Source of the DNA: Astropecten irregularis
Lineage: Eukaryota > Echinodermata > Asteroidea > Paxillosida > Astropectinidae
Assembly (NCBI GenBank): GCA_963971285.1
Contig: OZ020251.1
Span: 9,548,001 to 9,612,000, forward strand
Direction: 5' to 3'
Length of the DNA: 64,000 bases
Position numbers and translations under genes: made by a program. Below the pieces are notes generated by a model, which was not told the origin of the DNA, searched no databases, and was given only the letters and a program-made list of their open reading frames with translations. The first letter of the stretch is position 1, and each line of letters starts with the position of its first letter. Shown here in pieces: positions 1 through 64,000 of this stretch.

Positions 1-310
1 ACAAACCGGCATGCCACATAATGTCCTATGCCTGTCTGTTTGAATAATGTAGTCTGTTATTGAACCACAACGAGCCAATCCAAGAGCGTATTTAAAAGGC
101 TGCCCTATCGCTATTAGCATAATGAGCTCCGCCCACTACACCTCCCGTTGACGAATGATCCAAGGCTTTGATACCAGTAGACCTAATTTGCATATTTCAC
201 ACAGTACAGCGATAGGTCGCTGTTTGCCTAATGTGAACAAAATAACAATGCACCTATGGTACGAATACAATCAAAGCCTTGACCAAGGCTACACTTTGTG
301 TTAAGAACTA
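1..310. other. No recognisable feature
   Basis: AT-rich sequence with short open frames only. I see no domain, TIR or tandem repeat that I can support. Confidence 0.5.
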
Positions 311-592
311 TTATATGAAAATTAAGCTGTTTATCACTTCAAGTTGCAGATATGTGATACAGATATGTCTTGGCTATCACCATGTAGAATTTGAGCAAAA
401 TTGAACTGCAATTGGGAGAAAAAACTAAGACTGAATCACCCAACCTCAAAACCCAATTGTCACCTTTCTTTCAATACACATTATGTGTGTATTGACCACT
501 TATTCTGCTTAAATTCTACATGATGATATCCAAGACATGGTTGTATCATAATAGCTGAATCTTGAAGTGATAAACAGTTTAATTTTAACATA
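311..592. repeat. Foldback (long inverted repeat) element
   Basis: Bases 311-396 and 507-592 are imperfect inverted copies of each other, roughly 85% matching by eye. They share segments such as GTGATAAACAG and AAATTCTACATG and are separated by about 110 bp. In the spacer, CAATACACA and TGTGTATTG form a small inner hairpin around 472-494. The structure fits a non-autonomous foldback or MITE-type DNA element. No coding capacity and no clear target duplication are seen. Confidence 0.7.
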
Positions 593-635
593 ATGCTTCC
601 TGACAAAGTGTTGCGTTTTTTGGGGACAAGCTGTA

Positions 636-1043
636 TTGGGACATAATTCATCAGGAAAAGTCATCAGGAAAAGGTTAGATCGGCACGCAGATATGACACC
701 TTTCCTCAGGGAATTACATTGGCTTCCAGTTGAAGGGCGGGTTGAATTCAAAATTATCTGTATTGTTTTTAAACTTATTCACCATAGCGAGACAGCACCA
801 CATTATCTTAAGGACTTGATATCAATTCATAATTCCCAGTTTAACACAAGAGGTAGCGAGGGGGTAAAACTATATCATCCGAGGGTTCGTCCTGCGCCCA
901 CCAAGGCCTATGGTGACCGGGCATTTTATATTTATGCACCCGTTGTGTGGAATAGGTTGCCTGGGAAGTTAAGGAATATCACTATGTATGACAATTTTAA
1001 ATCTACACTAAAAACGTTTCTTTTTAAAAGATATTTTTCATAA
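636..1043 (+). pseudogene. LINE (CR1/L2-like) reverse transcriptase C-terminal fragment
   Basis: The translated end of a non-LTR retrotransposon ORF2. Recognisable pieces are LRELHWLPVEGR followed by FKI, then YGDRAFYIYAPVVWNRLP and a closing FKSTLKTFLFKR. This is the segment that follows the reverse transcriptase palm and thumb in many CR1/L2/Rex-type LINEs. The palm motifs (including the catalytic FADD-type motif) and the endonuclease are absent, so this is a 5'-truncated dead copy, as is usual for target-primed reverse transcription. The frame opens with TTG, not ATG, and homology seems to begin only around base 670, so the listed start is simply where the frame opens. Family is sure; the clade within CR1/L2 is inference. 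Confidence 0.85.
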
Positions 1044-1255
1044 ATTTGACCTCATTTTATGCTTCATTTTTCTTAGTTTTAAAGTGGTGGTATTTAAATA
1101 GTTTTAACAGTAATAATAATAATTGTAATTCATGTGGTAAAGTAGTTTGTAGATTTATAATTTTAGTAGTGTTTTAAATGGTTTTAATTGTAAAGCGTTT
1201 TGAGATTTTAATGTAAAGCGCTATAAAAAATAAATTATTATTATTATTTTTAATT
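1044..1255 (+). repeat. LINE 3' untranslated tail
   Basis: Directly follows the LINE stop codon. It contains two near repeats of TGTAAAGCG (about 1190 and 1212) and ends in a run of ATT triplets (about 1232-1252). Short microsatellite-like 3' ends of this sort are typical of CR1/L2-type LINEs, so I take this as the 3' end of the insertion. Confidence 0.7.
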
Positions 1256-1517
1256 GATACAATTGAAAAATGTTACAACCTTAAGAATATTTGTCTAATA
1301 AAGCAAGAATTGGGTCTAGTTCCCGGACTTACTGTATTTTGTCCATCCAGTTGCTCAACTGCCAGGCATTGCTGGTAGGTGCTGTGCAGGACACGGCTGG
1401 TAACGGGTAACAGTCTACTGTGTTGTAGATTACCACACTGTACAGTGGGCCTCCATACTGTATGCAATAGAAAACCAAACTTTTTGTGAGTATTGAAACA
1501 AACTACAATTAAGGCCA

Positions 1518-1901
1518 ATGGGAGACTTTTGAGAACTGGGGCCAATTTCATAAAACTGTTAAGCACCAAAATTTGCTAAGCATGACATTTCCGTCTTACT
1601 AAGAACAGGGTTAACAACCAAATTTCCACGTGTTGTGTATCACTTGTGATTGTTCTTTGGATGTTGTTCGCTGACCATGAATATCAAATTGAATTTTCAA
1701 TGGTGGTTTGTTTTATTGGGCGAGACATTTTTGTGCTAAGCAAATTTTTGTGCTTAACAGTTTTATGAAATTGGCCCCTGGTCTTCAAGTCAACAGCTCA
1801 CACGCACACAATTGTGAGCATGTGCGCGTTGTTTAGCGCATGCGCTGTTGTGCGTGCACGTGCGCTGTTGACTTGAAGACCGGTTTTCAAAAGTCTCCCA
1901 T
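1518..1901. mobile_element. Palindromic MITE-A, copy 1, split by MITE-B
   Basis: Outer ends are ATGGGAGACTTTTGAGAAC and its complement at 1883-1901. The body (about 1780-1890) pairs CTTCAAGTCAACAG with CTGTTGACTTGAAG around a GC-rich alternating purine-pyrimidine centre. The left arm is interrupted at 1539-1777. Removing the insert and one CTG restores the layout of copy 2 at 3875-4016. Confidence 0.8.
1539..1777. mobile_element. MITE-B inserted into MITE-A, 3-bp duplication CTG
   Basis: A 239-bp element with TIRs starting GGGCCAATTTCATAAAAC, continuing with TGTTAAGCA and mirrored at the right end. It is flanked by CTG at 1536-1538 and 1778-1780. A three-base duplication with GGG ends is compatible with a PIF/Harbinger-type origin, though those usually duplicate TWA, so the superfamily is unresolved. 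No coding capacity. Confidence 0.8.
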
Positions 1902-1923
1902 GCCATAGGGGTGATTGTTATTA

Positions 1924-2306
1924 TTAAAGGTAATATTATCATACTTTGGTTTTTATCAAAACAAAAGATTCATGGGCAAAAAAATCAAGGAAGATACAGT
2001 AACTGTCATCTGTGAAATTCCTAGTCCCATATGGTGCCCACGTTTTGAGAAAACAGTGAAAAACGCCCACAGTATTTCGAAATCTTTTCAGAGACGTTTT
2101 GATCTCATCCCGAGATCAAAACTTGTTGACTTTAGTTATACTCTTTTCTGGTAAAATACAGTAATTAATCCATGCAGATTTTTTTTAGTGGTATGTTTCT
2201 ACCATCACCATCTTCATATCCTGTAAGTTATAATACATGTAGGAAAATCTGTGAAGATTTCTGTTTTGGTATGCTACCAAAGTATGATACATGTAGTACC
2301 TTTTAA
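1924..2306. mobile_element. TTAA-flanked MITE, copy 1
   Basis: The left end reads TTAAAGGTAATA and then ATCATACTTTGGT. The right end, reversed, reads TTAAAAGGTAC and then ATCATACTTTGGT. Inside lies a perfect 11-bp hairpin, GTTTTGATCTC against GAGATCAAAAC (2096-2122, 5-nt loop). TTAA at both borders suggests a piggyBac- or Kolobok-type duplication. It shares this layout with the element at 7219-7607. Confidence 0.7.
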
Positions 2307-2514
2307 ACAATCAACGTTCAGTTTGTTTTGTGAATGTGAAGGATATTGAAATTATGACAATAATCTTTAACAGATACTCACATCCCCACTGAAGTCACTC
2401 TCGCCTAACGGTCCGCCGTTAAAATACCTGTCACAAAAAGAGAGACTTAATGAGACAAACAAAATCTTTCAAGGATGCTGTCCATTTCCTCTTAAATGAT
2501 AAAATCTAGATTAC

Positions 2515-2680
2515 AGAGGCCACAGGGGCATTGGCCTTCATTGCTCCTGGTTCTCGGCCTTCGTGCCCCCTTCAAATGTTTCCATAGACATTATGATTTT
2601 CCAATGGAAGTGCCCCTTGCAATGGAAAAGTGGCCTTGCCCTAATATCAAAACCACATCCAAGGCCTGCTCTCATGCTCT
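2515..2680. repeat. Dispersed repeat, copy 1
   Basis: Shares a block of roughly 80 identical bases (about 2569-2641, including TTTCCATAGACATTATGATT and GGAAAAGTGGCCTTGCCC) with 3255-3411, plus diverged flanks rich in GGCCTT and CCATGG-like words. Same orientation in both copies. Family not recognised; no TIR or target duplication found. Confidence 0.75.
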
Positions 2681-2914
2681 TTTGATCTTTAAAATCTCAG
2701 GATTAGATGATCTTATAAATATGTCGGGCACTAATTGTTCACAAAGCACTCAACGGCAGAGCTCTGATCTAAATCTAGGATCCAGAATCATGCTACTTCT
2801 CAGGGGACACAAGTATGGGCACTCCATCGTAACATCGTAACTTTCTATCAATTGTAGGTCGTGTGATGCATTGAAACCCTATGTAGGATAAGTAGGATAC
2901 GATGGGTTATCCTC

Positions 2915-2930
2915 CGTAACTCGAGTTACG
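2915..2930. repeat. Perfect 16-bp palindrome
   Basis: CGTAACTCGAGTTACG is its own reverse complement. No neighbouring element explains it. It may be chance or the centre of an old palindromic insertion. Confidence 0.4.
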
Positions 2931-3254
2931 ATCCATCGCAGGGCTTCATGAAATCGACCACTGGGGTGACAGGTGCTTTTCTGTGGCAGCTACTTACATC
3001 TGGAACTCACTACCTCTCCATCTTAGATCTTGTTCTTGTACAACAAAATCTTGTCTTCAAATTTGCTGGGTTGAACACCCAGCAGGGTGTGCATTACAAG
3101 TCATCATCCTTTAGTTAGTGTCCACCTTTGATCTTGCCTAACTCCAGACCCCTCTGTCCCTTTCCCCTGACCATGCTTGCCCACCCCTATCCTCCCTGGT
3201 CACTCTGTCCCCCTTTTGTTCTGATCCTCTCATCCATTTACAAGCCTTGAATTT

Positions 3255-3411
3255 AACTGAGGCCACGGAGACCATGGCCTTCTTTGCCATGGTTCTTGGC
3301 CTCGGTGCCCCTTCAAATGTTTCCATAGACATTATGATTTTCCAATGGAAGTGCCCCTTGCAATGGAAAAGTGGCCTTGCCCCTTTCAGAACCAAATTCA
3401 AGGCCTGCATT
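3255..3411. repeat. Dispersed repeat, copy 2
   Basis: Second copy of the repeat at 2515-2680, about 740 bp away in direct orientation. The core is unchanged while the flanks differ, so the pair looks like two insertions or a local duplication of unequal age. The short frames crossing it on both strands are not supported as genes. Confidence 0.75.
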
Positions 3412-3550
3412 TATGGGCATGTTCCTTTCTCCCACGTTCTTGTCCTCTTGTCATTTAACCTTTGACAAAGATCCTGCTAGGATCGAAACATCCTAATTCA
3501 TAACTCCAAACACGAACAAAAAAGAAATTGACTATTACACCACCAACATA

Positions 3551-3625
3551 GGGCTGAATAGTTCATTTAATATCAAACACTGGTACAGTATTCTGGAGGT
3601 TGCTGGTTCAAATCCTGCTCTAGTA
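3551..3625 (+). repeat. tRNA-like core, degenerate
   Basis: Begins GGGCTGAATAGTTCA and keeps a B-box-like GGTTCAAATCC (3605-3615). The A box is badly decayed. This is the weaker of the two cores in the dimer and is not a functional tRNA gene. Confidence 0.55.
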
Positions 3626-3663
3626 AATTTTTAAGTCATTGAAAGGTGTATATAAATAAAAAT

Positions 3664-3736
3664 TGACTGGAGCGGGATTTGAACCGGCGACCTCTTGAAC
3701 ACCGTACCAGTACTCTACCAACTGAGCTATCCAGCG
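3664..3736 (-). repeat. tRNA-like core
   Basis: Read on the minus strand: an A-box-like TAGCTCAGTTGGTAGAG, then a B-box-like GGTTCAAATCC, then CTCCAG that can pair with CTGGA at the start as an acceptor stem. No five-pair, seven-loop anticodon arm can be drawn, so this is tRNA-derived and not a tRNA gene. Confidence 0.65.
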
Positions 3737-3874
3737 CTAAATCATGTACATTGGTGGTGACACCAATAGTCAATTTTATCTTTGTTCGTTTGTCAGTCAG
3801 AAGCCATGAAACCACGCAGTATGCACATACTGCAGCTATATCCCAGGGATACTGATACTTTCAGCAATGCTACA

Positions 3875-4016
3875 ATGGGAGACTTTTGAGAACCGGTCTT
3901 CAAGTCAACAGTGCACGCGCACGCAATTGTGAGCATGCGCGCGTGGTTTTGCGCCTGCGCTCTTGTGTGTGCGCGTGCGCTGTTGACTTGAAGACCGGTT
4001 CTCAAAAGTCTCCCAT
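3875..4016. mobile_element. Palindromic MITE-A, copy 2 (intact)
   Basis: 142 bp that is almost one long inverted repeat. ATGGGAGACTTTTGAGAACC and GGTCTTCAAGTCAACAG at the left are mirrored exactly at the right, around a centre rich in alternating GC steps. The mirror extends outward into CTACA/TGTAG. It would fold into a single stem of about 45 bp. Same family as 1518-1901. Confidence 0.85.
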
Positions 4017-4528
4017 TGTAGTAACCCTAGCCGGTGGAAATTGCAACCCCAGTTCCCTAAAATTGTAACCCTTTTCAATGACACTTATTAAAATTATTAT
4101 GACTGAATACTCACGTGAGAGCGGGTAGGATGTAATTGGCCTTGAGTTCTTTGAAGTAGGCTCCCATGCAAGCCGTCCCCTCAATGACAAACACAATGTT
4201 ACTCCCATTCTCCCCATTGCCAATCATTGTTATCAAGTTTGATATTGAAACAGGTGCCTTGGATGTAGAATATTATATGCAGATGAGTCTTCACCATCAA
4301 TCGTTCAGATCGATGATTTCAGAAATCCTGGGGGAAAAAAGGAACACAGCAATTTGTAAAATTATGCACAAACTTGTGGAAGGAGCCACATAATGTTGTG
4401 ACTTTTGTTATGAGTTTTGACTCGTGCTGGGCAAAATCGGATAATTTCATATCTGGTTACTGATTGCAAAAAAAGATCAGAATAACGATTAACCTATGCA
4501 ATCACGTGCAGCGTGTGCGATTTATGGA
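4017..4528. other. No recognisable feature
   Basis: No gene, TIR or repeat that I can support. Short open frames on both strands only. Confidence 0.4.
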
Positions 4529-4550
4529 ATATAATAATAATAATAATAAT
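4529..4550. repeat. (AAT)n microsatellite, possible LINE tail
   Basis: About seven AAT/ATA triplets followed by TCGGAATTTATTCAGC. Read on the minus strand this resembles a LINE 3' end running into an ATT-repeat tail, so a very short minus-strand LINE remnant is possible. Confidence 0.5.
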
Positions 4551-4801
4551 TCGGAATTTATTCAGCACACACATCTGTCCAAGACACTCGTGGCGCACTT
4601 GTTATTATCCCTGGTCATGGGGCCATAAAAACGTGTTTCTTCTTGGCAAAATAGACAAAATAACTGACTGATATTGTACAGTTAACACTTTTTGGTTGTT
4701 GAGCATGAGCCAAAGGTTTGTCCCTTTTTTTCCCCTTTCAGTTTTAATTAACAGTTTATGGAAATTTGTAACCAGATAATTAAATCTGCGTCGGTTAACC
4801 A

Positions 4802-5303
4802 GGGATTGTGATAAGAAGGGATCCCCAAAACACATTGATTATTTTACCTCTTAAATAGCTTCTACTCCTCAAAAATAATACTTCTGACTTTAAATCAGCA
4901 AATATTCCTGGGTCCTTAAAATAAAAGCCTAAACATTTCAGTGTTAAAATGCAATTTTATTACGCGCTTCTTGCAAACTAGAAAACAGCCCATCTGATCG
5001 CGTAAGGCAATTTTGTCAGGTCCGGTTTGTCTAGTGCCCAGATCCAAAAGATCAAGAGCATTCAAAATGTCAGAGTAGAAACCAGACTATTCTTGTCCAT
5101 GGCCATCCGTGCGGCCGTGATACATCTTTGTTACCGTTTCCCCACAATTTCCTTCAAAAATCAAAGCCCTGCCCTCTTTCCACAAACTTAACCTTGCTAA
5201 TAATGTAGAAGAGGACAAACGAACATATATTTAGGTAAGTTACTTTCCAAAAAGTAGTTTTCCTTTCCTTGATAGTTTTGGGACCCGTCTTATCACAATC
5301 CCC
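4802..5303. mobile_element. ~500-bp MITE (family E), copy 1
   Basis: TIRs: left GGGATTGTGATAAGAAGGGA, right end reversed GGGATTGTGATAAGACGGGT. The interior matches, in reverse, the interior of 5469-5972 over most of its length (for example CAAAGCCCTGCCCTCTTTCC). No coding capacity. Target duplication not clear. Confidence 0.8.
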
Positions 5304-5468
5304 AATTTTTTAGGGAGATTATGGTGTAAAAACCTTAATAATACAACATATCAATTTACAATTACAGCCTACTGCATACAAAAATAGTCTGGTTTCCGCT
5401 CTTATTTGGGATTTTTTTTAACCTTGGCACATGGCTATCTTCACTTCAGTTAGGCCGAGGTTAAAAAG

Positions 5469-5972
5469 GGGATTGTAGCTTTACGGGTCCTAAAACTATA
5501 AAGGAAAGGAAACTTCTTTTTGAAAAGTAACTTACCTACATGTCTTCTCCTCTATATTACCAAGGTTAATTTTTTGGAAAGAGGGCAGGGCTTTGATTTT
5601 TGAGGGAAATTATGGGGTAAAAACGGTAACCAAGATTGTAACATTTCACCGCTGCACGGACGGCCGCACACGAGAATAGTCTGGTTTCCACTCTGGCATT
5701 TTGAGGACTCTTGACATGTTGGGTCTGGGCACTAGACTAACCAGACCAGACAAAATGGCCTCACGCGATCAGACGGCCTGTTTTTAAGTTTACAAGAAGC
5801 GCGTAAGAAAATTGAATTTTAACCCTGAAATGTTTAACAAATTTCTTTAATCTAGGCTTTTAAGGACCCAGGAACATTTGCTGAAAGACAAAAGTATCAT
5901 TTTTGAGGAGTAGAAGTTAGTTCAGAGCCAAAAAAATCAATGTGTTTTGGGATCCCGTTAACCCACAATCGC
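5469..5972. mobile_element. ~500-bp MITE (family E), copy 2, inverted
   Basis: Same family as 4802-5303 but in the opposite orientation and with more diverged ends (left GGGATTGTAGCTTTACGGGT, right reversed GGCGATTGTGGGTTAACGGG). A spacer of about 165 bp separates the copies, so the pair forms one large inverted repeat of about 1.17 kb. Confidence 0.75.
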
Positions 5973-7218
5973 CGTTAAAAATGTTGGACACAGGCTCACA
6001 GGTTTTCGGTAATCCTAAATTATGACAGTGTCAGTGTGATTGATATGGTGGGATAAGTTGGCTGAAATTAGCGACCTTTACATAATTTAGGCCCCTAAAA
6101 CTAACCCATGATTACCAGGTTTTCTTTAACAACAAGTCACTTCGCCTTCGGACAAACACTAACGTTAAACAGTCATGACAGTTAAATGATTGCACAGGTT
6201 GAAAGATTGCGCTCAACAGAAACTTTAATCAATATACATGATGATGTAGCACTATCCTACCGTTTACTGAGCATGTTGGACAGGAAAGTTAATGTGATGC
6301 TTCACTCAAACTTGTGCCAAAGATTCGCCAAAGATTCGCCAGATTTGTGCTGTGGTCATCTGCTCAATGCAAGCTCTGGAAATTAAGCCTCTTGCCTGTC
6401 TTGGCTTTAAGAAGTAGGCCTAACGTTAGCCTGTTTTTGTACTCGGAATCACGAAAATAAGGAAAGATTTTTTTCCGTTCCAATCTCACTCCAGTTTCAA
6501 GTCGACTGTCAAATCCTTCCAACGAATATTGGGGCTAAACGTCTGGTCTACCCTCTGCTTAAGATTCTCAGAAGAGAGCTGGTTTCGACGGATTTCTTCG
6601 GGAAAACACCGGACATTACGCGATGACTCAACGCATCCGGTTTATAGTTTTGTACTTCACGCCTGTATTATTGCATGCACGATGTTTTTGAGCACCATGC
6701 TCGGATTTGCTGTAGGTAGAATTTACACAGCTTGACGTCTGGTTACCATACTCTTGTTTGCATGGGTGTAGCAAAGAATTAGGACCTCCTAAATAAATAG
6801 AGGCCTGTAATTTGTTTAACTGATTGTTATCTGTTTTGACTTTTAATTGGTAGTAAATAAAGAAAAGGTTTGAGAACACAAGTTCGAGCCGTGTAAGATT
6901 TACCATGGACAAACTTTGAGTCGCGAAACTTGCGAGAAAATACCGTGTCCAATGTAATCGAATGATCAATACTTTGCAGCACCATCTGATTTTAGTCTTC
7001 AGCCAAGGCTGGATTTACGTGATGTTGAGCGCGCGCGCGCGCCCGCTAGCGTTAAATATATGTCAGCCGGAATACTCATGACTACAAGACAAGTACAGTA
7101 CTTGTTATTGGTCCCGTGATCTTTGTTGTCTTTTTAGTACCAGCCAAAATCGCCAAGAAAAGCTATTCTTATAATGTATGGAACTAGAGGCCGATCTCGC
7201 GAAGCACTAAGACTGATC
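5973..7218. other. Intergenic, no supported gene
   Basis: Only short unrelated frames. A run of alternating GC (about 7028-7042) is the one simple feature. No splice-consistent exon or known domain found. Confidence 0.4.
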
Positions 7219-7607
7219 TTAAAGGGATTGCATACGTTTGGTAATTTGAGCCTACTGTTTGTTTCAAACTAATGTAATTGTATAATTTATTTATACCATA
7301 AAACTAACCTGTGAAAGTTTCAATTCAAAAGGTGGTAGCGTTTTTGAGATTTTGGCGACAAACTAGAGCGGTTATTTCACGCCAGAGAACAGTTAGTCAA
7401 TAGCTGAGAAGCGTTACGGCCATAACGCTTCTCAGATTCATAATTTTTGGAGATAAAAAGTGACATATTTTTCCATAACCGCGGTACTTCGAATTGAACG
7501 TTTCTCAATATGCATTATACTATCCAAAGCAGCTGTACTTCTCACCAAGTAAGTTTTTATTGCCATACATTTTCAGAGTCATTACCAAACGTATGCAATG
7601 CCTTTAA
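7219..7607. mobile_element. TTAA-flanked MITE, copy 2
   Basis: Left end TTAAAGGGATTGCATACG then TTTGGTAAT. Right end reversed TTAAAGGCATTGCATACG then TTTGGTAAT. If TTAA is the target duplication the element starts AGGG/AGGC. The layout (TTAA, about 390 bp, central hairpin) matches the copy at 1924-2306. It resembles a repeat I recall from sea-star genomes, which is memory only. Confidence 0.8.
7404..7435. repeat. Perfect 13-bp hairpin inside MITE
   Basis: CTGAGAAGCGTTA pairs exactly with TAACGCTTCTCAG across the 6-nt loop CGGCCA. It lies near the centre of the surrounding MITE and is probably part of its structure. Confidence 0.75.
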
Positions 7608-7790
7608 GTGTGACTTAATCATAATTGCTTTAGAAGCAATATGTGTGATGTCACTGACACAATATTATATAAAACATTCCATCATAATACTAATTAAAAG
7701 TGTTTTGTAATGAGTTTGGTCTTTCAACCGTGTGCCGTTTGGATGAAATCAAGCCCTAAAGTCGCTATAATTATTTTGTGAAGGAGTAGG

Positions 7791-7960
7791 TGTAGAGGTT
7801 ATTTCTGTCCCCCCTCAAAACGAGTCCGCGCGGACACATTTACGCCGTTGTGGCCATATACAGCAGTCCGCGGGGACACGTTCACATGGATGAATCTGTC
7901 CCCCTCAGATTATATCTGTCTCCCTCCAAAGGATAATTGTGTCCCCCGGTTAGATTGGTC
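7791..7960. repeat. Left TIR and GTCCCCC subterminal zone
   Basis: The 32-bp TIR is followed by scattered GTCCGCG, GTCCCCC and TGTCTCCC words, the same vocabulary as the right end at 13500-13639 in reverse. Confidence 0.7.
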
Positions 7961-8408
7961 CCCCACCTCGTGATACGTAACCAGTCTACCACCCAGACTA
8001 CGTTAGTGCATTTTACATTGTTTTAGGGCAGGGTGCGTAGAAGCATGAATTTTAATGCTCTAGATCACGTCAAAGATAATGAACTGTGGATTTCTATACG
8101 TGGACGGATCGCGGATCGGCTGTGCCGTTGATCGGCTATAGTCCGTGGGCCGTGAGGCCAAATTCGCTTTAGTTTTTGAGTTACGTGACCATCATCACCG
8201 AATTTGTTCCCATTCGGCATGGATGTAGATCTGACATTACTGAACAAGAATTGATTTGTTCCCACGTCCAATTTGTGTTCCATAAAGAGAAATTTGCGAT
8301 AGAAAATCGTCAAAATTTACGTACAGAAAAAACATAAGAATAAACAGCGTTCTCAATCGGTAGAAAGTATTTATCTACATAATAAAACTATAGGAACTGC
8401 ATATACCC

Positions 8409-9133
8409 GGTGTCATGCCAAAAGGTGTCCGTTGCCAAATAGTGTCCGCTAATTAGCATACAGGTATTTGATTGGCTATGCGCCGTTGACGTCACATAAT
8501 TATGCAAGCTTGCTAAATAGTGTCCGCGCTTAGCGTGCGTCCTATTGAGTCAGGCTGACTCTTCACCTAGCAAGACGCGTCGAAGACGTTTTACGTTCAA
8601 AGTGTGTAAAAGAAAGACAAAGACCACGTTATGGCTAATATCGACGAAAATCATGATTGTGAAATCTACAAGGGCATGCAGTTAAAAATGATCAAACTTA
8701 GCAGAAAGTTTAAGAATTATATCGAATGACGTTATTTTTAATTGAAAGGAAAAGGTTAGATCGCGGTAGATACAGATATTTGTGCCTTGTATTTTTGTAT
8801 TTGTTTATAGCATGCGTATTGTACTGTTTTAACTTCCTGCAAAATATGTATTATTCATTACACCTCTATAGGCTCCCTGCAATGTTAAAAAGACAAACAA
8901 AAGCACAATCAGAAAGGATCGAGAATAGTACCTGTATAGGTACGCGGCCTACTGCAAATGCACCAATTACAAATTACGTGATTCGCGCACGTACGCATGG
9001 GCTAGGCTGTGCTCGGACACTATTTGGCAGCGGACACTATTTGGCATGTATATACATGCCAAAAAGTGTCCAGTGTTCACTGCGCATGCTCCGCGGACAC
9101 TATTTGGCAACGGACACCTTTTGGCATGACACC
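8409..9133. mobile_element. 725-bp TIR element with 41-bp perfect TIRs (nested)
   Basis: The first 41 bases, GGTGTCATGCCAAAAGGTGT then CCGTTGCCAAATAGTGTCCGC, are an exact reverse complement of the last 41. The word TGCCAAATAGTGTCCG or a near variant recurs inside both ends (about 8511, 9014, 9030, 9052), so the subterminal regions are themselves repetitive. No convincing target duplication was found. The 141-codon frame across it runs through the right TIR and is not a gene. It lies inside 7791-13639 and so inserted later than that element. Confidence 0.85.
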
Positions 9134-9777
9134 TGTCCGGCCCCGCGCTAATTTTATTCCCGATGTAAAACCCTTTACATGATTGGAAACTGATCAAACT
9201 TCAACGTGATTATTTCTAGGGACATTTTATTTGTCGTTTTAATTATGGGAACATTAGGTGAATGCTGGATGGAAAATATGACTCATGTTTTTTAAGATGT
9301 TTCTCCCAGCAAAATTCTAAATGATGAGGAAGTAATAAACTGCTGCAAACCGCTCATCAACCAAAATAAGAGCCTAAAATAATCATTCTTGGGATAGGGA
9401 ATGCCTGACGTTTTGAACCTACCAGCTTAATCTAAATAAAATTACAATAAAAAGATTTGATGACAAGGAAAACAAAACAATTATCACAATGAGGTTGAGA
9501 CTTCAATATAGTTGCATACACTGACTTTATTCCCACAAAGGAATCTTTATTTCAAGCCACACACACTGTATGATATCATTATGATTTTGCTGTTAAAATA
9601 TTCCTGTCCAAAATGCTTATTATAAAATGTATATTTCTTTTTTAGAAAACACTTGACAAGAAATATCTTATCACACATGATCAAAACTATACAGTATTCT
9701 TTATATTTTATAAGAAAAGAATTGACTAAGTTTTTCAATAATATTCTCTTGGGACTCAGCTGGCCGATTAAGCTTAA
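9134..9777. other. No recognisable feature
   Basis: AT-rich interior of the large TIR transposon. Short frames only. Confidence 0.4.
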
Positions 9778-9911
9778 AATTTCCCAGTCAGTTTTAACAT
9801 ACATGCAAATCTTTGAATTTCCCAGTCAGTTTTAACATACATGTAAATCTTTGAATTTCCCGGTCAGTTTTCACATACATGCAAATCTTTGAATTTCCCA
9901 GTCAGTTTTCC
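9778..9911. repeat. Minisatellite, 38-bp unit, ~3.5 copies
   Basis: Units start at 9778, 9816, 9854 and 9892 (the last partial). Each begins AATTTCCCAGTCAGTTTTAA and ends CAAATCTTTG. Units 1-3 differ from each other by only one to three bases. Confidence 0.9.
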
Positions 9912-10588
9912 TTTCCTTCAGTAGTTTTGCTGACGCAAATCAAACTGATAGAGCCTGAATTTGAACATGAAACTATGTCTGTATGTACATGTACATATAG
10001 AAAAACCAGAAATGTGATATTAAAGGGTCTCTGCAATGGGAATATTATGGCTTGAACATGTGCCAATATAAAAACTGTACATGGGGACTGTGATTTTACC
10101 CACTTCCTCACACTGATTCAGGGTTAAATTCAGCAGTTGTTTTATCTATAGGTTTTCTGACAGACCTTTTCCGCCTCAATGGGTTTTATTTTGCCAACTG
10201 GTGCCAACTTTATTTTCACTCAACTGGTGGTGTAATTTTTTTACCAAACCATTTCTGTAGGTCAAGTTTGCATCTTCATTTTCTATGTTTTTTCATTATA
10301 TTTTTTCTGTTGGTTCCCTACATGAGTATGCGTGAAAATCCCGTTTTACAAAGCCATTCAAAGGAAAACCAAATGCTGGTTTGAAACCAAAATAAGACTT
10401 GCCATTCATTATTTGTCAGTATATTCTCTGTATGAAGGCAATAAAATAACCTGACCGAAAAAGGCACTGCACCAACCCTTTAAAAATCAATTTGCCACCA
10501 AGGGGTTGGTTTAAAATGTAAAAAATGATTTCTGAATAAAAATTATTGCTCACACATTGACTTGAGTAGTGCTTGTGATGCAATTGAA
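9912..10588. other. No recognisable feature; 3' side of Myb/SANT gene
   Basis: AT-rich sequence downstream of the minus-strand Myb/SANT stop codon. It may contain its 3' untranslated region, but no clear poly(A) signal position stands out. Confidence 0.35.
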
Positions 10589-10888
10589 TCAAGGGCAACT
10601 GATATTTTTTTTTTGAACCTCTAAATTTTGGCGGTGAAGGTCAATCTTGAATTTCTCAAGTTTCAAGAGCTCCTCTTGAAACTTGAGCTGCCTAATTTCA
10701 GTTGCCCGTTGGAGAGAAGATGGCTGGGAGGAGATTGCCTGAATCTGTTCCTGCAGCTGATGTACTTGATCCTGTAAGGCAGTGAAGGCAGTCGTTGAAG
10801 GGGTTGCTTCTGCCATGTGTTCTGCTCTTGTTGCTGGTGGTACATCAGCTGATGTAGTTGGGGTTGCCACGTCATCTTGGGAGGAATC
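10589..10888 (-). pseudogene. Myb/SANT-like protein, last exon (coiled coil)
   Basis: On the minus strand an acceptor (CAACTTAG at 10889-10896) opens a 99-codon frame starting DSSQDDVATPTTSADVPP. It continues into a heptad-like segment, LQDQVHQLQEQIQAI and later LKFQEELLKLEKFKIDLHRQ, and stops at 10589. A low-complexity linker followed by a C-terminal coiled coil is the usual tail of Myb/SANT-like (zeste/NAIF1-type) proteins. The coiled coil is thought to mediate multimerisation. It joins in phase 0 with exon 11135-11270. This exon is undamaged, but because upstream exons look broken the gene is listed as a pseudogene; sequence error remains possible. Confidence 0.65.
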
Positions 10889-11134
10889 CTAAGTTGAAAA
10901 TGATAACACCATTTCAAGTGGAAATTAATCATACTAATTCAGACAGCACACATGGCATAGGATAATCATTTGCATTACTATTGACTGTTTTATTGAGTGA
11001 TCAAAGATTATGAATAAATTTGAGGGGCTTTTCTCCATTGATTTGTTTGTTCATTCAATATTTCCTTGTCTATGCTTCTTTCTTTTTGGGATGATGGGGG
11101 TGGTTGTGGAGTTGAGAGTCCAAAGAAATATTAC

Positions 11135-11270
11135 CTGATATATTTGAGGTGTCTCAGCACCAGTTGGGTCCACTTCTGTGTTCTTGCCTCTGATGCCCTC
11201 CAATGACTCCCTTGCCATGACTTCATGCAGAGGTGCATGGCTTTCGAAATATCAGGTTTTGGACCACCTC
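11135..11270 (-). pseudogene. Myb/SANT-like protein, middle exon (frameshifted)
   Basis: Acceptor GATTTTCAG, donor GTAATA. The 5' part reads GGPKPDIS, the conserved GGGPP-type motif that follows the DNA-binding domain in this family. The 3' part reads HEVMARESLEGIRGKNTEVD, the family's SxEGI-G block, but in a different frame. One base has to be lost or gained near 11242-11250 to join them. The exon's 136 bases also cannot satisfy both its entry and its exit phase. Hence either decay or a sequencing error. Confidence 0.6.
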
Positions 11271-11558
11271 CTGAAAATCAAACATTCATTAAAAATACAT
11301 GTATGTTCGTAAATTACATTGGGAATAAATGAAGTGGTAAAAGTGCCCAGTTACAACTATGGATATTTGTCTGAGTTTAATTTGTCTGAATTATAAATGC
11401 ACTCAGTAACAAAAATAAAGTGATTTTGAAATTTGCACAATACCAATTTCACACAAGGTACATGTATTTTAGATTGGAAAGTGCTGCAAATAATGTGTAC
11501 ATGGCAATTTAAATAAATAAGTGTTTTGAACACTAGCACTATAATATAGCATTTTGTC

Positions 11559-11715
11559 CAGTTTGTCCCATCTCACTCCTCAACTTCTTTGCCCTGTCCT
11601 TCAGAGCAAACCACTGCTTTCTCACTTTCTTCCACTCCCTTCCATTGCCACACACAGCATTTACAGCCTCGGTACATTTCTGCCACTGCCAGTACCTGGC
11701 CTTTCGCTCTTCATC
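11559..11715 (-). pseudogene. Myb/SANT-like protein, second DNA-binding exon
   Basis: After a polypyrimidine tract and ATACAG the frame reads DEERKARYWQWQKCTEAVNA and then WKKVRKQWFALKDRAKKLR. This is the second half of a Myb/SANT-like domain, with the AVNA block and the QVKxKWxxLK-like helix (here VRKQWFALKDRAKK). By homology the exon should end at 11559, where MGQTG would join GGPKP, but the next bases are GACAAA and not a GT donor. The frame runs on to a stop at 11539. The donor looks mutated. Confidence 0.6.
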
Positions 11716-12192
11716 CTGTATCATGTGTATGAAAAAAAAGAGAATTCAGTATACCGTGATTTAAATGAAAGTAAAAAGTCAATTGTTTTTCTATTTCTAC
11801 TTGTGCATGGTAAATACAAAAAATACTGATACCTTTTTGGAAGTACTCATGGAATAGCCAAAGGTTGAACCTAAATACAGAATCATTCATAATTTGGTTG
11901 TTCACAAAATGTTGGAGTAGTCTTTCAGACTATCTACTGTTCATTGATGGTGATAGGCCACTTCATTAATTGACAGTACATTCGTCTGCATAATCAGACA
12001 GGTTTTCTAACATATACATTCACTCAAGCTCAAAGTCAACATTTAGTAGGGCCTATATGTACGGGATTGTAGACTCACTACTGCAATTGATTGTACACTG
12101 CATTGGATGAAGATTTACAGTGTATGAAGATTCATGAACTTGAGCTAACAGCACTGACATCTATTCAAAGCCAATAATTGAAAAATACTTAC

Positions 12193-12341
12193 TCTGTCAT
12201 CACCATGTTCGGACGGCCAGCTTTTCCAAGGCGCTGTGTCTTGTGGTCCTGTACAAATCTCAACAAGGTCAACTTTTCCTCCTCACTAAAATTATGTGTT
12301 CGTCGCTTCTTAGCTGTTTCTTCACCATGTTCACTGTCAGC
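12193..12341 (-). pseudogene. Myb/SANT-like protein, first DNA-binding exon
   Basis: Minus-strand translation reads KKRRTHNFSEEEKLTLLRFV, then QDHKTQRLGKAG: the NFSxEEK start of a Myb/SANT-like domain. An upstream AG acceptor lies at 12342-12343 and a perfect GTAAGT donor at 12187-12192. With that donor the exon ends after two bases of a codon, whereas the next exon needs a phase-0 entry. The join is therefore one base out unless a weaker upstream GT is used. An initiating exon further 5' was not identified. In PIF/Harbinger transposons a Myb-like protein partners the transposase, so a transposon-encoded origin is plausible; a captured host gene is the alternative. Confidence 0.6.
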
Positions 12342-12345
12342 CTAG

Positions 12346-13499
12346 ATGTAAATATCAATGAAAAATATTTACATGTCCAACAGTTTTGATATTTTGGTTC
12401 TAAGAAGGCAAAGCTAGCTACCAAACTAGGCCGAGGCCTACATCATGAATGGGAATCTATCTGTGATGTTTGAGTTTGATGCCAAATAAGAACTTGAAAC
12501 ATTTAGACCAAGAGATATTGCTGTCACGGGACTGAGTTGCATTTAAATTTAATGCTGTATGAAAATTAATGCAGTCTACGGTGGTAGTAATGCAGAAACC
12601 TAATTATCGGTACTTGTTATTGAAGGGTTAGGCTATAGTACTAGTACTAGCCTATACATAAACAGCAATAGGCTAGGCCTAATAATAGTTAGGCCTCTAC
12701 TAGTACAAGTACAACTAGGGCCTTAAAGGCTGCCCACAGTACATGTAGGCCTACAGCCATAGGCCTAATTATATGGTTGACCTAACTTCCCCAAGTCAAA
12801 ACCAACAGTGCGAGCGTTTAAGTTGTACAAATTAAAAAAAAAAAAAAAAAGCCCCAAATCTTCTTAAATTCTTCAAAGCATCATCACTCATGGATGAAAT
12901 AGTGATTCTCCCAAATGATAAGACCTAGTATTGAGTGTAGTGCACATAAATGCAACAGTGATTAATAATAGGCCAAGCCTATCTGTGCTGTAGTGTAACG
13001 TTACTCCGTTAGGCCTATTTATACACTGTGCATAGGCTATGGCTATGCATTGCATGCATAATAATGCTGTGTACATGGTGTAAGCTTTCTCCAGCTAGAT
13101 TGACATTCTTGCTTGAAAAACTGCATTAATTTGTTGCTTCTATCTGCTAAATTTGGTCTCATTGAATAGAGAATGTTGACATCTAAAAGTTAATCAGCAG
13201 TGAATATATAATTGATGGGAATTTAGTGATAAACTTACCATTTTTCTTTCCTTTTTTTGCAAAACAAAATGGTGGAATCTAAGTTTGCAAAATCCTCTGC
13301 AGCTGGGTCAAAGGGCATATTTGACCTCAGGCTCTTTCACTATCATTTTTAAAGATAGGAACTTTTCATTTTATTTTACAAAAATTGTTCCTAACTTAGG
13401 AAAATTCTTTCTTCCTAAGATAAGAATTTTCTTTTCCAAATTGTTCCTAAGTTATTTAGGAACATTTAGGAAGATTCCTAAGTACTCTTATGAAATAGA
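12346..13499. other. Non-coding, AGGCCT-rich; poly(A) run
   Basis: No exon recognised. AGGCCT occurs at least five times between about 12425 and 12775, often as TAGGCCTA. A run of A lies at about 12834-12850. Part of this may be 5' sequence of the Myb/SANT gene. Confidence 0.4.
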
Positions 13500-13639
13500 G
13501 CCCAGGGGGGACACAAATTACATAGAGGGGACAGGTTAAACTCAGGGGGGACATAATTAACACGGCGGGGGGACACTTTTAGCTGGCTGAATCTGTCCGG
13601 GGGGATACGTTTTGAGGGGGGACAGATATAACCTTTACA
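13500..13639. repeat. GGGGGAC subterminal zone and right TIR
   Basis: Six or more GGGGGAC/GGGGACA words at irregular 20-30 bp spacing, ending in the 32-bp TIR at 13608-13639. It mirrors 7791-7960. Confidence 0.7.
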
Positions 13640-13821
13640 TAGGCCCTACTTTTATTTTAAGTCTGGCGCGCGTTAGTCAATCTGCCAGTTTTAGGGGTAG
13701 GCCTATCTTTCTTTGGTTGGACTGGAAGTCTTTGGTTAATTCCTATTGAAAATTGAAAGAAAAATTATCCCAGCTTTAGTTTGTCGTGTGGCTGTATCGT
13801 CTCAGAAAATTGTGAGTACAA

Positions 13822-13920
13822 TGTCCCCGATTTCCGGGGACAGTCCCCGATTTGACAGCCGCCGTCCCCGATGAAAAATTTTCCCCGAAAATGTCCCCGA
13901 TTCGATGAAATGGCCCCGAA
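13822..13920. repeat. Degenerate GTCCCCGAT repeat
   Basis: GTCCCCGAT occurs four times within about 90 bp, with two shorter CCCCGA variants. It lies outside the TAGG border of the preceding transposon but uses a similar C-run vocabulary. Function unknown. Confidence 0.6.
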
Positions 13921-14515
13921 AATTCTAATTGTCCTAAAAAAAAAATGAACACAAATGCTGTGCTGTAGAAGATCCATTCTTCAGAGAAGTATGCGAAGAC
14001 AACCGCCATAGACAAAGTATGTAACCCACTCATGTCAACCGGACAAGATGTCCATAGATGCCACCATGATGTAGGCACCATCAGGATTCAATTTTTTTTC
14101 AAAATTATACCCCTCCCCCAGGGCACGGATCACTGTCCCCGGATCATCTCAACAAAATAGAGTACATGTATTTTGAAAATTTAAACTCGGCCATTTTCCA
14201 TGGCTGCCTATGTGAAATTAACATCACTCACTCTGCACCTTGAGTATAATCTGTGGTGACCTTAAAGGGACATTATAAAACTTAATGTGATTGGATCAAT
14301 TCAAATAAATAATGCTGTACTTAAGAGACCGATAGAGGGCGACATTTGTGTCGGCCGAAAGTTTCACAATAATTATCAATAACCTGGCCGTTTATATACA
14401 TGTAGATTCTGTCCTGTTATTGGTTTAGAGTGTGTCATGTGACATGTCATAGTATTAATAGAAAAGGCGCACAAACGCGTGACGTACTATCCTACAAAAA
14501 CCAGTGTACGAGCAA
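13921..14515. other. No recognisable feature
   Basis: Short frames only. TTAAAGGGACATTATAAAAC at 14263-14282 resembles a MITE end, but I found no partner. Confidence 0.35.
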
Positions 14516-15817
14516 CATAGAGTTATATTAGAAAACTAGAGTGCGCACTCACCGTGCCCTGTGTGACGCGCTCTCGGCTACACATGGGGAATCAAAGATG
14601 GCGTCTCTAAGTGGGCAAAACCGTGTAAAGTGCCCGGATGTGCTTATTCTTTTACACAGTGCGCTCAGAAAACGCATTACTAAAAGTCGATTTTCTCCAA
14701 TCTTTTTGGGAGTTTCGGCCTTATCGTCATGAATACTACTCATCAATAGTTTGTTTTTGGAATAAACTAGTGCAATTTAAAAATAATTGCAATAATTGAC
14801 AAAAAATCCTTTACATTAAAACTGCCCCTTTCCACTCGAATTCAGCTTTAGTTTAGGATATGCCACTTTTCAAGTCGAGGGCCGGTCATAACTCGATTGC
14901 GCGTCGATAATATCGTTTCTTTAATTGTCAGTCTTAATCTGAAACAAGGAGGGTATCGGGTTTTTATATCTTGGGTCACGTGCATGTATAGTTTAGAGAA
15001 ATGTGGGATGGAACTGAGGCGTAACCGCTATTTGTTGTACTCGATTACAACTACGGATCCAAGTAATTAAATCAGCCACAAACTTGACACAATACGGAAA
15101 CTTGAGATTTTCGACTTTTCTGCAAGTTCTGAATCAATATATTAAAATACCGTGTGCATTTTATCCACTGTTTTCTCCAAAAGTAGTCACCTTATGACAC
15201 TGGAAATTTTCACAGATGACTGTTTCTGTTTCTTTCTTGTTATTTTTGCCCACGAATACCTGCATTTCTTTGACAAAAACCAGTTTTTATATATATATAC
15301 ATTTAAATAAATAAATCGTGACAAACTAATATGCTTCTGGAGTGGCCAAAATGACATACGGACGGACAGACGGAAGTCGGTATATTAACTCGCACTGCTT
15401 CGCAGCACTTCGCCAAAAAGCAAGTGCACCTTTATCTGAACTGCGAAACAGCTAATTATTTACAGTATTACTTGCTCTTCACAGTTAATTAATTTAACAA
15501 GTCGAAACAGTATATGAAAGATCAACACACTGGGAAAGAACAAACTTTTTTGACAAGCTAAAAATGTACATAAGTTATCTCAGCAATGTTTACATGTACA
15601 TAGCTCTATGTCCATGAATACAGACACTTTATAATTATGTACCGGTAATTGTTTTAGCTCACCAGTACAAGGATTCACTAGGCCTATGTGTTTACATTGA
15701 TGAACTTTGTCAATTCCTGTTTTCGTACTCATACTCGCACTCATGGAAAAGTGCTCAGGTACTCGCACTCATAATATTCGTGGTAAAGTTCGTTCTCATG
15801 CCTTCTCACTGCCAAAT

Positions 15818-15965
15818 GAACAAAGATAATAGACTACAAGAGATGAACAAGAGATAATTAGAGACACCATCAACGTAGGGCTGGAAGGCTCAGTTGGTAG
15901 AGCGCCTGTATGGTATTCAGGAGGTCACCGGTTTGAATCCCGCTCCAGTCAATTTTTCTTTGTTC
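15818..15965. mobile_element. tRNA-like MITE, single-core copy
   Basis: 148 bp with ends GAACAAAGATAATAGACT and, reversed, GAACAAAGAAAAATTGACT. The core at 15879-15950 is tRNA-like. Its 5' block (GACACCATCAACGTAGGG) matches the blocks in 3514-3787, so both are one family. Confidence 0.75.
15879..15950 (+). repeat. tRNA-like core with A and B boxes
   Basis: GGCTGGA pairs with TCCAGTC as a seven-pair acceptor stem (one G-T). GGCTCAGTTGGTAGAGCGC is A-box-like with a CTC/GAG D stem, and GGTTTGAATCC is B-box-like. The anticodon region gives only CCTG/CAGG with a nine-base loop, and the T stem is mismatched. It is tRNA-derived and is not called as a tRNA gene. Confidence 0.7.
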
Positions 15966-16251
15966 ACTTTTCAATGACAATACATTTTTTGTAAAATCTA
16001 GTTAGTAGTTATTTCTTTAAATCTTGCATCTGAGTGACATCTTGCATCATGAATCTTGAGTCATGTCGCCATTCCTGAAATCTGGACCTGTATTCTTGAA
16101 GGAGAGTGCTAAAAAATGAAATTGAAAAAAAGAAAATGGATTTCATCTTTTGGCAGTAATCAACAGACTTGAATAAAAATCTCTTTTGGGATGATTTGGT
16201 GGTCCTGAAAAGGGCCATTTTGTTGGTGGTGGTAACCCTGAAGAATCTTCC

Positions 16252-16411
16252 ATCTTGAAACGTCGATCTTGGATCTTGAATCTTGAAACTTGGATCTTGA
16301 AACTTGGAACTTGAAACTTGGAACTTGAAACTTGGATCTTGAAACTTGGATCTTGAAACTTGGAACTTGAAACTTGGATCTTGAAACTTGGATCTTGAAA
16401 CTTGGATCTTG
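16252..16411. repeat. Minisatellite, 14-bp unit
   Basis: About eleven units of CTTGAAACTTGGAT or CTTGAAACTTGGAA. Because three units make 42 bases, the minus strand stays open and gives a repetitive pseudo-protein; that is a by-product of the period. Confidence 0.9.
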
Positions 16412-16998
16412 TATCTTATCTTTAATTTTGCATCTGGAATTAGTAAAAATAAATTTGTAAAAAGAAGTTATTTTCTTCATTATTTGATCATTTTTCGAAG
16501 TTACCTGGATGATTTCAACCTCTGACATGATGCGGGAACCAGCTTTGCCGAAGTAAACATCCAGACCGAGATCCAGATCCAAATCCAGATCCAGAGTCGA
16601 CTAAGTAATAAAATACAAAATTAGCAGCACAAATTCCTATAGCCTTTTTATAGGCCTAACTTAATACATAATTATGTATTAAAGTAACGTTAACCCCTTC
16701 TTACTCCATGAAAAATCGACTAAATTTAATGATATTTAGGTTAGACTAAGCAGTACTAGGCCTACTCACTTATGAAATGAAACGTTGTTGGTCTTATTAC
16801 TCCGATTCCTGCAGCCAAAGGCTGCGCAATTTTTGGGCATATCAAGCCATGCAAACACACGTCACAGCCAAACGCGAAACGTAAACATAACCCCATGAAT
16901 GCCCATTTTTGCCCACTTAGAAAAATGGCGGCCAATTCTTCAATTCGTGACGCGACAAACCAGAGGTGCGCCCTCTAGTTTTTTAATATAACTCTATG

Positions 16999-18909
16999 AC
17001 GAGCAACCAACTTTTTACCAAGCTGAGCGGTACCCAGAGTTTTTCGGAACTAGAGATAGATGCTATGTGTTGCGTCTGGCCAGATGAAAGGAAAGGGGCT
17101 ACCTGTACATTTTATAGATGTTGTGGCGCATCCTGGAAGGGGGGGGGGGTTGTTGGAAGCATGATTGGTAGACATGTGCAAATCCTATTATGCGTGGATA
17201 TCTCAACAATAATGAAAATTATAAATAACTTCCTAGGGCCCTTGTTTTTTTTTGTACGTGTTTGAATTGTGCTTAAAACAAACGTTTACATGGTGTTCTT
17301 GAGGTGAAGGATATGCAGGATGGTAAGAATGTGGATAAGATATCCCTCCCCGCCAGTGACCAATAAAAGACAATGACACCATGGACCGTGTGTTGAGTGG
17401 CCTGACATAAGAGTAACGTTTATATTTGGGAAAAGTCTGTTGACCTCCGAAGTATATACAGTATTGAAGATAATTATTTATTTTTTTTATCAATGAGGGT
17501 CCAAACGTGAAGCATTTGTGGAGGAGTACATGTATGATCCAGCAGGAAGTATACTCCCCTCGCAATGGCGATTGCTTCATTGACATAATTATGTATGTCA
17601 TCACTCACAAGTGAAGCAAGTATGGGAGCAAGGGAACAACCTCTCGAGAGGAGTATGGGGGAAGTGTCGTGGCAGTATTGGGATGCCCTTATAGGTACAC
17701 TCCCCTGGAGAGTGTACCTATAAGGGCAATATGAACATCAGAATTCTGCACCAGATGCATGCGTATTTACTGTACGGTGTAAATTAATGACCCGAAATTT
17801 CCCGATATTTGAATATACGTTGGCGTTATAAATCAACATCTTCTCTAAGCATGACAGGCTGCTTAATTTGGTACGAGATGAACACGTAGGGTAAATGTGC
17901 CATGATTCGGACACTTAAGCAATTTTGGATTATTTGACCTTCTTAATGTTTGTTTCTCTCAACTATTTTCACTTATGAACAACAAAGTGTAGTTATTATA
18001 TCCAGGTTAATATTTTATGAAAGTTTTTTGTGTCCTTGAAATGAAATTGACTTGAAACATAACCTTAATTTTTGCCATGATTCGGACACCCTGTCCATGA
18101 TTCGGACACACATGAAAAAATGCTGAAAAAACATGCCTTGCAAAATAAATAATACCTCATCAATGCAGTGGGCAAATTCTTAAGTTGCCACCATTTATTT
18201 TCCCAAAAAAGTGTCATTTGACTGCTCAGAACTCAAAAAAGAAAATTGGTGCATGGACACATCCAGGACTTATTTTCAGAGTTTTTGAAGGCAATGCCCT
18301 GATAAAAACGGGCCATTTCAGCCATATCGTGAAATTGGACTCCATTCCGTCCGTGTGCTCCCGTGCGCACGACTCTAGTGTGTACAAAGTCAATGGCGTA
18401 GATATTAGACTCCAGCCATTGACGAAATGAACGGCAGTCAATGGAGTGGAGTGTAAATTCGGGAGATGCCGGCATTTCTTCTAAAATGGAACATACACAA
18501 GCCACAAAATTATTTTGGCATATTTTTTAGCGACTCTGGGGGCCTGGGTAGCATAAATCAATGGAGTGTCAAAAATCATGGCACATATACCTTGGCTTCT
18601 GGACAAGGAAATTTATGCAAGTTCAAATTGGCAACGCAGCTCTCCATAATTTGGACCTTGATGGTATATTGATGAACAGAATATACCAATTTCATATAAA
18701 AAAAATCCTGTTAAATTTAATTAATTTTCTGTGTTTTTAAATAATGCATTTTCTCACAACCCTATTTTTAACAAGGCTCTTAAGTTAAGGATCACCCTTT
18801 TTTTTTAACTTGAGGTTGCGCCCCAATTTCCTATCAGAAAATGTGACATTTTATAATAGGAATTGGATCATGTAAAGTATGTGGCACCGTTGTTTAGTCT
18901 AATACTAGG
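16999..18909. other. No supported gene
   Basis: Short frames only. The 15-base word CCATGATTCGGACAC occurs three times (about 17900, 18077, 18097), and a strong hairpin lies at 17684-17728. The stretch 18180-18670 has several overlapping short frames but no domain I recognise. Confidence 0.4.
17684..17728. repeat. Perfect 19-bp hairpin
   Basis: TGCCCTTATAGGTACACTC pairs without mismatch with GAGTGTACCTATAAGGGCA across the 7-nt loop CCCTGGA. No surrounding TIR element was delimited. It could be a small palindromic insertion or a structured RNA; nothing decides between them. Confidence 0.7.
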
Positions 18910-19472
18910 CCCTAGTGCACCTATCGGAAAGAATTACACTGATGACCATAATTTGTGCACAACTCTATAACCAACAGAGGGCGTTTTGAGCAAACTGGCT
19001 TTGTACAGTTTGTAGGTAAAAGAGCCCTATAAAACTCACTTTTCAGATATTCTACGCAAGTTTCCCACTCCTGAAATTGAGGTTTATCATAATTTGTATC
19101 CAATAAATTAACTCTTGGAGGATATAATCCTTTTTCCGTAATGGTGATCAGTGGAATTCTTTCCCATTTGCATTTGCACATTTCCGAGCACCCGAATGCT
19201 TCCGAAAACGTTGCTTCCGAAGACCTGCCGAAGATGACGTTCGTTGTGACGTCATAGGTCATTTAAATAAAGTAATAAAATCCACTTTTTGGCTCAGGTA
19301 TATACTGTTTCGTATTTTTTTCAGCGTTTCCAACCCTCTTGAAACCATTCTAAGGCGTTCCATGAGAAACAATGTCAAAATGTTGGCTACAACATACATA
19401 TCTGGAGCATTTTTGGTCATTACCAGATTTTTTTCTACGAAAGTAATTAAGAGTGTTCCGATAAAGCCCTAG
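18910..19472. mobile_element. Possible MITE (M2) abutting the satellite
   Basis: The left end CCCTAGTGCACCTATCGGAA resembles the reversed right end CCCTAGGGCTTTATCGGAA, with AATTAC a little further in on both sides. The match is imperfect, about 18 of 22. The right end meets the first base of the satellite array within the word CCCTAGGGG. No target duplication can be defined because of the abutment. Confidence 0.45.
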
Positions 19473-20922
19473 GGGTGCACCACACTAAATAAACTCCCAT
19501 TGACCTTAGTGTAAAATCCCTCAACTTCACAGTTCAAAAAAACCCATCCAGAAGTTTCTCAGTTGTTGGTGCAATAGTGTAAATGATAGTGTGAACTCTC
19601 ATCTACCCAATTCTTTTCAATTTTTGGTTGGGTAACCGATTGGATTTTTTGCTAATTGCCCCAAGAAAAAAACACCCCCGAAATGTCCTTCTTCCGTAAC
19701 CGACTTGCTACGAGTTTTCATGAAGCAACCCTCCACGTTCAAGACAATGTAGGACCGGATTTTAAACCAAAATATCTCAAGTCTCCACAACAGGCTGAAA
19801 CACTGAACCCCCAGGTTGTCATAACCAGTCAAAACTACACAATATATTAATTGCACGACCCCCCAAATTGCATATTTAAAAAACATTTGAGGGTACACAC
19901 ATTATGATAATCAGCTCGGCGCATTGATTTTTGAGCTATTTAGTGTGGTGCATCCTATAAGGGGGGTAAACTTTTTTAATTGGTTGTCCAATTAGGCTCA
20001 AAGTGTAGAGTTTATGACACTGAGCTCATATGTGAAAACAAAATTGAAAAATATTATTGCGTTTTTCTACGGCACGGCTTAATGTGTTAGGTCGTTGACC
20101 CGTGGGGGCCATACAAACGTGCACATTCTCCCTTATAATATTGTGTACACCCCATGGAAAGTCGGGCTCTGAATCCACATATTATTTCCTCACAAAGTTA
20201 TCTTATGGCTATTTTAGGATGCAATGATGCTCAGACCATTACATATAGTTTAATTAATCAAGGCGAGGGTGTCATTTCACATGGAAAAGTGGTGTAAGGT
20301 CAGGGTTGGCCTGTTTGGTTGTGGGGGGGGGGGGGGCGTTTAGGCTATTCCGTGGAATATTTCTGCCCCAGTATCCATATTAAGACATAATGATGAACTT
20401 TTTTTGGATTATTCAATGCATATTACATTTCCCCAAATTTCGCTGTCCTTGAGAATAATCATTTCCCCTCTGAAAAGTGAGAAAGAGGCGATTAGGGTTG
20501 TCAGCGTGTGGGCGGGGCTTGCTAGGGTTGGGTCTAGGTCTGGAGCCCCGGCTGGGGTTAGGGTTGGAATCAGAGCGATTTAGGGTTAAGAATTGGTCTT
20601 AGGGTTGAATTTTGGGGGCTAGGTTTACAATTTAGGGGATTGGGTTGGAATTTCGGCCGGCTAGGGTTACAATTTTGGGTCTAATGGGGTTAAAAGTTGG
20701 GCCACCTTCGTCTAAACAAAACTCGTAGGATGTAGAAAAGACAATGTAAGTTGAGTAATACAAGGTTTTATGCGTATTAGGATTGATGTTTTCAGGAAAT
20801 AATTAACAAAATCTGATGAGAAACTTGGTCTTATACAGTTTCTTTTCGTTCTCGCCTCTCACAACAGAGTGGTGGCGCTATCACAAAATGGCTACCGATG
20901 CGCCGCCATCTTGTGACCTATA
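19473..20922. repeat. Satellite unit 1 (long; poly-G 14)
   Basis: First unit. Its left neighbour is CCCTAG and not the usual GACCTATA, so unique DNA meets M1 at the terminal base. M1 occupies 19473-19955. Confidence 0.9.
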
Positions 20923-21405
20923 GGGTGCACCACACTAAATAAACTCCCATTGACCTTAGTGTAAAATCCCTCAACTTCACAGTTCAAAAAAACCCATCCA
21001 GAAGTTTCTCAGTTGTTGGTGCAATAGTGTAAATGATAGTGTGAACTCTCATCTACCCAATTCTTTTCAATTTTTGGTTGGGTAACCGATTGGATTTTTT
21101 GCTAATTGCCCCAAGAAAAAAACACCCCCGAAATGTCCTTCTTCCGTAACCGACTTGCTACGAGTTTTCATGAAGCAACCCTCCACGTTCAAGACAATGT
21201 AGGACCGGATTTTAAACCAAAATATCTCAAGTCTCCACAACAGGCTGAAACACTGAACCCCCAGGTTGTCATAACCAGTCAAAACTACACAATATATTAA
21301 TTGCACGACCCCCCAAATTGCATATTTAAAAAACATTTGAGGGTACACACATTATGATAATCAGCTCGGCGCATTGATTTTTGAGCTATTTAGTGTGGTG
21401 CATCC
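20923..21405. mobile_element. M1, a 483-bp MITE embedded in the satellite unit
   Basis: Ends GGGTGCACCACACTAAATA and, reversed, GGATGCACCACACTAAATA: 18 of 19 match. TATA lies on both sides. Satellite units without it read GACCTATAAGGGG where filled units read GACCTATA-M1-TATAAGGGG, so a 4-bp duplication and an empty site are both visible. A TA duplication with slightly longer ends would also fit, so the superfamily is open. The 93- and 64-codon frames inside have no recognisable domain. Twenty-three copies occur in the window, always at the same position. Confidence 0.9.
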
Positions 21406-21772
21406 TATAAGGGGGGTAAACTTTTTTAATTGGTTGTCCAATTAGGCTCAAAGTGTAGAGTTTATGACACTGAGCTCATATGTGAAAACAAAATTGAAAA
21501 ATATTATTGCGTTTTTCTACGGCACGGCTTAATGTGTTAGGTCGTTGACCCGTGGGGGCCATACAAACGTGCACATTCTCCCTTATAATATTGTGTACAC
21601 CCCATGGAAAGTCGGGCTCTGAATCCACATATTATTTCCTCACAAAGTTATCTTATGGCTATTTTAGGATGCAATGATGCTCAGACCATTACATATAGTT
21701 TAATTAATCAAGGCGAGGGTGTCATTTCACATGGAAAAGTGGTGTAAGGTCAGGGTTGGCCTGTTTGGTTGT

Positions 21773-21785
21773 GGGGGGGGGGGGG
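21773..21785 (+). repeat. Poly-G tract of the satellite core
   Basis: Thirteen G here; 11 to 18 in other units. It is the only length-variable site in the unit. Confidence 0.95.
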
Positions 21786-21939
21786 CGTTTAGGCTATTCC
21801 GTGGAATATTTCTGCCCCAGTATCCATATTAAGACATAATGATGAACTTTTTTTGGATTATTCAATGCATATTACATTTCCCCAAATTTCGCTGTCCTTG
21901 AGAATAATCATTTCCCCTCTGAAAAGTGAGAAAGAGGCG

Positions 21940-22150
21940 ATTAGGGTTGTCAGCGTGTGGGCGGGGCTTGCTAGGGTTGGGTCTAGGTCTGGAGCCCCGG
22001 CTGGGGTTAGGGTTGGAATCAGAGCGATTTAGGGTTAAGAATTGGTCTTAGGGTTGAATTTTGGGGGCTAGGTTTACAATTTAGGGGATTGGGTTGGAAT
22101 TTCGGCCGGCTAGGGTTACAATTTTGGGTCTAATGGGGTTAAAAGTTGGG
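21940..22150 (+). repeat. Telomere-like TAGGGTT block in the satellite core
   Basis: TAGGGTT occurs six times in about 180 bp, mixed with GGGTTGG, GGGGTTA and similar. All G runs are on the plus strand. The spacing is irregular, so this is not a telomere array, but the G runs could support G-quadruplexes. Confidence 0.8.
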
Positions 22151-22329
22151 CCACCTTCGTCTAAACAAAACTCGTAGGATGTAGAAAAGACAATGTAAGT
22201 TGAGTAATACAAGGTTTTATGCGTATTAGGATTGATGTTTTCAGGAAATAATTAACAAAATCTGATGAGAAACTTGGTCTTATACAGTTTCTTTTCGTTC
22301 TCGCCTCTCACAACAGAGTGGTGGCGCTA

Positions 22330-22365
22330 TCACAAAATGGCTACCGATGCGCCGCCATCTTGTGA
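22330..22365. repeat. Hairpin with two inverted ATGGC motifs beside the M1 site
   Basis: TCACAAAATGGC and GCCATCTTGTGA pair at 11 of 12 positions around a 12-nt loop. The right arm with its neighbours, GCCGCCATCTT, resembles a YY1 site. M1 inserted four bases further on. Confidence 0.7.
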
Positions 22366-22371
22366 CCTATA

Positions 22372-23820
22372 GGGTGCACCACACTAAATAAACTCCCATT
22401 GACCTTAGTGTAAAATCCCTCAACTTCACAGTTCAAAAAAACCCATCCAGAAGTTTCTCAGTTGTTGGTGCAATAGTGTAAATGATAGTGTGAACTCTCA
22501 TCTACCCAATTCTTTTCAATTTTTGGTTGGGTAACCGATTGGATTTTTTGCTAATTGCCCCAAGAAAAAAACACCCCCGAAATGTCCTTCTTCCGTAACC
22601 GACTTGCTACGAGTTTTCATGAAGCAACCCTCCACGTTCAAGACAATGTAGGACCGGATTTTAAACCAAAATATCTCAAGTCTCCACAACAGGCTGAAAC
22701 ACTGAACCCCCAGGTTGTCATAACCAGTCAAAACTACACAATATATTAATTGCACGACCCCCCAAATTGCATATTTAAAAAACATTTGAGGGTACACACA
22801 TTATGATAATCAGCTCGGCGCATTGATTTTTGAGCTATTTAGTGTGGTGCATCCTATAAGGGGGGTAAACTTTTTTAATTGGTTGTCCAATTAGGCTCAA
22901 AGTGTAGAGTTTATGACACTGAGCTCATATGTGAAAACAAAATTGAAAAATATTATTGCGTTTTTCTACGGCACGGCTTAATGTGTTAGGTCGTTGACCC
23001 GTGGGGGCCATACAAACGTGCACATTCTCCCTTATAATATTGTGTACACCCCATGGAAAGTCGGGCTCTGAATCCACATATTATTTCCTCACAAAGTTAT
23101 CTTATGGCTATTTTAGGATGCAATGATGCTCAGACCATTACATATAGTTTAATTAATCAAGGCGAGGGTGTCATTTCACATGGAAAAGTGGTGTAAGGTC
23201 AGGGTTGGCCTGTTTGGTTGTGGGGGGGGGGGGGCGTTTAGGCTATTCCGTGGAATATTTCTGCCCCAGTATCCATATTAAGACATAATGATGAACTTTT
23301 TTTGGATTATTCAATGCATATTACATTTCCCCAAATTTCGCTGTCCTTGAGAATAATCATTTCCCCTCTGAAAAGTGAGAAAGAGGCGATTAGGGTTGTC
23401 AGCGTGTGGGCGGGGCTTGCTAGGGTTGGGTCTAGGTCTGGAGCCCCGGCTGGGGTTAGGGTTGGAATCAGAGCGATTTAGGGTTAAGAATTGGTCTTAG
23501 GGTTGAATTTTGGGGGCTAGGTTTACAATTTAGGGGATTGGGTTGGAATTTCGGCCGGCTAGGGTTACAATTTTGGGTCTAATGGGGTTAAAAGTTGGGC
23601 CACCTTCGTCTAAACAAAACTCGTAGGATGTAGAAAAGACAATGTAAGTTGAGTAATACAAGGTTTTATGCGTATTAGGATTGATGTTTTCAGGAAATAA
23701 TTAACAAAATCTGATGAGAAACTTGGTCTTATACAGTTTCTTTTCGTTCTCGCCTCTCACAACAGAGTGGTGGCGCTATCACAAAATGGCTACCGATGCG
23801 CCGCCATCTTGTGACCTATA
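22372..23820. repeat. Satellite unit 3 (long; poly-G 13)
   Basis: 1449 bp; M1 at 22372-22854. Confidence 0.9.
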
Positions 23821-25269
23821 GGGTGCACCACACTAAATAAACTCCCATTGACCTTAGTGTAAAATCCCTCAACTTCACAGTTCAAAAAAACCCATCCAGA
23901 AGTTTCTCAGTTGTTGGTGCAATAGTGTAAATGATAGTGTGAACTCTCATCTACCCAATTCTTTTCAATTTTTGGTTGGGTAACCGATTGGATTTTTTGC
24001 TAATTGCCCCAAGAAAAAAACACCCCCGAAATGTCCTTCTTCCGTAACCGACTTGCTACGAGTTTTCATGAAGCAACCCTCCACGTTCAAGACAATGTAG
24101 GACCGGATTTTAAACCAAAATATCTCAAGTCTCCACAACAGGCTGAAACACTGAACCCCCAGGTTGTCATAACCAGTCAAAACTACACAATATATTAATT
24201 GCACGACCCCCCAAATTGCATATTTAAAAAACATTTGAGGGTACACACATTATGATAATCAGCTCGGCGCATTGATTTTTGAGCTATTTAGTGTGGTGCA
24301 TCCTATAAGGGGGGTAAACTTTTTTAATTGGTTGTCCAATTAGGCTCAAAGTGTAGAGTTTATGACACTGAGCTCATATGTGAAAACAAAATTGAAAAAT
24401 ATTATTGCGTTTTTCTACGGCACGGCTTAATGTGTTAGGTCGTTGACCCGTGGGGGCCATACAAACGTGCACATTCTCCCTTATAATATTGTGTACACCC
24501 CATGGAAAGTCGGGCTCTGAATCCACATATTATTTCCTCACAAAGTTATCTTATGGCTATTTTAGGATGCAATGATGCTCAGACCATTACATATAGTTTA
24601 ATTAATCAAGGCGAGGGTGTCATTTCACATGGAAAAGTGGTGTAAGGTCAGGGTTGGCCTGTTTGGTTGTGGGGGGGGGGGGGCGTTTAGGCTATTCCGT
24701 GGAATATTTCTGCCCCAGTATCCATATTAAGACATAATGATGAACTTTTTTTGGATTATTCAATGCATATTACATTTCCCCAAATTTCGCTGTCCTTGAG
24801 AATAATCATTTCCCCTCTGAAAAGTGAGAAAGAGGCGATTAGGGTTGTCAGCGTGTGGGCGGGGCTTGCTAGGGTTGGGTCTAGGTCTGGAGCCCCGGCT
24901 GGGGTTAGGGTTGGAATCAGAGCGATTTAGGGTTAAGAATTGGTCTTAGGGTTGAATTTTGGGGGCTAGGTTTACAATTTAGGGGATTGGGTTGGAATTT
25001 CGGCCGGCTAGGGTTACAATTTTGGGTCTAATGGGGTTAAAAGTTGGGCCACCTTCGTCTAAACAAAACTCGTAGGATGTAGAAAAGACAATGTAAGTTG
25101 AGTAATACAAGGTTTTATGCGTATTAGGATTGATGTTTTCAGGAAATAATTAACAAAATCTGATGAGAAACTTGGTCTTATACAGTTTCTTTTCGTTCTC
25201 GCCTCTCACAACAGAGTGGTGGCGCTATCACAAAATGGCTACCGATGCGCCGCCATCTTGTGACCTATA
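23821..25269. repeat. Satellite unit 4 (long; poly-G 13)
   Basis: 1449 bp; M1 at 23821-24303. Confidence 0.9.
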
Positions 25270-26718
25270 GGGTGCACCACACTAAATAAACTCCCATTGA
25301 CCTTAGTGTAAAATCCCTCAACTTCACAGTTCAAAAAAACCCATCCAGAAGTTTCTCAGTTGTTGGTGCAATAGTGTAAATGATAGTGTGAACTCTCATC
25401 TACCCAATTCTTTTCAATTTTTGGTTGGGTAACCGATTGGATTTTTTGCTAATTGCCCCAAGAAAAAAACACCCCCGAAATGTCCTTCTTCCGTAACCGA
25501 CTTGCTACGAGTTTTCATGAAGCAACCCTCCACGTTCAAGACAATGTAGGACCGGATTTTAAACCAAAATATCTCAAGTCTCCACAACAGGCTGAAACAC
25601 TGAACCCCCAGGTTGTCATAACCAGTCAAAACTACACAATATATTAATTGCACGACCCCCCAAATTGCATATTTAAAAAACATTTGAGGGTACACACATT
25701 ATGATAATCAGCTCGGCGCATTGATTTTTGAGCTATTTAGTGTGGTGCATCCTATAAGGGGGGTAAACTTTTTTAATTGGTTGTCCAATTAGGCTCAAAG
25801 TGTAGAGTTTATGACACTGAGCTCATATGTGAAAACAAAATTGAAAAATATTATTGCGTTTTTCTACGGCACGGCTTAATGTGTTAGGTCGTTGACCCGT
25901 GGGGGCCATACAAACGTGCACATTCTCCCTTATAATATTGTGTACACCCCATGGAAAGTCGGGCTCTGAATCCACATATTATTTCCTCACAAAGTTATCT
26001 TATGGCTATTTTAGGATGCAATGATGCTCAGACCATTACATATAGTTTAATTAATCAAGGCGAGGGTGTCATTTCACATGGAAAAGTGGTGTAAGGTCAG
26101 GGTTGGCCTGTTTGGTTGTGGGGGGGGGGGGGCGTTTAGGCTATTCCGTGGAATATTTCTGCCCCAGTATCCATATTAAGACATAATGATGAACTTTTTT
26201 TGGATTATTCAATGCATATTACATTTCCCCAAATTTCGCTGTCCTTGAGAATAATCATTTCCCCTCTGAAAAGTGAGAAAGAGGCGATTAGGGTTGTCAG
26301 CGTGTGGGCGGGGCTTGCTAGGGTTGGGTCTAGGTCTGGAGCCCCGGCTGGGGTTAGGGTTGGAATCAGAGCGATTTAGGGTTAAGAATTGGTCTTAGGG
26401 TTGAATTTTGGGGGCTAGGTTTACAATTTAGGGGATTGGGTTGGAATTTCGGCCGGCTAGGGTTACAATTTTGGGTCTAATGGGGTTAAAAGTTGGGCCA
26501 CCTTCGTCTAAACAAAACTCGTAGGATGTAGAAAAGACAATGTAAGTTGAGTAATACAAGGTTTTATGCGTATTAGGATTGATGTTTTCAGGAAATAATT
26601 AACAAAATCTGATGAGAAACTTGGTCTTATACAGTTTCTTTTCGTTCTCGCCTCTCACAACAGAGTGGTGGCGCTATCACAAAATGGCTACCGATGCGCC
26701 GCCATCTTGTGACCTATA
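25270..26718. repeat. Satellite unit 5 (long; poly-G 13)
   Basis: 1449 bp; M1 at 25270-25752. Confidence 0.9.
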
Positions 26719-28167
26719 GGGTGCACCACACTAAATAAACTCCCATTGACCTTAGTGTAAAATCCCTCAACTTCACAGTTCAAAAAAACCCATCCAGAAG
26801 TTTCTCAGTTGTTGGTGCAATAGTGTAAATGATAGTGTGAACTCTCATCTACCCAATTCTTTTCAATTTTTGGTTGGGTAACCGATTGGATTTTTTGCTA
26901 ATTGCCCCAAGAAAAAAACACCCCCGAAATGTCCTTCTTCCGTAACCGACTTGCTACGAGTTTTCATGAAGCAACCCTCCACGTTCAAGACAATGTAGGA
27001 CCGGATTTTAAACCAAAATATCTCAAGTCTCCACAACAGGCTGAAACACTGAACCCCCAGGTTGTCATAACCAGTCAAAACTACACAATATATTAATTGC
27101 ACGACCCCCCAAATTGCATATTTAAAAAACATTTGAGGGTACACACATTATGATAATCAGCTCGGCGCATTGATTTTTGAGCTATTTAGTGTGGTGCATC
27201 CTATAAGGGGGGTAAACTTTTTTAATTGGTTGTCCAATTAGGCTCAAAGTGTAGAGTTTATGACACTGAGCTCATATGTGAAAACAAAATTGAAAAATAT
27301 TATTGCGTTTTTCTACGGCACGGCTTAATGTGTTAGGTCGTTGACCCGTGGGGGCCATACAAACGTGCACATTCTCCCTTATAATATTGTGTACACCCCA
27401 TGGAAAGTCGGGCTCTGAATCCACATATTATTTCCTCACAAAGTTATCTTATGGCTATTTTAGGATGCAATGATGCTCAGACCATTACATATAGTTTAAT
27501 TAATCAAGGCGAGGGTGTCATTTCACATGGAAAAGTGGTGTAAGGTCAGGGTTGGCCTGTTTGGTTGTGGGGGGGGGGGGGCGTTTAGGCTATTCCGTGG
27601 AATATTTCTGCCCCAGTATCCATATTAAGACATAATGATGAACTTTTTTTGGATTATTCAATGCATATTACATTTCCCCAAATTTCGCTGTCCTTGAGAA
27701 TAATCATTTCCCCTCTGAAAAGTGAGAAAGAGGCGATTAGGGTTGTCAGCGTGTGGGCGGGGCTTGCTAGGGTTGGGTCTAGGTCTGGAGCCCCGGCTGG
27801 GGTTAGGGTTGGAATCAGAGCGATTTAGGGTTAAGAATTGGTCTTAGGGTTGAATTTTGGGGGCTAGGTTTACAATTTAGGGGATTGGGTTGGAATTTCG
27901 GCCGGCTAGGGTTACAATTTTGGGTCTAATGGGGTTAAAAGTTGGGCCACCTTCGTCTAAACAAAACTCGTAGGATGTAGAAAAGACAATGTAAGTTGAG
28001 TAATACAAGGTTTTATGCGTATTAGGATTGATGTTTTCAGGAAATAATTAACAAAATCTGATGAGAAACTTGGTCTTATACAGTTTCTTTTCGTTCTCGC
28101 CTCTCACAACAGAGTGGTGGCGCTATCACAAAATGGCTACCGATGCGCCGCCATCTTGTGACCTATA
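26719..28167. repeat. Satellite unit 6 (long; poly-G 13)
   Basis: 1449 bp; M1 at 26719-27201. Confidence 0.9.
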
Positions 28168-29617
28168 GGGTGCACCACACTAAATAAACTCCCATTGACC
28201 TTAGTGTAAAATCCCTCAACTTCACAGTTCAAAAAAACCCATCCAGAAGTTTCTCAGTTGTTGGTGCAATAGTGTAAATGATAGTGTGAACTCTCATCTA
28301 CCCAATTCTTTTCAATTTTTGGTTGGGTAACCGATTGGATTTTTTGCTAATTGCCCCAAGAAAAAAACACCCCCGAAATGTCCTTCTTCCGTAACCGACT
28401 TGCTACGAGTTTTCATGAAGCAACCCTCCACGTTCAAGACAATGTAGGACCGGATTTTAAACCAAAATATCTCAAGTCTCCACAACAGGCTGAAACACTG
28501 AACCCCCAGGTTGTCATAACCAGTCAAAACTACACAATATATTAATTGCACGACCCCCCAAATTGCATATTTAAAAAACATTTGAGGGTACACACATTAT
28601 GATAATCAGCTCGGCGCATTGATTTTTGAGCTATTTAGTGTGGTGCATCCTATAAGGGGGGTAAACTTTTTTAATTGGTTGTCCAATTAGGCTCAAAGTG
28701 TAGAGTTTATGACACTGAGCTCATATGTGAAAACAAAATTGAAAAATATTATTGCGTTTTTCTACGGCACGGCTTAATGTGTTAGGTCGTTGACCCGTGG
28801 GGGCCATACAAACGTGCACATTCTCCCTTATAATATTGTGTACACCCCATGGAAAGTCGGGCTCTGAATCCACATATTATTTCCTCACAAAGTTATCTTA
28901 TGGCTATTTTAGGATGCAATGATGCTCAGACCATTACATATAGTTTAATTAATCAAGGCGAGGGTGTCATTTCACATGGAAAAGTGGTGTAAGGTCAGGG
29001 TTGGCCTGTTTGGTTGTGGGGGGGGGGGGGGCGTTTAGGCTATTCCGTGGAATATTTCTGCCCCAGTATCCATATTAAGACATAATGATGAACTTTTTTT
29101 GGATTATTCAATGCATATTACATTTCCCCAAATTTCGCTGTCCTTGAGAATAATCATTTCCCCTCTGAAAAGTGAGAAAGAGGCGATTAGGGTTGTCAGC
29201 GTGTGGGCGGGGCTTGCTAGGGTTGGGTCTAGGTCTGGAGCCCCGGCTGGGGTTAGGGTTGGAATCAGAGCGATTTAGGGTTAAGAATTGGTCTTAGGGT
29301 TGAATTTTGGGGGCTAGGTTTACAATTTAGGGGATTGGGTTGGAATTTCGGCCGGCTAGGGTTACAATTTTGGGTCTAATGGGGTTAAAAGTTGGGCCAC
29401 CTTCGTCTAAACAAAACTCGTAGGATGTAGAAAAGACAATGTAAGTTGAGTAATACAAGGTTTTATGCGTATTAGGATTGATGTTTTCAGGAAATAATTA
29501 ACAAAATCTGATGAGAAACTTGGTCTTATACAGTTTCTTTTCGTTCTCGCCTCTCACAACAGAGTGGTGGCGCTATCACAAAATGGCTACCGATGCGCCG
29601 CCATCTTGTGACCTATA
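28168..29617. repeat. Satellite unit 7 (long; poly-G 14)
   Basis: 1450 bp; M1 at 28168-28650. Confidence 0.9.
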
Positions 29618-30579
29618 AGGGGGGTAAACTTTTTTAATTGGTTGTCCAATTAGGCTCAAAGTGTAGAGTTTATGACACTGAGCTCATATGTGAAAACAAA
29701 ATTGAAAAATATTATTGCGTTTTTCTACGGCACGGCTTAATGTGTTAGGTCGTTGACCCGTGGGGGCCATACAAACGTGCACATTCTCCCTTATAATATT
29801 GTGTACACCCCATGGAAAGTCGGGCTCTGAATCCACATATTATTTCCTCACAAAGTTATCTTATGGCTATTTTAGGATGCAATGATGCTCAGACCATTAC
29901 ATATAGTTTAATTAATCAAGGCGAGGGTGTCATTTCACATGGAAAAGTGGTGTAAGGTCAGGGTTGGCCTGTTTGGTTGTGGGGGGGGGGGGGCGTTTAG
30001 GCTATTCCGTGGAATATTTCTGCCCCAGTATCCATATTAAGACATAATGATGAACTTTTTTTGGATTATTCAATGCATATTACATTTCCCCAAATTTCGC
30101 TGTCCTTGAGAATAATCATTTCCCCTCTGAAAAGTGAGAAAGAGGCGATTAGGGTTGTCAGCGTGTGGGCGGGGCTTGCTAGGGTTGGGTCTAGGTCTGG
30201 AGCCCCGGCTGGGGTTAGGGTTGGAATCAGAGCGATTTAGGGTTAAGAATTGGTCTTAGGGTTGAATTTTGGGGGCTAGGTTTACAATTTAGGGGATTGG
30301 GTTGGAATTTCGGCCGGCTAGGGTTACAATTTTGGGTCTAATGGGGTTAAAAGTTGGGCCACCTTCGTCTAAACAAAACTCGTAGGATGTAGAAAAGACA
30401 ATGTAAGTTGAGTAATACAAGGTTTTATGCGTATTAGGATTGATGTTTTCAGGAAATAATTAACAAAATCTGATGAGAAACTTGGTCTTATACAGTTTCT
30501 TTTCGTTCTCGCCTCTCACAACAGAGTGGTGGCGCTATCACAAAATGGCTACCGATGCGCCGCCATCTTGTGACCTATA
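29618..30579. repeat. Satellite unit 8 (short, no M1; poly-G 13)
   Basis: 962 bp. Its left join reads GACCTATAAGGGGGG, the uninterrupted M1 target. Confidence 0.9.
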
Positions 30580-32028
30580 GGGTGCACCACACTAAATAAA
30601 CTCCCATTGACCTTAGTGTAAAATCCCTCAACTTCACAGTTCAAAAAAACCCATCCAGAAGTTTCTCAGTTGTTGGTGCAATAGTGTAAATGATAGTGTG
30701 AACTCTCATCTACCCAATTCTTTTCAATTTTTGGTTGGGTAACCGATTGGATTTTTTGCTAATTGCCCCAAGAAAAAAACACCCCCGAAATGTCCTTCTT
30801 CCGTAACCGACTTGCTACGAGTTTTCATGAAGCAACCCTCCACGTTCAAGACAATGTAGGACCGGATTTTAAACCAAAATATCTCAAGTCTCCACAACAG
30901 GCTGAAACACTGAACCCCCAGGTTGTCATAACCAGTCAAAACTACACAATATATTAATTGCACGACCCCCCAAATTGCATATTTAAAAAACATTTGAGGG
31001 TACACACATTATGATAATCAGCTCGGCGCATTGATTTTTGAGCTATTTAGTGTGGTGCATCCTATAAGGGGGGTAAACTTTTTTAATTGGTTGTCCAATT
31101 AGGCTCAAAGTGTAGAGTTTATGACACTGAGCTCATATGTGAAAACAAAATTGAAAAATATTATTGCGTTTTTCTACGGCACGGCTTAATGTGTTAGGTC
31201 GTTGACCCGTGGGGGCCATACAAACGTGCACATTCTCCCTTATAATATTGTGTACACCCCATGGAAAGTCGGGCTCTGAATCCACATATTATTTCCTCAC
31301 AAAGTTATCTTATGGCTATTTTAGGATGCAATGATGCTCAGACCATTACATATAGTTTAATTAATCAAGGCGAGGGTGTCATTTCACATGGAAAAGTGGT
31401 GTAAGGTCAGGGTTGGCCTGTTTGGTTGTGGGGGGGGGGGGGCGTTTAGGCTATTCCGTGGAATATTTCTGCCCCAGTATCCATATTAAGACATAATGAT
31501 GAACTTTTTTTGGATTATTCAATGCATATTACATTTCCCCAAATTTCGCTGTCCTTGAGAATAATCATTTCCCCTCTGAAAAGTGAGAAAGAGGCGATTA
31601 GGGTTGTCAGCGTGTGGGCGGGGCTTGCTAGGGTTGGGTCTAGGTCTGGAGCCCCGGCTGGGGTTAGGGTTGGAATCAGAGCGATTTAGGGTTAAGAATT
31701 GGTCTTAGGGTTGAATTTTGGGGGCTAGGTTTACAATTTAGGGGATTGGGTTGGAATTTCGGCCGGCTAGGGTTACAATTTTGGGTCTAATGGGGTTAAA
31801 AGTTGGGCCACCTTCGTCTAAACAAAACTCGTAGGATGTAGAAAAGACAATGTAAGTTGAGTAATACAAGGTTTTATGCGTATTAGGATTGATGTTTTCA
31901 GGAAATAATTAACAAAATCTGATGAGAAACTTGGTCTTATACAGTTTCTTTTCGTTCTCGCCTCTCACAACAGAGTGGTGGCGCTATCACAAAATGGCTA
32001 CCGATGCGCCGCCATCTTGTGACCTATA
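30580..32028. repeat. Satellite unit 9 (long; poly-G 13)
   Basis: 1449 bp; M1 at 30580-31062. Confidence 0.9.
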
Positions 32029-33478
32029 GGGTGCACCACACTAAATAAACTCCCATTGACCTTAGTGTAAAATCCCTCAACTTCACAGTTCAAAAAAACC
32101 CATCCAGAAGTTTCTCAGTTGTTGGTGCAATAGTGTAAATGATAGTGTGAACTCTCATCTACCCAATTCTTTTCAATTTTTGGTTGGGTAACCGATTGGA
32201 TTTTTTGCTAATTGCCCCAAGAAAAAAACACCCCCGAAATGTCCTTCTTCCGTAACCGACTTGCTACGAGTTTTCATGAAGCAACCCTCCACGTTCAAGA
32301 CAATGTAGGACCGGATTTTAAACCAAAATATCTCAAGTCTCCACAACAGGCTGAAACACTGAACCCCCAGGTTGTCATAACCAGTCAAAACTACACAATA
32401 TATTAATTGCACGACCCCCCAAATTGCATATTTAAAAAACATTTGAGGGTACACACATTATGATAATCAGCTCGGCGCATTGATTTTTGAGCTATTTAGT
32501 GTGGTGCATCCTATAAGGGGGGTAAACTTTTTTAATTGGTTGTCCAATTAGGCTCAAAGTGTAGAGTTTATGACACTGAGCTCATATGTGAAAACAAAAT
32601 TGAAAAATATTATTGCGTTTTTCTACGGCACGGCTTAATGTGTTAGGTCGTTGACCCGTGGGGGCCATACAAACGTGCACATTCTCCCTTATAATATTGT
32701 GTACACCCCATGGAAAGTCGGGCTCTGAATCCACATATTATTTCCTCACAAAGTTATCTTATGGCTATTTTAGGATGCAATGATGCTCAGACCATTACAT
32801 ATAGTTTAATTAATCAAGGCGAGGGTGTCATTTCACATGGAAAAGTGGTGTAAGGTCAGGGTTGGCCTGTTTGGTTGTGGGGGGGGGGGGGGCGTTTAGG
32901 CTATTCCGTGGAATATTTCTGCCCCAGTATCCATATTAAGACATAATGATGAACTTTTTTTGGATTATTCAATGCATATTACATTTCCCCAAATTTCGCT
33001 GTCCTTGAGAATAATCATTTCCCCTCTGAAAAGTGAGAAAGAGGCGATTAGGGTTGTCAGCGTGTGGGCGGGGCTTGCTAGGGTTGGGTCTAGGTCTGGA
33101 GCCCCGGCTGGGGTTAGGGTTGGAATCAGAGCGATTTAGGGTTAAGAATTGGTCTTAGGGTTGAATTTTGGGGGCTAGGTTTACAATTTAGGGGATTGGG
33201 TTGGAATTTCGGCCGGCTAGGGTTACAATTTTGGGTCTAATGGGGTTAAAAGTTGGGCCACCTTCGTCTAAACAAAACTCGTAGGATGTAGAAAAGACAA
33301 TGTAAGTTGAGTAATACAAGGTTTTATGCGTATTAGGATTGATGTTTTCAGGAAATAATTAACAAAATCTGATGAGAAACTTGGTCTTATACAGTTTCTT
33401 TTCGTTCTCGCCTCTCACAACAGAGTGGTGGCGCTATCACAAAATGGCTACCGATGCGCCGCCATCTTGTGACCTATA
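32029..33478. repeat. Satellite unit 10 (long; poly-G 14)
   Basis: 1450 bp; M1 at 32029-32511. Confidence 0.9.
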
Positions 33479-34927
33479 GGGTGCACCACACTAAATAAAC
33501 TCCCATTGACCTTAGTGTAAAATCCCTCAACTTCACAGTTCAAAAAAACCCATCCAGAAGTTTCTCAGTTGTTGGTGCAATAGTGTAAATGATAGTGTGA
33601 ACTCTCATCTACCCAATTCTTTTCAATTTTTGGTTGGGTAACCGATTGGATTTTTTGCTAATTGCCCCAAGAAAAAAACACCCCCGAAATGTCCTTCTTC
33701 CGTAACCGACTTGCTACGAGTTTTCATGAAGCAACCCTCCACGTTCAAGACAATGTAGGACCGGATTTTAAACCAAAATATCTCAAGTCTCCACAACAGG
33801 CTGAAACACTGAACCCCCAGGTTGTCATAACCAGTCAAAACTACACAATATATTAATTGCACGACCCCCCAAATTGCATATTTAAAAAACATTTGAGGGT
33901 ACACACATTATGATAATCAGCTCGGCGCATTGATTTTTGAGCTATTTAGTGTGGTGCATCCTATAAGGGGGGTAAACTTTTTTAATTGGTTGTCCAATTA
34001 GGCTCAAAGTGTAGAGTTTATGACACTGAGCTCATATGTGAAAACAAAATTGAAAAATATTATTGCGTTTTTCTACGGCACGGCTTAATGTGTTAGGTCG
34101 TTGACCCGTGGGGGCCATACAAACGTGCACATTCTCCCTTATAATATTGTGTACACCCCATGGAAAGTCGGGCTCTGAATCCACATATTATTTCCTCACA
34201 AAGTTATCTTATGGCTATTTTAGGATGCAATGATGCTCAGACCATTACATATAGTTTAATTAATCAAGGCGAGGGTGTCATTTCACATGGAAAAGTGGTG
34301 TAAGGTCAGGGTTGGCCTGTTTGGTTGTGGGGGGGGGGGGGCGTTTAGGCTATTCCGTGGAATATTTCTGCCCCAGTATCCATATTAAGACATAATGATG
34401 AACTTTTTTTGGATTATTCAATGCATATTACATTTCCCCAAATTTCGCTGTCCTTGAGAATAATCATTTCCCCTCTGAAAAGTGAGAAAGAGGCGATTAG
34501 GGTTGTCAGCGTGTGGGCGGGGCTTGCTAGGGTTGGGTCTAGGTCTGGAGCCCCGGCTGGGGTTAGGGTTGGAATCAGAGCGATTTAGGGTTAAGAATTG
34601 GTCTTAGGGTTGAATTTTGGGGGCTAGGTTTACAATTTAGGGGATTGGGTTGGAATTTCGGCCGGCTAGGGTTACAATTTTGGGTCTAATGGGGTTAAAA
34701 GTTGGGCCACCTTCGTCTAAACAAAACTCGTAGGATGTAGAAAAGACAATGTAAGTTGAGTAATACAAGGTTTTATGCGTATTAGGATTGATGTTTTCAG
34801 GAAATAATTAACAAAATCTGATGAGAAACTTGGTCTTATACAGTTTCTTTTCGTTCTCGCCTCTCACAACAGAGTGGTGGCGCTATCACAAAATGGCTAC
34901 CGATGCGCCGCCATCTTGTGACCTATA
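33479..34927. repeat. Satellite unit 11 (long; poly-G 13)
   Basis: 1449 bp; M1 at 33479-33961. Confidence 0.9.
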
Positions 34928-36376
34928 GGGTGCACCACACTAAATAAACTCCCATTGACCTTAGTGTAAAATCCCTCAACTTCACAGTTCAAAAAAACCC
35001 ATCCAGAAGTTTCTCAGTTGTTGGTGCAATAGTGTAAATGATAGTGTGAACTCTCATCTACCCAATTCTTTTCAATTTTTGGTTGGGTAACCGATTGGAT
35101 TTTTTGCTAATTGCCCCAAGAAAAAAACACCCCCGAAATGTCCTTCTTCCGTAACCGACTTGCTACGAGTTTTCATGAAGCAACCCTCCACGTTCAAGAC
35201 AATGTAGGACCGGATTTTAAACCAAAATATCTCAAGTCTCCACAACAGGCTGAAACACTGAACCCCCAGGTTGTCATAACCAGTCAAAACTACACAATAT
35301 ATTAATTGCACGACCCCCCAAATTGCATATTTAAAAAACATTTGAGGGTACACACATTATGATAATCAGCTCGGCGCATTGATTTTTGAGCTATTTAGTG
35401 TGGTGCATCCTATAAGGGGGGTAAACTTTTTTAATTGGTTGTCCAATTAGGCTCAAAGTGTAGAGTTTATGACACTGAGCTCATATGTGAAAACAAAATT
35501 GAAAAATATTATTGCGTTTTTCTACGGCACGGCTTAATGTGTTAGGTCGTTGACCCGTGGGGGCCATACAAACGTGCACATTCTCCCTTATAATATTGTG
35601 TACACCCCATGGAAAGTCGGGCTCTGAATCCACATATTATTTCCTCACAAAGTTATCTTATGGCTATTTTAGGATGCAATGATGCTCAGACCATTACATA
35701 TAGTTTAATTAATCAAGGCGAGGGTGTCATTTCACATGGAAAAGTGGTGTAAGGTCAGGGTTGGCCTGTTTGGTTGTGGGGGGGGGGGGGCGTTTAGGCT
35801 ATTCCGTGGAATATTTCTGCCCCAGTATCCATATTAAGACATAATGATGAACTTTTTTTGGATTATTCAATGCATATTACATTTCCCCAAATTTCGCTGT
35901 CCTTGAGAATAATCATTTCCCCTCTGAAAAGTGAGAAAGAGGCGATTAGGGTTGTCAGCGTGTGGGCGGGGCTTGCTAGGGTTGGGTCTAGGTCTGGAGC
36001 CCCGGCTGGGGTTAGGGTTGGAATCAGAGCGATTTAGGGTTAAGAATTGGTCTTAGGGTTGAATTTTGGGGGCTAGGTTTACAATTTAGGGGATTGGGTT
36101 GGAATTTCGGCCGGCTAGGGTTACAATTTTGGGTCTAATGGGGTTAAAAGTTGGGCCACCTTCGTCTAAACAAAACTCGTAGGATGTAGAAAAGACAATG
36201 TAAGTTGAGTAATACAAGGTTTTATGCGTATTAGGATTGATGTTTTCAGGAAATAATTAACAAAATCTGATGAGAAACTTGGTCTTATACAGTTTCTTTT
36301 CGTTCTCGCCTCTCACAACAGAGTGGTGGCGCTATCACAAAATGGCTACCGATGCGCCGCCATCTTGTGACCTATA
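34928..36376. repeat. Satellite unit 12 (long; poly-G 13)
   Basis: 1449 bp; M1 at 34928-35410. Confidence 0.9.
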
Positions 36377-37826
36377 GGGTGCACCACACTAAATAAACTC
36401 CCATTGACCTTAGTGTAAAATCCCTCAACTTCACAGTTCAAAAAAACCCATCCAGAAGTTTCTCAGTTGTTGGTGCAATAGTGTAAATGATAGTGTGAAC
36501 TCTCATCTACCCAATTCTTTTCAATTTTTGGTTGGGTAACCGATTGGATTTTTTGCTAATTGCCCCAAGAAAAAAACACCCCCGAAATGTCCTTCTTCCG
36601 TAACCGACTTGCTACGAGTTTTCATGAAGCAACCCTCCACGTTCAAGACAATGTAGGACCGGATTTTAAACCAAAATATCTCAAGTCTCCACAACAGGCT
36701 GAAACACTGAACCCCCAGGTTGTCATAACCAGTCAAAACTACACAATATATTAATTGCACGACCCCCCAAATTGCATATTTAAAAAACATTTGAGGGTAC
36801 ACACATTATGATAATCAGCTCGGCGCATTGATTTTTGAGCTATTTAGTGTGGTGCATCCTATAAGGGGGGTAAACTTTTTTAATTGGTTGTCCAATTAGG
36901 CTCAAAGTGTAGAGTTTATGACACTGAGCTCATATGTGAAAACAAAATTGAAAAATATTATTGCGTTTTTCTACGGCACGGCTTAATGTGTTAGGTCGTT
37001 GACCCGTGGGGGCCATACAAACGTGCACATTCTCCCTTATAATATTGTGTACACCCCATGGAAAGTCGGGCTCTGAATCCACATATTATTTCCTCACAAA
37101 GTTATCTTATGGCTATTTTAGGATGCAATGATGCTCAGACCATTACATATAGTTTAATTAATCAAGGCGAGGGTGTCATTTCACATGGAAAAGTGGTGTA
37201 AGGTCAGGGTTGGCCTGTTTGGTTGTGGGGGGGGGGGGGGCGTTTAGGCTATTCCGTGGAATATTTCTGCCCCAGTATCCATATTAAGACATAATGATGA
37301 ACTTTTTTTGGATTATTCAATGCATATTACATTTCCCCAAATTTCGCTGTCCTTGAGAATAATCATTTCCCCTCTGAAAAGTGAGAAAGAGGCGATTAGG
37401 GTTGTCAGCGTGTGGGCGGGGCTTGCTAGGGTTGGGTCTAGGTCTGGAGCCCCGGCTGGGGTTAGGGTTGGAATCAGAGCGATTTAGGGTTAAGAATTGG
37501 TCTTAGGGTTGAATTTTGGGGGCTAGGTTTACAATTTAGGGGATTGGGTTGGAATTTCGGCCGGCTAGGGTTACAATTTTGGGTCTAATGGGGTTAAAAG
37601 TTGGGCCACCTTCGTCTAAACAAAACTCGTAGGATGTAGAAAAGACAATGTAAGTTGAGTAATACAAGGTTTTATGCGTATTAGGATTGATGTTTTCAGG
37701 AAATAATTAACAAAATCTGATGAGAAACTTGGTCTTATACAGTTTCTTTTCGTTCTCGCCTCTCACAACAGAGTGGTGGCGCTATCACAAAATGGCTACC
37801 GATGCGCCGCCATCTTGTGACCTATA
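36377..37826. repeat. Satellite unit 13 (long; poly-G 14)
   Basis: 1450 bp; M1 at 36377-36859. Confidence 0.9.
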
Positions 37827-38793
37827 AGGGGGGTAAACTTTTTTAATTGGTTGTCCAATTAGGCTCAAAGTGTAGAGTTTATGACACTGAGCTCATATGT
37901 GAAAACAAAATTGAAAAATATTATTGCGTTTTTCTACGGCACGGCTTAATGTGTTAGGTCGTTGACCCGTGGGGGCCATACAAACGTGCACATTCTCCCT
38001 TATAATATTGTGTACACCCCATGGAAAGTCGGGCTCTGAATCCACATATTATTTCCTCACAAAGTTATCTTATGGCTATTTTAGGATGCAATGATGCTCA
38101 GACCATTACATATAGTTTAATTAATCAAGGCGAGGGTGTCATTTCACATGGAAAAGTGGTGTAAGGTCAGGGTTGGCCTGTTTGGTTGTGGGGGGGGGGG
38201 GGGGGGGCGTTTAGGCTATTCCGTGGAATATTTCTGCCCCAGTATCCATATTAAGACATAATGATGAACTTTTTTTGGATTATTCAATGCATATTACATT
38301 TCCCCAAATTTCGCTGTCCTTGAGAATAATCATTTCCCCTCTGAAAAGTGAGAAAGAGGCGATTAGGGTTGTCAGCGTGTGGGCGGGGCTTGCTAGGGTT
38401 GGGTCTAGGTCTGGAGCCCCGGCTGGGGTTAGGGTTGGAATCAGAGCGATTTAGGGTTAAGAATTGGTCTTAGGGTTGAATTTTGGGGGCTAGGTTTACA
38501 ATTTAGGGGATTGGGTTGGAATTTCGGCCGGCTAGGGTTACAATTTTGGGTCTAATGGGGTTAAAAGTTGGGCCACCTTCGTCTAAACAAAACTCGTAGG
38601 ATGTAGAAAAGACAATGTAAGTTGAGTAATACAAGGTTTTATGCGTATTAGGATTGATGTTTTCAGGAAATAATTAACAAAATCTGATGAGAAACTTGGT
38701 CTTATACAGTTTCTTTTCGTTCTCGCCTCTCACAACAGAGTGGTGGCGCTATCACAAAATGGCTACCGATGCGCCGCCATCTTGTGACCTATA
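37827..38793. repeat. Satellite unit 14 (short, no M1; poly-G 18)
   Basis: 967 bp. It has the longest poly-G run in the window. Confidence 0.9.
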
Positions 38794-40246
38794 GGGTGCA
38801 CCACACTAAATAAACTCCCATTGACCTTAGTGTAAAATCCCTCAACTTCACAGTTCAAAAAAACCCATCCAGAAGTTTCTCAGTTGTTGGTGCAATAGTG
38901 TAAATGATAGTGTGAACTCTCATCTACCCAATTCTTTTCAATTTTTGGTTGGGTAACCGATTGGATTTTTTGCTAATTGCCCCAAGAAAAAAACACCCCC
39001 GAAATGTCCTTCTTCCGTAACCGACTTGCTACGAGTTTTCATGAAGCAACCCTCCACGTTCAAGACAATGTAGGACCGGATTTTAAACCAAAATATCTCA
39101 AGTCTCCACAACAGGCTGAAACACTGAACCCCCAGGTTGTCATAACCAGTCAAAACTACACAATATATTAATTGCACGACCCCCCAAATTGCATATTTAA
39201 AAAACATTTGAGGGTACACACATTATGATAATCAGCTCGGCGCATTGATTTTTGAGCTATTTAGTGTGGTGCATCCTATAAGGGGGGTAAACTTTTTTAA
39301 TTGGTTGTCCAATTAGGCTCAAAGTGTAGAGTTTATGACACTGAGCTCATATGTGAAAACAAAATTGAAAAATATTATTGCGTTTTTCTACGGCACGGCT
39401 TAATGTGTTAGGTCGTTGACCCGTGGGGGCCATACAAACGTGCACATTCTCCCTTATAATATTGTGTACACCCCATGGAAAGTCGGGCTCTGAATCCACA
39501 TATTATTTCCTCACAAAGTTATCTTATGGCTATTTTAGGATGCAATGATGCTCAGACCATTACATATAGTTTAATTAATCAAGGCGAGGGTGTCATTTCA
39601 CATGGAAAAGTGGTGTAAGGTCAGGGTTGGCCTGTTTGGTTGTGGGGGGGGGGGGGGGGGCGTTTAGGCTATTCCGTGGAATATTTCTGCCCCAGTATCC
39701 ATATTAAGACATAATGATGAACTTTTTTTGGATTATTCAATGCATATTACATTTCCCCAAATTTCGCTGTCCTTGAGAATAATCATTTCCCCTCTGAAAA
39801 GTGAGAAAGAGGCGATTAGGGTTGTCAGCGTGTGGGCGGGGCTTGCTAGGGTTGGGTCTAGGTCTGGAGCCCCGGCTGGGGTTAGGGTTGGAATCAGAGC
39901 GATTTAGGGTTAAGAATTGGTCTTAGGGTTGAATTTTGGGGGCTAGGTTTACAATTTAGGGGATTGGGTTGGAATTTCGGCCGGCTAGGGTTACAATTTT
40001 GGGTCTAATGGGGTTAAAAGTTGGGCCACCTTCGTCTAAACAAAACTCGTAGGATGTAGAAAAGACAATGTAAGTTGAGTAATACAAGGTTTTATGCGTA
40101 TTAGGATTTATGTTTTCAGGAAATAATTAACAAAATCTGATGAGAAACTTGGTCTTATACAGTTTCTTTTCGTTCTCGCCTCTCACAACAGAGTGGTGGC
40201 GCTATCACAAAATGGCTACCGATGCGCCGCCATCTTGTGACCTATA
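38794..40246. repeat. Satellite unit 15 (long; poly-G 17; one substitution)
   Basis: 1453 bp; M1 at 38794-39276. At 40109 the base is T where other units have G (TTAGGATTTATG versus TTAGGATTGATG). Confidence 0.9.
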
Positions 40247-41699
40247 GGGTGCACCACACTAAATAAACTCCCATTGACCTTAGTGTAAAATCCCTCAACT
40301 TCACAGTTCAAAAAAACCCATCCAGAAGTTTCTCAGTTGTTGGTGCAATAGTGTAAATGATAGTGTGAACTCTCATCTACCCAATTCTTTTCAATTTTTG
40401 GTTGGGTAACCGATTGGATTTTTTGCTAATTGCCCCAAGAAAAAAACACCCCCGAAATGTCCTTCTTCCGTAACCGACTTGCTACGAGTTTTCATGAAGC
40501 AACCCTCCACGTTCAAGACAATGTAGGACCGGATTTTAAACCAAAATATCTCAAGTCTCCACAACAGGCTGAAACACTGAACCCCCAGGTTGTCATAACC
40601 AGTCAAAACTACACAATATATTAATTGCACGACCCCCCAAATTGCATATTTAAAAAACATTTGAGGGTACACACATTATGATAATCAGCTCGGCGCATTG
40701 ATTTTTGAGCTATTTAGTGTGGTGCATCCTATAAGGGGGGTAAACTTTTTTAATTGGTTGTCCAATTAGGCTCAAAGTGTAGAGTTTATGACACTGAGCT
40801 CATATGTGAAAACAAAATTGAAAAATATTATTGCGTTTTTCTACGGCACGGCTTAATGTGTTAGGTCGTTGACCCGTGGGGGCCATACAAACGTGCACAT
40901 TCTCCCTTATAATATTGTGTACACCCCATGGAAAGTCGGGCTCTGAATCCACATATTATTTCCTCACAAAGTTATCTTATGGCTATTTTAGGATGCAATG
41001 ATGCTCAGACCATTACATATAGTTTAATTAATCAAGGCGAGGGTGTCATTTCACATGGAAAAGTGGTGTAAGGTCAGGGTTGGCCTGTTTGGTTGTGGGG
41101 GGGGGGGGGGGGGCGTTTAGGCTATTCCGTGGAATATTTCTGCCCCAGTATCCATATTAAGACATAATGATGAACTTTTTTTGGATTATTCAATGCATAT
41201 TACATTTCCCCAAATTTCGCTGTCCTTGAGAATAATCATTTCCCCTCTGAAAAGTGAGAAAGAGGCGATTAGGGTTGTCAGCGTGTGGGCGGGGCTTGCT
41301 AGGGTTGGGTCTAGGTCTGGAGCCCCGGCTGGGGTTAGGGTTGGAATCAGAGCGATTTAGGGTTAAGAATTGGTCTTAGGGTTGAATTTTGGGGGCTAGG
41401 TTTACAATTTAGGGGATTGGGTTGGAATTTCGGCCGGCTAGGGTTACAATTTTGGGTCTAATGGGGTTAAAAGTTGGGCCACCTTCGTCTAAACAAAACT
41501 CGTAGGATGTAGAAAAGACAATGTAAGTTGAGTAATACAAGGTTTTATGCGTATTAGGATTGATGTTTTCAGGAAATAATTAACAAAATCTGATGAGAAA
41601 CTTGGTCTTATACAGTTTCTTTTCGTTCTCGCCTCTCACAACAGAGTGGTGGCGCTATCACAAAATGGCTACCGATGCGCCGCCATCTTGTGACCTATA
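40247..41699. repeat. Satellite unit 16 (long; poly-G 17)
   Basis: 1453 bp; M1 at 40247-40729. Confidence 0.9.
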
Positions 41700-43151
41700 G
41701 GGTGCACCACACTAAATAAACTCCCATTGACCTTAGTGTAAAATCCCTCAACTTCACAGTTCAAAAAAACCCATCCAGAAGTTTCTCAGTTGTTGGTGCA
41801 ATAGTGTAAATGATAGTGTGAACTCTCATCTACCCAATTCTTTTCAATTTTTGGTTGGGTAACCGATTGGATTTTTTGCTAATTGCCCCAAGAAAAAAAC
41901 ACCCCCGAAATGTCCTTCTTCCGTAACCGACTTGCTACGAGTTTTCATGAAGCAACCCTCCACGTTCAAGACAATGTAGGACCGGATTTTAAACCAAAAT
42001 ATCTCAAGTCTCCACAACAGGCTGAAACACTGAACCCCCAGGTTGTCATAACCAGTCAAAACTACACAATATATTAATTGCACGACCCCCCAAATTGCAT
42101 ATTTAAAAAACATTTGAGGGTACACACATTATGATAATCAGCTCGGCGCATTGATTTTTGAGCTATTTAGTGTGGTGCATCCTATAAGGGGGGTAAACTT
42201 TTTTAATTGGTTGTCCAATTAGGCTCAAAGTGTAGAGTTTATGACACTGAGCTCATATGTGAAAACAAAATTGAAAAATATTATTGCGTTTTTCTACGGC
42301 ACGGCTTAATGTGTTAGGTCGTTGACCCGTGGGGGCCATACAAACGTGCACATTCTCCCTTATAATATTGTGTACACCCCATGGAAAGTCGGGCTCTGAA
42401 TCCACATATTATTTCCTCACAAAGTTATCTTATGGCTATTTTAGGATGCAATGATGCTCAGACCATTACATATAGTTTAATTAATCAAGGCGAGGGTGTC
42501 ATTTCACATGGAAAAGTGGTGTAAGGTCAGGGTTGGCCTGTTTGGTTGTGGGGGGGGGGGGGGGGCGTTTAGGCTATTCCGTGGAATATTTCTGCCCCAG
42601 TATCCATATTAAGACATAATGATGAACTTTTTTTGGATTATTCAATGCATATTACATTTCCCCAAATTTCGCTGTCCTTGAGAATAATCATTTCCCCTCT
42701 GAAAAGTGAGAAAGAGGCGATTAGGGTTGTCAGCGTGTGGGCGGGGCTTGCTAGGGTTGGGTCTAGGTCTGGAGCCCCGGCTGGGGTTAGGGTTGGAATC
42801 AGAGCGATTTAGGGTTAAGAATTGGTCTTAGGGTTGAATTTTGGGGGCTAGGTTTACAATTTAGGGGATTGGGTTGGAATTTCGGCCGGCTAGGGTTACA
42901 ATTTTGGGTCTAATGGGGTTAAAAGTTGGGCCACCTTCGTCTAAACAAAACTCGTAGGATGTAGAAAAGACAATGTAAGTTGAGTAATACAAGGTTTTAT
43001 GCGTATTAGGATTGATGTTTTCAGGAAATAATTAACAAAATCTGATGAGAAACTTGGTCTTATACAGTTTCTTTTCGTTCTCGCCTCTCACAACAGAGTG
43101 GTGGCGCTATCACAAAATGGCTACCGATGCGCCGCCATCTTGTGACCTATA
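41700..43151. repeat. Satellite unit 17 (long; poly-G 16)
   Basis: 1452 bp; M1 at 41700-42182. Confidence 0.9.
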
Positions 43152-44602
43152 GGGTGCACCACACTAAATAAACTCCCATTGACCTTAGTGTAAAATCCCT
43201 CAACTTCACAGTTCAAAAAAACCCATCCAGAAGTTTCTCAGTTGTTGGTGCAATAGTGTAAATGATAGTGTGAACTCTCATCTACCCAATTCTTTTCAAT
43301 TTTTGGTTGGGTAACCGATTGGATTTTTTGCTAATTGCCCCAAGAAAAAAACACCCCCGAAATGTCCTTCTTCCGTAACCGACTTGCTACGAGTTTTCAT
43401 GAAGCAACCCTCCACGTTCAAGACAATGTAGGACCGGATTTTAAACCAAAATATCTCAAGTCTCCACAACAGGCTGAAACACTGAACCCCCAGGTTGTCA
43501 TAACCAGTCAAAACTACACAATATATTAATTGCACGACCCCCCAAATTGCATATTTAAAAAACATTTGAGGGTACACACATTATGATAATCAGCTCGGCG
43601 CATTGATTTTTGAGCTATTTAGTGTGGTGCATCCTATAAGGGGGGTAAACTTTTTTAATTGGTTGTCCAATTAGGCTCAAAGTGTAGAGTTTATGACACT
43701 GAGCTCATATGTGAAAACAAAATTGAAAAATATTATTGCGTTTTTCTACGGCACGGCTTAATGTGTTAGGTCGTTGACCCGTGGGGGCCATACAAACGTG
43801 CACATTCTCCCTTATAATATTGTGTACACCCCATGGAAAGTCGGGCTCTGAATCCACATATTATTTCCTCACAAAGTTATCTTATGGCTATTTTAGGATG
43901 CAATGATGCTCAGACCATTACATATAGTTTAATTAATCAAGGCGAGGGTGTCATTTCACATGGAAAAGTGGTGTAAGGTCAGGGTTGGCCTGTTTGGTTG
44001 TGGGGGGGGGGGGGGGCGTTTAGGCTATTCCGTGGAATATTTCTGCCCCAGTATCCATATTAAGACATAATGATGAACTTTTTTTGGATTATTCAATGCA
44101 TATTACATTTCCCCAAATTTCGCTGTCCTTGAGAATAATCATTTCCCCTCTGAAAAGTGAGAAAGAGGCGATTAGGGTTGTCAGCGTGTGGGCGGGGCTT
44201 GCTAGGGTTGGGTCTAGGTCTGGAGCCCCGGCTGGGGTTAGGGTTGGAATCAGAGCGATTTAGGGTTAAGAATTGGTCTTAGGGTTGAATTTTGGGGGCT
44301 AGGTTTACAATTTAGGGGATTGGGTTGGAATTTCGGCCGGCTAGGGTTACAATTTTGGGTCTAATGGGGTTAAAAGTTGGGCCACCTTCGTCTAAACAAA
44401 ACTCGTAGGATGTAGAAAAGACAATGTAAGTTGAGTAATACAAGGTTTTATGCGTATTAGGATTGATGTTTTCAGGAAATAATTAACAAAATCTGATGAG
44501 AAACTTGGTCTTATACAGTTTCTTTTCGTTCTCGCCTCTCACAACAGAGTGGTGGCGCTATCACAAAATGGCTACCGATGCGCCGCCATCTTGTGACCTA
44601 TA
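43152..44602. repeat. Satellite unit 18 (long; poly-G 15)
   Basis: 1451 bp; M1 at 43152-43634. Confidence 0.9.
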
Positions 44603-46052
44603 GGGTGCACCACACTAAATAAACTCCCATTGACCTTAGTGTAAAATCCCTCAACTTCACAGTTCAAAAAAACCCATCCAGAAGTTTCTCAGTTGTTGGT
44701 GCAATAGTGTAAATGATAGTGTGAACTCTCATCTACCCAATTCTTTTCAATTTTTGGTTGGGTAACCGATTGGATTTTTTGCTAATTGCCCCAAGAAAAA
44801 AACACCCCCGAAATGTCCTTCTTCCGTAACCGACTTGCTACGAGTTTTCATGAAGCAACCCTCCACGTTCAAGACAATGTAGGACCGGATTTTAAACCAA
44901 AATATCTCAAGTCTCCACAACAGGCTGAAACACTGAACCCCCAGGTTGTCATAACCAGTCAAAACTACACAATATATTAATTGCACGACCCCCCAAATTG
45001 CATATTTAAAAAACATTTGAGGGTACACACATTATGATAATCAGCTCGGCGCATTGATTTTTGAGCTATTTAGTGTGGTGCATCCTATAAGGGGGGTAAA
45101 CTTTTTTAATTGGTTGTCCAATTAGGCTCAAAGTGTAGAGTTTATGACACTGAGCTCATATGTGAAAACAAAATTGAAAAATATTATTGCGTTTTTCTAC
45201 GGCACGGCTTAATGTGTTAGGTCGTTGACCCGTGGGGGCCATACAAACGTGCACATTCTCCCTTATAATATTGTGTACACCCCATGGAAAGTCGGGCTCT
45301 GAATCCACATATTATTTCCTCACAAAGTTATCTTATGGCTATTTTAGGATGCAATGATGCTCAGACCATTACATATAGTTTAATTAATCAAGGCGAGGGT
45401 GTCATTTCACATGGAAAAGTGGTGTAAGGTCAGGGTTGGCCTGTTTGGTTGTGGGGGGGGGGGGGGCGTTTAGGCTATTCCGTGGAATATTTCTGCCCCA
45501 GTATCCATATTAAGACATAATGATGAACTTTTTTTGGATTATTCAATGCATATTACATTTCCCCAAATTTCGCTGTCCTTGAGAATAATCATTTCCCCTC
45601 TGAAAAGTGAGAAAGAGGCGATTAGGGTTGTCAGCGTGTGGGCGGGGCTTGCTAGGGTTGGGTCTAGGTCTGGAGCCCCGGCTGGGGTTAGGGTTGGAAT
45701 CAGAGCGATTTAGGGTTAAGAATTGGTCTTAGGGTTGAATTTTGGGGGCTAGGTTTACAATTTAGGGGATTGGGTTGGAATTTCGGCCGGCTAGGGTTAC
45801 AATTTTGGGTCTAATGGGGTTAAAAGTTGGGCCACCTTCGTCTAAACAAAACTCGTAGGATGTAGAAAAGACAATGTAAGTTGAGTAATACAAGGTTTTA
45901 TGCGTATTAGGATTGATGTTTTCAGGAAATAATTAACAAAATCTGATGAGAAACTTGGTCTTATACAGTTTCTTTTCGTTCTCGCCTCTCACAACAGAGT
46001 GGTGGCGCTATCACAAAATGGCTACCGATGCGCCGCCATCTTGTGACCTATA
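44603..46052. repeat. Satellite unit 19 (long; poly-G 14)
   Basis: 1450 bp; M1 at 44603-45085. Confidence 0.9.
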
Positions 46053-46234
46053 AGGGGGGTAAACTTTTTTAATTGGTTGTCCAATTAGGCTCAAAGTGTA
46101 GAGTTTATGACACTGAGCTCATATGTGAAAACAAAATTGAAAAATATTATTGCGTTTTTCTACGGCACGGCTTAATGTGTTAGGTCGTTGACCCGTGGGG
46201 GCCATACAAACGTGCACATTCTCCCTTATAATAT

Positions 46235-46694
46235 TGTTGTGATTTTACATGATTGCATTGTTGTATTAATTAATTATCCTAAAGCCCGCCGAGCGCTCAT
46301 GCCGCCGCTAGCTGCACGCAAGCTTCACTTGACCATGATTGTATATTGCCGCTGCGTGCAGAGAAGCGTTCGCTGCGCGAGCTGCGCTAGCGCCCTCTTG
46401 CGATGCCGCGCGTGTAATTGCTTTGCCGCGCCACACGCGCGCTGCGCTGCTCATGTCTTATGTTTCCTCCTTTATATTTGTTGTGATAATGTTTTGTTCT
46501 TTATTCGATGTTCTTGATATACAAATGTGTAATGATTTAGAATGTTGACAGTTTGATAGTTGGACAGCTTGGCTGAAGTTGCGGTCAGGTAATTTTGGTC
46601 TGCCAAATAAATAAGTGATTACTGTTGTTGATGCAAAATATCGTGTCAGTTTTCATTCTTTAATTGCCTCCTCCCGACGGCCGAATTCACCACA
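46235..46694 (+). repeat. 5' LTR
   Basis: 460 bp, TGTTGTGATTTTACATG to AATTCACCACA. It carries AATAAA at 46606-46611, a likely poly(A) signal, and a TTTATATT (46471-46478) that could serve as a TATA element. A GC-rich stretch with many GCGC words fills 46290-46450. Confidence 0.95.
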
Positions 46695-46697
46695 AAT

Positions 46698-46714
46698 TGG
46701 TGGCAGCGGTGGGA
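46698..46714 (+). promoter_or_regulatory. Primer-binding site, tRNA-Leu type
   Basis: TGGTGGCAGCGGTGGGA, three bases after the LTR, is complementary to CCA plus the acceptor and T-arm end of animal leucine tRNAs (3' end ..TCCCACCGCTGCCA). It primes minus-strand DNA synthesis. Confidence 0.85.
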
Positions 46715-46875
46715 CGATATTTGCCGTTGGGACGATTGGATTATACAGCCGTTTGGATATATGTGACGTAGGGCCTATGGATATATATTTGCCGTGGATT
46801 TCTTACCTGGATCTGTTTGTGGCTTATGTTCTACGGATTTCGAAGGAGTAATTGGATACACGCTTTGGATACAAA

Positions 46876-48111
46876 ATGGCCCGTAGGAATAAATCGAAGG
46901 ATATCAGCTGTGTGGGAGACGCAAACGAGACAACCGTTGATATGGACGTCAGAATGGAAACAGCCGACAGTGACACCAATGCAAGTGAGACACAAGCGCT
47001 GAAGAATCGACTCATGGAATCGGAAAAGCGTGCACAACTCTTGGAGACACGACTCGCCCGTCTTGAATCGAGCAACGGTGCACAGGAAAAAGGTAGGCCT
47101 ATGTACGATCCGATTATCAATGTGATTGATGCACAGAACAGTTATCGTGAACACCATATGGAACATGATGACGTGGAATTTCCCCACATCCGTCCGAGAA
47201 GCGTAAGTCACTTTTCGAGGAGACAGGAAGACGCAACGCCACGACCGAAGATGGTTACATTTGATGGAAAGGAAGATTGGGTGAATTTTGAAATTCCTTT
47301 CAAGAGGATCGCATTGCGAGCTAGATGGTCTGATGAAGAGAGCCTTGAGCAGCTGTATCAGTGTATACGCGGTGATGCAATGCAATTTGTCAGCGGATTA
47401 ACTAGCATCGTTCAAAACGACTACACCATGCTGATGGCATCATTGAAGAGGCGGTTTGGAGACAGAGCTCTGCCGGAGACATATAGGGCTCAGCTACACA
47501 CACTGAGGCAGAACCCCAAAGAATCTACAGCCGAGTTTGCTGCCAAGATACGCGCCTTTGTTGTGAAAGCTTATCCTGCAGCACCGGAAGACCTACAGGA
47601 GAAGTTGAGCGTTGAGCACTTCCTAAAGGGGCTACCAGACTCACAGACGGGATATGATGTGATGGTGAAACAACCTCGAGATCTGGATGAAGCCGAGCAC
47701 ATGGTTGCAGTTCATGAAAGCTTCAAGGCAAACTTCAATCGAAAGTCCGTGCGTGCTGTGAGTTCCATTGAAGAGGGGCAGGAACCGATGGCCGAAGTAC
47801 GCCGGGTAAGTGATAAACGCCTGGTGACGGAAGAGCGTTTGCAAGTGTTTGGACGAGAGTTGAAGCAAACAATCACTACTGATGTGACTGAGAGAGTCAC
47901 TGCCGTCATCGCTCCTGAGCTCAAAGAAATAAAAACGATGTTGAACACTCAGTCTGGACAACGCCGTAGCTACAGTCGACAGAACATCACTTGTCATGCT
48001 TGTGGGAAAGTGGGCCACATCAAGCGCTTTTGCACTGAAGGCAAAACCAGCGATCAACAGGAACGACCACCACCTGCGAATTCGTCGTCCGACAATCATC
48101 AGGGAAACTAA
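46876..48111 (+). CDS. gag: Gag polyprotein with CCHC zinc knuckle
   Basis: 411 residues from the ATG at 46876 (AAAATGG, good context); the open frame extends 8 codons upstream to a TTG that I do not take as the start. Residues 1-60 are charged and include a likely coiled coil (ALKNRLMESEKRAQLLETRL). A central capsid-like region contains FDGKEDWVNFEIPFKR and later YRAQLHTLRQNPKESTAEFA, the retrotransposon Gag pattern seen across Ty3/gypsy elements. CHACGKVGHIKRFC near residue 373 is a C-x2-C-x4-H-x4-C knuckle for RNA binding. Gag forms the particle that packages the element's RNA. The TAA at 48109 is preceded by a -1 frameshift heptamer. Confidence 0.93.
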   Translation: MARRNKSKDISCVGDANETTVDMDVRMETADSDTNASETQALKNRLMESEKRAQLLETRLARLESSNGAQEKGRPMYDPIINVIDAQNSYREHHMEHDDVEFPHIRPRSVSHFSRRQEDATPRPKMVTFDGKEDWVNFEIPFKRIALRARWSDEESLEQLYQCIRGDAMQFVSGLTSIVQNDYTMLMASLKRRFGDRALPETYRAQLHTLRQNPKESTAEFAAKIRAFVVKAYPAAPEDLQEKLSVEHFLKGLPDSQTGYDVMVKQPRDLDEAEHMVAVHESFKANFNRKSVRAVSSIEEGQEPMAEVRRVSDKRLVTEERLQVFGRELKQTITTDVTERVTAVIAPELKEIKTMLNTQSGQRRSYSRQNITCHACGKVGHIKRFCTEGKTSDQQERPPPANSSSDNHQGN

Positions 48112-48143
48112 GCAGGGCCGAGCCTACCAGCCAGGGTTCGGCC
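48102..48143 (+). promoter_or_regulatory. -1 ribosomal frameshift signal (slippery site plus stem-loop)
   Basis: GGGAAAC at 48102-48108 is split by the gag frame as G GGA AAC, the canonical X XXY YYZ form, and the gag stop TAA follows at once. Slipping back one base gives GGG AAA CTA, which is the pol frame, open from 48039 onward. After a 7-nt spacer, GGCCGA (48116-48121) pairs with TCGGCC (48138-48143), with further GCC/GGG pairing possible inside. Slippery heptamer, spacer and stem match known viral and retrotransposon signals. Function is inferred from sequence. Confidence 0.8.
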
Positions 48144-48206
48144 GGGCAAAGTATTGGAAAACAATGTACTATTGAAATCAGACGTGCTGGTGAAGGTGGA
48201 TATACA

Positions 48207-51200
48207 ATGCTTGCCCCTTTGGAAATATTCGGGAAACAATTTCAAGCTGTTGTAGATACGGGGGCCGAAGTAACAATTATATCTGAAAGGATCTACCATG
48301 ATTTACCTACGGAGCGTCGTCCTGCTCTACAGCAAAGTCCCATTGCCTTGGAGATTGCAGAAGCTGGAAAAAAGATGAATGTGGCAGGAGTTGTAAATTT
48401 GCACTTGAAGATCGCGGATTATGACTTCGAATGGCCTGTATATGTTGCACCGATACGGGACGACGTATTGCTTGGATGTGATTTCATACACGCTAATGAC
48501 ATTGGAATACGCACTCGTTATGGTATTCAAGTGGGAGGAGAATGGATCCCGTGTGAACTGGTTGAAGGAAACACACGTGTTGCACGAGTTCAGGTCAGTG
48601 AAAATGTTGTCATACCTGCCCGAAGTGAATTTACCTTGCCATGTAAAGTTGCCGGAAGGGATCATGCTGACACGAGTTTTTGTGTTGTTGAACCCGTGGA
48701 ATTCTCCGAGAAATTACCTGTCATGTGTGCCCGATCATTAGTGGACCCAAGTAATGACTTGATACCTGTTCGTGTAGTAAATTCATCGAATTCACCGATT
48801 AAACTGACTAAAAACACTGATGTTGGTGAAATACATCCGGCAGACGCTGTGCAGGAAGTTGCTGCAAACGTATTGGATGAAATTGATGCAGCGACGCAGA
48901 CGAGTTCCATATGCAGGGTACATAAGAAAGATGGTGTTTCCAGTTCCACTTCAGAAACTGAATCTACTAACGGATCATTGATGTTACCCGACTATTTGAA
49001 GGAACTACACCAACAAGCTTGTGGGAATATAACGCAACCTGAAAACCAGCTGGAACTGGCAAAACTGCTGGAAAAGCACAAAGAGGCGTTTGCAAGAAAC
49101 AAAGAAGATTTGGGAAATTGTACCGCCGTGAAACACAGAATTAACACAGCGGGGGCAGCTCCTATACGCCAGCCAGTGCGAAGGACACCTCAAGGATTCG
49201 AGGGAGAAGAGGAGAAATATCTACAAGACCAACTGAAGGCAGGTGTAGTCAAACCATCGTGTTCAGAGTGGGCGTCGCCAGTGGTACTTGTTCGCAAAAA
49301 GGATGGCACAGTACGTTGGTGTATTGACTATAGGAAACTCAACGATGTAACTATTAAGGACGCTTATCCACTTCCGCGGATAGATACATGCTTGGATTGC
49401 CTGGCTGGTGCAAGATTATTCTCAACACTTGACTTGCAGAGTGGATATTGGCAGATTGCGATGGATGACAAGGATCAAGCGAAAACGGCGTTCATCACAA
49501 GATATGGATTATTCGAATACACCAAGATGCCGTTTGGACTCTGCAATGCACCGAGTACTTTTCAACGCTGCATGGAACTGCTACTGTCGGGCCTGCAATG
49601 GAAAACCTTGCTCATTTACCTCGACGATGTAATCGTTCACAGCGCGACGTTTGAGGAACACATGGATAGGCTGGGAGATGTACTGTCACGACTGGAGAGG
49701 GCTGGACTGAAACTCAAGCCAAGTAAGTGTCACCTGATGCAAAGTGAAGTTCTATTCCTTGGACATGTGGTAGGACAGGATGGAGTTCGGACCAACCCTA
49801 AACTTGTGCAAACTGTGTCAAACTGGAAAAGACCTACAGATCCCCGTCAAGTACAACAGTTTCTTGGATTGTGTAACTACTACCGACGATTTGTACCTCA
49901 TTTTGGAAACATAGCTCATCCACTCTATCAGCTGACTGAGAAGGGAGTGAGATTTGAGTGGACAGATGAATGTGAAGCGGCATTTCATCAGCTGAAAGTG
50001 TCTCTAACCAATTCACAGGTGCTTGCCTATCCCCGACCAGGCGGAAAATACATCATAGACACTGATGCTTCGAACATTGGAATTGGTGCTGTGTTATCCC
50101 AAGAGCAAGACGGTGAAGAACGAGTTATTGCATACGCCAGTAAGCGATTGGATAAACGACAAAGACGATACTGTGTGACGCGGCGCGAGCTGTTGGCCTG
50201 TGTAACTTTCATACAGCAGTTTCGTCACTACTTACTTGGACAGGCATTTGACCTACGAACGGACCATAACTCATTGAGATGGCTGTTCAGTTTTAAGGAA
50301 CCTCAGGATCAGCTAGCCCGATGGCTGGAGGTGCTAGCTCAGTATCGGTTCCGTATACTTCACCGACCAGGTGTGAAACATGGAAATGCAGACGCACTCT
50401 CAAGGAAGTACTGTGAGCCACTACAATGTGATTGCTTCGTCGGCGGATGCCAAGTGTACGCTCTACCATGTGGCGGCTGCAAATATTGCCAAAGACAACA
50501 TGAGGCGTGGAACGAGTTCCAGACGGAGACTGATGACGTTATTCCTTTGGCAATGAGACGAGTCACAAGTCCAGACATCAAGTCGGTGGACAATGATGTG
50601 AATCAGATGTGTACCCCGACAGAAGGAGGAAGAACCCTCTATTCAAGACTGTTGCTGACCATAATGATGATATTCGAATTCATTGTGAGCTGGTGTAAAT
50701 CTACAAGGATCAAACACGAGTGCCAAACCAATGAAACTGTCTCGATGTGGAATAGAAGACTGACATCTACAACATGGATAAAGAATTATCTGCCCAGTGA
50801 ATTTGCCAAGTTACAGAAGAGCGACGCAGTACTCGGGAAGTTGCACCGCTGGAAGGACAACGGTGGACGCCCGGTGAGGGATACTGCTGCAGCGTTTTCT
50901 CCAGAGGTGAGAAGATACTGGCTGAATTGGGAGCTGCTGGAACGACACCAGGGGGTGCTGTACAAGCGCTGGATCTCATCGAAAGGTGAGCCGGATAGAT
51001 TACAGCTGCTGATCCCCAAAGCACTTCTTAAAGAAGTCCTGAACGAGTGCCACAATTCCATCACAGCTGCCCATATGGGGGTCGCTAAGACTACGGCAAA
51101 AGTGAAACAGAGGTACTACTGGTACCGGATGCAGGCGGATATTAAAGAATACATTCGAAGTTGTAGTGTCTGTGGAGCCAAGAAAATGAACCACAGGAAA

Positions 51201-52241
51201 CCAAGGGCATCACTTCAAGACTACAGAGTGGGAGCACCCTTAGACCGTGTTTCATTGGATGTAATGGGCCCGTTTCCACGGTCCGACCGAGACAACCAGT
51301 ATGTGCTTGTGATCGGAGACAATTTCACGAGATGGATGGAAGCATATCCCATCCCAAACCAACAGGCAGAAACAATAGCAAAGCGACTGGTGCATGACTT
51401 TATCAGTCGATATGGATCCCCACTGGAAATACACAGCGATCAAGGTCGTAGCTTTGAGAGTGAGCTCTTCAAGGAAACGTGCCGTCTGTTGGATGTCGCC
51501 AAAACAAGAACTTCCCCGTACCACCCGTCTTCGAATGGAATTATTGAGAGGTTCAACGCAACTCTCGTCGCCATGATCAGGAGTTATGTGGATGAAAACC
51601 AGAAGAACTGGGACGAGCATATTCCCTTGTTGACTGCAGCATACCGGAGCACAGTTCACCCTGCAACTGGATTTACCCCCAACATGCTGATGCTAGGAAG
51701 AGAGGTGAATCTTCCAATCGACGTGTTGTATCCCAAGCCAGCGAGTGAGGAGAGTGATGTAACCACGACGGACTACGTGACGGAATTACGACACCGAATG
51801 GAGAATTGTCATGCCCTAACTAGGAAACACTTAGGTCAATACGCGGAACGTCAAAAACGAAATTATGATACGCGTTTGGTGGAACGAAACTACAACCCCG
51901 GTGATCTAGTGTATTTCCTAGACACAAACAGACACAAAGGGAAAAGCCCTAAGCTACAGATTCCCTGGAAAGGACCCTGTGTGGTGACGTCGCGTATGAC
52001 TGACTGTATATACAAGATAAGGTGCAAGAAGGGCGAGAAGGTTCTACACCATGATAGACTCCGGCCCTATACGGCAAGCCAGCTTCCTAAGTGGGTCACG
52101 AAACAGCGGAACATGATGACTAGTCCCCGTGGACCAGTCGACTCCACACAAATTGCCAGTGACGTTCTGTTTGCGACGGAAGACAGTGTTGGTGGACCGG
52201 TCACCCGTTCTCGGACTCGTGCGCTAGAGACATTGAATTAA
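48207..52241 (+). CDS. pol: Pol polyprotein: protease, RT, RNase H, integrase
   Basis: 1344 residues from the first ATG; the frame is open upstream to 48039 and overlaps gag, so translation more likely enters by -1 frameshifting. Protease: DTGAEV at residues 17-22 and VLLGCDF near 87. Reverse transcriptase: FSTLDLQSGYW with catalytic D409, and YLDD at 471-474 (D473, D474). RNase H: DTDAS at 618-622 and DHNSL at 686. Integrase: zinc module H949-x6-H956-x29-C986-x2-C989, then D1018, D1078 and E1114 (D-x35-E), followed by a GPY-like WKGPCVV. All catalytic residues are present and no stop or frameshift interrupts it. Odd points: a cysteine-rich stretch (CDCFVGGCQVYALPCGGCKY) after RNase H and a hydrophobic segment near residues 809-831. 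Confidence 0.95.
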   Translation: MLAPLEIFGKQFQAVVDTGAEVTIISERIYHDLPTERRPALQQSPIALEIAEAGKKMNVAGVVNLHLKIADYDFEWPVYVAPIRDDVLLGCDFIHANDIGIRTRYGIQVGGEWIPCELVEGNTRVARVQVSENVVIPARSEFTLPCKVAGRDHADTSFCVVEPVEFSEKLPVMCARSLVDPSNDLIPVRVVNSSNSPIKLTKNTDVGEIHPADAVQEVAANVLDEIDAATQTSSICRVHKKDGVSSSTSETESTNGSLMLPDYLKELHQQACGNITQPENQLELAKLLEKHKEAFARNKEDLGNCTAVKHRINTAGAAPIRQPVRRTPQGFEGEEEKYLQDQLKAGVVKPSCSEWASPVVLVRKKDGTVRWCIDYRKLNDVTIKDAYPLPRIDTCLDCLAGARLFSTLDLQSGYWQIAMDDKDQAKTAFITRYGLFEYTKMPFGLCNAPSTFQRCMELLLSGLQWKTLLIYLDDVIVHSATFEEHMDRLGDVLSRLERAGLKLKPSKCHLMQSEVLFLGHVVGQDGVRTNPKLVQTVSNWKRPTDPRQVQQFLGLCNYYRRFVPHFGNIAHPLYQLTEKGVRFEWTDECEAAFHQLKVSLTNSQVLAYPRPGGKYIIDTDASNIGIGAVLSQEQDGEERVIAYASKRLDKRQRRYCVTRRELLACVTFIQQFRHYLLGQAFDLRTDHNSLRWLFSFKEPQDQLARWLEVLAQYRFRILHRPGVKHGNADALSRKYCEPLQCDCFVGGCQVYALPCGGCKYCQRQHEAWNEFQTETDDVIPLAMRRVTSPDIKSVDNDVNQMCTPTEGGRTLYSRLLLTIMMIFEFIVSWCKSTRIKHECQTNETVSMWNRRLTSTTWIKNYLPSEFAKLQKSDAVLGKLHRWKDNGGRPVRDTAAAFSPEVRRYWLNWELLERHQGVLYKRWISSKGEPDRLQLLIPKALLKEVLNECHNSITAAHMGVAKTTAKVKQRYYWYRMQADIKEYIRSCSVCGAKKMNHRKPRASLQDYRVGAPLDRVSLDVMGPFPRSDRDNQYVLVIGDNFTRWMEAYPIPNQQAETIAKRLVHDFISRYGSPLEIHSDQGRSFESELFKETCRLLDVAKTRTSPYHPSSNGIIERFNATLVAMIRSYVDENQKNWDEHIPLLTAAYRSTVHPATGFTPNMLMLGREVNLPIDVLYPKPASEESDVTTTDYVTELRHRMENCHALTRKHLGQYAERQKRNYDTRLVERNYNPGDLVYFLDTNRHKGKSPKLQIPWKGPCVVTSRMTDCIYKIRCKKGEKVLHHDRLRPYTASQLPKWVTKQRNMMTSPRGPVDSTQIASDVLFATEDSVGGPVTRSRTRALETLN

Positions 52242-53324
52242 CTGACCCAGTAACTGCATTCCATAGGCAACGAGGAGCCGCAGAGACATGGAATCACAGT
52301 AAGCAGAAACATTTAGCCACTTTTCATATACATCCAACCAATTTCAAAGCTTGTTGAAATTAATCTCGTGTAAAACAACGTCATGCCATTTGCATGAAAT
52401 GTAGTGAGGCTATAGTATAAGTTGTGTTGCTTTAGAACTTGTGAATTTTGTAAACGATTCATCTGTGACAAGTCAATCCCTGCGATTTAATACCTAGAGA
52501 AAACCGATTTTGCAGTGTTGATACAGTTACCCAAAGATGTTTTATGATGTTTGGAATTGCGTTCTCTTTAAAGAGGGGGAGAGAAAAGGCTGATGTCGAC
52601 GCAATGAATTAAATTGTATTTAAATTGATAAATTGTAATTTGAATATTGTATATTGACAGCCCTTCGCCAACAACCGGTTATTTACTGACTGTTGTCGAC
52701 TAAAGATGGATTATTGATGAACAGCATTCGCTAATATCGATATTCCTTGTTGAATATCTGTTTTCAGCCTTTGAATTTTAATGAGCACGTGGTTTGGATG
52801 AATTGTCATCACAGTGAAAGAACTTGACAATTTAGGTCATTGTTATTGATTTTGCGATATATATGTAACTGAATGTGTATTGTTGTACATGCAGTAGTTA
52901 TAATTATTGAAGACAGCTTACGTCATGCTATATGTAACCTTTGACTACATAAACGTGTATATAGTAACTTTTGGATGTTTTTGATCATTACTGCTTTTAG
53001 CATTGCTCACACAAGTCATGCTGTGCTTAATGTGCACAATGTTGTAAGAAATTGTTATTGTGTATTGTCACGATTGATGGAAGGTTTACTGCTATTTTGG
53101 TTTTATTATACTATGAGTAAATTATATGAGTTTGAATTTGGCGAACTGGTTTTTCAGTGACTAAAACAGATTGAGAGAAAATGTCTCAATTATTCCTGCT
53201 GACTTGCATTGTTAATCTGACATAAGTTCATTTAAGATGTTTTCTATGTTTTGTTAATTGACTGCAATTTTTAATTAATGTTGTTTACCTCTTCCACTAA
53301 GTACCGGTAGGCCACGCTCTTACG
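52242..53324 (+). other. Non-coding region between pol and the 3' LTR
   Basis: AT-rich, with short frames only (longest about 60 codons). No envelope-like gene with signal peptide and membrane anchor is present. It probably serves as 3' untranslated sequence. Confidence 0.7.
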
Positions 53325-53337
53325 AAGTGGGGGAGAG
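53325..53337 (+). promoter_or_regulatory. Polypurine tract
   Basis: AAGTGGGGGAGAG ends exactly at the first base of the 3' LTR, where plus-strand DNA synthesis would be primed. One T interrupts the purines. Confidence 0.85.
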
Positions 53338-53797
53338 TGTTGTGATTTTACATGATTGCATTGTTGTATTAATTAATTATCCTAAAGCCCGCCGAGCGCT
53401 CATGCCGCCGCTAGCTGCACGCAAGCTTCACTTGACCATGATTGTATATTGCCGCTGCGTGCAGAGAAGCGTTCGCTGCGCGAGCTGCGCTAGCGCCCTC
53501 TTGCGATGCCGCGCGTGTAATTGCTTTGCCGCGCCACACGCGCGCTGCGCTGCTCATGTCTTATGTTTCCTCCTTTATATTTGTTGTGATAATGTTTTGT
53601 TCTTTATTCGATGTTCTTGATATACAAATGTGTAATGATTTAGAATGTTGACAGTTTGATAGTTGGACAGCTTGGCTGAAGTTGCGGTCAGGTAATTTTG
53701 GTCTGCCAAATAAATAAGTGATTACTGTTGTTGATGCAAAATATCGTGTCAGTTTTCATTCTTTAATTGCCTCCTCCCGACGGCCGAATTCACCACA
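53338..53797 (+). repeat. 3' LTR
   Basis: 460 bp. I found no difference from the 5' LTR. Poly(A) signal AATAAA at 53709-53714. Confidence 0.95.
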
Positions 53798-54584
53798 ATA
53801 TTGTGTACACCCCATGGAAAGTCGGGCTCTGAATCCACATATTATTTCCTCACAAAGTTATCTTATGGCTATTTTAGGATGCAATGATGCTCAGACCATT
53901 ACATATAGTTTAATTAATCAAGGCGAGGGTGTCATTTCACATGGAAAAGTGGTGTAAGGTCAGGGTTGGCCTGTTTGGTTGTGGGGGGGGGGGGGGGGCG
54001 TTTAGGCTATTCCGTGGAATATTTCTGCCCCAGTATCCATATTAAGACATAATGATGAACTTTTTTTGGATTATTCAATGCATATTACATTTCCCCAAAT
54101 TTCGCTGTCCTTGAGAATAATCATTTCCCCTCTGAAAAGTGAGAAAGAGGCGATTAGGGTTGTCAGCGTGTGGGCGGGGCTTGCTAGGGTTGGGTCTAGG
54201 TCTGGAGCCCCGGCTGGGGTTAGGGTTGGAATCAGAGCGATTTAGGGTTAAGAATTGGTCTTAGGGTTGAATTTTGGGGGCTAGGTTTACAATTTAGGGG
54301 ATTGGGTTGGAATTTCGGCCGGCTAGGGTTACAATTTTGGGTCTAATGGGGTTAAAAGTTGGGCCACCTTCGTCTAAACAAAACTCGTAGGATGTAGAAA
54401 AGACAATGTAAGTTGAGTAATACAAGGTTTTATGCGTATTAGGATTGATGTTTTCAGGAAATAATTAACAAAATCTGATGAGAAACTTGGTCTTATACAG
54501 TTTCTTTTCGTTCTCGCCTCTCACAACAGAGTGGTGGCGCTATCACAAAATGGCTACCGATGCGCCGCCATCTTGTGACCTATA

Positions 54585-55544
54585 AGGGGGGTAAACTTTT
54601 TTAATTGGTTGTCCAATTAGGCTCAAAGTGTAGAGTTTATGACACTGAGCTCATATGTGAAAACAAAATTGAAAAATATTATTGCGTTTTTCTACGGCAC
54701 GGCTTAATGTGTTAGGTCGTTGACCCGTGGGGGCCATACAAACGTGCACATTCTCCCTTATAATATTGTGTACACCCCATGGAAAGTCGGGCTCTGAATC
54801 CACATATTATTTCCTCACAAAGTTATCTTATGGCTATTTTAGGATGCAATGATGCTCAGACCATTACATATAGTTTAATTAATCAAGGCGAGGGTGTCAT
54901 TTCACATGGAAAAGTGGTGTAAGGTCAGGGTTGGCCTGTTTGGTTGTGGGGGGGGGGGCGTTTAGGCTATTCCGTGGAATATTTCTGCCCCAGTATCCAT
55001 ATTAAGACATAATGATGAACTTTTTTTGGATTATTCAATGCATATTACATTTCCCCAAATTTCGCTGTCCTTGAGAATAATCATTTCCCCTCTGAAAAGT
55101 GAGAAAGAGGCGATTAGGGTTGTCAGCGTGTGGGCGGGGCTTGCTAGGGTTGGGTCTAGGTCTGGAGCCCCGGCTGGGGTTAGGGTTGGAATCAGAGCGA
55201 TTTAGGGTTAAGAATTGGTCTTAGGGTTGAATTTTGGGGGCTAGGTTTACAATTTAGGGGATTGGGTTGGAATTTCGGCCGGCTAGGGTTACAATTTTGG
55301 GTCTAATGGGGTTAAAAGTTGGGCCACCTTCGTCTAAACAAAACTCGTAGGATGTAGAAAAGACAATGTAAGTTGAGTAATACAAGGTTTTATGCGTATT
55401 AGGATTGATGTTTTCAGGAAATAATTAACAAAATCTGATGAGAAACTTGGTCTTATACAGTTTCTTTTCGTTCTCGCCTCTCACAACAGAGTGGTGGCGC
55501 TATCACAAAATGGCTACCGATGCGCCGCCATCTTGTGACCTATA
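54585..55544. repeat. Satellite unit 21 (short, no M1; poly-G 11)
   Basis: 960 bp. Directly follows another short unit, the only such pair in the window. Confidence 0.9.
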
Positions 55545-56991
55545 GGGTGCACCACACTAAATAAACTCCCATTGACCTTAGTGTAAAATCCCTCAACTTC
55601 ACAGTTCAAAAAAACCCATCCAGAAGTTTCTCAGTTGTTGGTGCAATAGTGTAAATGATAGTGTGAACTCTCATCTACCCAATTCTTTTCAATTTTTGGT
55701 TGGGTAACCGATTGGATTTTTTGCTAATTGCCCCAAGAAAAAAACACCCCCGAAATGTCCTTCTTCCGTAACCGACTTGCTACGAGTTTTCATGAAGCAA
55801 CCCTCCACGTTCAAGACAATGTAGGACCGGATTTTAAACCAAAATATCTCAAGTCTCCACAACAGGCTGAAACACTGAACCCCCAGGTTGTCATAACCAG
55901 TCAAAACTACACAATATATTAATTGCACGACCCCCCAAATTGCATATTTAAAAAACATTTGAGGGTACACACATTATGATAATCAGCTCGGCGCATTGAT
56001 TTTTGAGCTATTTAGTGTGGTGCATCCTATAAGGGGGGTAAACTTTTTTAATTGGTTGTCCAATTAGGCTCAAAGTGTAGAGTTTATGACACTGAGCTCA
56101 TATGTGAAAACAAAATTGAAAAATATTATTGCGTTTTTCTACGGCACGGCTTAATGTGTTAGGTCGTTGACCCGTGGGGGCCATACAAACGTGCACATTC
56201 TCCCTTATAATATTGTGTACACCCCATGGAAAGTCGGGCTCTGAATCCACATATTATTTCCTCACAAAGTTATCTTATGGCTATTTTAGGATGCAATGAT
56301 GCTCAGACCATTACATATAGTTTAATTAATCAAGGCGAGGGTGTCATTTCACATGGAAAAGTGGTGTAAGGTCAGGGTTGGCCTGTTTGGTTGTGGGGGG
56401 GGGGGCGTTTAGGCTATTCCGTGGAATATTTCTGCCCCAGTATCCATATTAAGACATAATGATGAACTTTTTTTGGATTATTCAATGCATATTACATTTC
56501 CCCAAATTTCGCTGTCCTTGAGAATAATCATTTCCCCTCTGAAAAGTGAGAAAGAGGCGATTAGGGTTGTCAGCGTGTGGGCGGGGCTTGCTAGGGTTGG
56601 GTCTAGGTCTGGAGCCCCGGCTGGGGTTAGGGTTGGAATCAGAGCGATTTAGGGTTAAGAATTGGTCTTAGGGTTGAATTTTGGGGGCTAGGTTTACAAT
56701 TTAGGGGATTGGGTTGGAATTTCGGCCGGCTAGGGTTACAATTTTGGGTCTAATGGGGTTAAAAGTTGGGCCACCTTCGTCTAAACAAAACTCGTAGGAT
56801 GTAGAAAAGACAATGTAAGTTGAGTAATACAAGGTTTTATGCGTATTAGGATTGATGTTTTCAGGAAATAATTAACAAAATCTGATGAGAAACTTGGTCT
56901 TATACAGTTTCTTTTCGTTCTCGCCTCTCACAACAGAGTGGTGGCGCTATCACAAAATGGCTACCGATGCGCCGCCATCTTGTGACCTATA
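55545..56991. repeat. Satellite unit 22 (long; poly-G 11)
   Basis: 1447 bp; M1 at 55545-56027. Confidence 0.9.
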
Positions 56992-58442
56992 GGGTGCACC
57001 ACACTAAATAAACTCCCATTGACCTTAGTGTAAAATCCCTCAACTTCACAGTTCAAAAAAACCCATCCAGAAGTTTCTCAGTTGTTGGTGCAATAGTGTA
57101 AATGATAGTGTGAACTCTCATCTACCCAATTCTTTTCAATTTTTGGTTGGGTAACCGATTGGATTTTTTGCTAATTGCCCCAAGAAAAAAACACCCCCGA
57201 AATGTCCTTCTTCCGTAACCGACTTGCTACGAGTTTTCATGAAGCAACCCTCCACGTTCAAGACAATGTAGGACCGGATTTTAAACCAAAATATCTCAAG
57301 TCTCCACAACAGGCTGAAACACTGAACCCCCAGGTTGTCATAACCAGTCAAAACTACACAATATATTAATTGCACGACCCCCCAAATTGCATATTTAAAA
57401 AACATTTGAGGGTACACACATTATGATAATCAGCTCGGCGCATTGATTTTTGAGCTATTTAGTGTGGTGCATCCTATAAGGGGGGTAAACTTTTTTAATT
57501 GGTTGTCCAATTAGGCTCAAAGTGTAGAGTTTATGACACTGAGCTCATATGTGAAAACAAAATTGAAAAATATTATTGCGTTTTTCTACGGCACGGCTTA
57601 ATGTGTTAGGTCGTTGACCCGTGGGGGCCATACAAACGTGCACATTCTCCCTTATAATATTGTGTACACCCCATGGAAAGTCGGGCTCTGAATCCACATA
57701 TTATTTCCTCACAAAGTTATCTTATGGCTATTTTAGGATGCAATGATGCTCAGACCATTACATATAGTTTAATTAATCAAGGCGAGGGTGTCATTTCACA
57801 TGGAAAAGTGGTGTAAGGTCAGGGTTGGCCTGTTTGGTTGTGGGGGGGGGGGGGGGCGTTTAGGCTATTCCGTGGAATATTTCTGCCCCAGTATCCATAT
57901 TAAGACATAATGATGAACTGTTTTTGGATTATTCAATGCATATTACATTTCCCCAAATTTCGCTGTCCTTGAGAATAATCATTTCCCCTCTGAAAAGTGA
58001 GAAAGAGGCGATTAGGGTTGTCAGCGTGTGGGCGGGGCTTGCTAGGGTTGGGTCTAGGTCTGGAGCCCCGGCTGGGGTTAGGGTTGGAATCAGAGCGATT
58101 TAGGGTTAAGAATTGGTCTTAGGGTTGAATTTTGGGGGCTAGGTTTACAATTTAGGGGATTGGGTTGGAATTTCGGCCGGCTAGGGTTACAATTTTGGGT
58201 CTAATGGGGTTAAAAGTTGGGCCACCTTCGTCTAAACAAAACTCGTAGGATGTAGAAAAGACAATGTAAGTTGAGTAATACAAGGTTTTATGCGTATTAG
58301 GATTGATGTTTTCAGGAAATAATTAACAAAATCTGATGAGAAACTTGGTCTTATACAGTTTCTTTTCGTTCTCGCCTCTCACAACAGAGTGGTGGCGCTA
58401 TCACAAAATGGCTACCGATGCGCCGCCATCTTGTGACCTATA
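56992..58442. repeat. Satellite unit 23 (long; poly-G 15; one substitution)
   Basis: 1451 bp; M1 at 56992-57474. At 57920 the base is G where other units have T (GAACTGTTTTTGG versus GAACTTTTTTTGG). Confidence 0.9.
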
Positions 58443-59892
58443 GGGTGCACCACACTAAATAAACTCCCATTGACCTTAGTGTAAAATCCCTCAACTTCAC
58501 AGTTCAAAAAAACCCATCCAGAAGTTTCTCAGTTGTTGGTGCAATAGTGTAAATGATAGTGTGAACTCTCATCTACCCAATTCTTTTCAATTTTTGGTTG
58601 GGTAACCGATTGGATTTTTTGCTAATTGCCCCAAGAAAAAAACACCCCCGAAATGTCCTTCTTCCGTAACCGACTTGCTACGAGTTTTCATGAAGCAACC
58701 CTCCACGTTCAAGACAATGTAGGACCGGATTTTAAACCAAAATATCTCAAGTCTCCACAACAGGCTGAAACACTGAACCCCCAGGTTGTCATAACCAGTC
58801 AAAACTACACAATATATTAATTGCACGACCCCCCAAATTGCATATTTAAAAAACATTTGAGGGTACACACATTATGATAATCAGCTCGGCGCATTGATTT
58901 TTGAGCTATTTAGTGTGGTGCATCCTATAAGGGGGGTAAACTTTTTTAATTGGTTGTCCAATTAGGCTCAAAGTGTAGAGTTTATGACACTGAGCTCATA
59001 TGTGAAAACAAAATTGAAAAATATTATTGCGTTTTTCTACGGCACGGCTTAATGTGTTAGGTCGTTGACCCGTGGGGGCCATACAAACGTGCACATTCTC
59101 CCTTATAATATTGTGTACACCCCATGGAAAGTCGGGCTCTGAATCCACATATTATTTCCTCACAAAGTTATCTTATGGCTATTTTAGGATGCAATGATGC
59201 TCAGACCATTACATATAGTTTAATTAATCAAGGCGAGGGTGTCATTTCACATGGAAAAGTGGTGTAAGGTCAGGGTTGGCCTGTTTGGTTGTGGGGGGGG
59301 GGGGGGCGTTTAGGCTATTCCGTGGAATATTTCTGCCCCAGTATCCATATTAAGACATAATGATGAACTTTTTTTGGATTATTCAATGCATATTACATTT
59401 CCCCAAATTTCGCTGTCCTTGAGAATAATCATTTCCCCTCTGAAAAGTGAGAAAGAGGCGATTAGGGTTGTCAGCGTGTGGGCGGGGCTTGCTAGGGTTG
59501 GGTCTAGGTCTGGAGCCCCGGCTGGGGTTAGGGTTGGAATCAGAGCGATTTAGGGTTAAGAATTGGTCTTAGGGTTGAATTTTGGGGGCTAGGTTTACAA
59601 TTTAGGGGATTGGGTTGGAATTTCGGCCGGCTAGGGTTACAATTTTGGGTCTAATGGGGTTAAAAGTTGGGCCACCTTCGTCTAAACAAAACTCGTAGGA
59701 TGTAGAAAAGACAATGTAAGTTGAGTAATACAAGGTTTTATGCGTATTAGGATTGATGTTTTCAGGAAATAATTAACAAAATCTGATGAGAAACTTGGTC
59801 TTATACAGTTTCTTTTCGTTCTCGCCTCTCACAACAGAGTGGTGGCGCTATCACAAAATGGCTACCGATGCGCCGCCATCTTGTGACCTATA
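58443..59892. repeat. Satellite unit 24 (long; poly-G 14)
   Basis: 1450 bp; M1 at 58443-58925. Confidence 0.9.
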
Positions 59893-61341
59893 GGGTGCAC
59901 CACACTAAATAAACTCCCATTGACCTTAGTGTAAAATCCCTCAACTTCACAGTTCAAAAAAACCCATCCAGAAGTTTCTCAGTTGTTGGTGCAATAGTGT
60001 AAATGATAGTGTGAACTCTCATCTACCCAATTCTTTTCAATTTTTGGTTGGGTAACCGATTGGATTTTTTGCTAATTGCCCCAAGAAAAAAACACCCCCG
60101 AAATGTCCTTCTTCCGTAACCGACTTGCTACGAGTTTTCATGAAGCAACCCTCCACGTTCAAGACAATGTAGGACCGGATTTTAAACCAAAATATCTCAA
60201 GTCTCCACAACAGGCTGAAACACTGAACCCCCAGGTTGTCATAACCAGTCAAAACTACACAATATATTAATTGCACGACCCCCCAAATTGCATATTTAAA
60301 AAACATTTGAGGGTACACACATTATGATAATCAGCTCGGCGCATTGATTTTTGAGCTATTTAGTGTGGTGCATCCTATAAGGGGGGTAAACTTTTTTAAT
60401 TGGTTGTCCAATTAGGCTCAAAGTGTAGAGTTTATGACACTGAGCTCATATGTGAAAACAAAATTGAAAAATATTATTGCGTTTTTCTACGGCACGGCTT
60501 AATGTGTTAGGTCGTTGACCCGTGGGGGCCATACAAACGTGCACATTCTCCCTTATAATATTGTGTACACCCCATGGAAAGTCGGGCTCTGAATCCACAT
60601 ATTATTTCCTCACAAAGTTATCTTATGGCTATTTTAGGATGCAATGATGCTCAGACCATTACATATAGTTTAATTAATCAAGGCGAGGGTGTCATTTCAC
60701 ATGGAAAAGTGGTGTAAGGTCAGGGTTGGCCTGTTTGGTTGTGGGGGGGGGGGGGCGTTTAGGCTATTCCGTGGAATATTTCTGCCCCAGTATCCATATT
60801 AAGACATAATGATGAACTTTTTTTGGATTATTCAATGCATATTACATTTCCCCAAATTTCGCTGTCCTTGAGAATAATCATTTCCCCTCTGAAAAGTGAG
60901 AAAGAGGCGATTAGGGTTGTCAGCGTGTGGGCGGGGCTTGCTAGGGTTGGGTCTAGGTCTGGAGCCCCGGCTGGGGTTAGGGTTGGAATCAGAGCGATTT
61001 AGGGTTAAGAATTGGTCTTAGGGTTGAATTTTGGGGGCTAGGTTTACAATTTAGGGGATTGGGTTGGAATTTCGGCCGGCTAGGGTTACAATTTTGGGTC
61101 TAATGGGGTTAAAAGTTGGGCCACCTTCGTCTAAACAAAACTCGTAGGATGTAGAAAAGACAATGTAAGTTGAGTAATACAAGGTTTTATGCGTATTAGG
61201 ATTGATGTTTTCAGGAAATAATTAACAAAATCTGATGAGAAACTTGGTCTTATACAGTTTCTTTTCGTTCTCGCCTCTCACAACAGAGTGGTGGCGCTAT
61301 CACAAAATGGCTACCGATGCGCCGCCATCTTGTGACCTATA
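59893..61341. repeat. Satellite unit 25 (long; poly-G 13)
   Basis: 1449 bp; M1 at 59893-60375. Confidence 0.9.
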
Positions 61342-62790
61342 GGGTGCACCACACTAAATAAACTCCCATTGACCTTAGTGTAAAATCCCTCAACTTCACA
61401 GTTCAAAAAAACCCATCCAGAAGTTTCTCAGTTGTTGGTGCAATAGTGTAAATGATAGTGTGAACTCTCATCTACCCAATTCTTTTCAATTTTTGGTTGG
61501 GTAACCGATTGGATTTTTTGCTAATTGCCCCAAGAAAAAAACACCCCCGAAATGTCCTTCTTCCGTAACCGACTTGCTACGAGTTTTCATGAAGCAACCC
61601 TCCACGTTCAAGACAATGTAGGACCGGATTTTAAACCAAAATATCTCAAGTCTCCACAACAGGCTGAAACACTGAACCCCCAGGTTGTCATAACCAGTCA
61701 AAACTACACAATATATTAATTGCACGACCCCCCAAATTGCATATTTAAAAAACATTTGAGGGTACACACATTATGATAATCAGCTCGGCGCATTGATTTT
61801 TGAGCTATTTAGTGTGGTGCATCCTATAAGGGGGGTAAACTTTTTTAATTGGTTGTCCAATTAGGCTCAAAGTGTAGAGTTTATGACACTGAGCTCATAT
61901 GTGAAAACAAAATTGAAAAATATTATTGCGTTTTTCTACGGCACGGCTTAATGTGTTAGGTCGTTGACCCGTGGGGGCCATACAAACGTGCACATTCTCC
62001 CTTATAATATTGTGTACACCCCATGGAAAGTCGGGCTCTGAATCCACATATTATTTCCTCACAAAGTTATCTTATGGCTATTTTAGGATGCAATGATGCT
62101 CAGACCATTACATATAGTTTAATTAATCAAGGCGAGGGTGTCATTTCACATGGAAAAGTGGTGTAAGGTCAGGGTTGGCCTGTTTGGTTGTGGGGGGGGG
62201 GGGGCGTTTAGGCTATTCCGTGGAATATTTCTGCCCCAGTATCCATATTAAGACATAATGATGAACTTTTTTTGGATTATTCAATGCATATTACATTTCC
62301 CCAAATTTCGCTGTCCTTGAGAATAATCATTTCCCCTCTGAAAAGTGAGAAAGAGGCGATTAGGGTTGTCAGCGTGTGGGCGGGGCTTGCTAGGGTTGGG
62401 TCTAGGTCTGGAGCCCCGGCTGGGGTTAGGGTTGGAATCAGAGCGATTTAGGGTTAAGAATTGGTCTTAGGGTTGAATTTTGGGGGCTAGGTTTACAATT
62501 TAGGGGATTGGGTTGGAATTTCGGCCGGCTAGGGTTACAATTTTGGGTCTAATGGGGTTAAAAGTTGGGCCACCTTCGTCTAAACAAAACTCGTAGGATG
62601 TAGAAAAGACAATGTAAGTTGAGTAATACAAGGTTTTATGCGTATTAGGATTGATGTTTTCAGGAAATAATTAACAAAATCTGATGAGAAACTTGGTCTT
62701 ATACAGTTTCTTTTCGTTCTCGCCTCTCACAACAGAGTGGTGGCGCTATCACAAAATGGCTACCGATGCGCCGCCATCTTGTGACCTATA
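61342..62790. repeat. Satellite unit 26 (long; poly-G 13)
   Basis: 1449 bp; M1 at 61342-61824. Confidence 0.9.
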
Positions 62791-64000
62791 GGGTGCACCA
62801 CACTAAATAAACTCCCATTGACCTTAGTGTAAAATCCCTCAACTTCACAGTTCAAAAAAACCCATCCAGAAGTTTCTCAGTTGTTGGTGCAATAGTGTAA
62901 ATGATAGTGTGAACTCTCATCTACCCAATTCTTTTCAATTTTTGGTTGGGTAACCGATTGGATTTTTTGCTAATTGCCCCAAGAAAAAAACACCCCCGAA
63001 ATGTCCTTCTTCCGTAACCGACTTGCTACGAGTTTTCATGAAGCAACCCTCCACGTTCAAGACAATGTAGGACCGGATTTTAAACCAAAATATCTCAAGT
63101 CTCCACAACAGGCTGAAACACTGAACCCCCAGGTTGTCATAACCAGTCAAAACTACACAATATATTAATTGCACGACCCCCCAAATTGCATATTTAAAAA
63201 ACATTTGAGGGTACACACATTATGATAATCAGCTCGGCGCATTGATTTTTGAGCTATTTAGTGTGGTGCATCCTATAAGGGGGGTAAACTTTTTTAATTG
63301 GTTGTCCAATTAGGCTCAAAGTGTAGAGTTTATGACACTGAGCTCATATGTGAAAACAAAATTGAAAAATATTATTGCGTTTTTCTACGGCACGGCTTAA
63401 TGTGTTAGGTCGTTGACCCGTGGGGGCCATACAAACGTGCACATTCTCCCTTATAATATTGTGTACACCCCATGGAAAGTCGGGCTCTGAATCCACATAT
63501 TATTTCCTCACAAAGTTATCTTATGGCTATTTTAGGATGCAATGATGCTCAGACCATTACATATAGTTTAATTAATCAAGGCGAGGGTGTCATTTCACAT
63601 GGAAAAGTGGTGTAAGGTCAGGGTTGGCCTGTTTGGTTGTGGGGGGGGGGGGGCGTTTAGGCTATTCCGTGGAATATTTCTGCCCCAGTATCCATATTAA
63701 GACATAATGATGAACTTTTTTTGGATTATTCAATGCATATTACATTTCCCCAAATTTCGCTGTCCTTGAGAATAATCATTTCCCCTCTGAAAAGTGAGAA
63801 AGAGGCGATTAGGGTTGTCAGCGTGTGGGCGGGGCTTGCTAGGGTTGGGTCTAGGTCTGGAGCCCCGGCTGGGGTTAGGGTTGGAATCAGAGCGATTTAG
63901 GGTTAAGAATTGGTCTTAGGGTTGAATTTTGGGGGCTAGGTTTACAATTTAGGGGATTGGGTTGGAATTTCGGCCGGCTAGGGTTACAATTTTGGGTCTA
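62791..64000. repeat. Satellite unit 27 (long; poly-G 13), cut by window end
   Basis: M1 at 62791-63273. The window ends inside the telomere-like block. Confidence 0.9.

Follow-up and report, generated by a model that had tools for sequence, protein, structure and literature searches.

We found that the head-to-tail array on the forward strand of the analysed window (64,000 nucleotides of Astropecten irregularis, C15:9548001-9612000), which runs from position 19473 to the window end, is very probably a multimer, (LTDR-INT)n with the LTDR absent at some junctions, of a non-autonomous KolobokP-type composite DNA transposon; the array probably grew in place. The LTDR, a terminal direct repeat, is called M below and the INT is called C. 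Elsewhere in the genome, M ends form the boundaries of M-C-M elements and of several multimers, with 4-bp target duplications on their outer sides. KolobokP is a kind of element already known; the member described here is non-autonomous and has grown to satellite size. The features of the window are as follows.

19469..19472, + strand: CTAG directly before the first M, presumed left copy of a 4-bp target duplication
19473..64000, + strand: array, very probably a multimer, of LTDR-INT units with the LTDR missing at four junctions (from the unit alignment)
19473..19955, + strand: first terminal direct repeat M (LTDR), 483 bp, GG...CC with inverted ends; start of the array
20923..21405, + strand: typical M copy (LTDR), of which the window has 23
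21406..22371, + strand: typical C copy (INT), 966 bp, starting with TATAAGGGGGG and ending with CCTATA
29605..29624, + strand: C-C junction without M, with a single TATA
37814..37833, + strand: C-C junction without M
46040..46059, + strand: C-C junction without M, in a unit later hit by an LTR element
46235..53797, + strand: LTR retrotransposon, 7.56 kb, in the third short unit (45730)
54572..54591, + strand: C-C junction without M

The aligned units comprise 22 full ones (1447-1453 bp), four short ones that start at 29295, 37504, 45730 and 54262 (960-967 bp, with the insert in the third left out), an incomplete unit at the left end and a last piece of 84 bp, or about 37 kb net of satellite repeat DNA in the window. 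The near-identical tandem array reported in the initial annotation is real, and its description of the unit as a transposon-plus-core composite, with two unit types in one array, agrees with the full and short units seen here. Besides the length of a poly-G run (11-18) and the presence or absence of a 487-bp block, the alignment contained exactly two substitutions, one in unit 39924 (column 186) and one in unit 56669 (column 1255), again as previously described. The array extends 6572 bp past the window to C15:9618572, where it is cut 53 bp into a C without M, and 28 M and 32 C starts were counted in the whole array including this part. The 487 bp that distinguish full from short units correspond to the 483 bp of M plus 4 bp. 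M starts with GGGTGCACC and ends with GGTGCATCC, and its GG...CC ends contain a perfect inverted stretch of 16 bp from the fourth base on. C is flanked by TATA on both sides, and an M-C-M monomer measures 1932 bp. No coding frame was recognised in the C of the window. Degenerate TTAGGG-like stretches were observed within C (21406-22371).

The left edge of the array is the exact left end of M, preceded by CTAG. Such an edge is odd for a satellite that M once jumped into, and we therefore searched the whole genome (475.7 Mb, 168 contigs); the right copy of the duplication cannot be checked for the window array, which breaks off within C on that side. The start of C alone gave 318 matches genome-wide with at most one mismatch, and the reversed control gave none. 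In the DNA searches, a subset of the candidates was scored (40 of 344 in one search, 40 of 1595 in another), and both ends were read for 11 composites from the part of the 318 C starts that was examined. These included M-C-M with both M intact at five loci (C21:6.33M, C27, C24, C12 and C21:11.25M), M-C-C-M at one locus (C19), M-C-M-C-M at three loci (C21:12.10M, C8 and C14), and a 34.7-kb array of approximately 28 cores at C18:4.952-4.986M (both ends and pieces read), which has CAAA on either side. Given the 13 C-C junctions in it, the C18 array is predicted to consist of about 15 M-C units, 13 C units and a last M; the summed lengths of these parts miss the measured length by about 25 bp. The eleventh composite, at C10, is an M-C-M whose right M is internally deleted (216 + 33 bp kept). 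With this deleted M included, each of the 22 outer ends read was an M end. Except for C10, whose flanks (TGAC and TATA) show no duplication and count against the multimer reading, the composites had perfect 4-bp target duplications at the exact M ends (TGAC, ATAG, TTCG, TATA, CTAG, TTGT, CTAG, TTGG, TTGC and CAAA; 10 of 11), each with a chance of about 1 in 256 if equal base use is assumed. Another array (from C1:467396 on) breaks off in a stretch of N, so that the assembly gives a minimum for its length. A single solo M was read, at C14, with 94% identity and TTCG on both sides (the larger search scored 40 of 1595 candidates); that there was only one counts against the KolobokP-type reading. 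The order at this site (C14:8503000-8512500) is composite, TTCG, diverged solo M, TTCG, with TTCG occurring three times in all. It seems that the exact duplication of the earlier insertion served as the target of the later one, and this suggests that M ends attract insertion.

According to the portions of Kojima & Bao (2022, PMC9587614) consulted, KolobokP elements are composite-like DNA transposons with the structure LTDR-INT-LTDR. Their LTDRs are about 450 or 660 bp long (families with 473 and 480 bp were published) and have inverted ends of their own, 11-18 bp, with 5'-RR...YY-3' termini; target duplications of 3-5 bp surround monomers and multimers, solo LTDRs occur, and INT-INT junctions have a micro-deletion of 3-4 bp. 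In a clam family, TATA is present at the start and end of the INT and a single TATA remains at INT-INT. Coding members encode a transposase as well as a His-Me finger nuclease, the latter downstream on the opposite strand, while non-autonomous families of oyster measure 1738-3261 bp. The elements described here show the same LTDR-INT-LTDR order (five M-C-M, three M-C-M-C-M and one M-C-C-M), a terminal repeat whose 483 bp and GG...CC inverted ends fit the LTDR size and the RR...YY termini, 4-bp duplications with the one exception at C10, and one TATA kept at 60 C-C junctions, as in the INT-INT micro-deletion; a coding member with a transposase, an opposite-strand nuclease and a homologous LTDR is also present in this genome (a dimer on C12, see below). 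They differ in the size of the arrays, with about 28 and 32 cores, as well as in the regular M-C-C repeat that two arrays show. The word "satellite" is absent from the main text of PMC9587614, and no account of satellite-size KolobokP arrays was found among the open-licence papers listed for Kolobok/KolobokP, one of which (PMC5139131) contains both the words Kolobok and satellite.

Because coding KolobokP members carry a His-Me nuclease, the genome was searched for that nuclease. The Pfam profile PF05551 for this nuclease gave 18 matches above the cut-off here and none in 14 control genomes. Among the regions concerned, C12:16753214-16762577, read in pieces, is a dimer with the spacing repeat, inside, repeat, inside, repeat. 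Its three LTDRs are about 480 bp long (the second 99.8% and the third 99.4% identical to the first), its INT starts with TATAAG and ends with CTATA, and CGAT is duplicated on both outer sides. A frame of 548 aa, in the one transposase copy read, matches PF20700 (2.2e-46); the nuclease is located downstream of this frame on the opposite strand (around C12:16.754M), and the two nuclease matches are 4437 bp apart. The Pfam name of PF20700 is Mutator, which counts against a KolobokP reading of the transposase, whose named relatives include Mytilus and Saccostrea proteins. On its anatomy, nuclease and transposase frame, we assign the dimer as a putative coding element of the KolobokP type. M matched its LTDR at 68% over 178 columns (E 4e-21), with 86.8 bits vs a maximum of 28.1 among 200 mononucleotide shuffles. 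This homology and the anatomy of the dimer indicate that the window element, itself non-autonomous, is related to a coding KolobokP-type element present in this genome. Close relatives of the C12 transposase came from short public contigs, several of which were 4.1-4.5 kb, approximately one coding element long. A (CCCTAA)n stretch was also seen in the coding relative (about L075:110-143, where L075 is a piece of C12:16753214-16762577).

These data bear on an origin in which a free MITE landed at TATA in one unit of an older C satellite and the filled unit then spread by unequal exchange, as the initial annotation had implied by a separate MITE that seeded or invaded the satellite. When the core and M were searched in the genome they were found together, as dispersed M-C-M with 4-bp duplications, which supports the composite and goes against a separate MITE. 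Single-TATA C-C junctions beside TATA-M-TATA, the M alone with its 4-bp duplication at C14 and the right end of the window array, which lies in C and also counts against the multimer reading, would all suit an inserted MITE; against it, M ends form every outer end of the 11 composites read (the deleted right M of C10 included) as well as the left end of the window array, and the coding relative has homologous terminal repeats. The TATA beside C does resemble a duplication made by insertion of M, yet it is also found at both INT ends of the coding relative and of the clam KolobokP family (PMC9587614, in the portion consulted). We consider a MITE in an older satellite very improbable, and M as a MITE with TATA as its target is overturned by the KolobokP anatomy (same source) and the C12 dimer. 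A miniature LTR retrotransposon (TRIM), with M as LTR, C as the inside and tandem copies made by LTR exchange, is hardly credible. Although it would account for the 4-bp duplications and for insertion-specific variants common to the terminal repeats, as in new LTRs, and tandem TRIM arrays have been published (PMC7215508, portion consulted), the ends of M are GGG...ATCC with long inverted ends and not TG...CA, no stretch resembling a primer site or a polypurine tract was seen by eye beside M, TATA is present at the start and end of C, and M is homologous to the LTDRs of a transposase-coding element.

The short units were analysed through their C-C junctions, which keep one TATA instead of two. 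With up to two mismatches allowed, 60 sites were detected at 10 loci, all 60 without mismatch, and they occurred in arrays of both main M sequence types. The mixture of full and short units is thus probably older than the window array, and the earlier view that the array lets the steps of its origin be read was not borne out; nor do the arrays read support the "empty" unit as the ancestral type. With regard to spacing, the first three short units in the window are 8209 and 8226 bp apart, the C-C junction recurs three times at 2413 bp in C20, and in C1:448-464k the interval is 2410-2411 bp except for a single one of 962 bp; two arrays show a regular M-C-C repeat. Short units are unevenly spaced in C18, C23 and C1:38.67M, which counts against a multimer growing in place. 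Nevertheless, the fixed spacing in some arrays and the occurrence with both M types show that the M-less junction was copied by amplification, at least in part. Its origin may be either the loss of one M, as proposed in PMC9587614 (portion consulted), or a junction in which M was never present. We rejected the idea that short units arise mainly by ongoing precise excision, since the 22 composite outer ends read keep M (one internally deleted) and the spacing in C20 and C1:448-464k is fixed; the three irregular arrays and the M-less right end of the window array count against this rejection.

Further analysis concerned the similarity of copies within insertions. In C27, C12 and C19, both terminal M share variants absent from other insertions, and at C21:11.25M one insertion-specific variant is common to both; M copies read inside one array (C18, C23 and C30) likewise share variants. 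Private differences are few, one at C19 and one on each side at C21:11.25M. Over nine loci, excluding C10 (right M deleted), C18 (right M partial) and the arrays, left and right M differed by a total of 3, compared with a shuffled mean of 41.7, and 3 of 100000 shuffles were as low; at the five informative loci, the true pairing was the single best of 120. In each of the three M-C-M-C-M, the two cores are the same in substitutions within the locus and different between loci. Either both M of a pair came from one template at insertion or conversion made them alike later. Along the window array, neighbouring units are similar in poly-G length (70 of 200000 shuffles as good), and the lengths shift stepwise along parts of it. 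These lengths may contain homopolymer errors, although independent errors are an unlikely cause since they would not make neighbours alike, and the similarity of neighbours speaks for growth in place.

An alternative within the KolobokP type is that arrays were born at once, from a circle of a single M and a single C amplified by rolling circle into a concatemer that was inserted via two M ends. Consistent with this idea are the within-locus identity and between-locus difference of the M-C-M-C-M cores, the variants shared by terminal repeats, the C18 array lying inside one duplication, and the circles proposed for KolobokP (PMC9587614, portion consulted). However, conversion after insertion accounts for the same identity, and the stepwise poly-G change and the differing unit patterns suit growth in place; we regard birth at once as rather unlikely. 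If the array is a KolobokP-type multimer growing in place, a transposase of the C12 type or a close one would recognise the outer ends of two direct M copies and insert M-C-M. Unequal exchange between the direct repeats would then lengthen the insertion, set off perhaps by a cut of the nuclease or by recombination of M-C circles (one M plus one C) with a copy already in place, and exchange together with conversion would keep the copies alike. The missing-M junctions may have been made when an M was lost together with one TATA, and would then have been copied with the rest. It is conceivable, if on balance doubtful, that array birth and concerted evolution are coded by the element and not due to host recombination, either through amplified M-C circles laid between one duplication pair or through a homing-type nuclease that drives in-place growth and homogenisation. 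The insertion-specific variants common to terminal repeats and the fixed short-unit spacing in some arrays are new to us relative to the literature consulted.

Several known systems are comparable, as described in the consulted portions of the respective papers. In the coral CMITE (PMC2872659), MITE-like elements and the DNA between them are tandemly repeated with high similarity, but CMITE has TTAA sites, is linked to piggyBac-like transposons, and its spaced array is not described there as moving as one unit. Xenopus miDNA4 and Xstir are MITE-linked satellite DNA (PMC12628747, PMC9659126) in which repeats inside a MITE were amplified, whereas here the MITE-like M serves as the terminal repeat of an element that is tandemly repeated in full. 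In tandem TRIM/LTR arrays such as Cassandra (PMC7215508), terminal repeat and inside alternate in tandem; those are retrotransposons, in contrast to the DNA transposon described here. The path from mobile element to satellite has mostly been inferred from old arrays. The present genome contains one young element as single copies, as dimers and in arrays with as many as 32 cores, together with a coding relative, with many ends of element copies still marked by target duplications, and it allows a direct test of the routes to KolobokP multimers, i.e., unequal exchange, circles and nuclease-induced repair.

The LTR retrotransposon in the third short unit is separate from the composite and younger than the unit that it hit. 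It has gag, protease, reverse transcriptase and integrase domains, long gag and pol frames, and an ATAT duplication (by eye), and its two 460-bp LTRs are without mismatch, which indicates a recent insertion. Viral-contig and phage searches found nothing, and Pfam searches of the other frames in the flanks gave nothing relevant. Structured RNA genes, ribosomal or other, were rejected for the unit, since Rfam at gathering scores returned only two tRNA-like matches, both in the left flank (3664-3736 on the - strand and 15879-15951 on the + strand), neither of which was called by ARAGORN. Stretches overlapping both of these matches recur in the right flank, and they are perhaps tRNA-derived SINEs.
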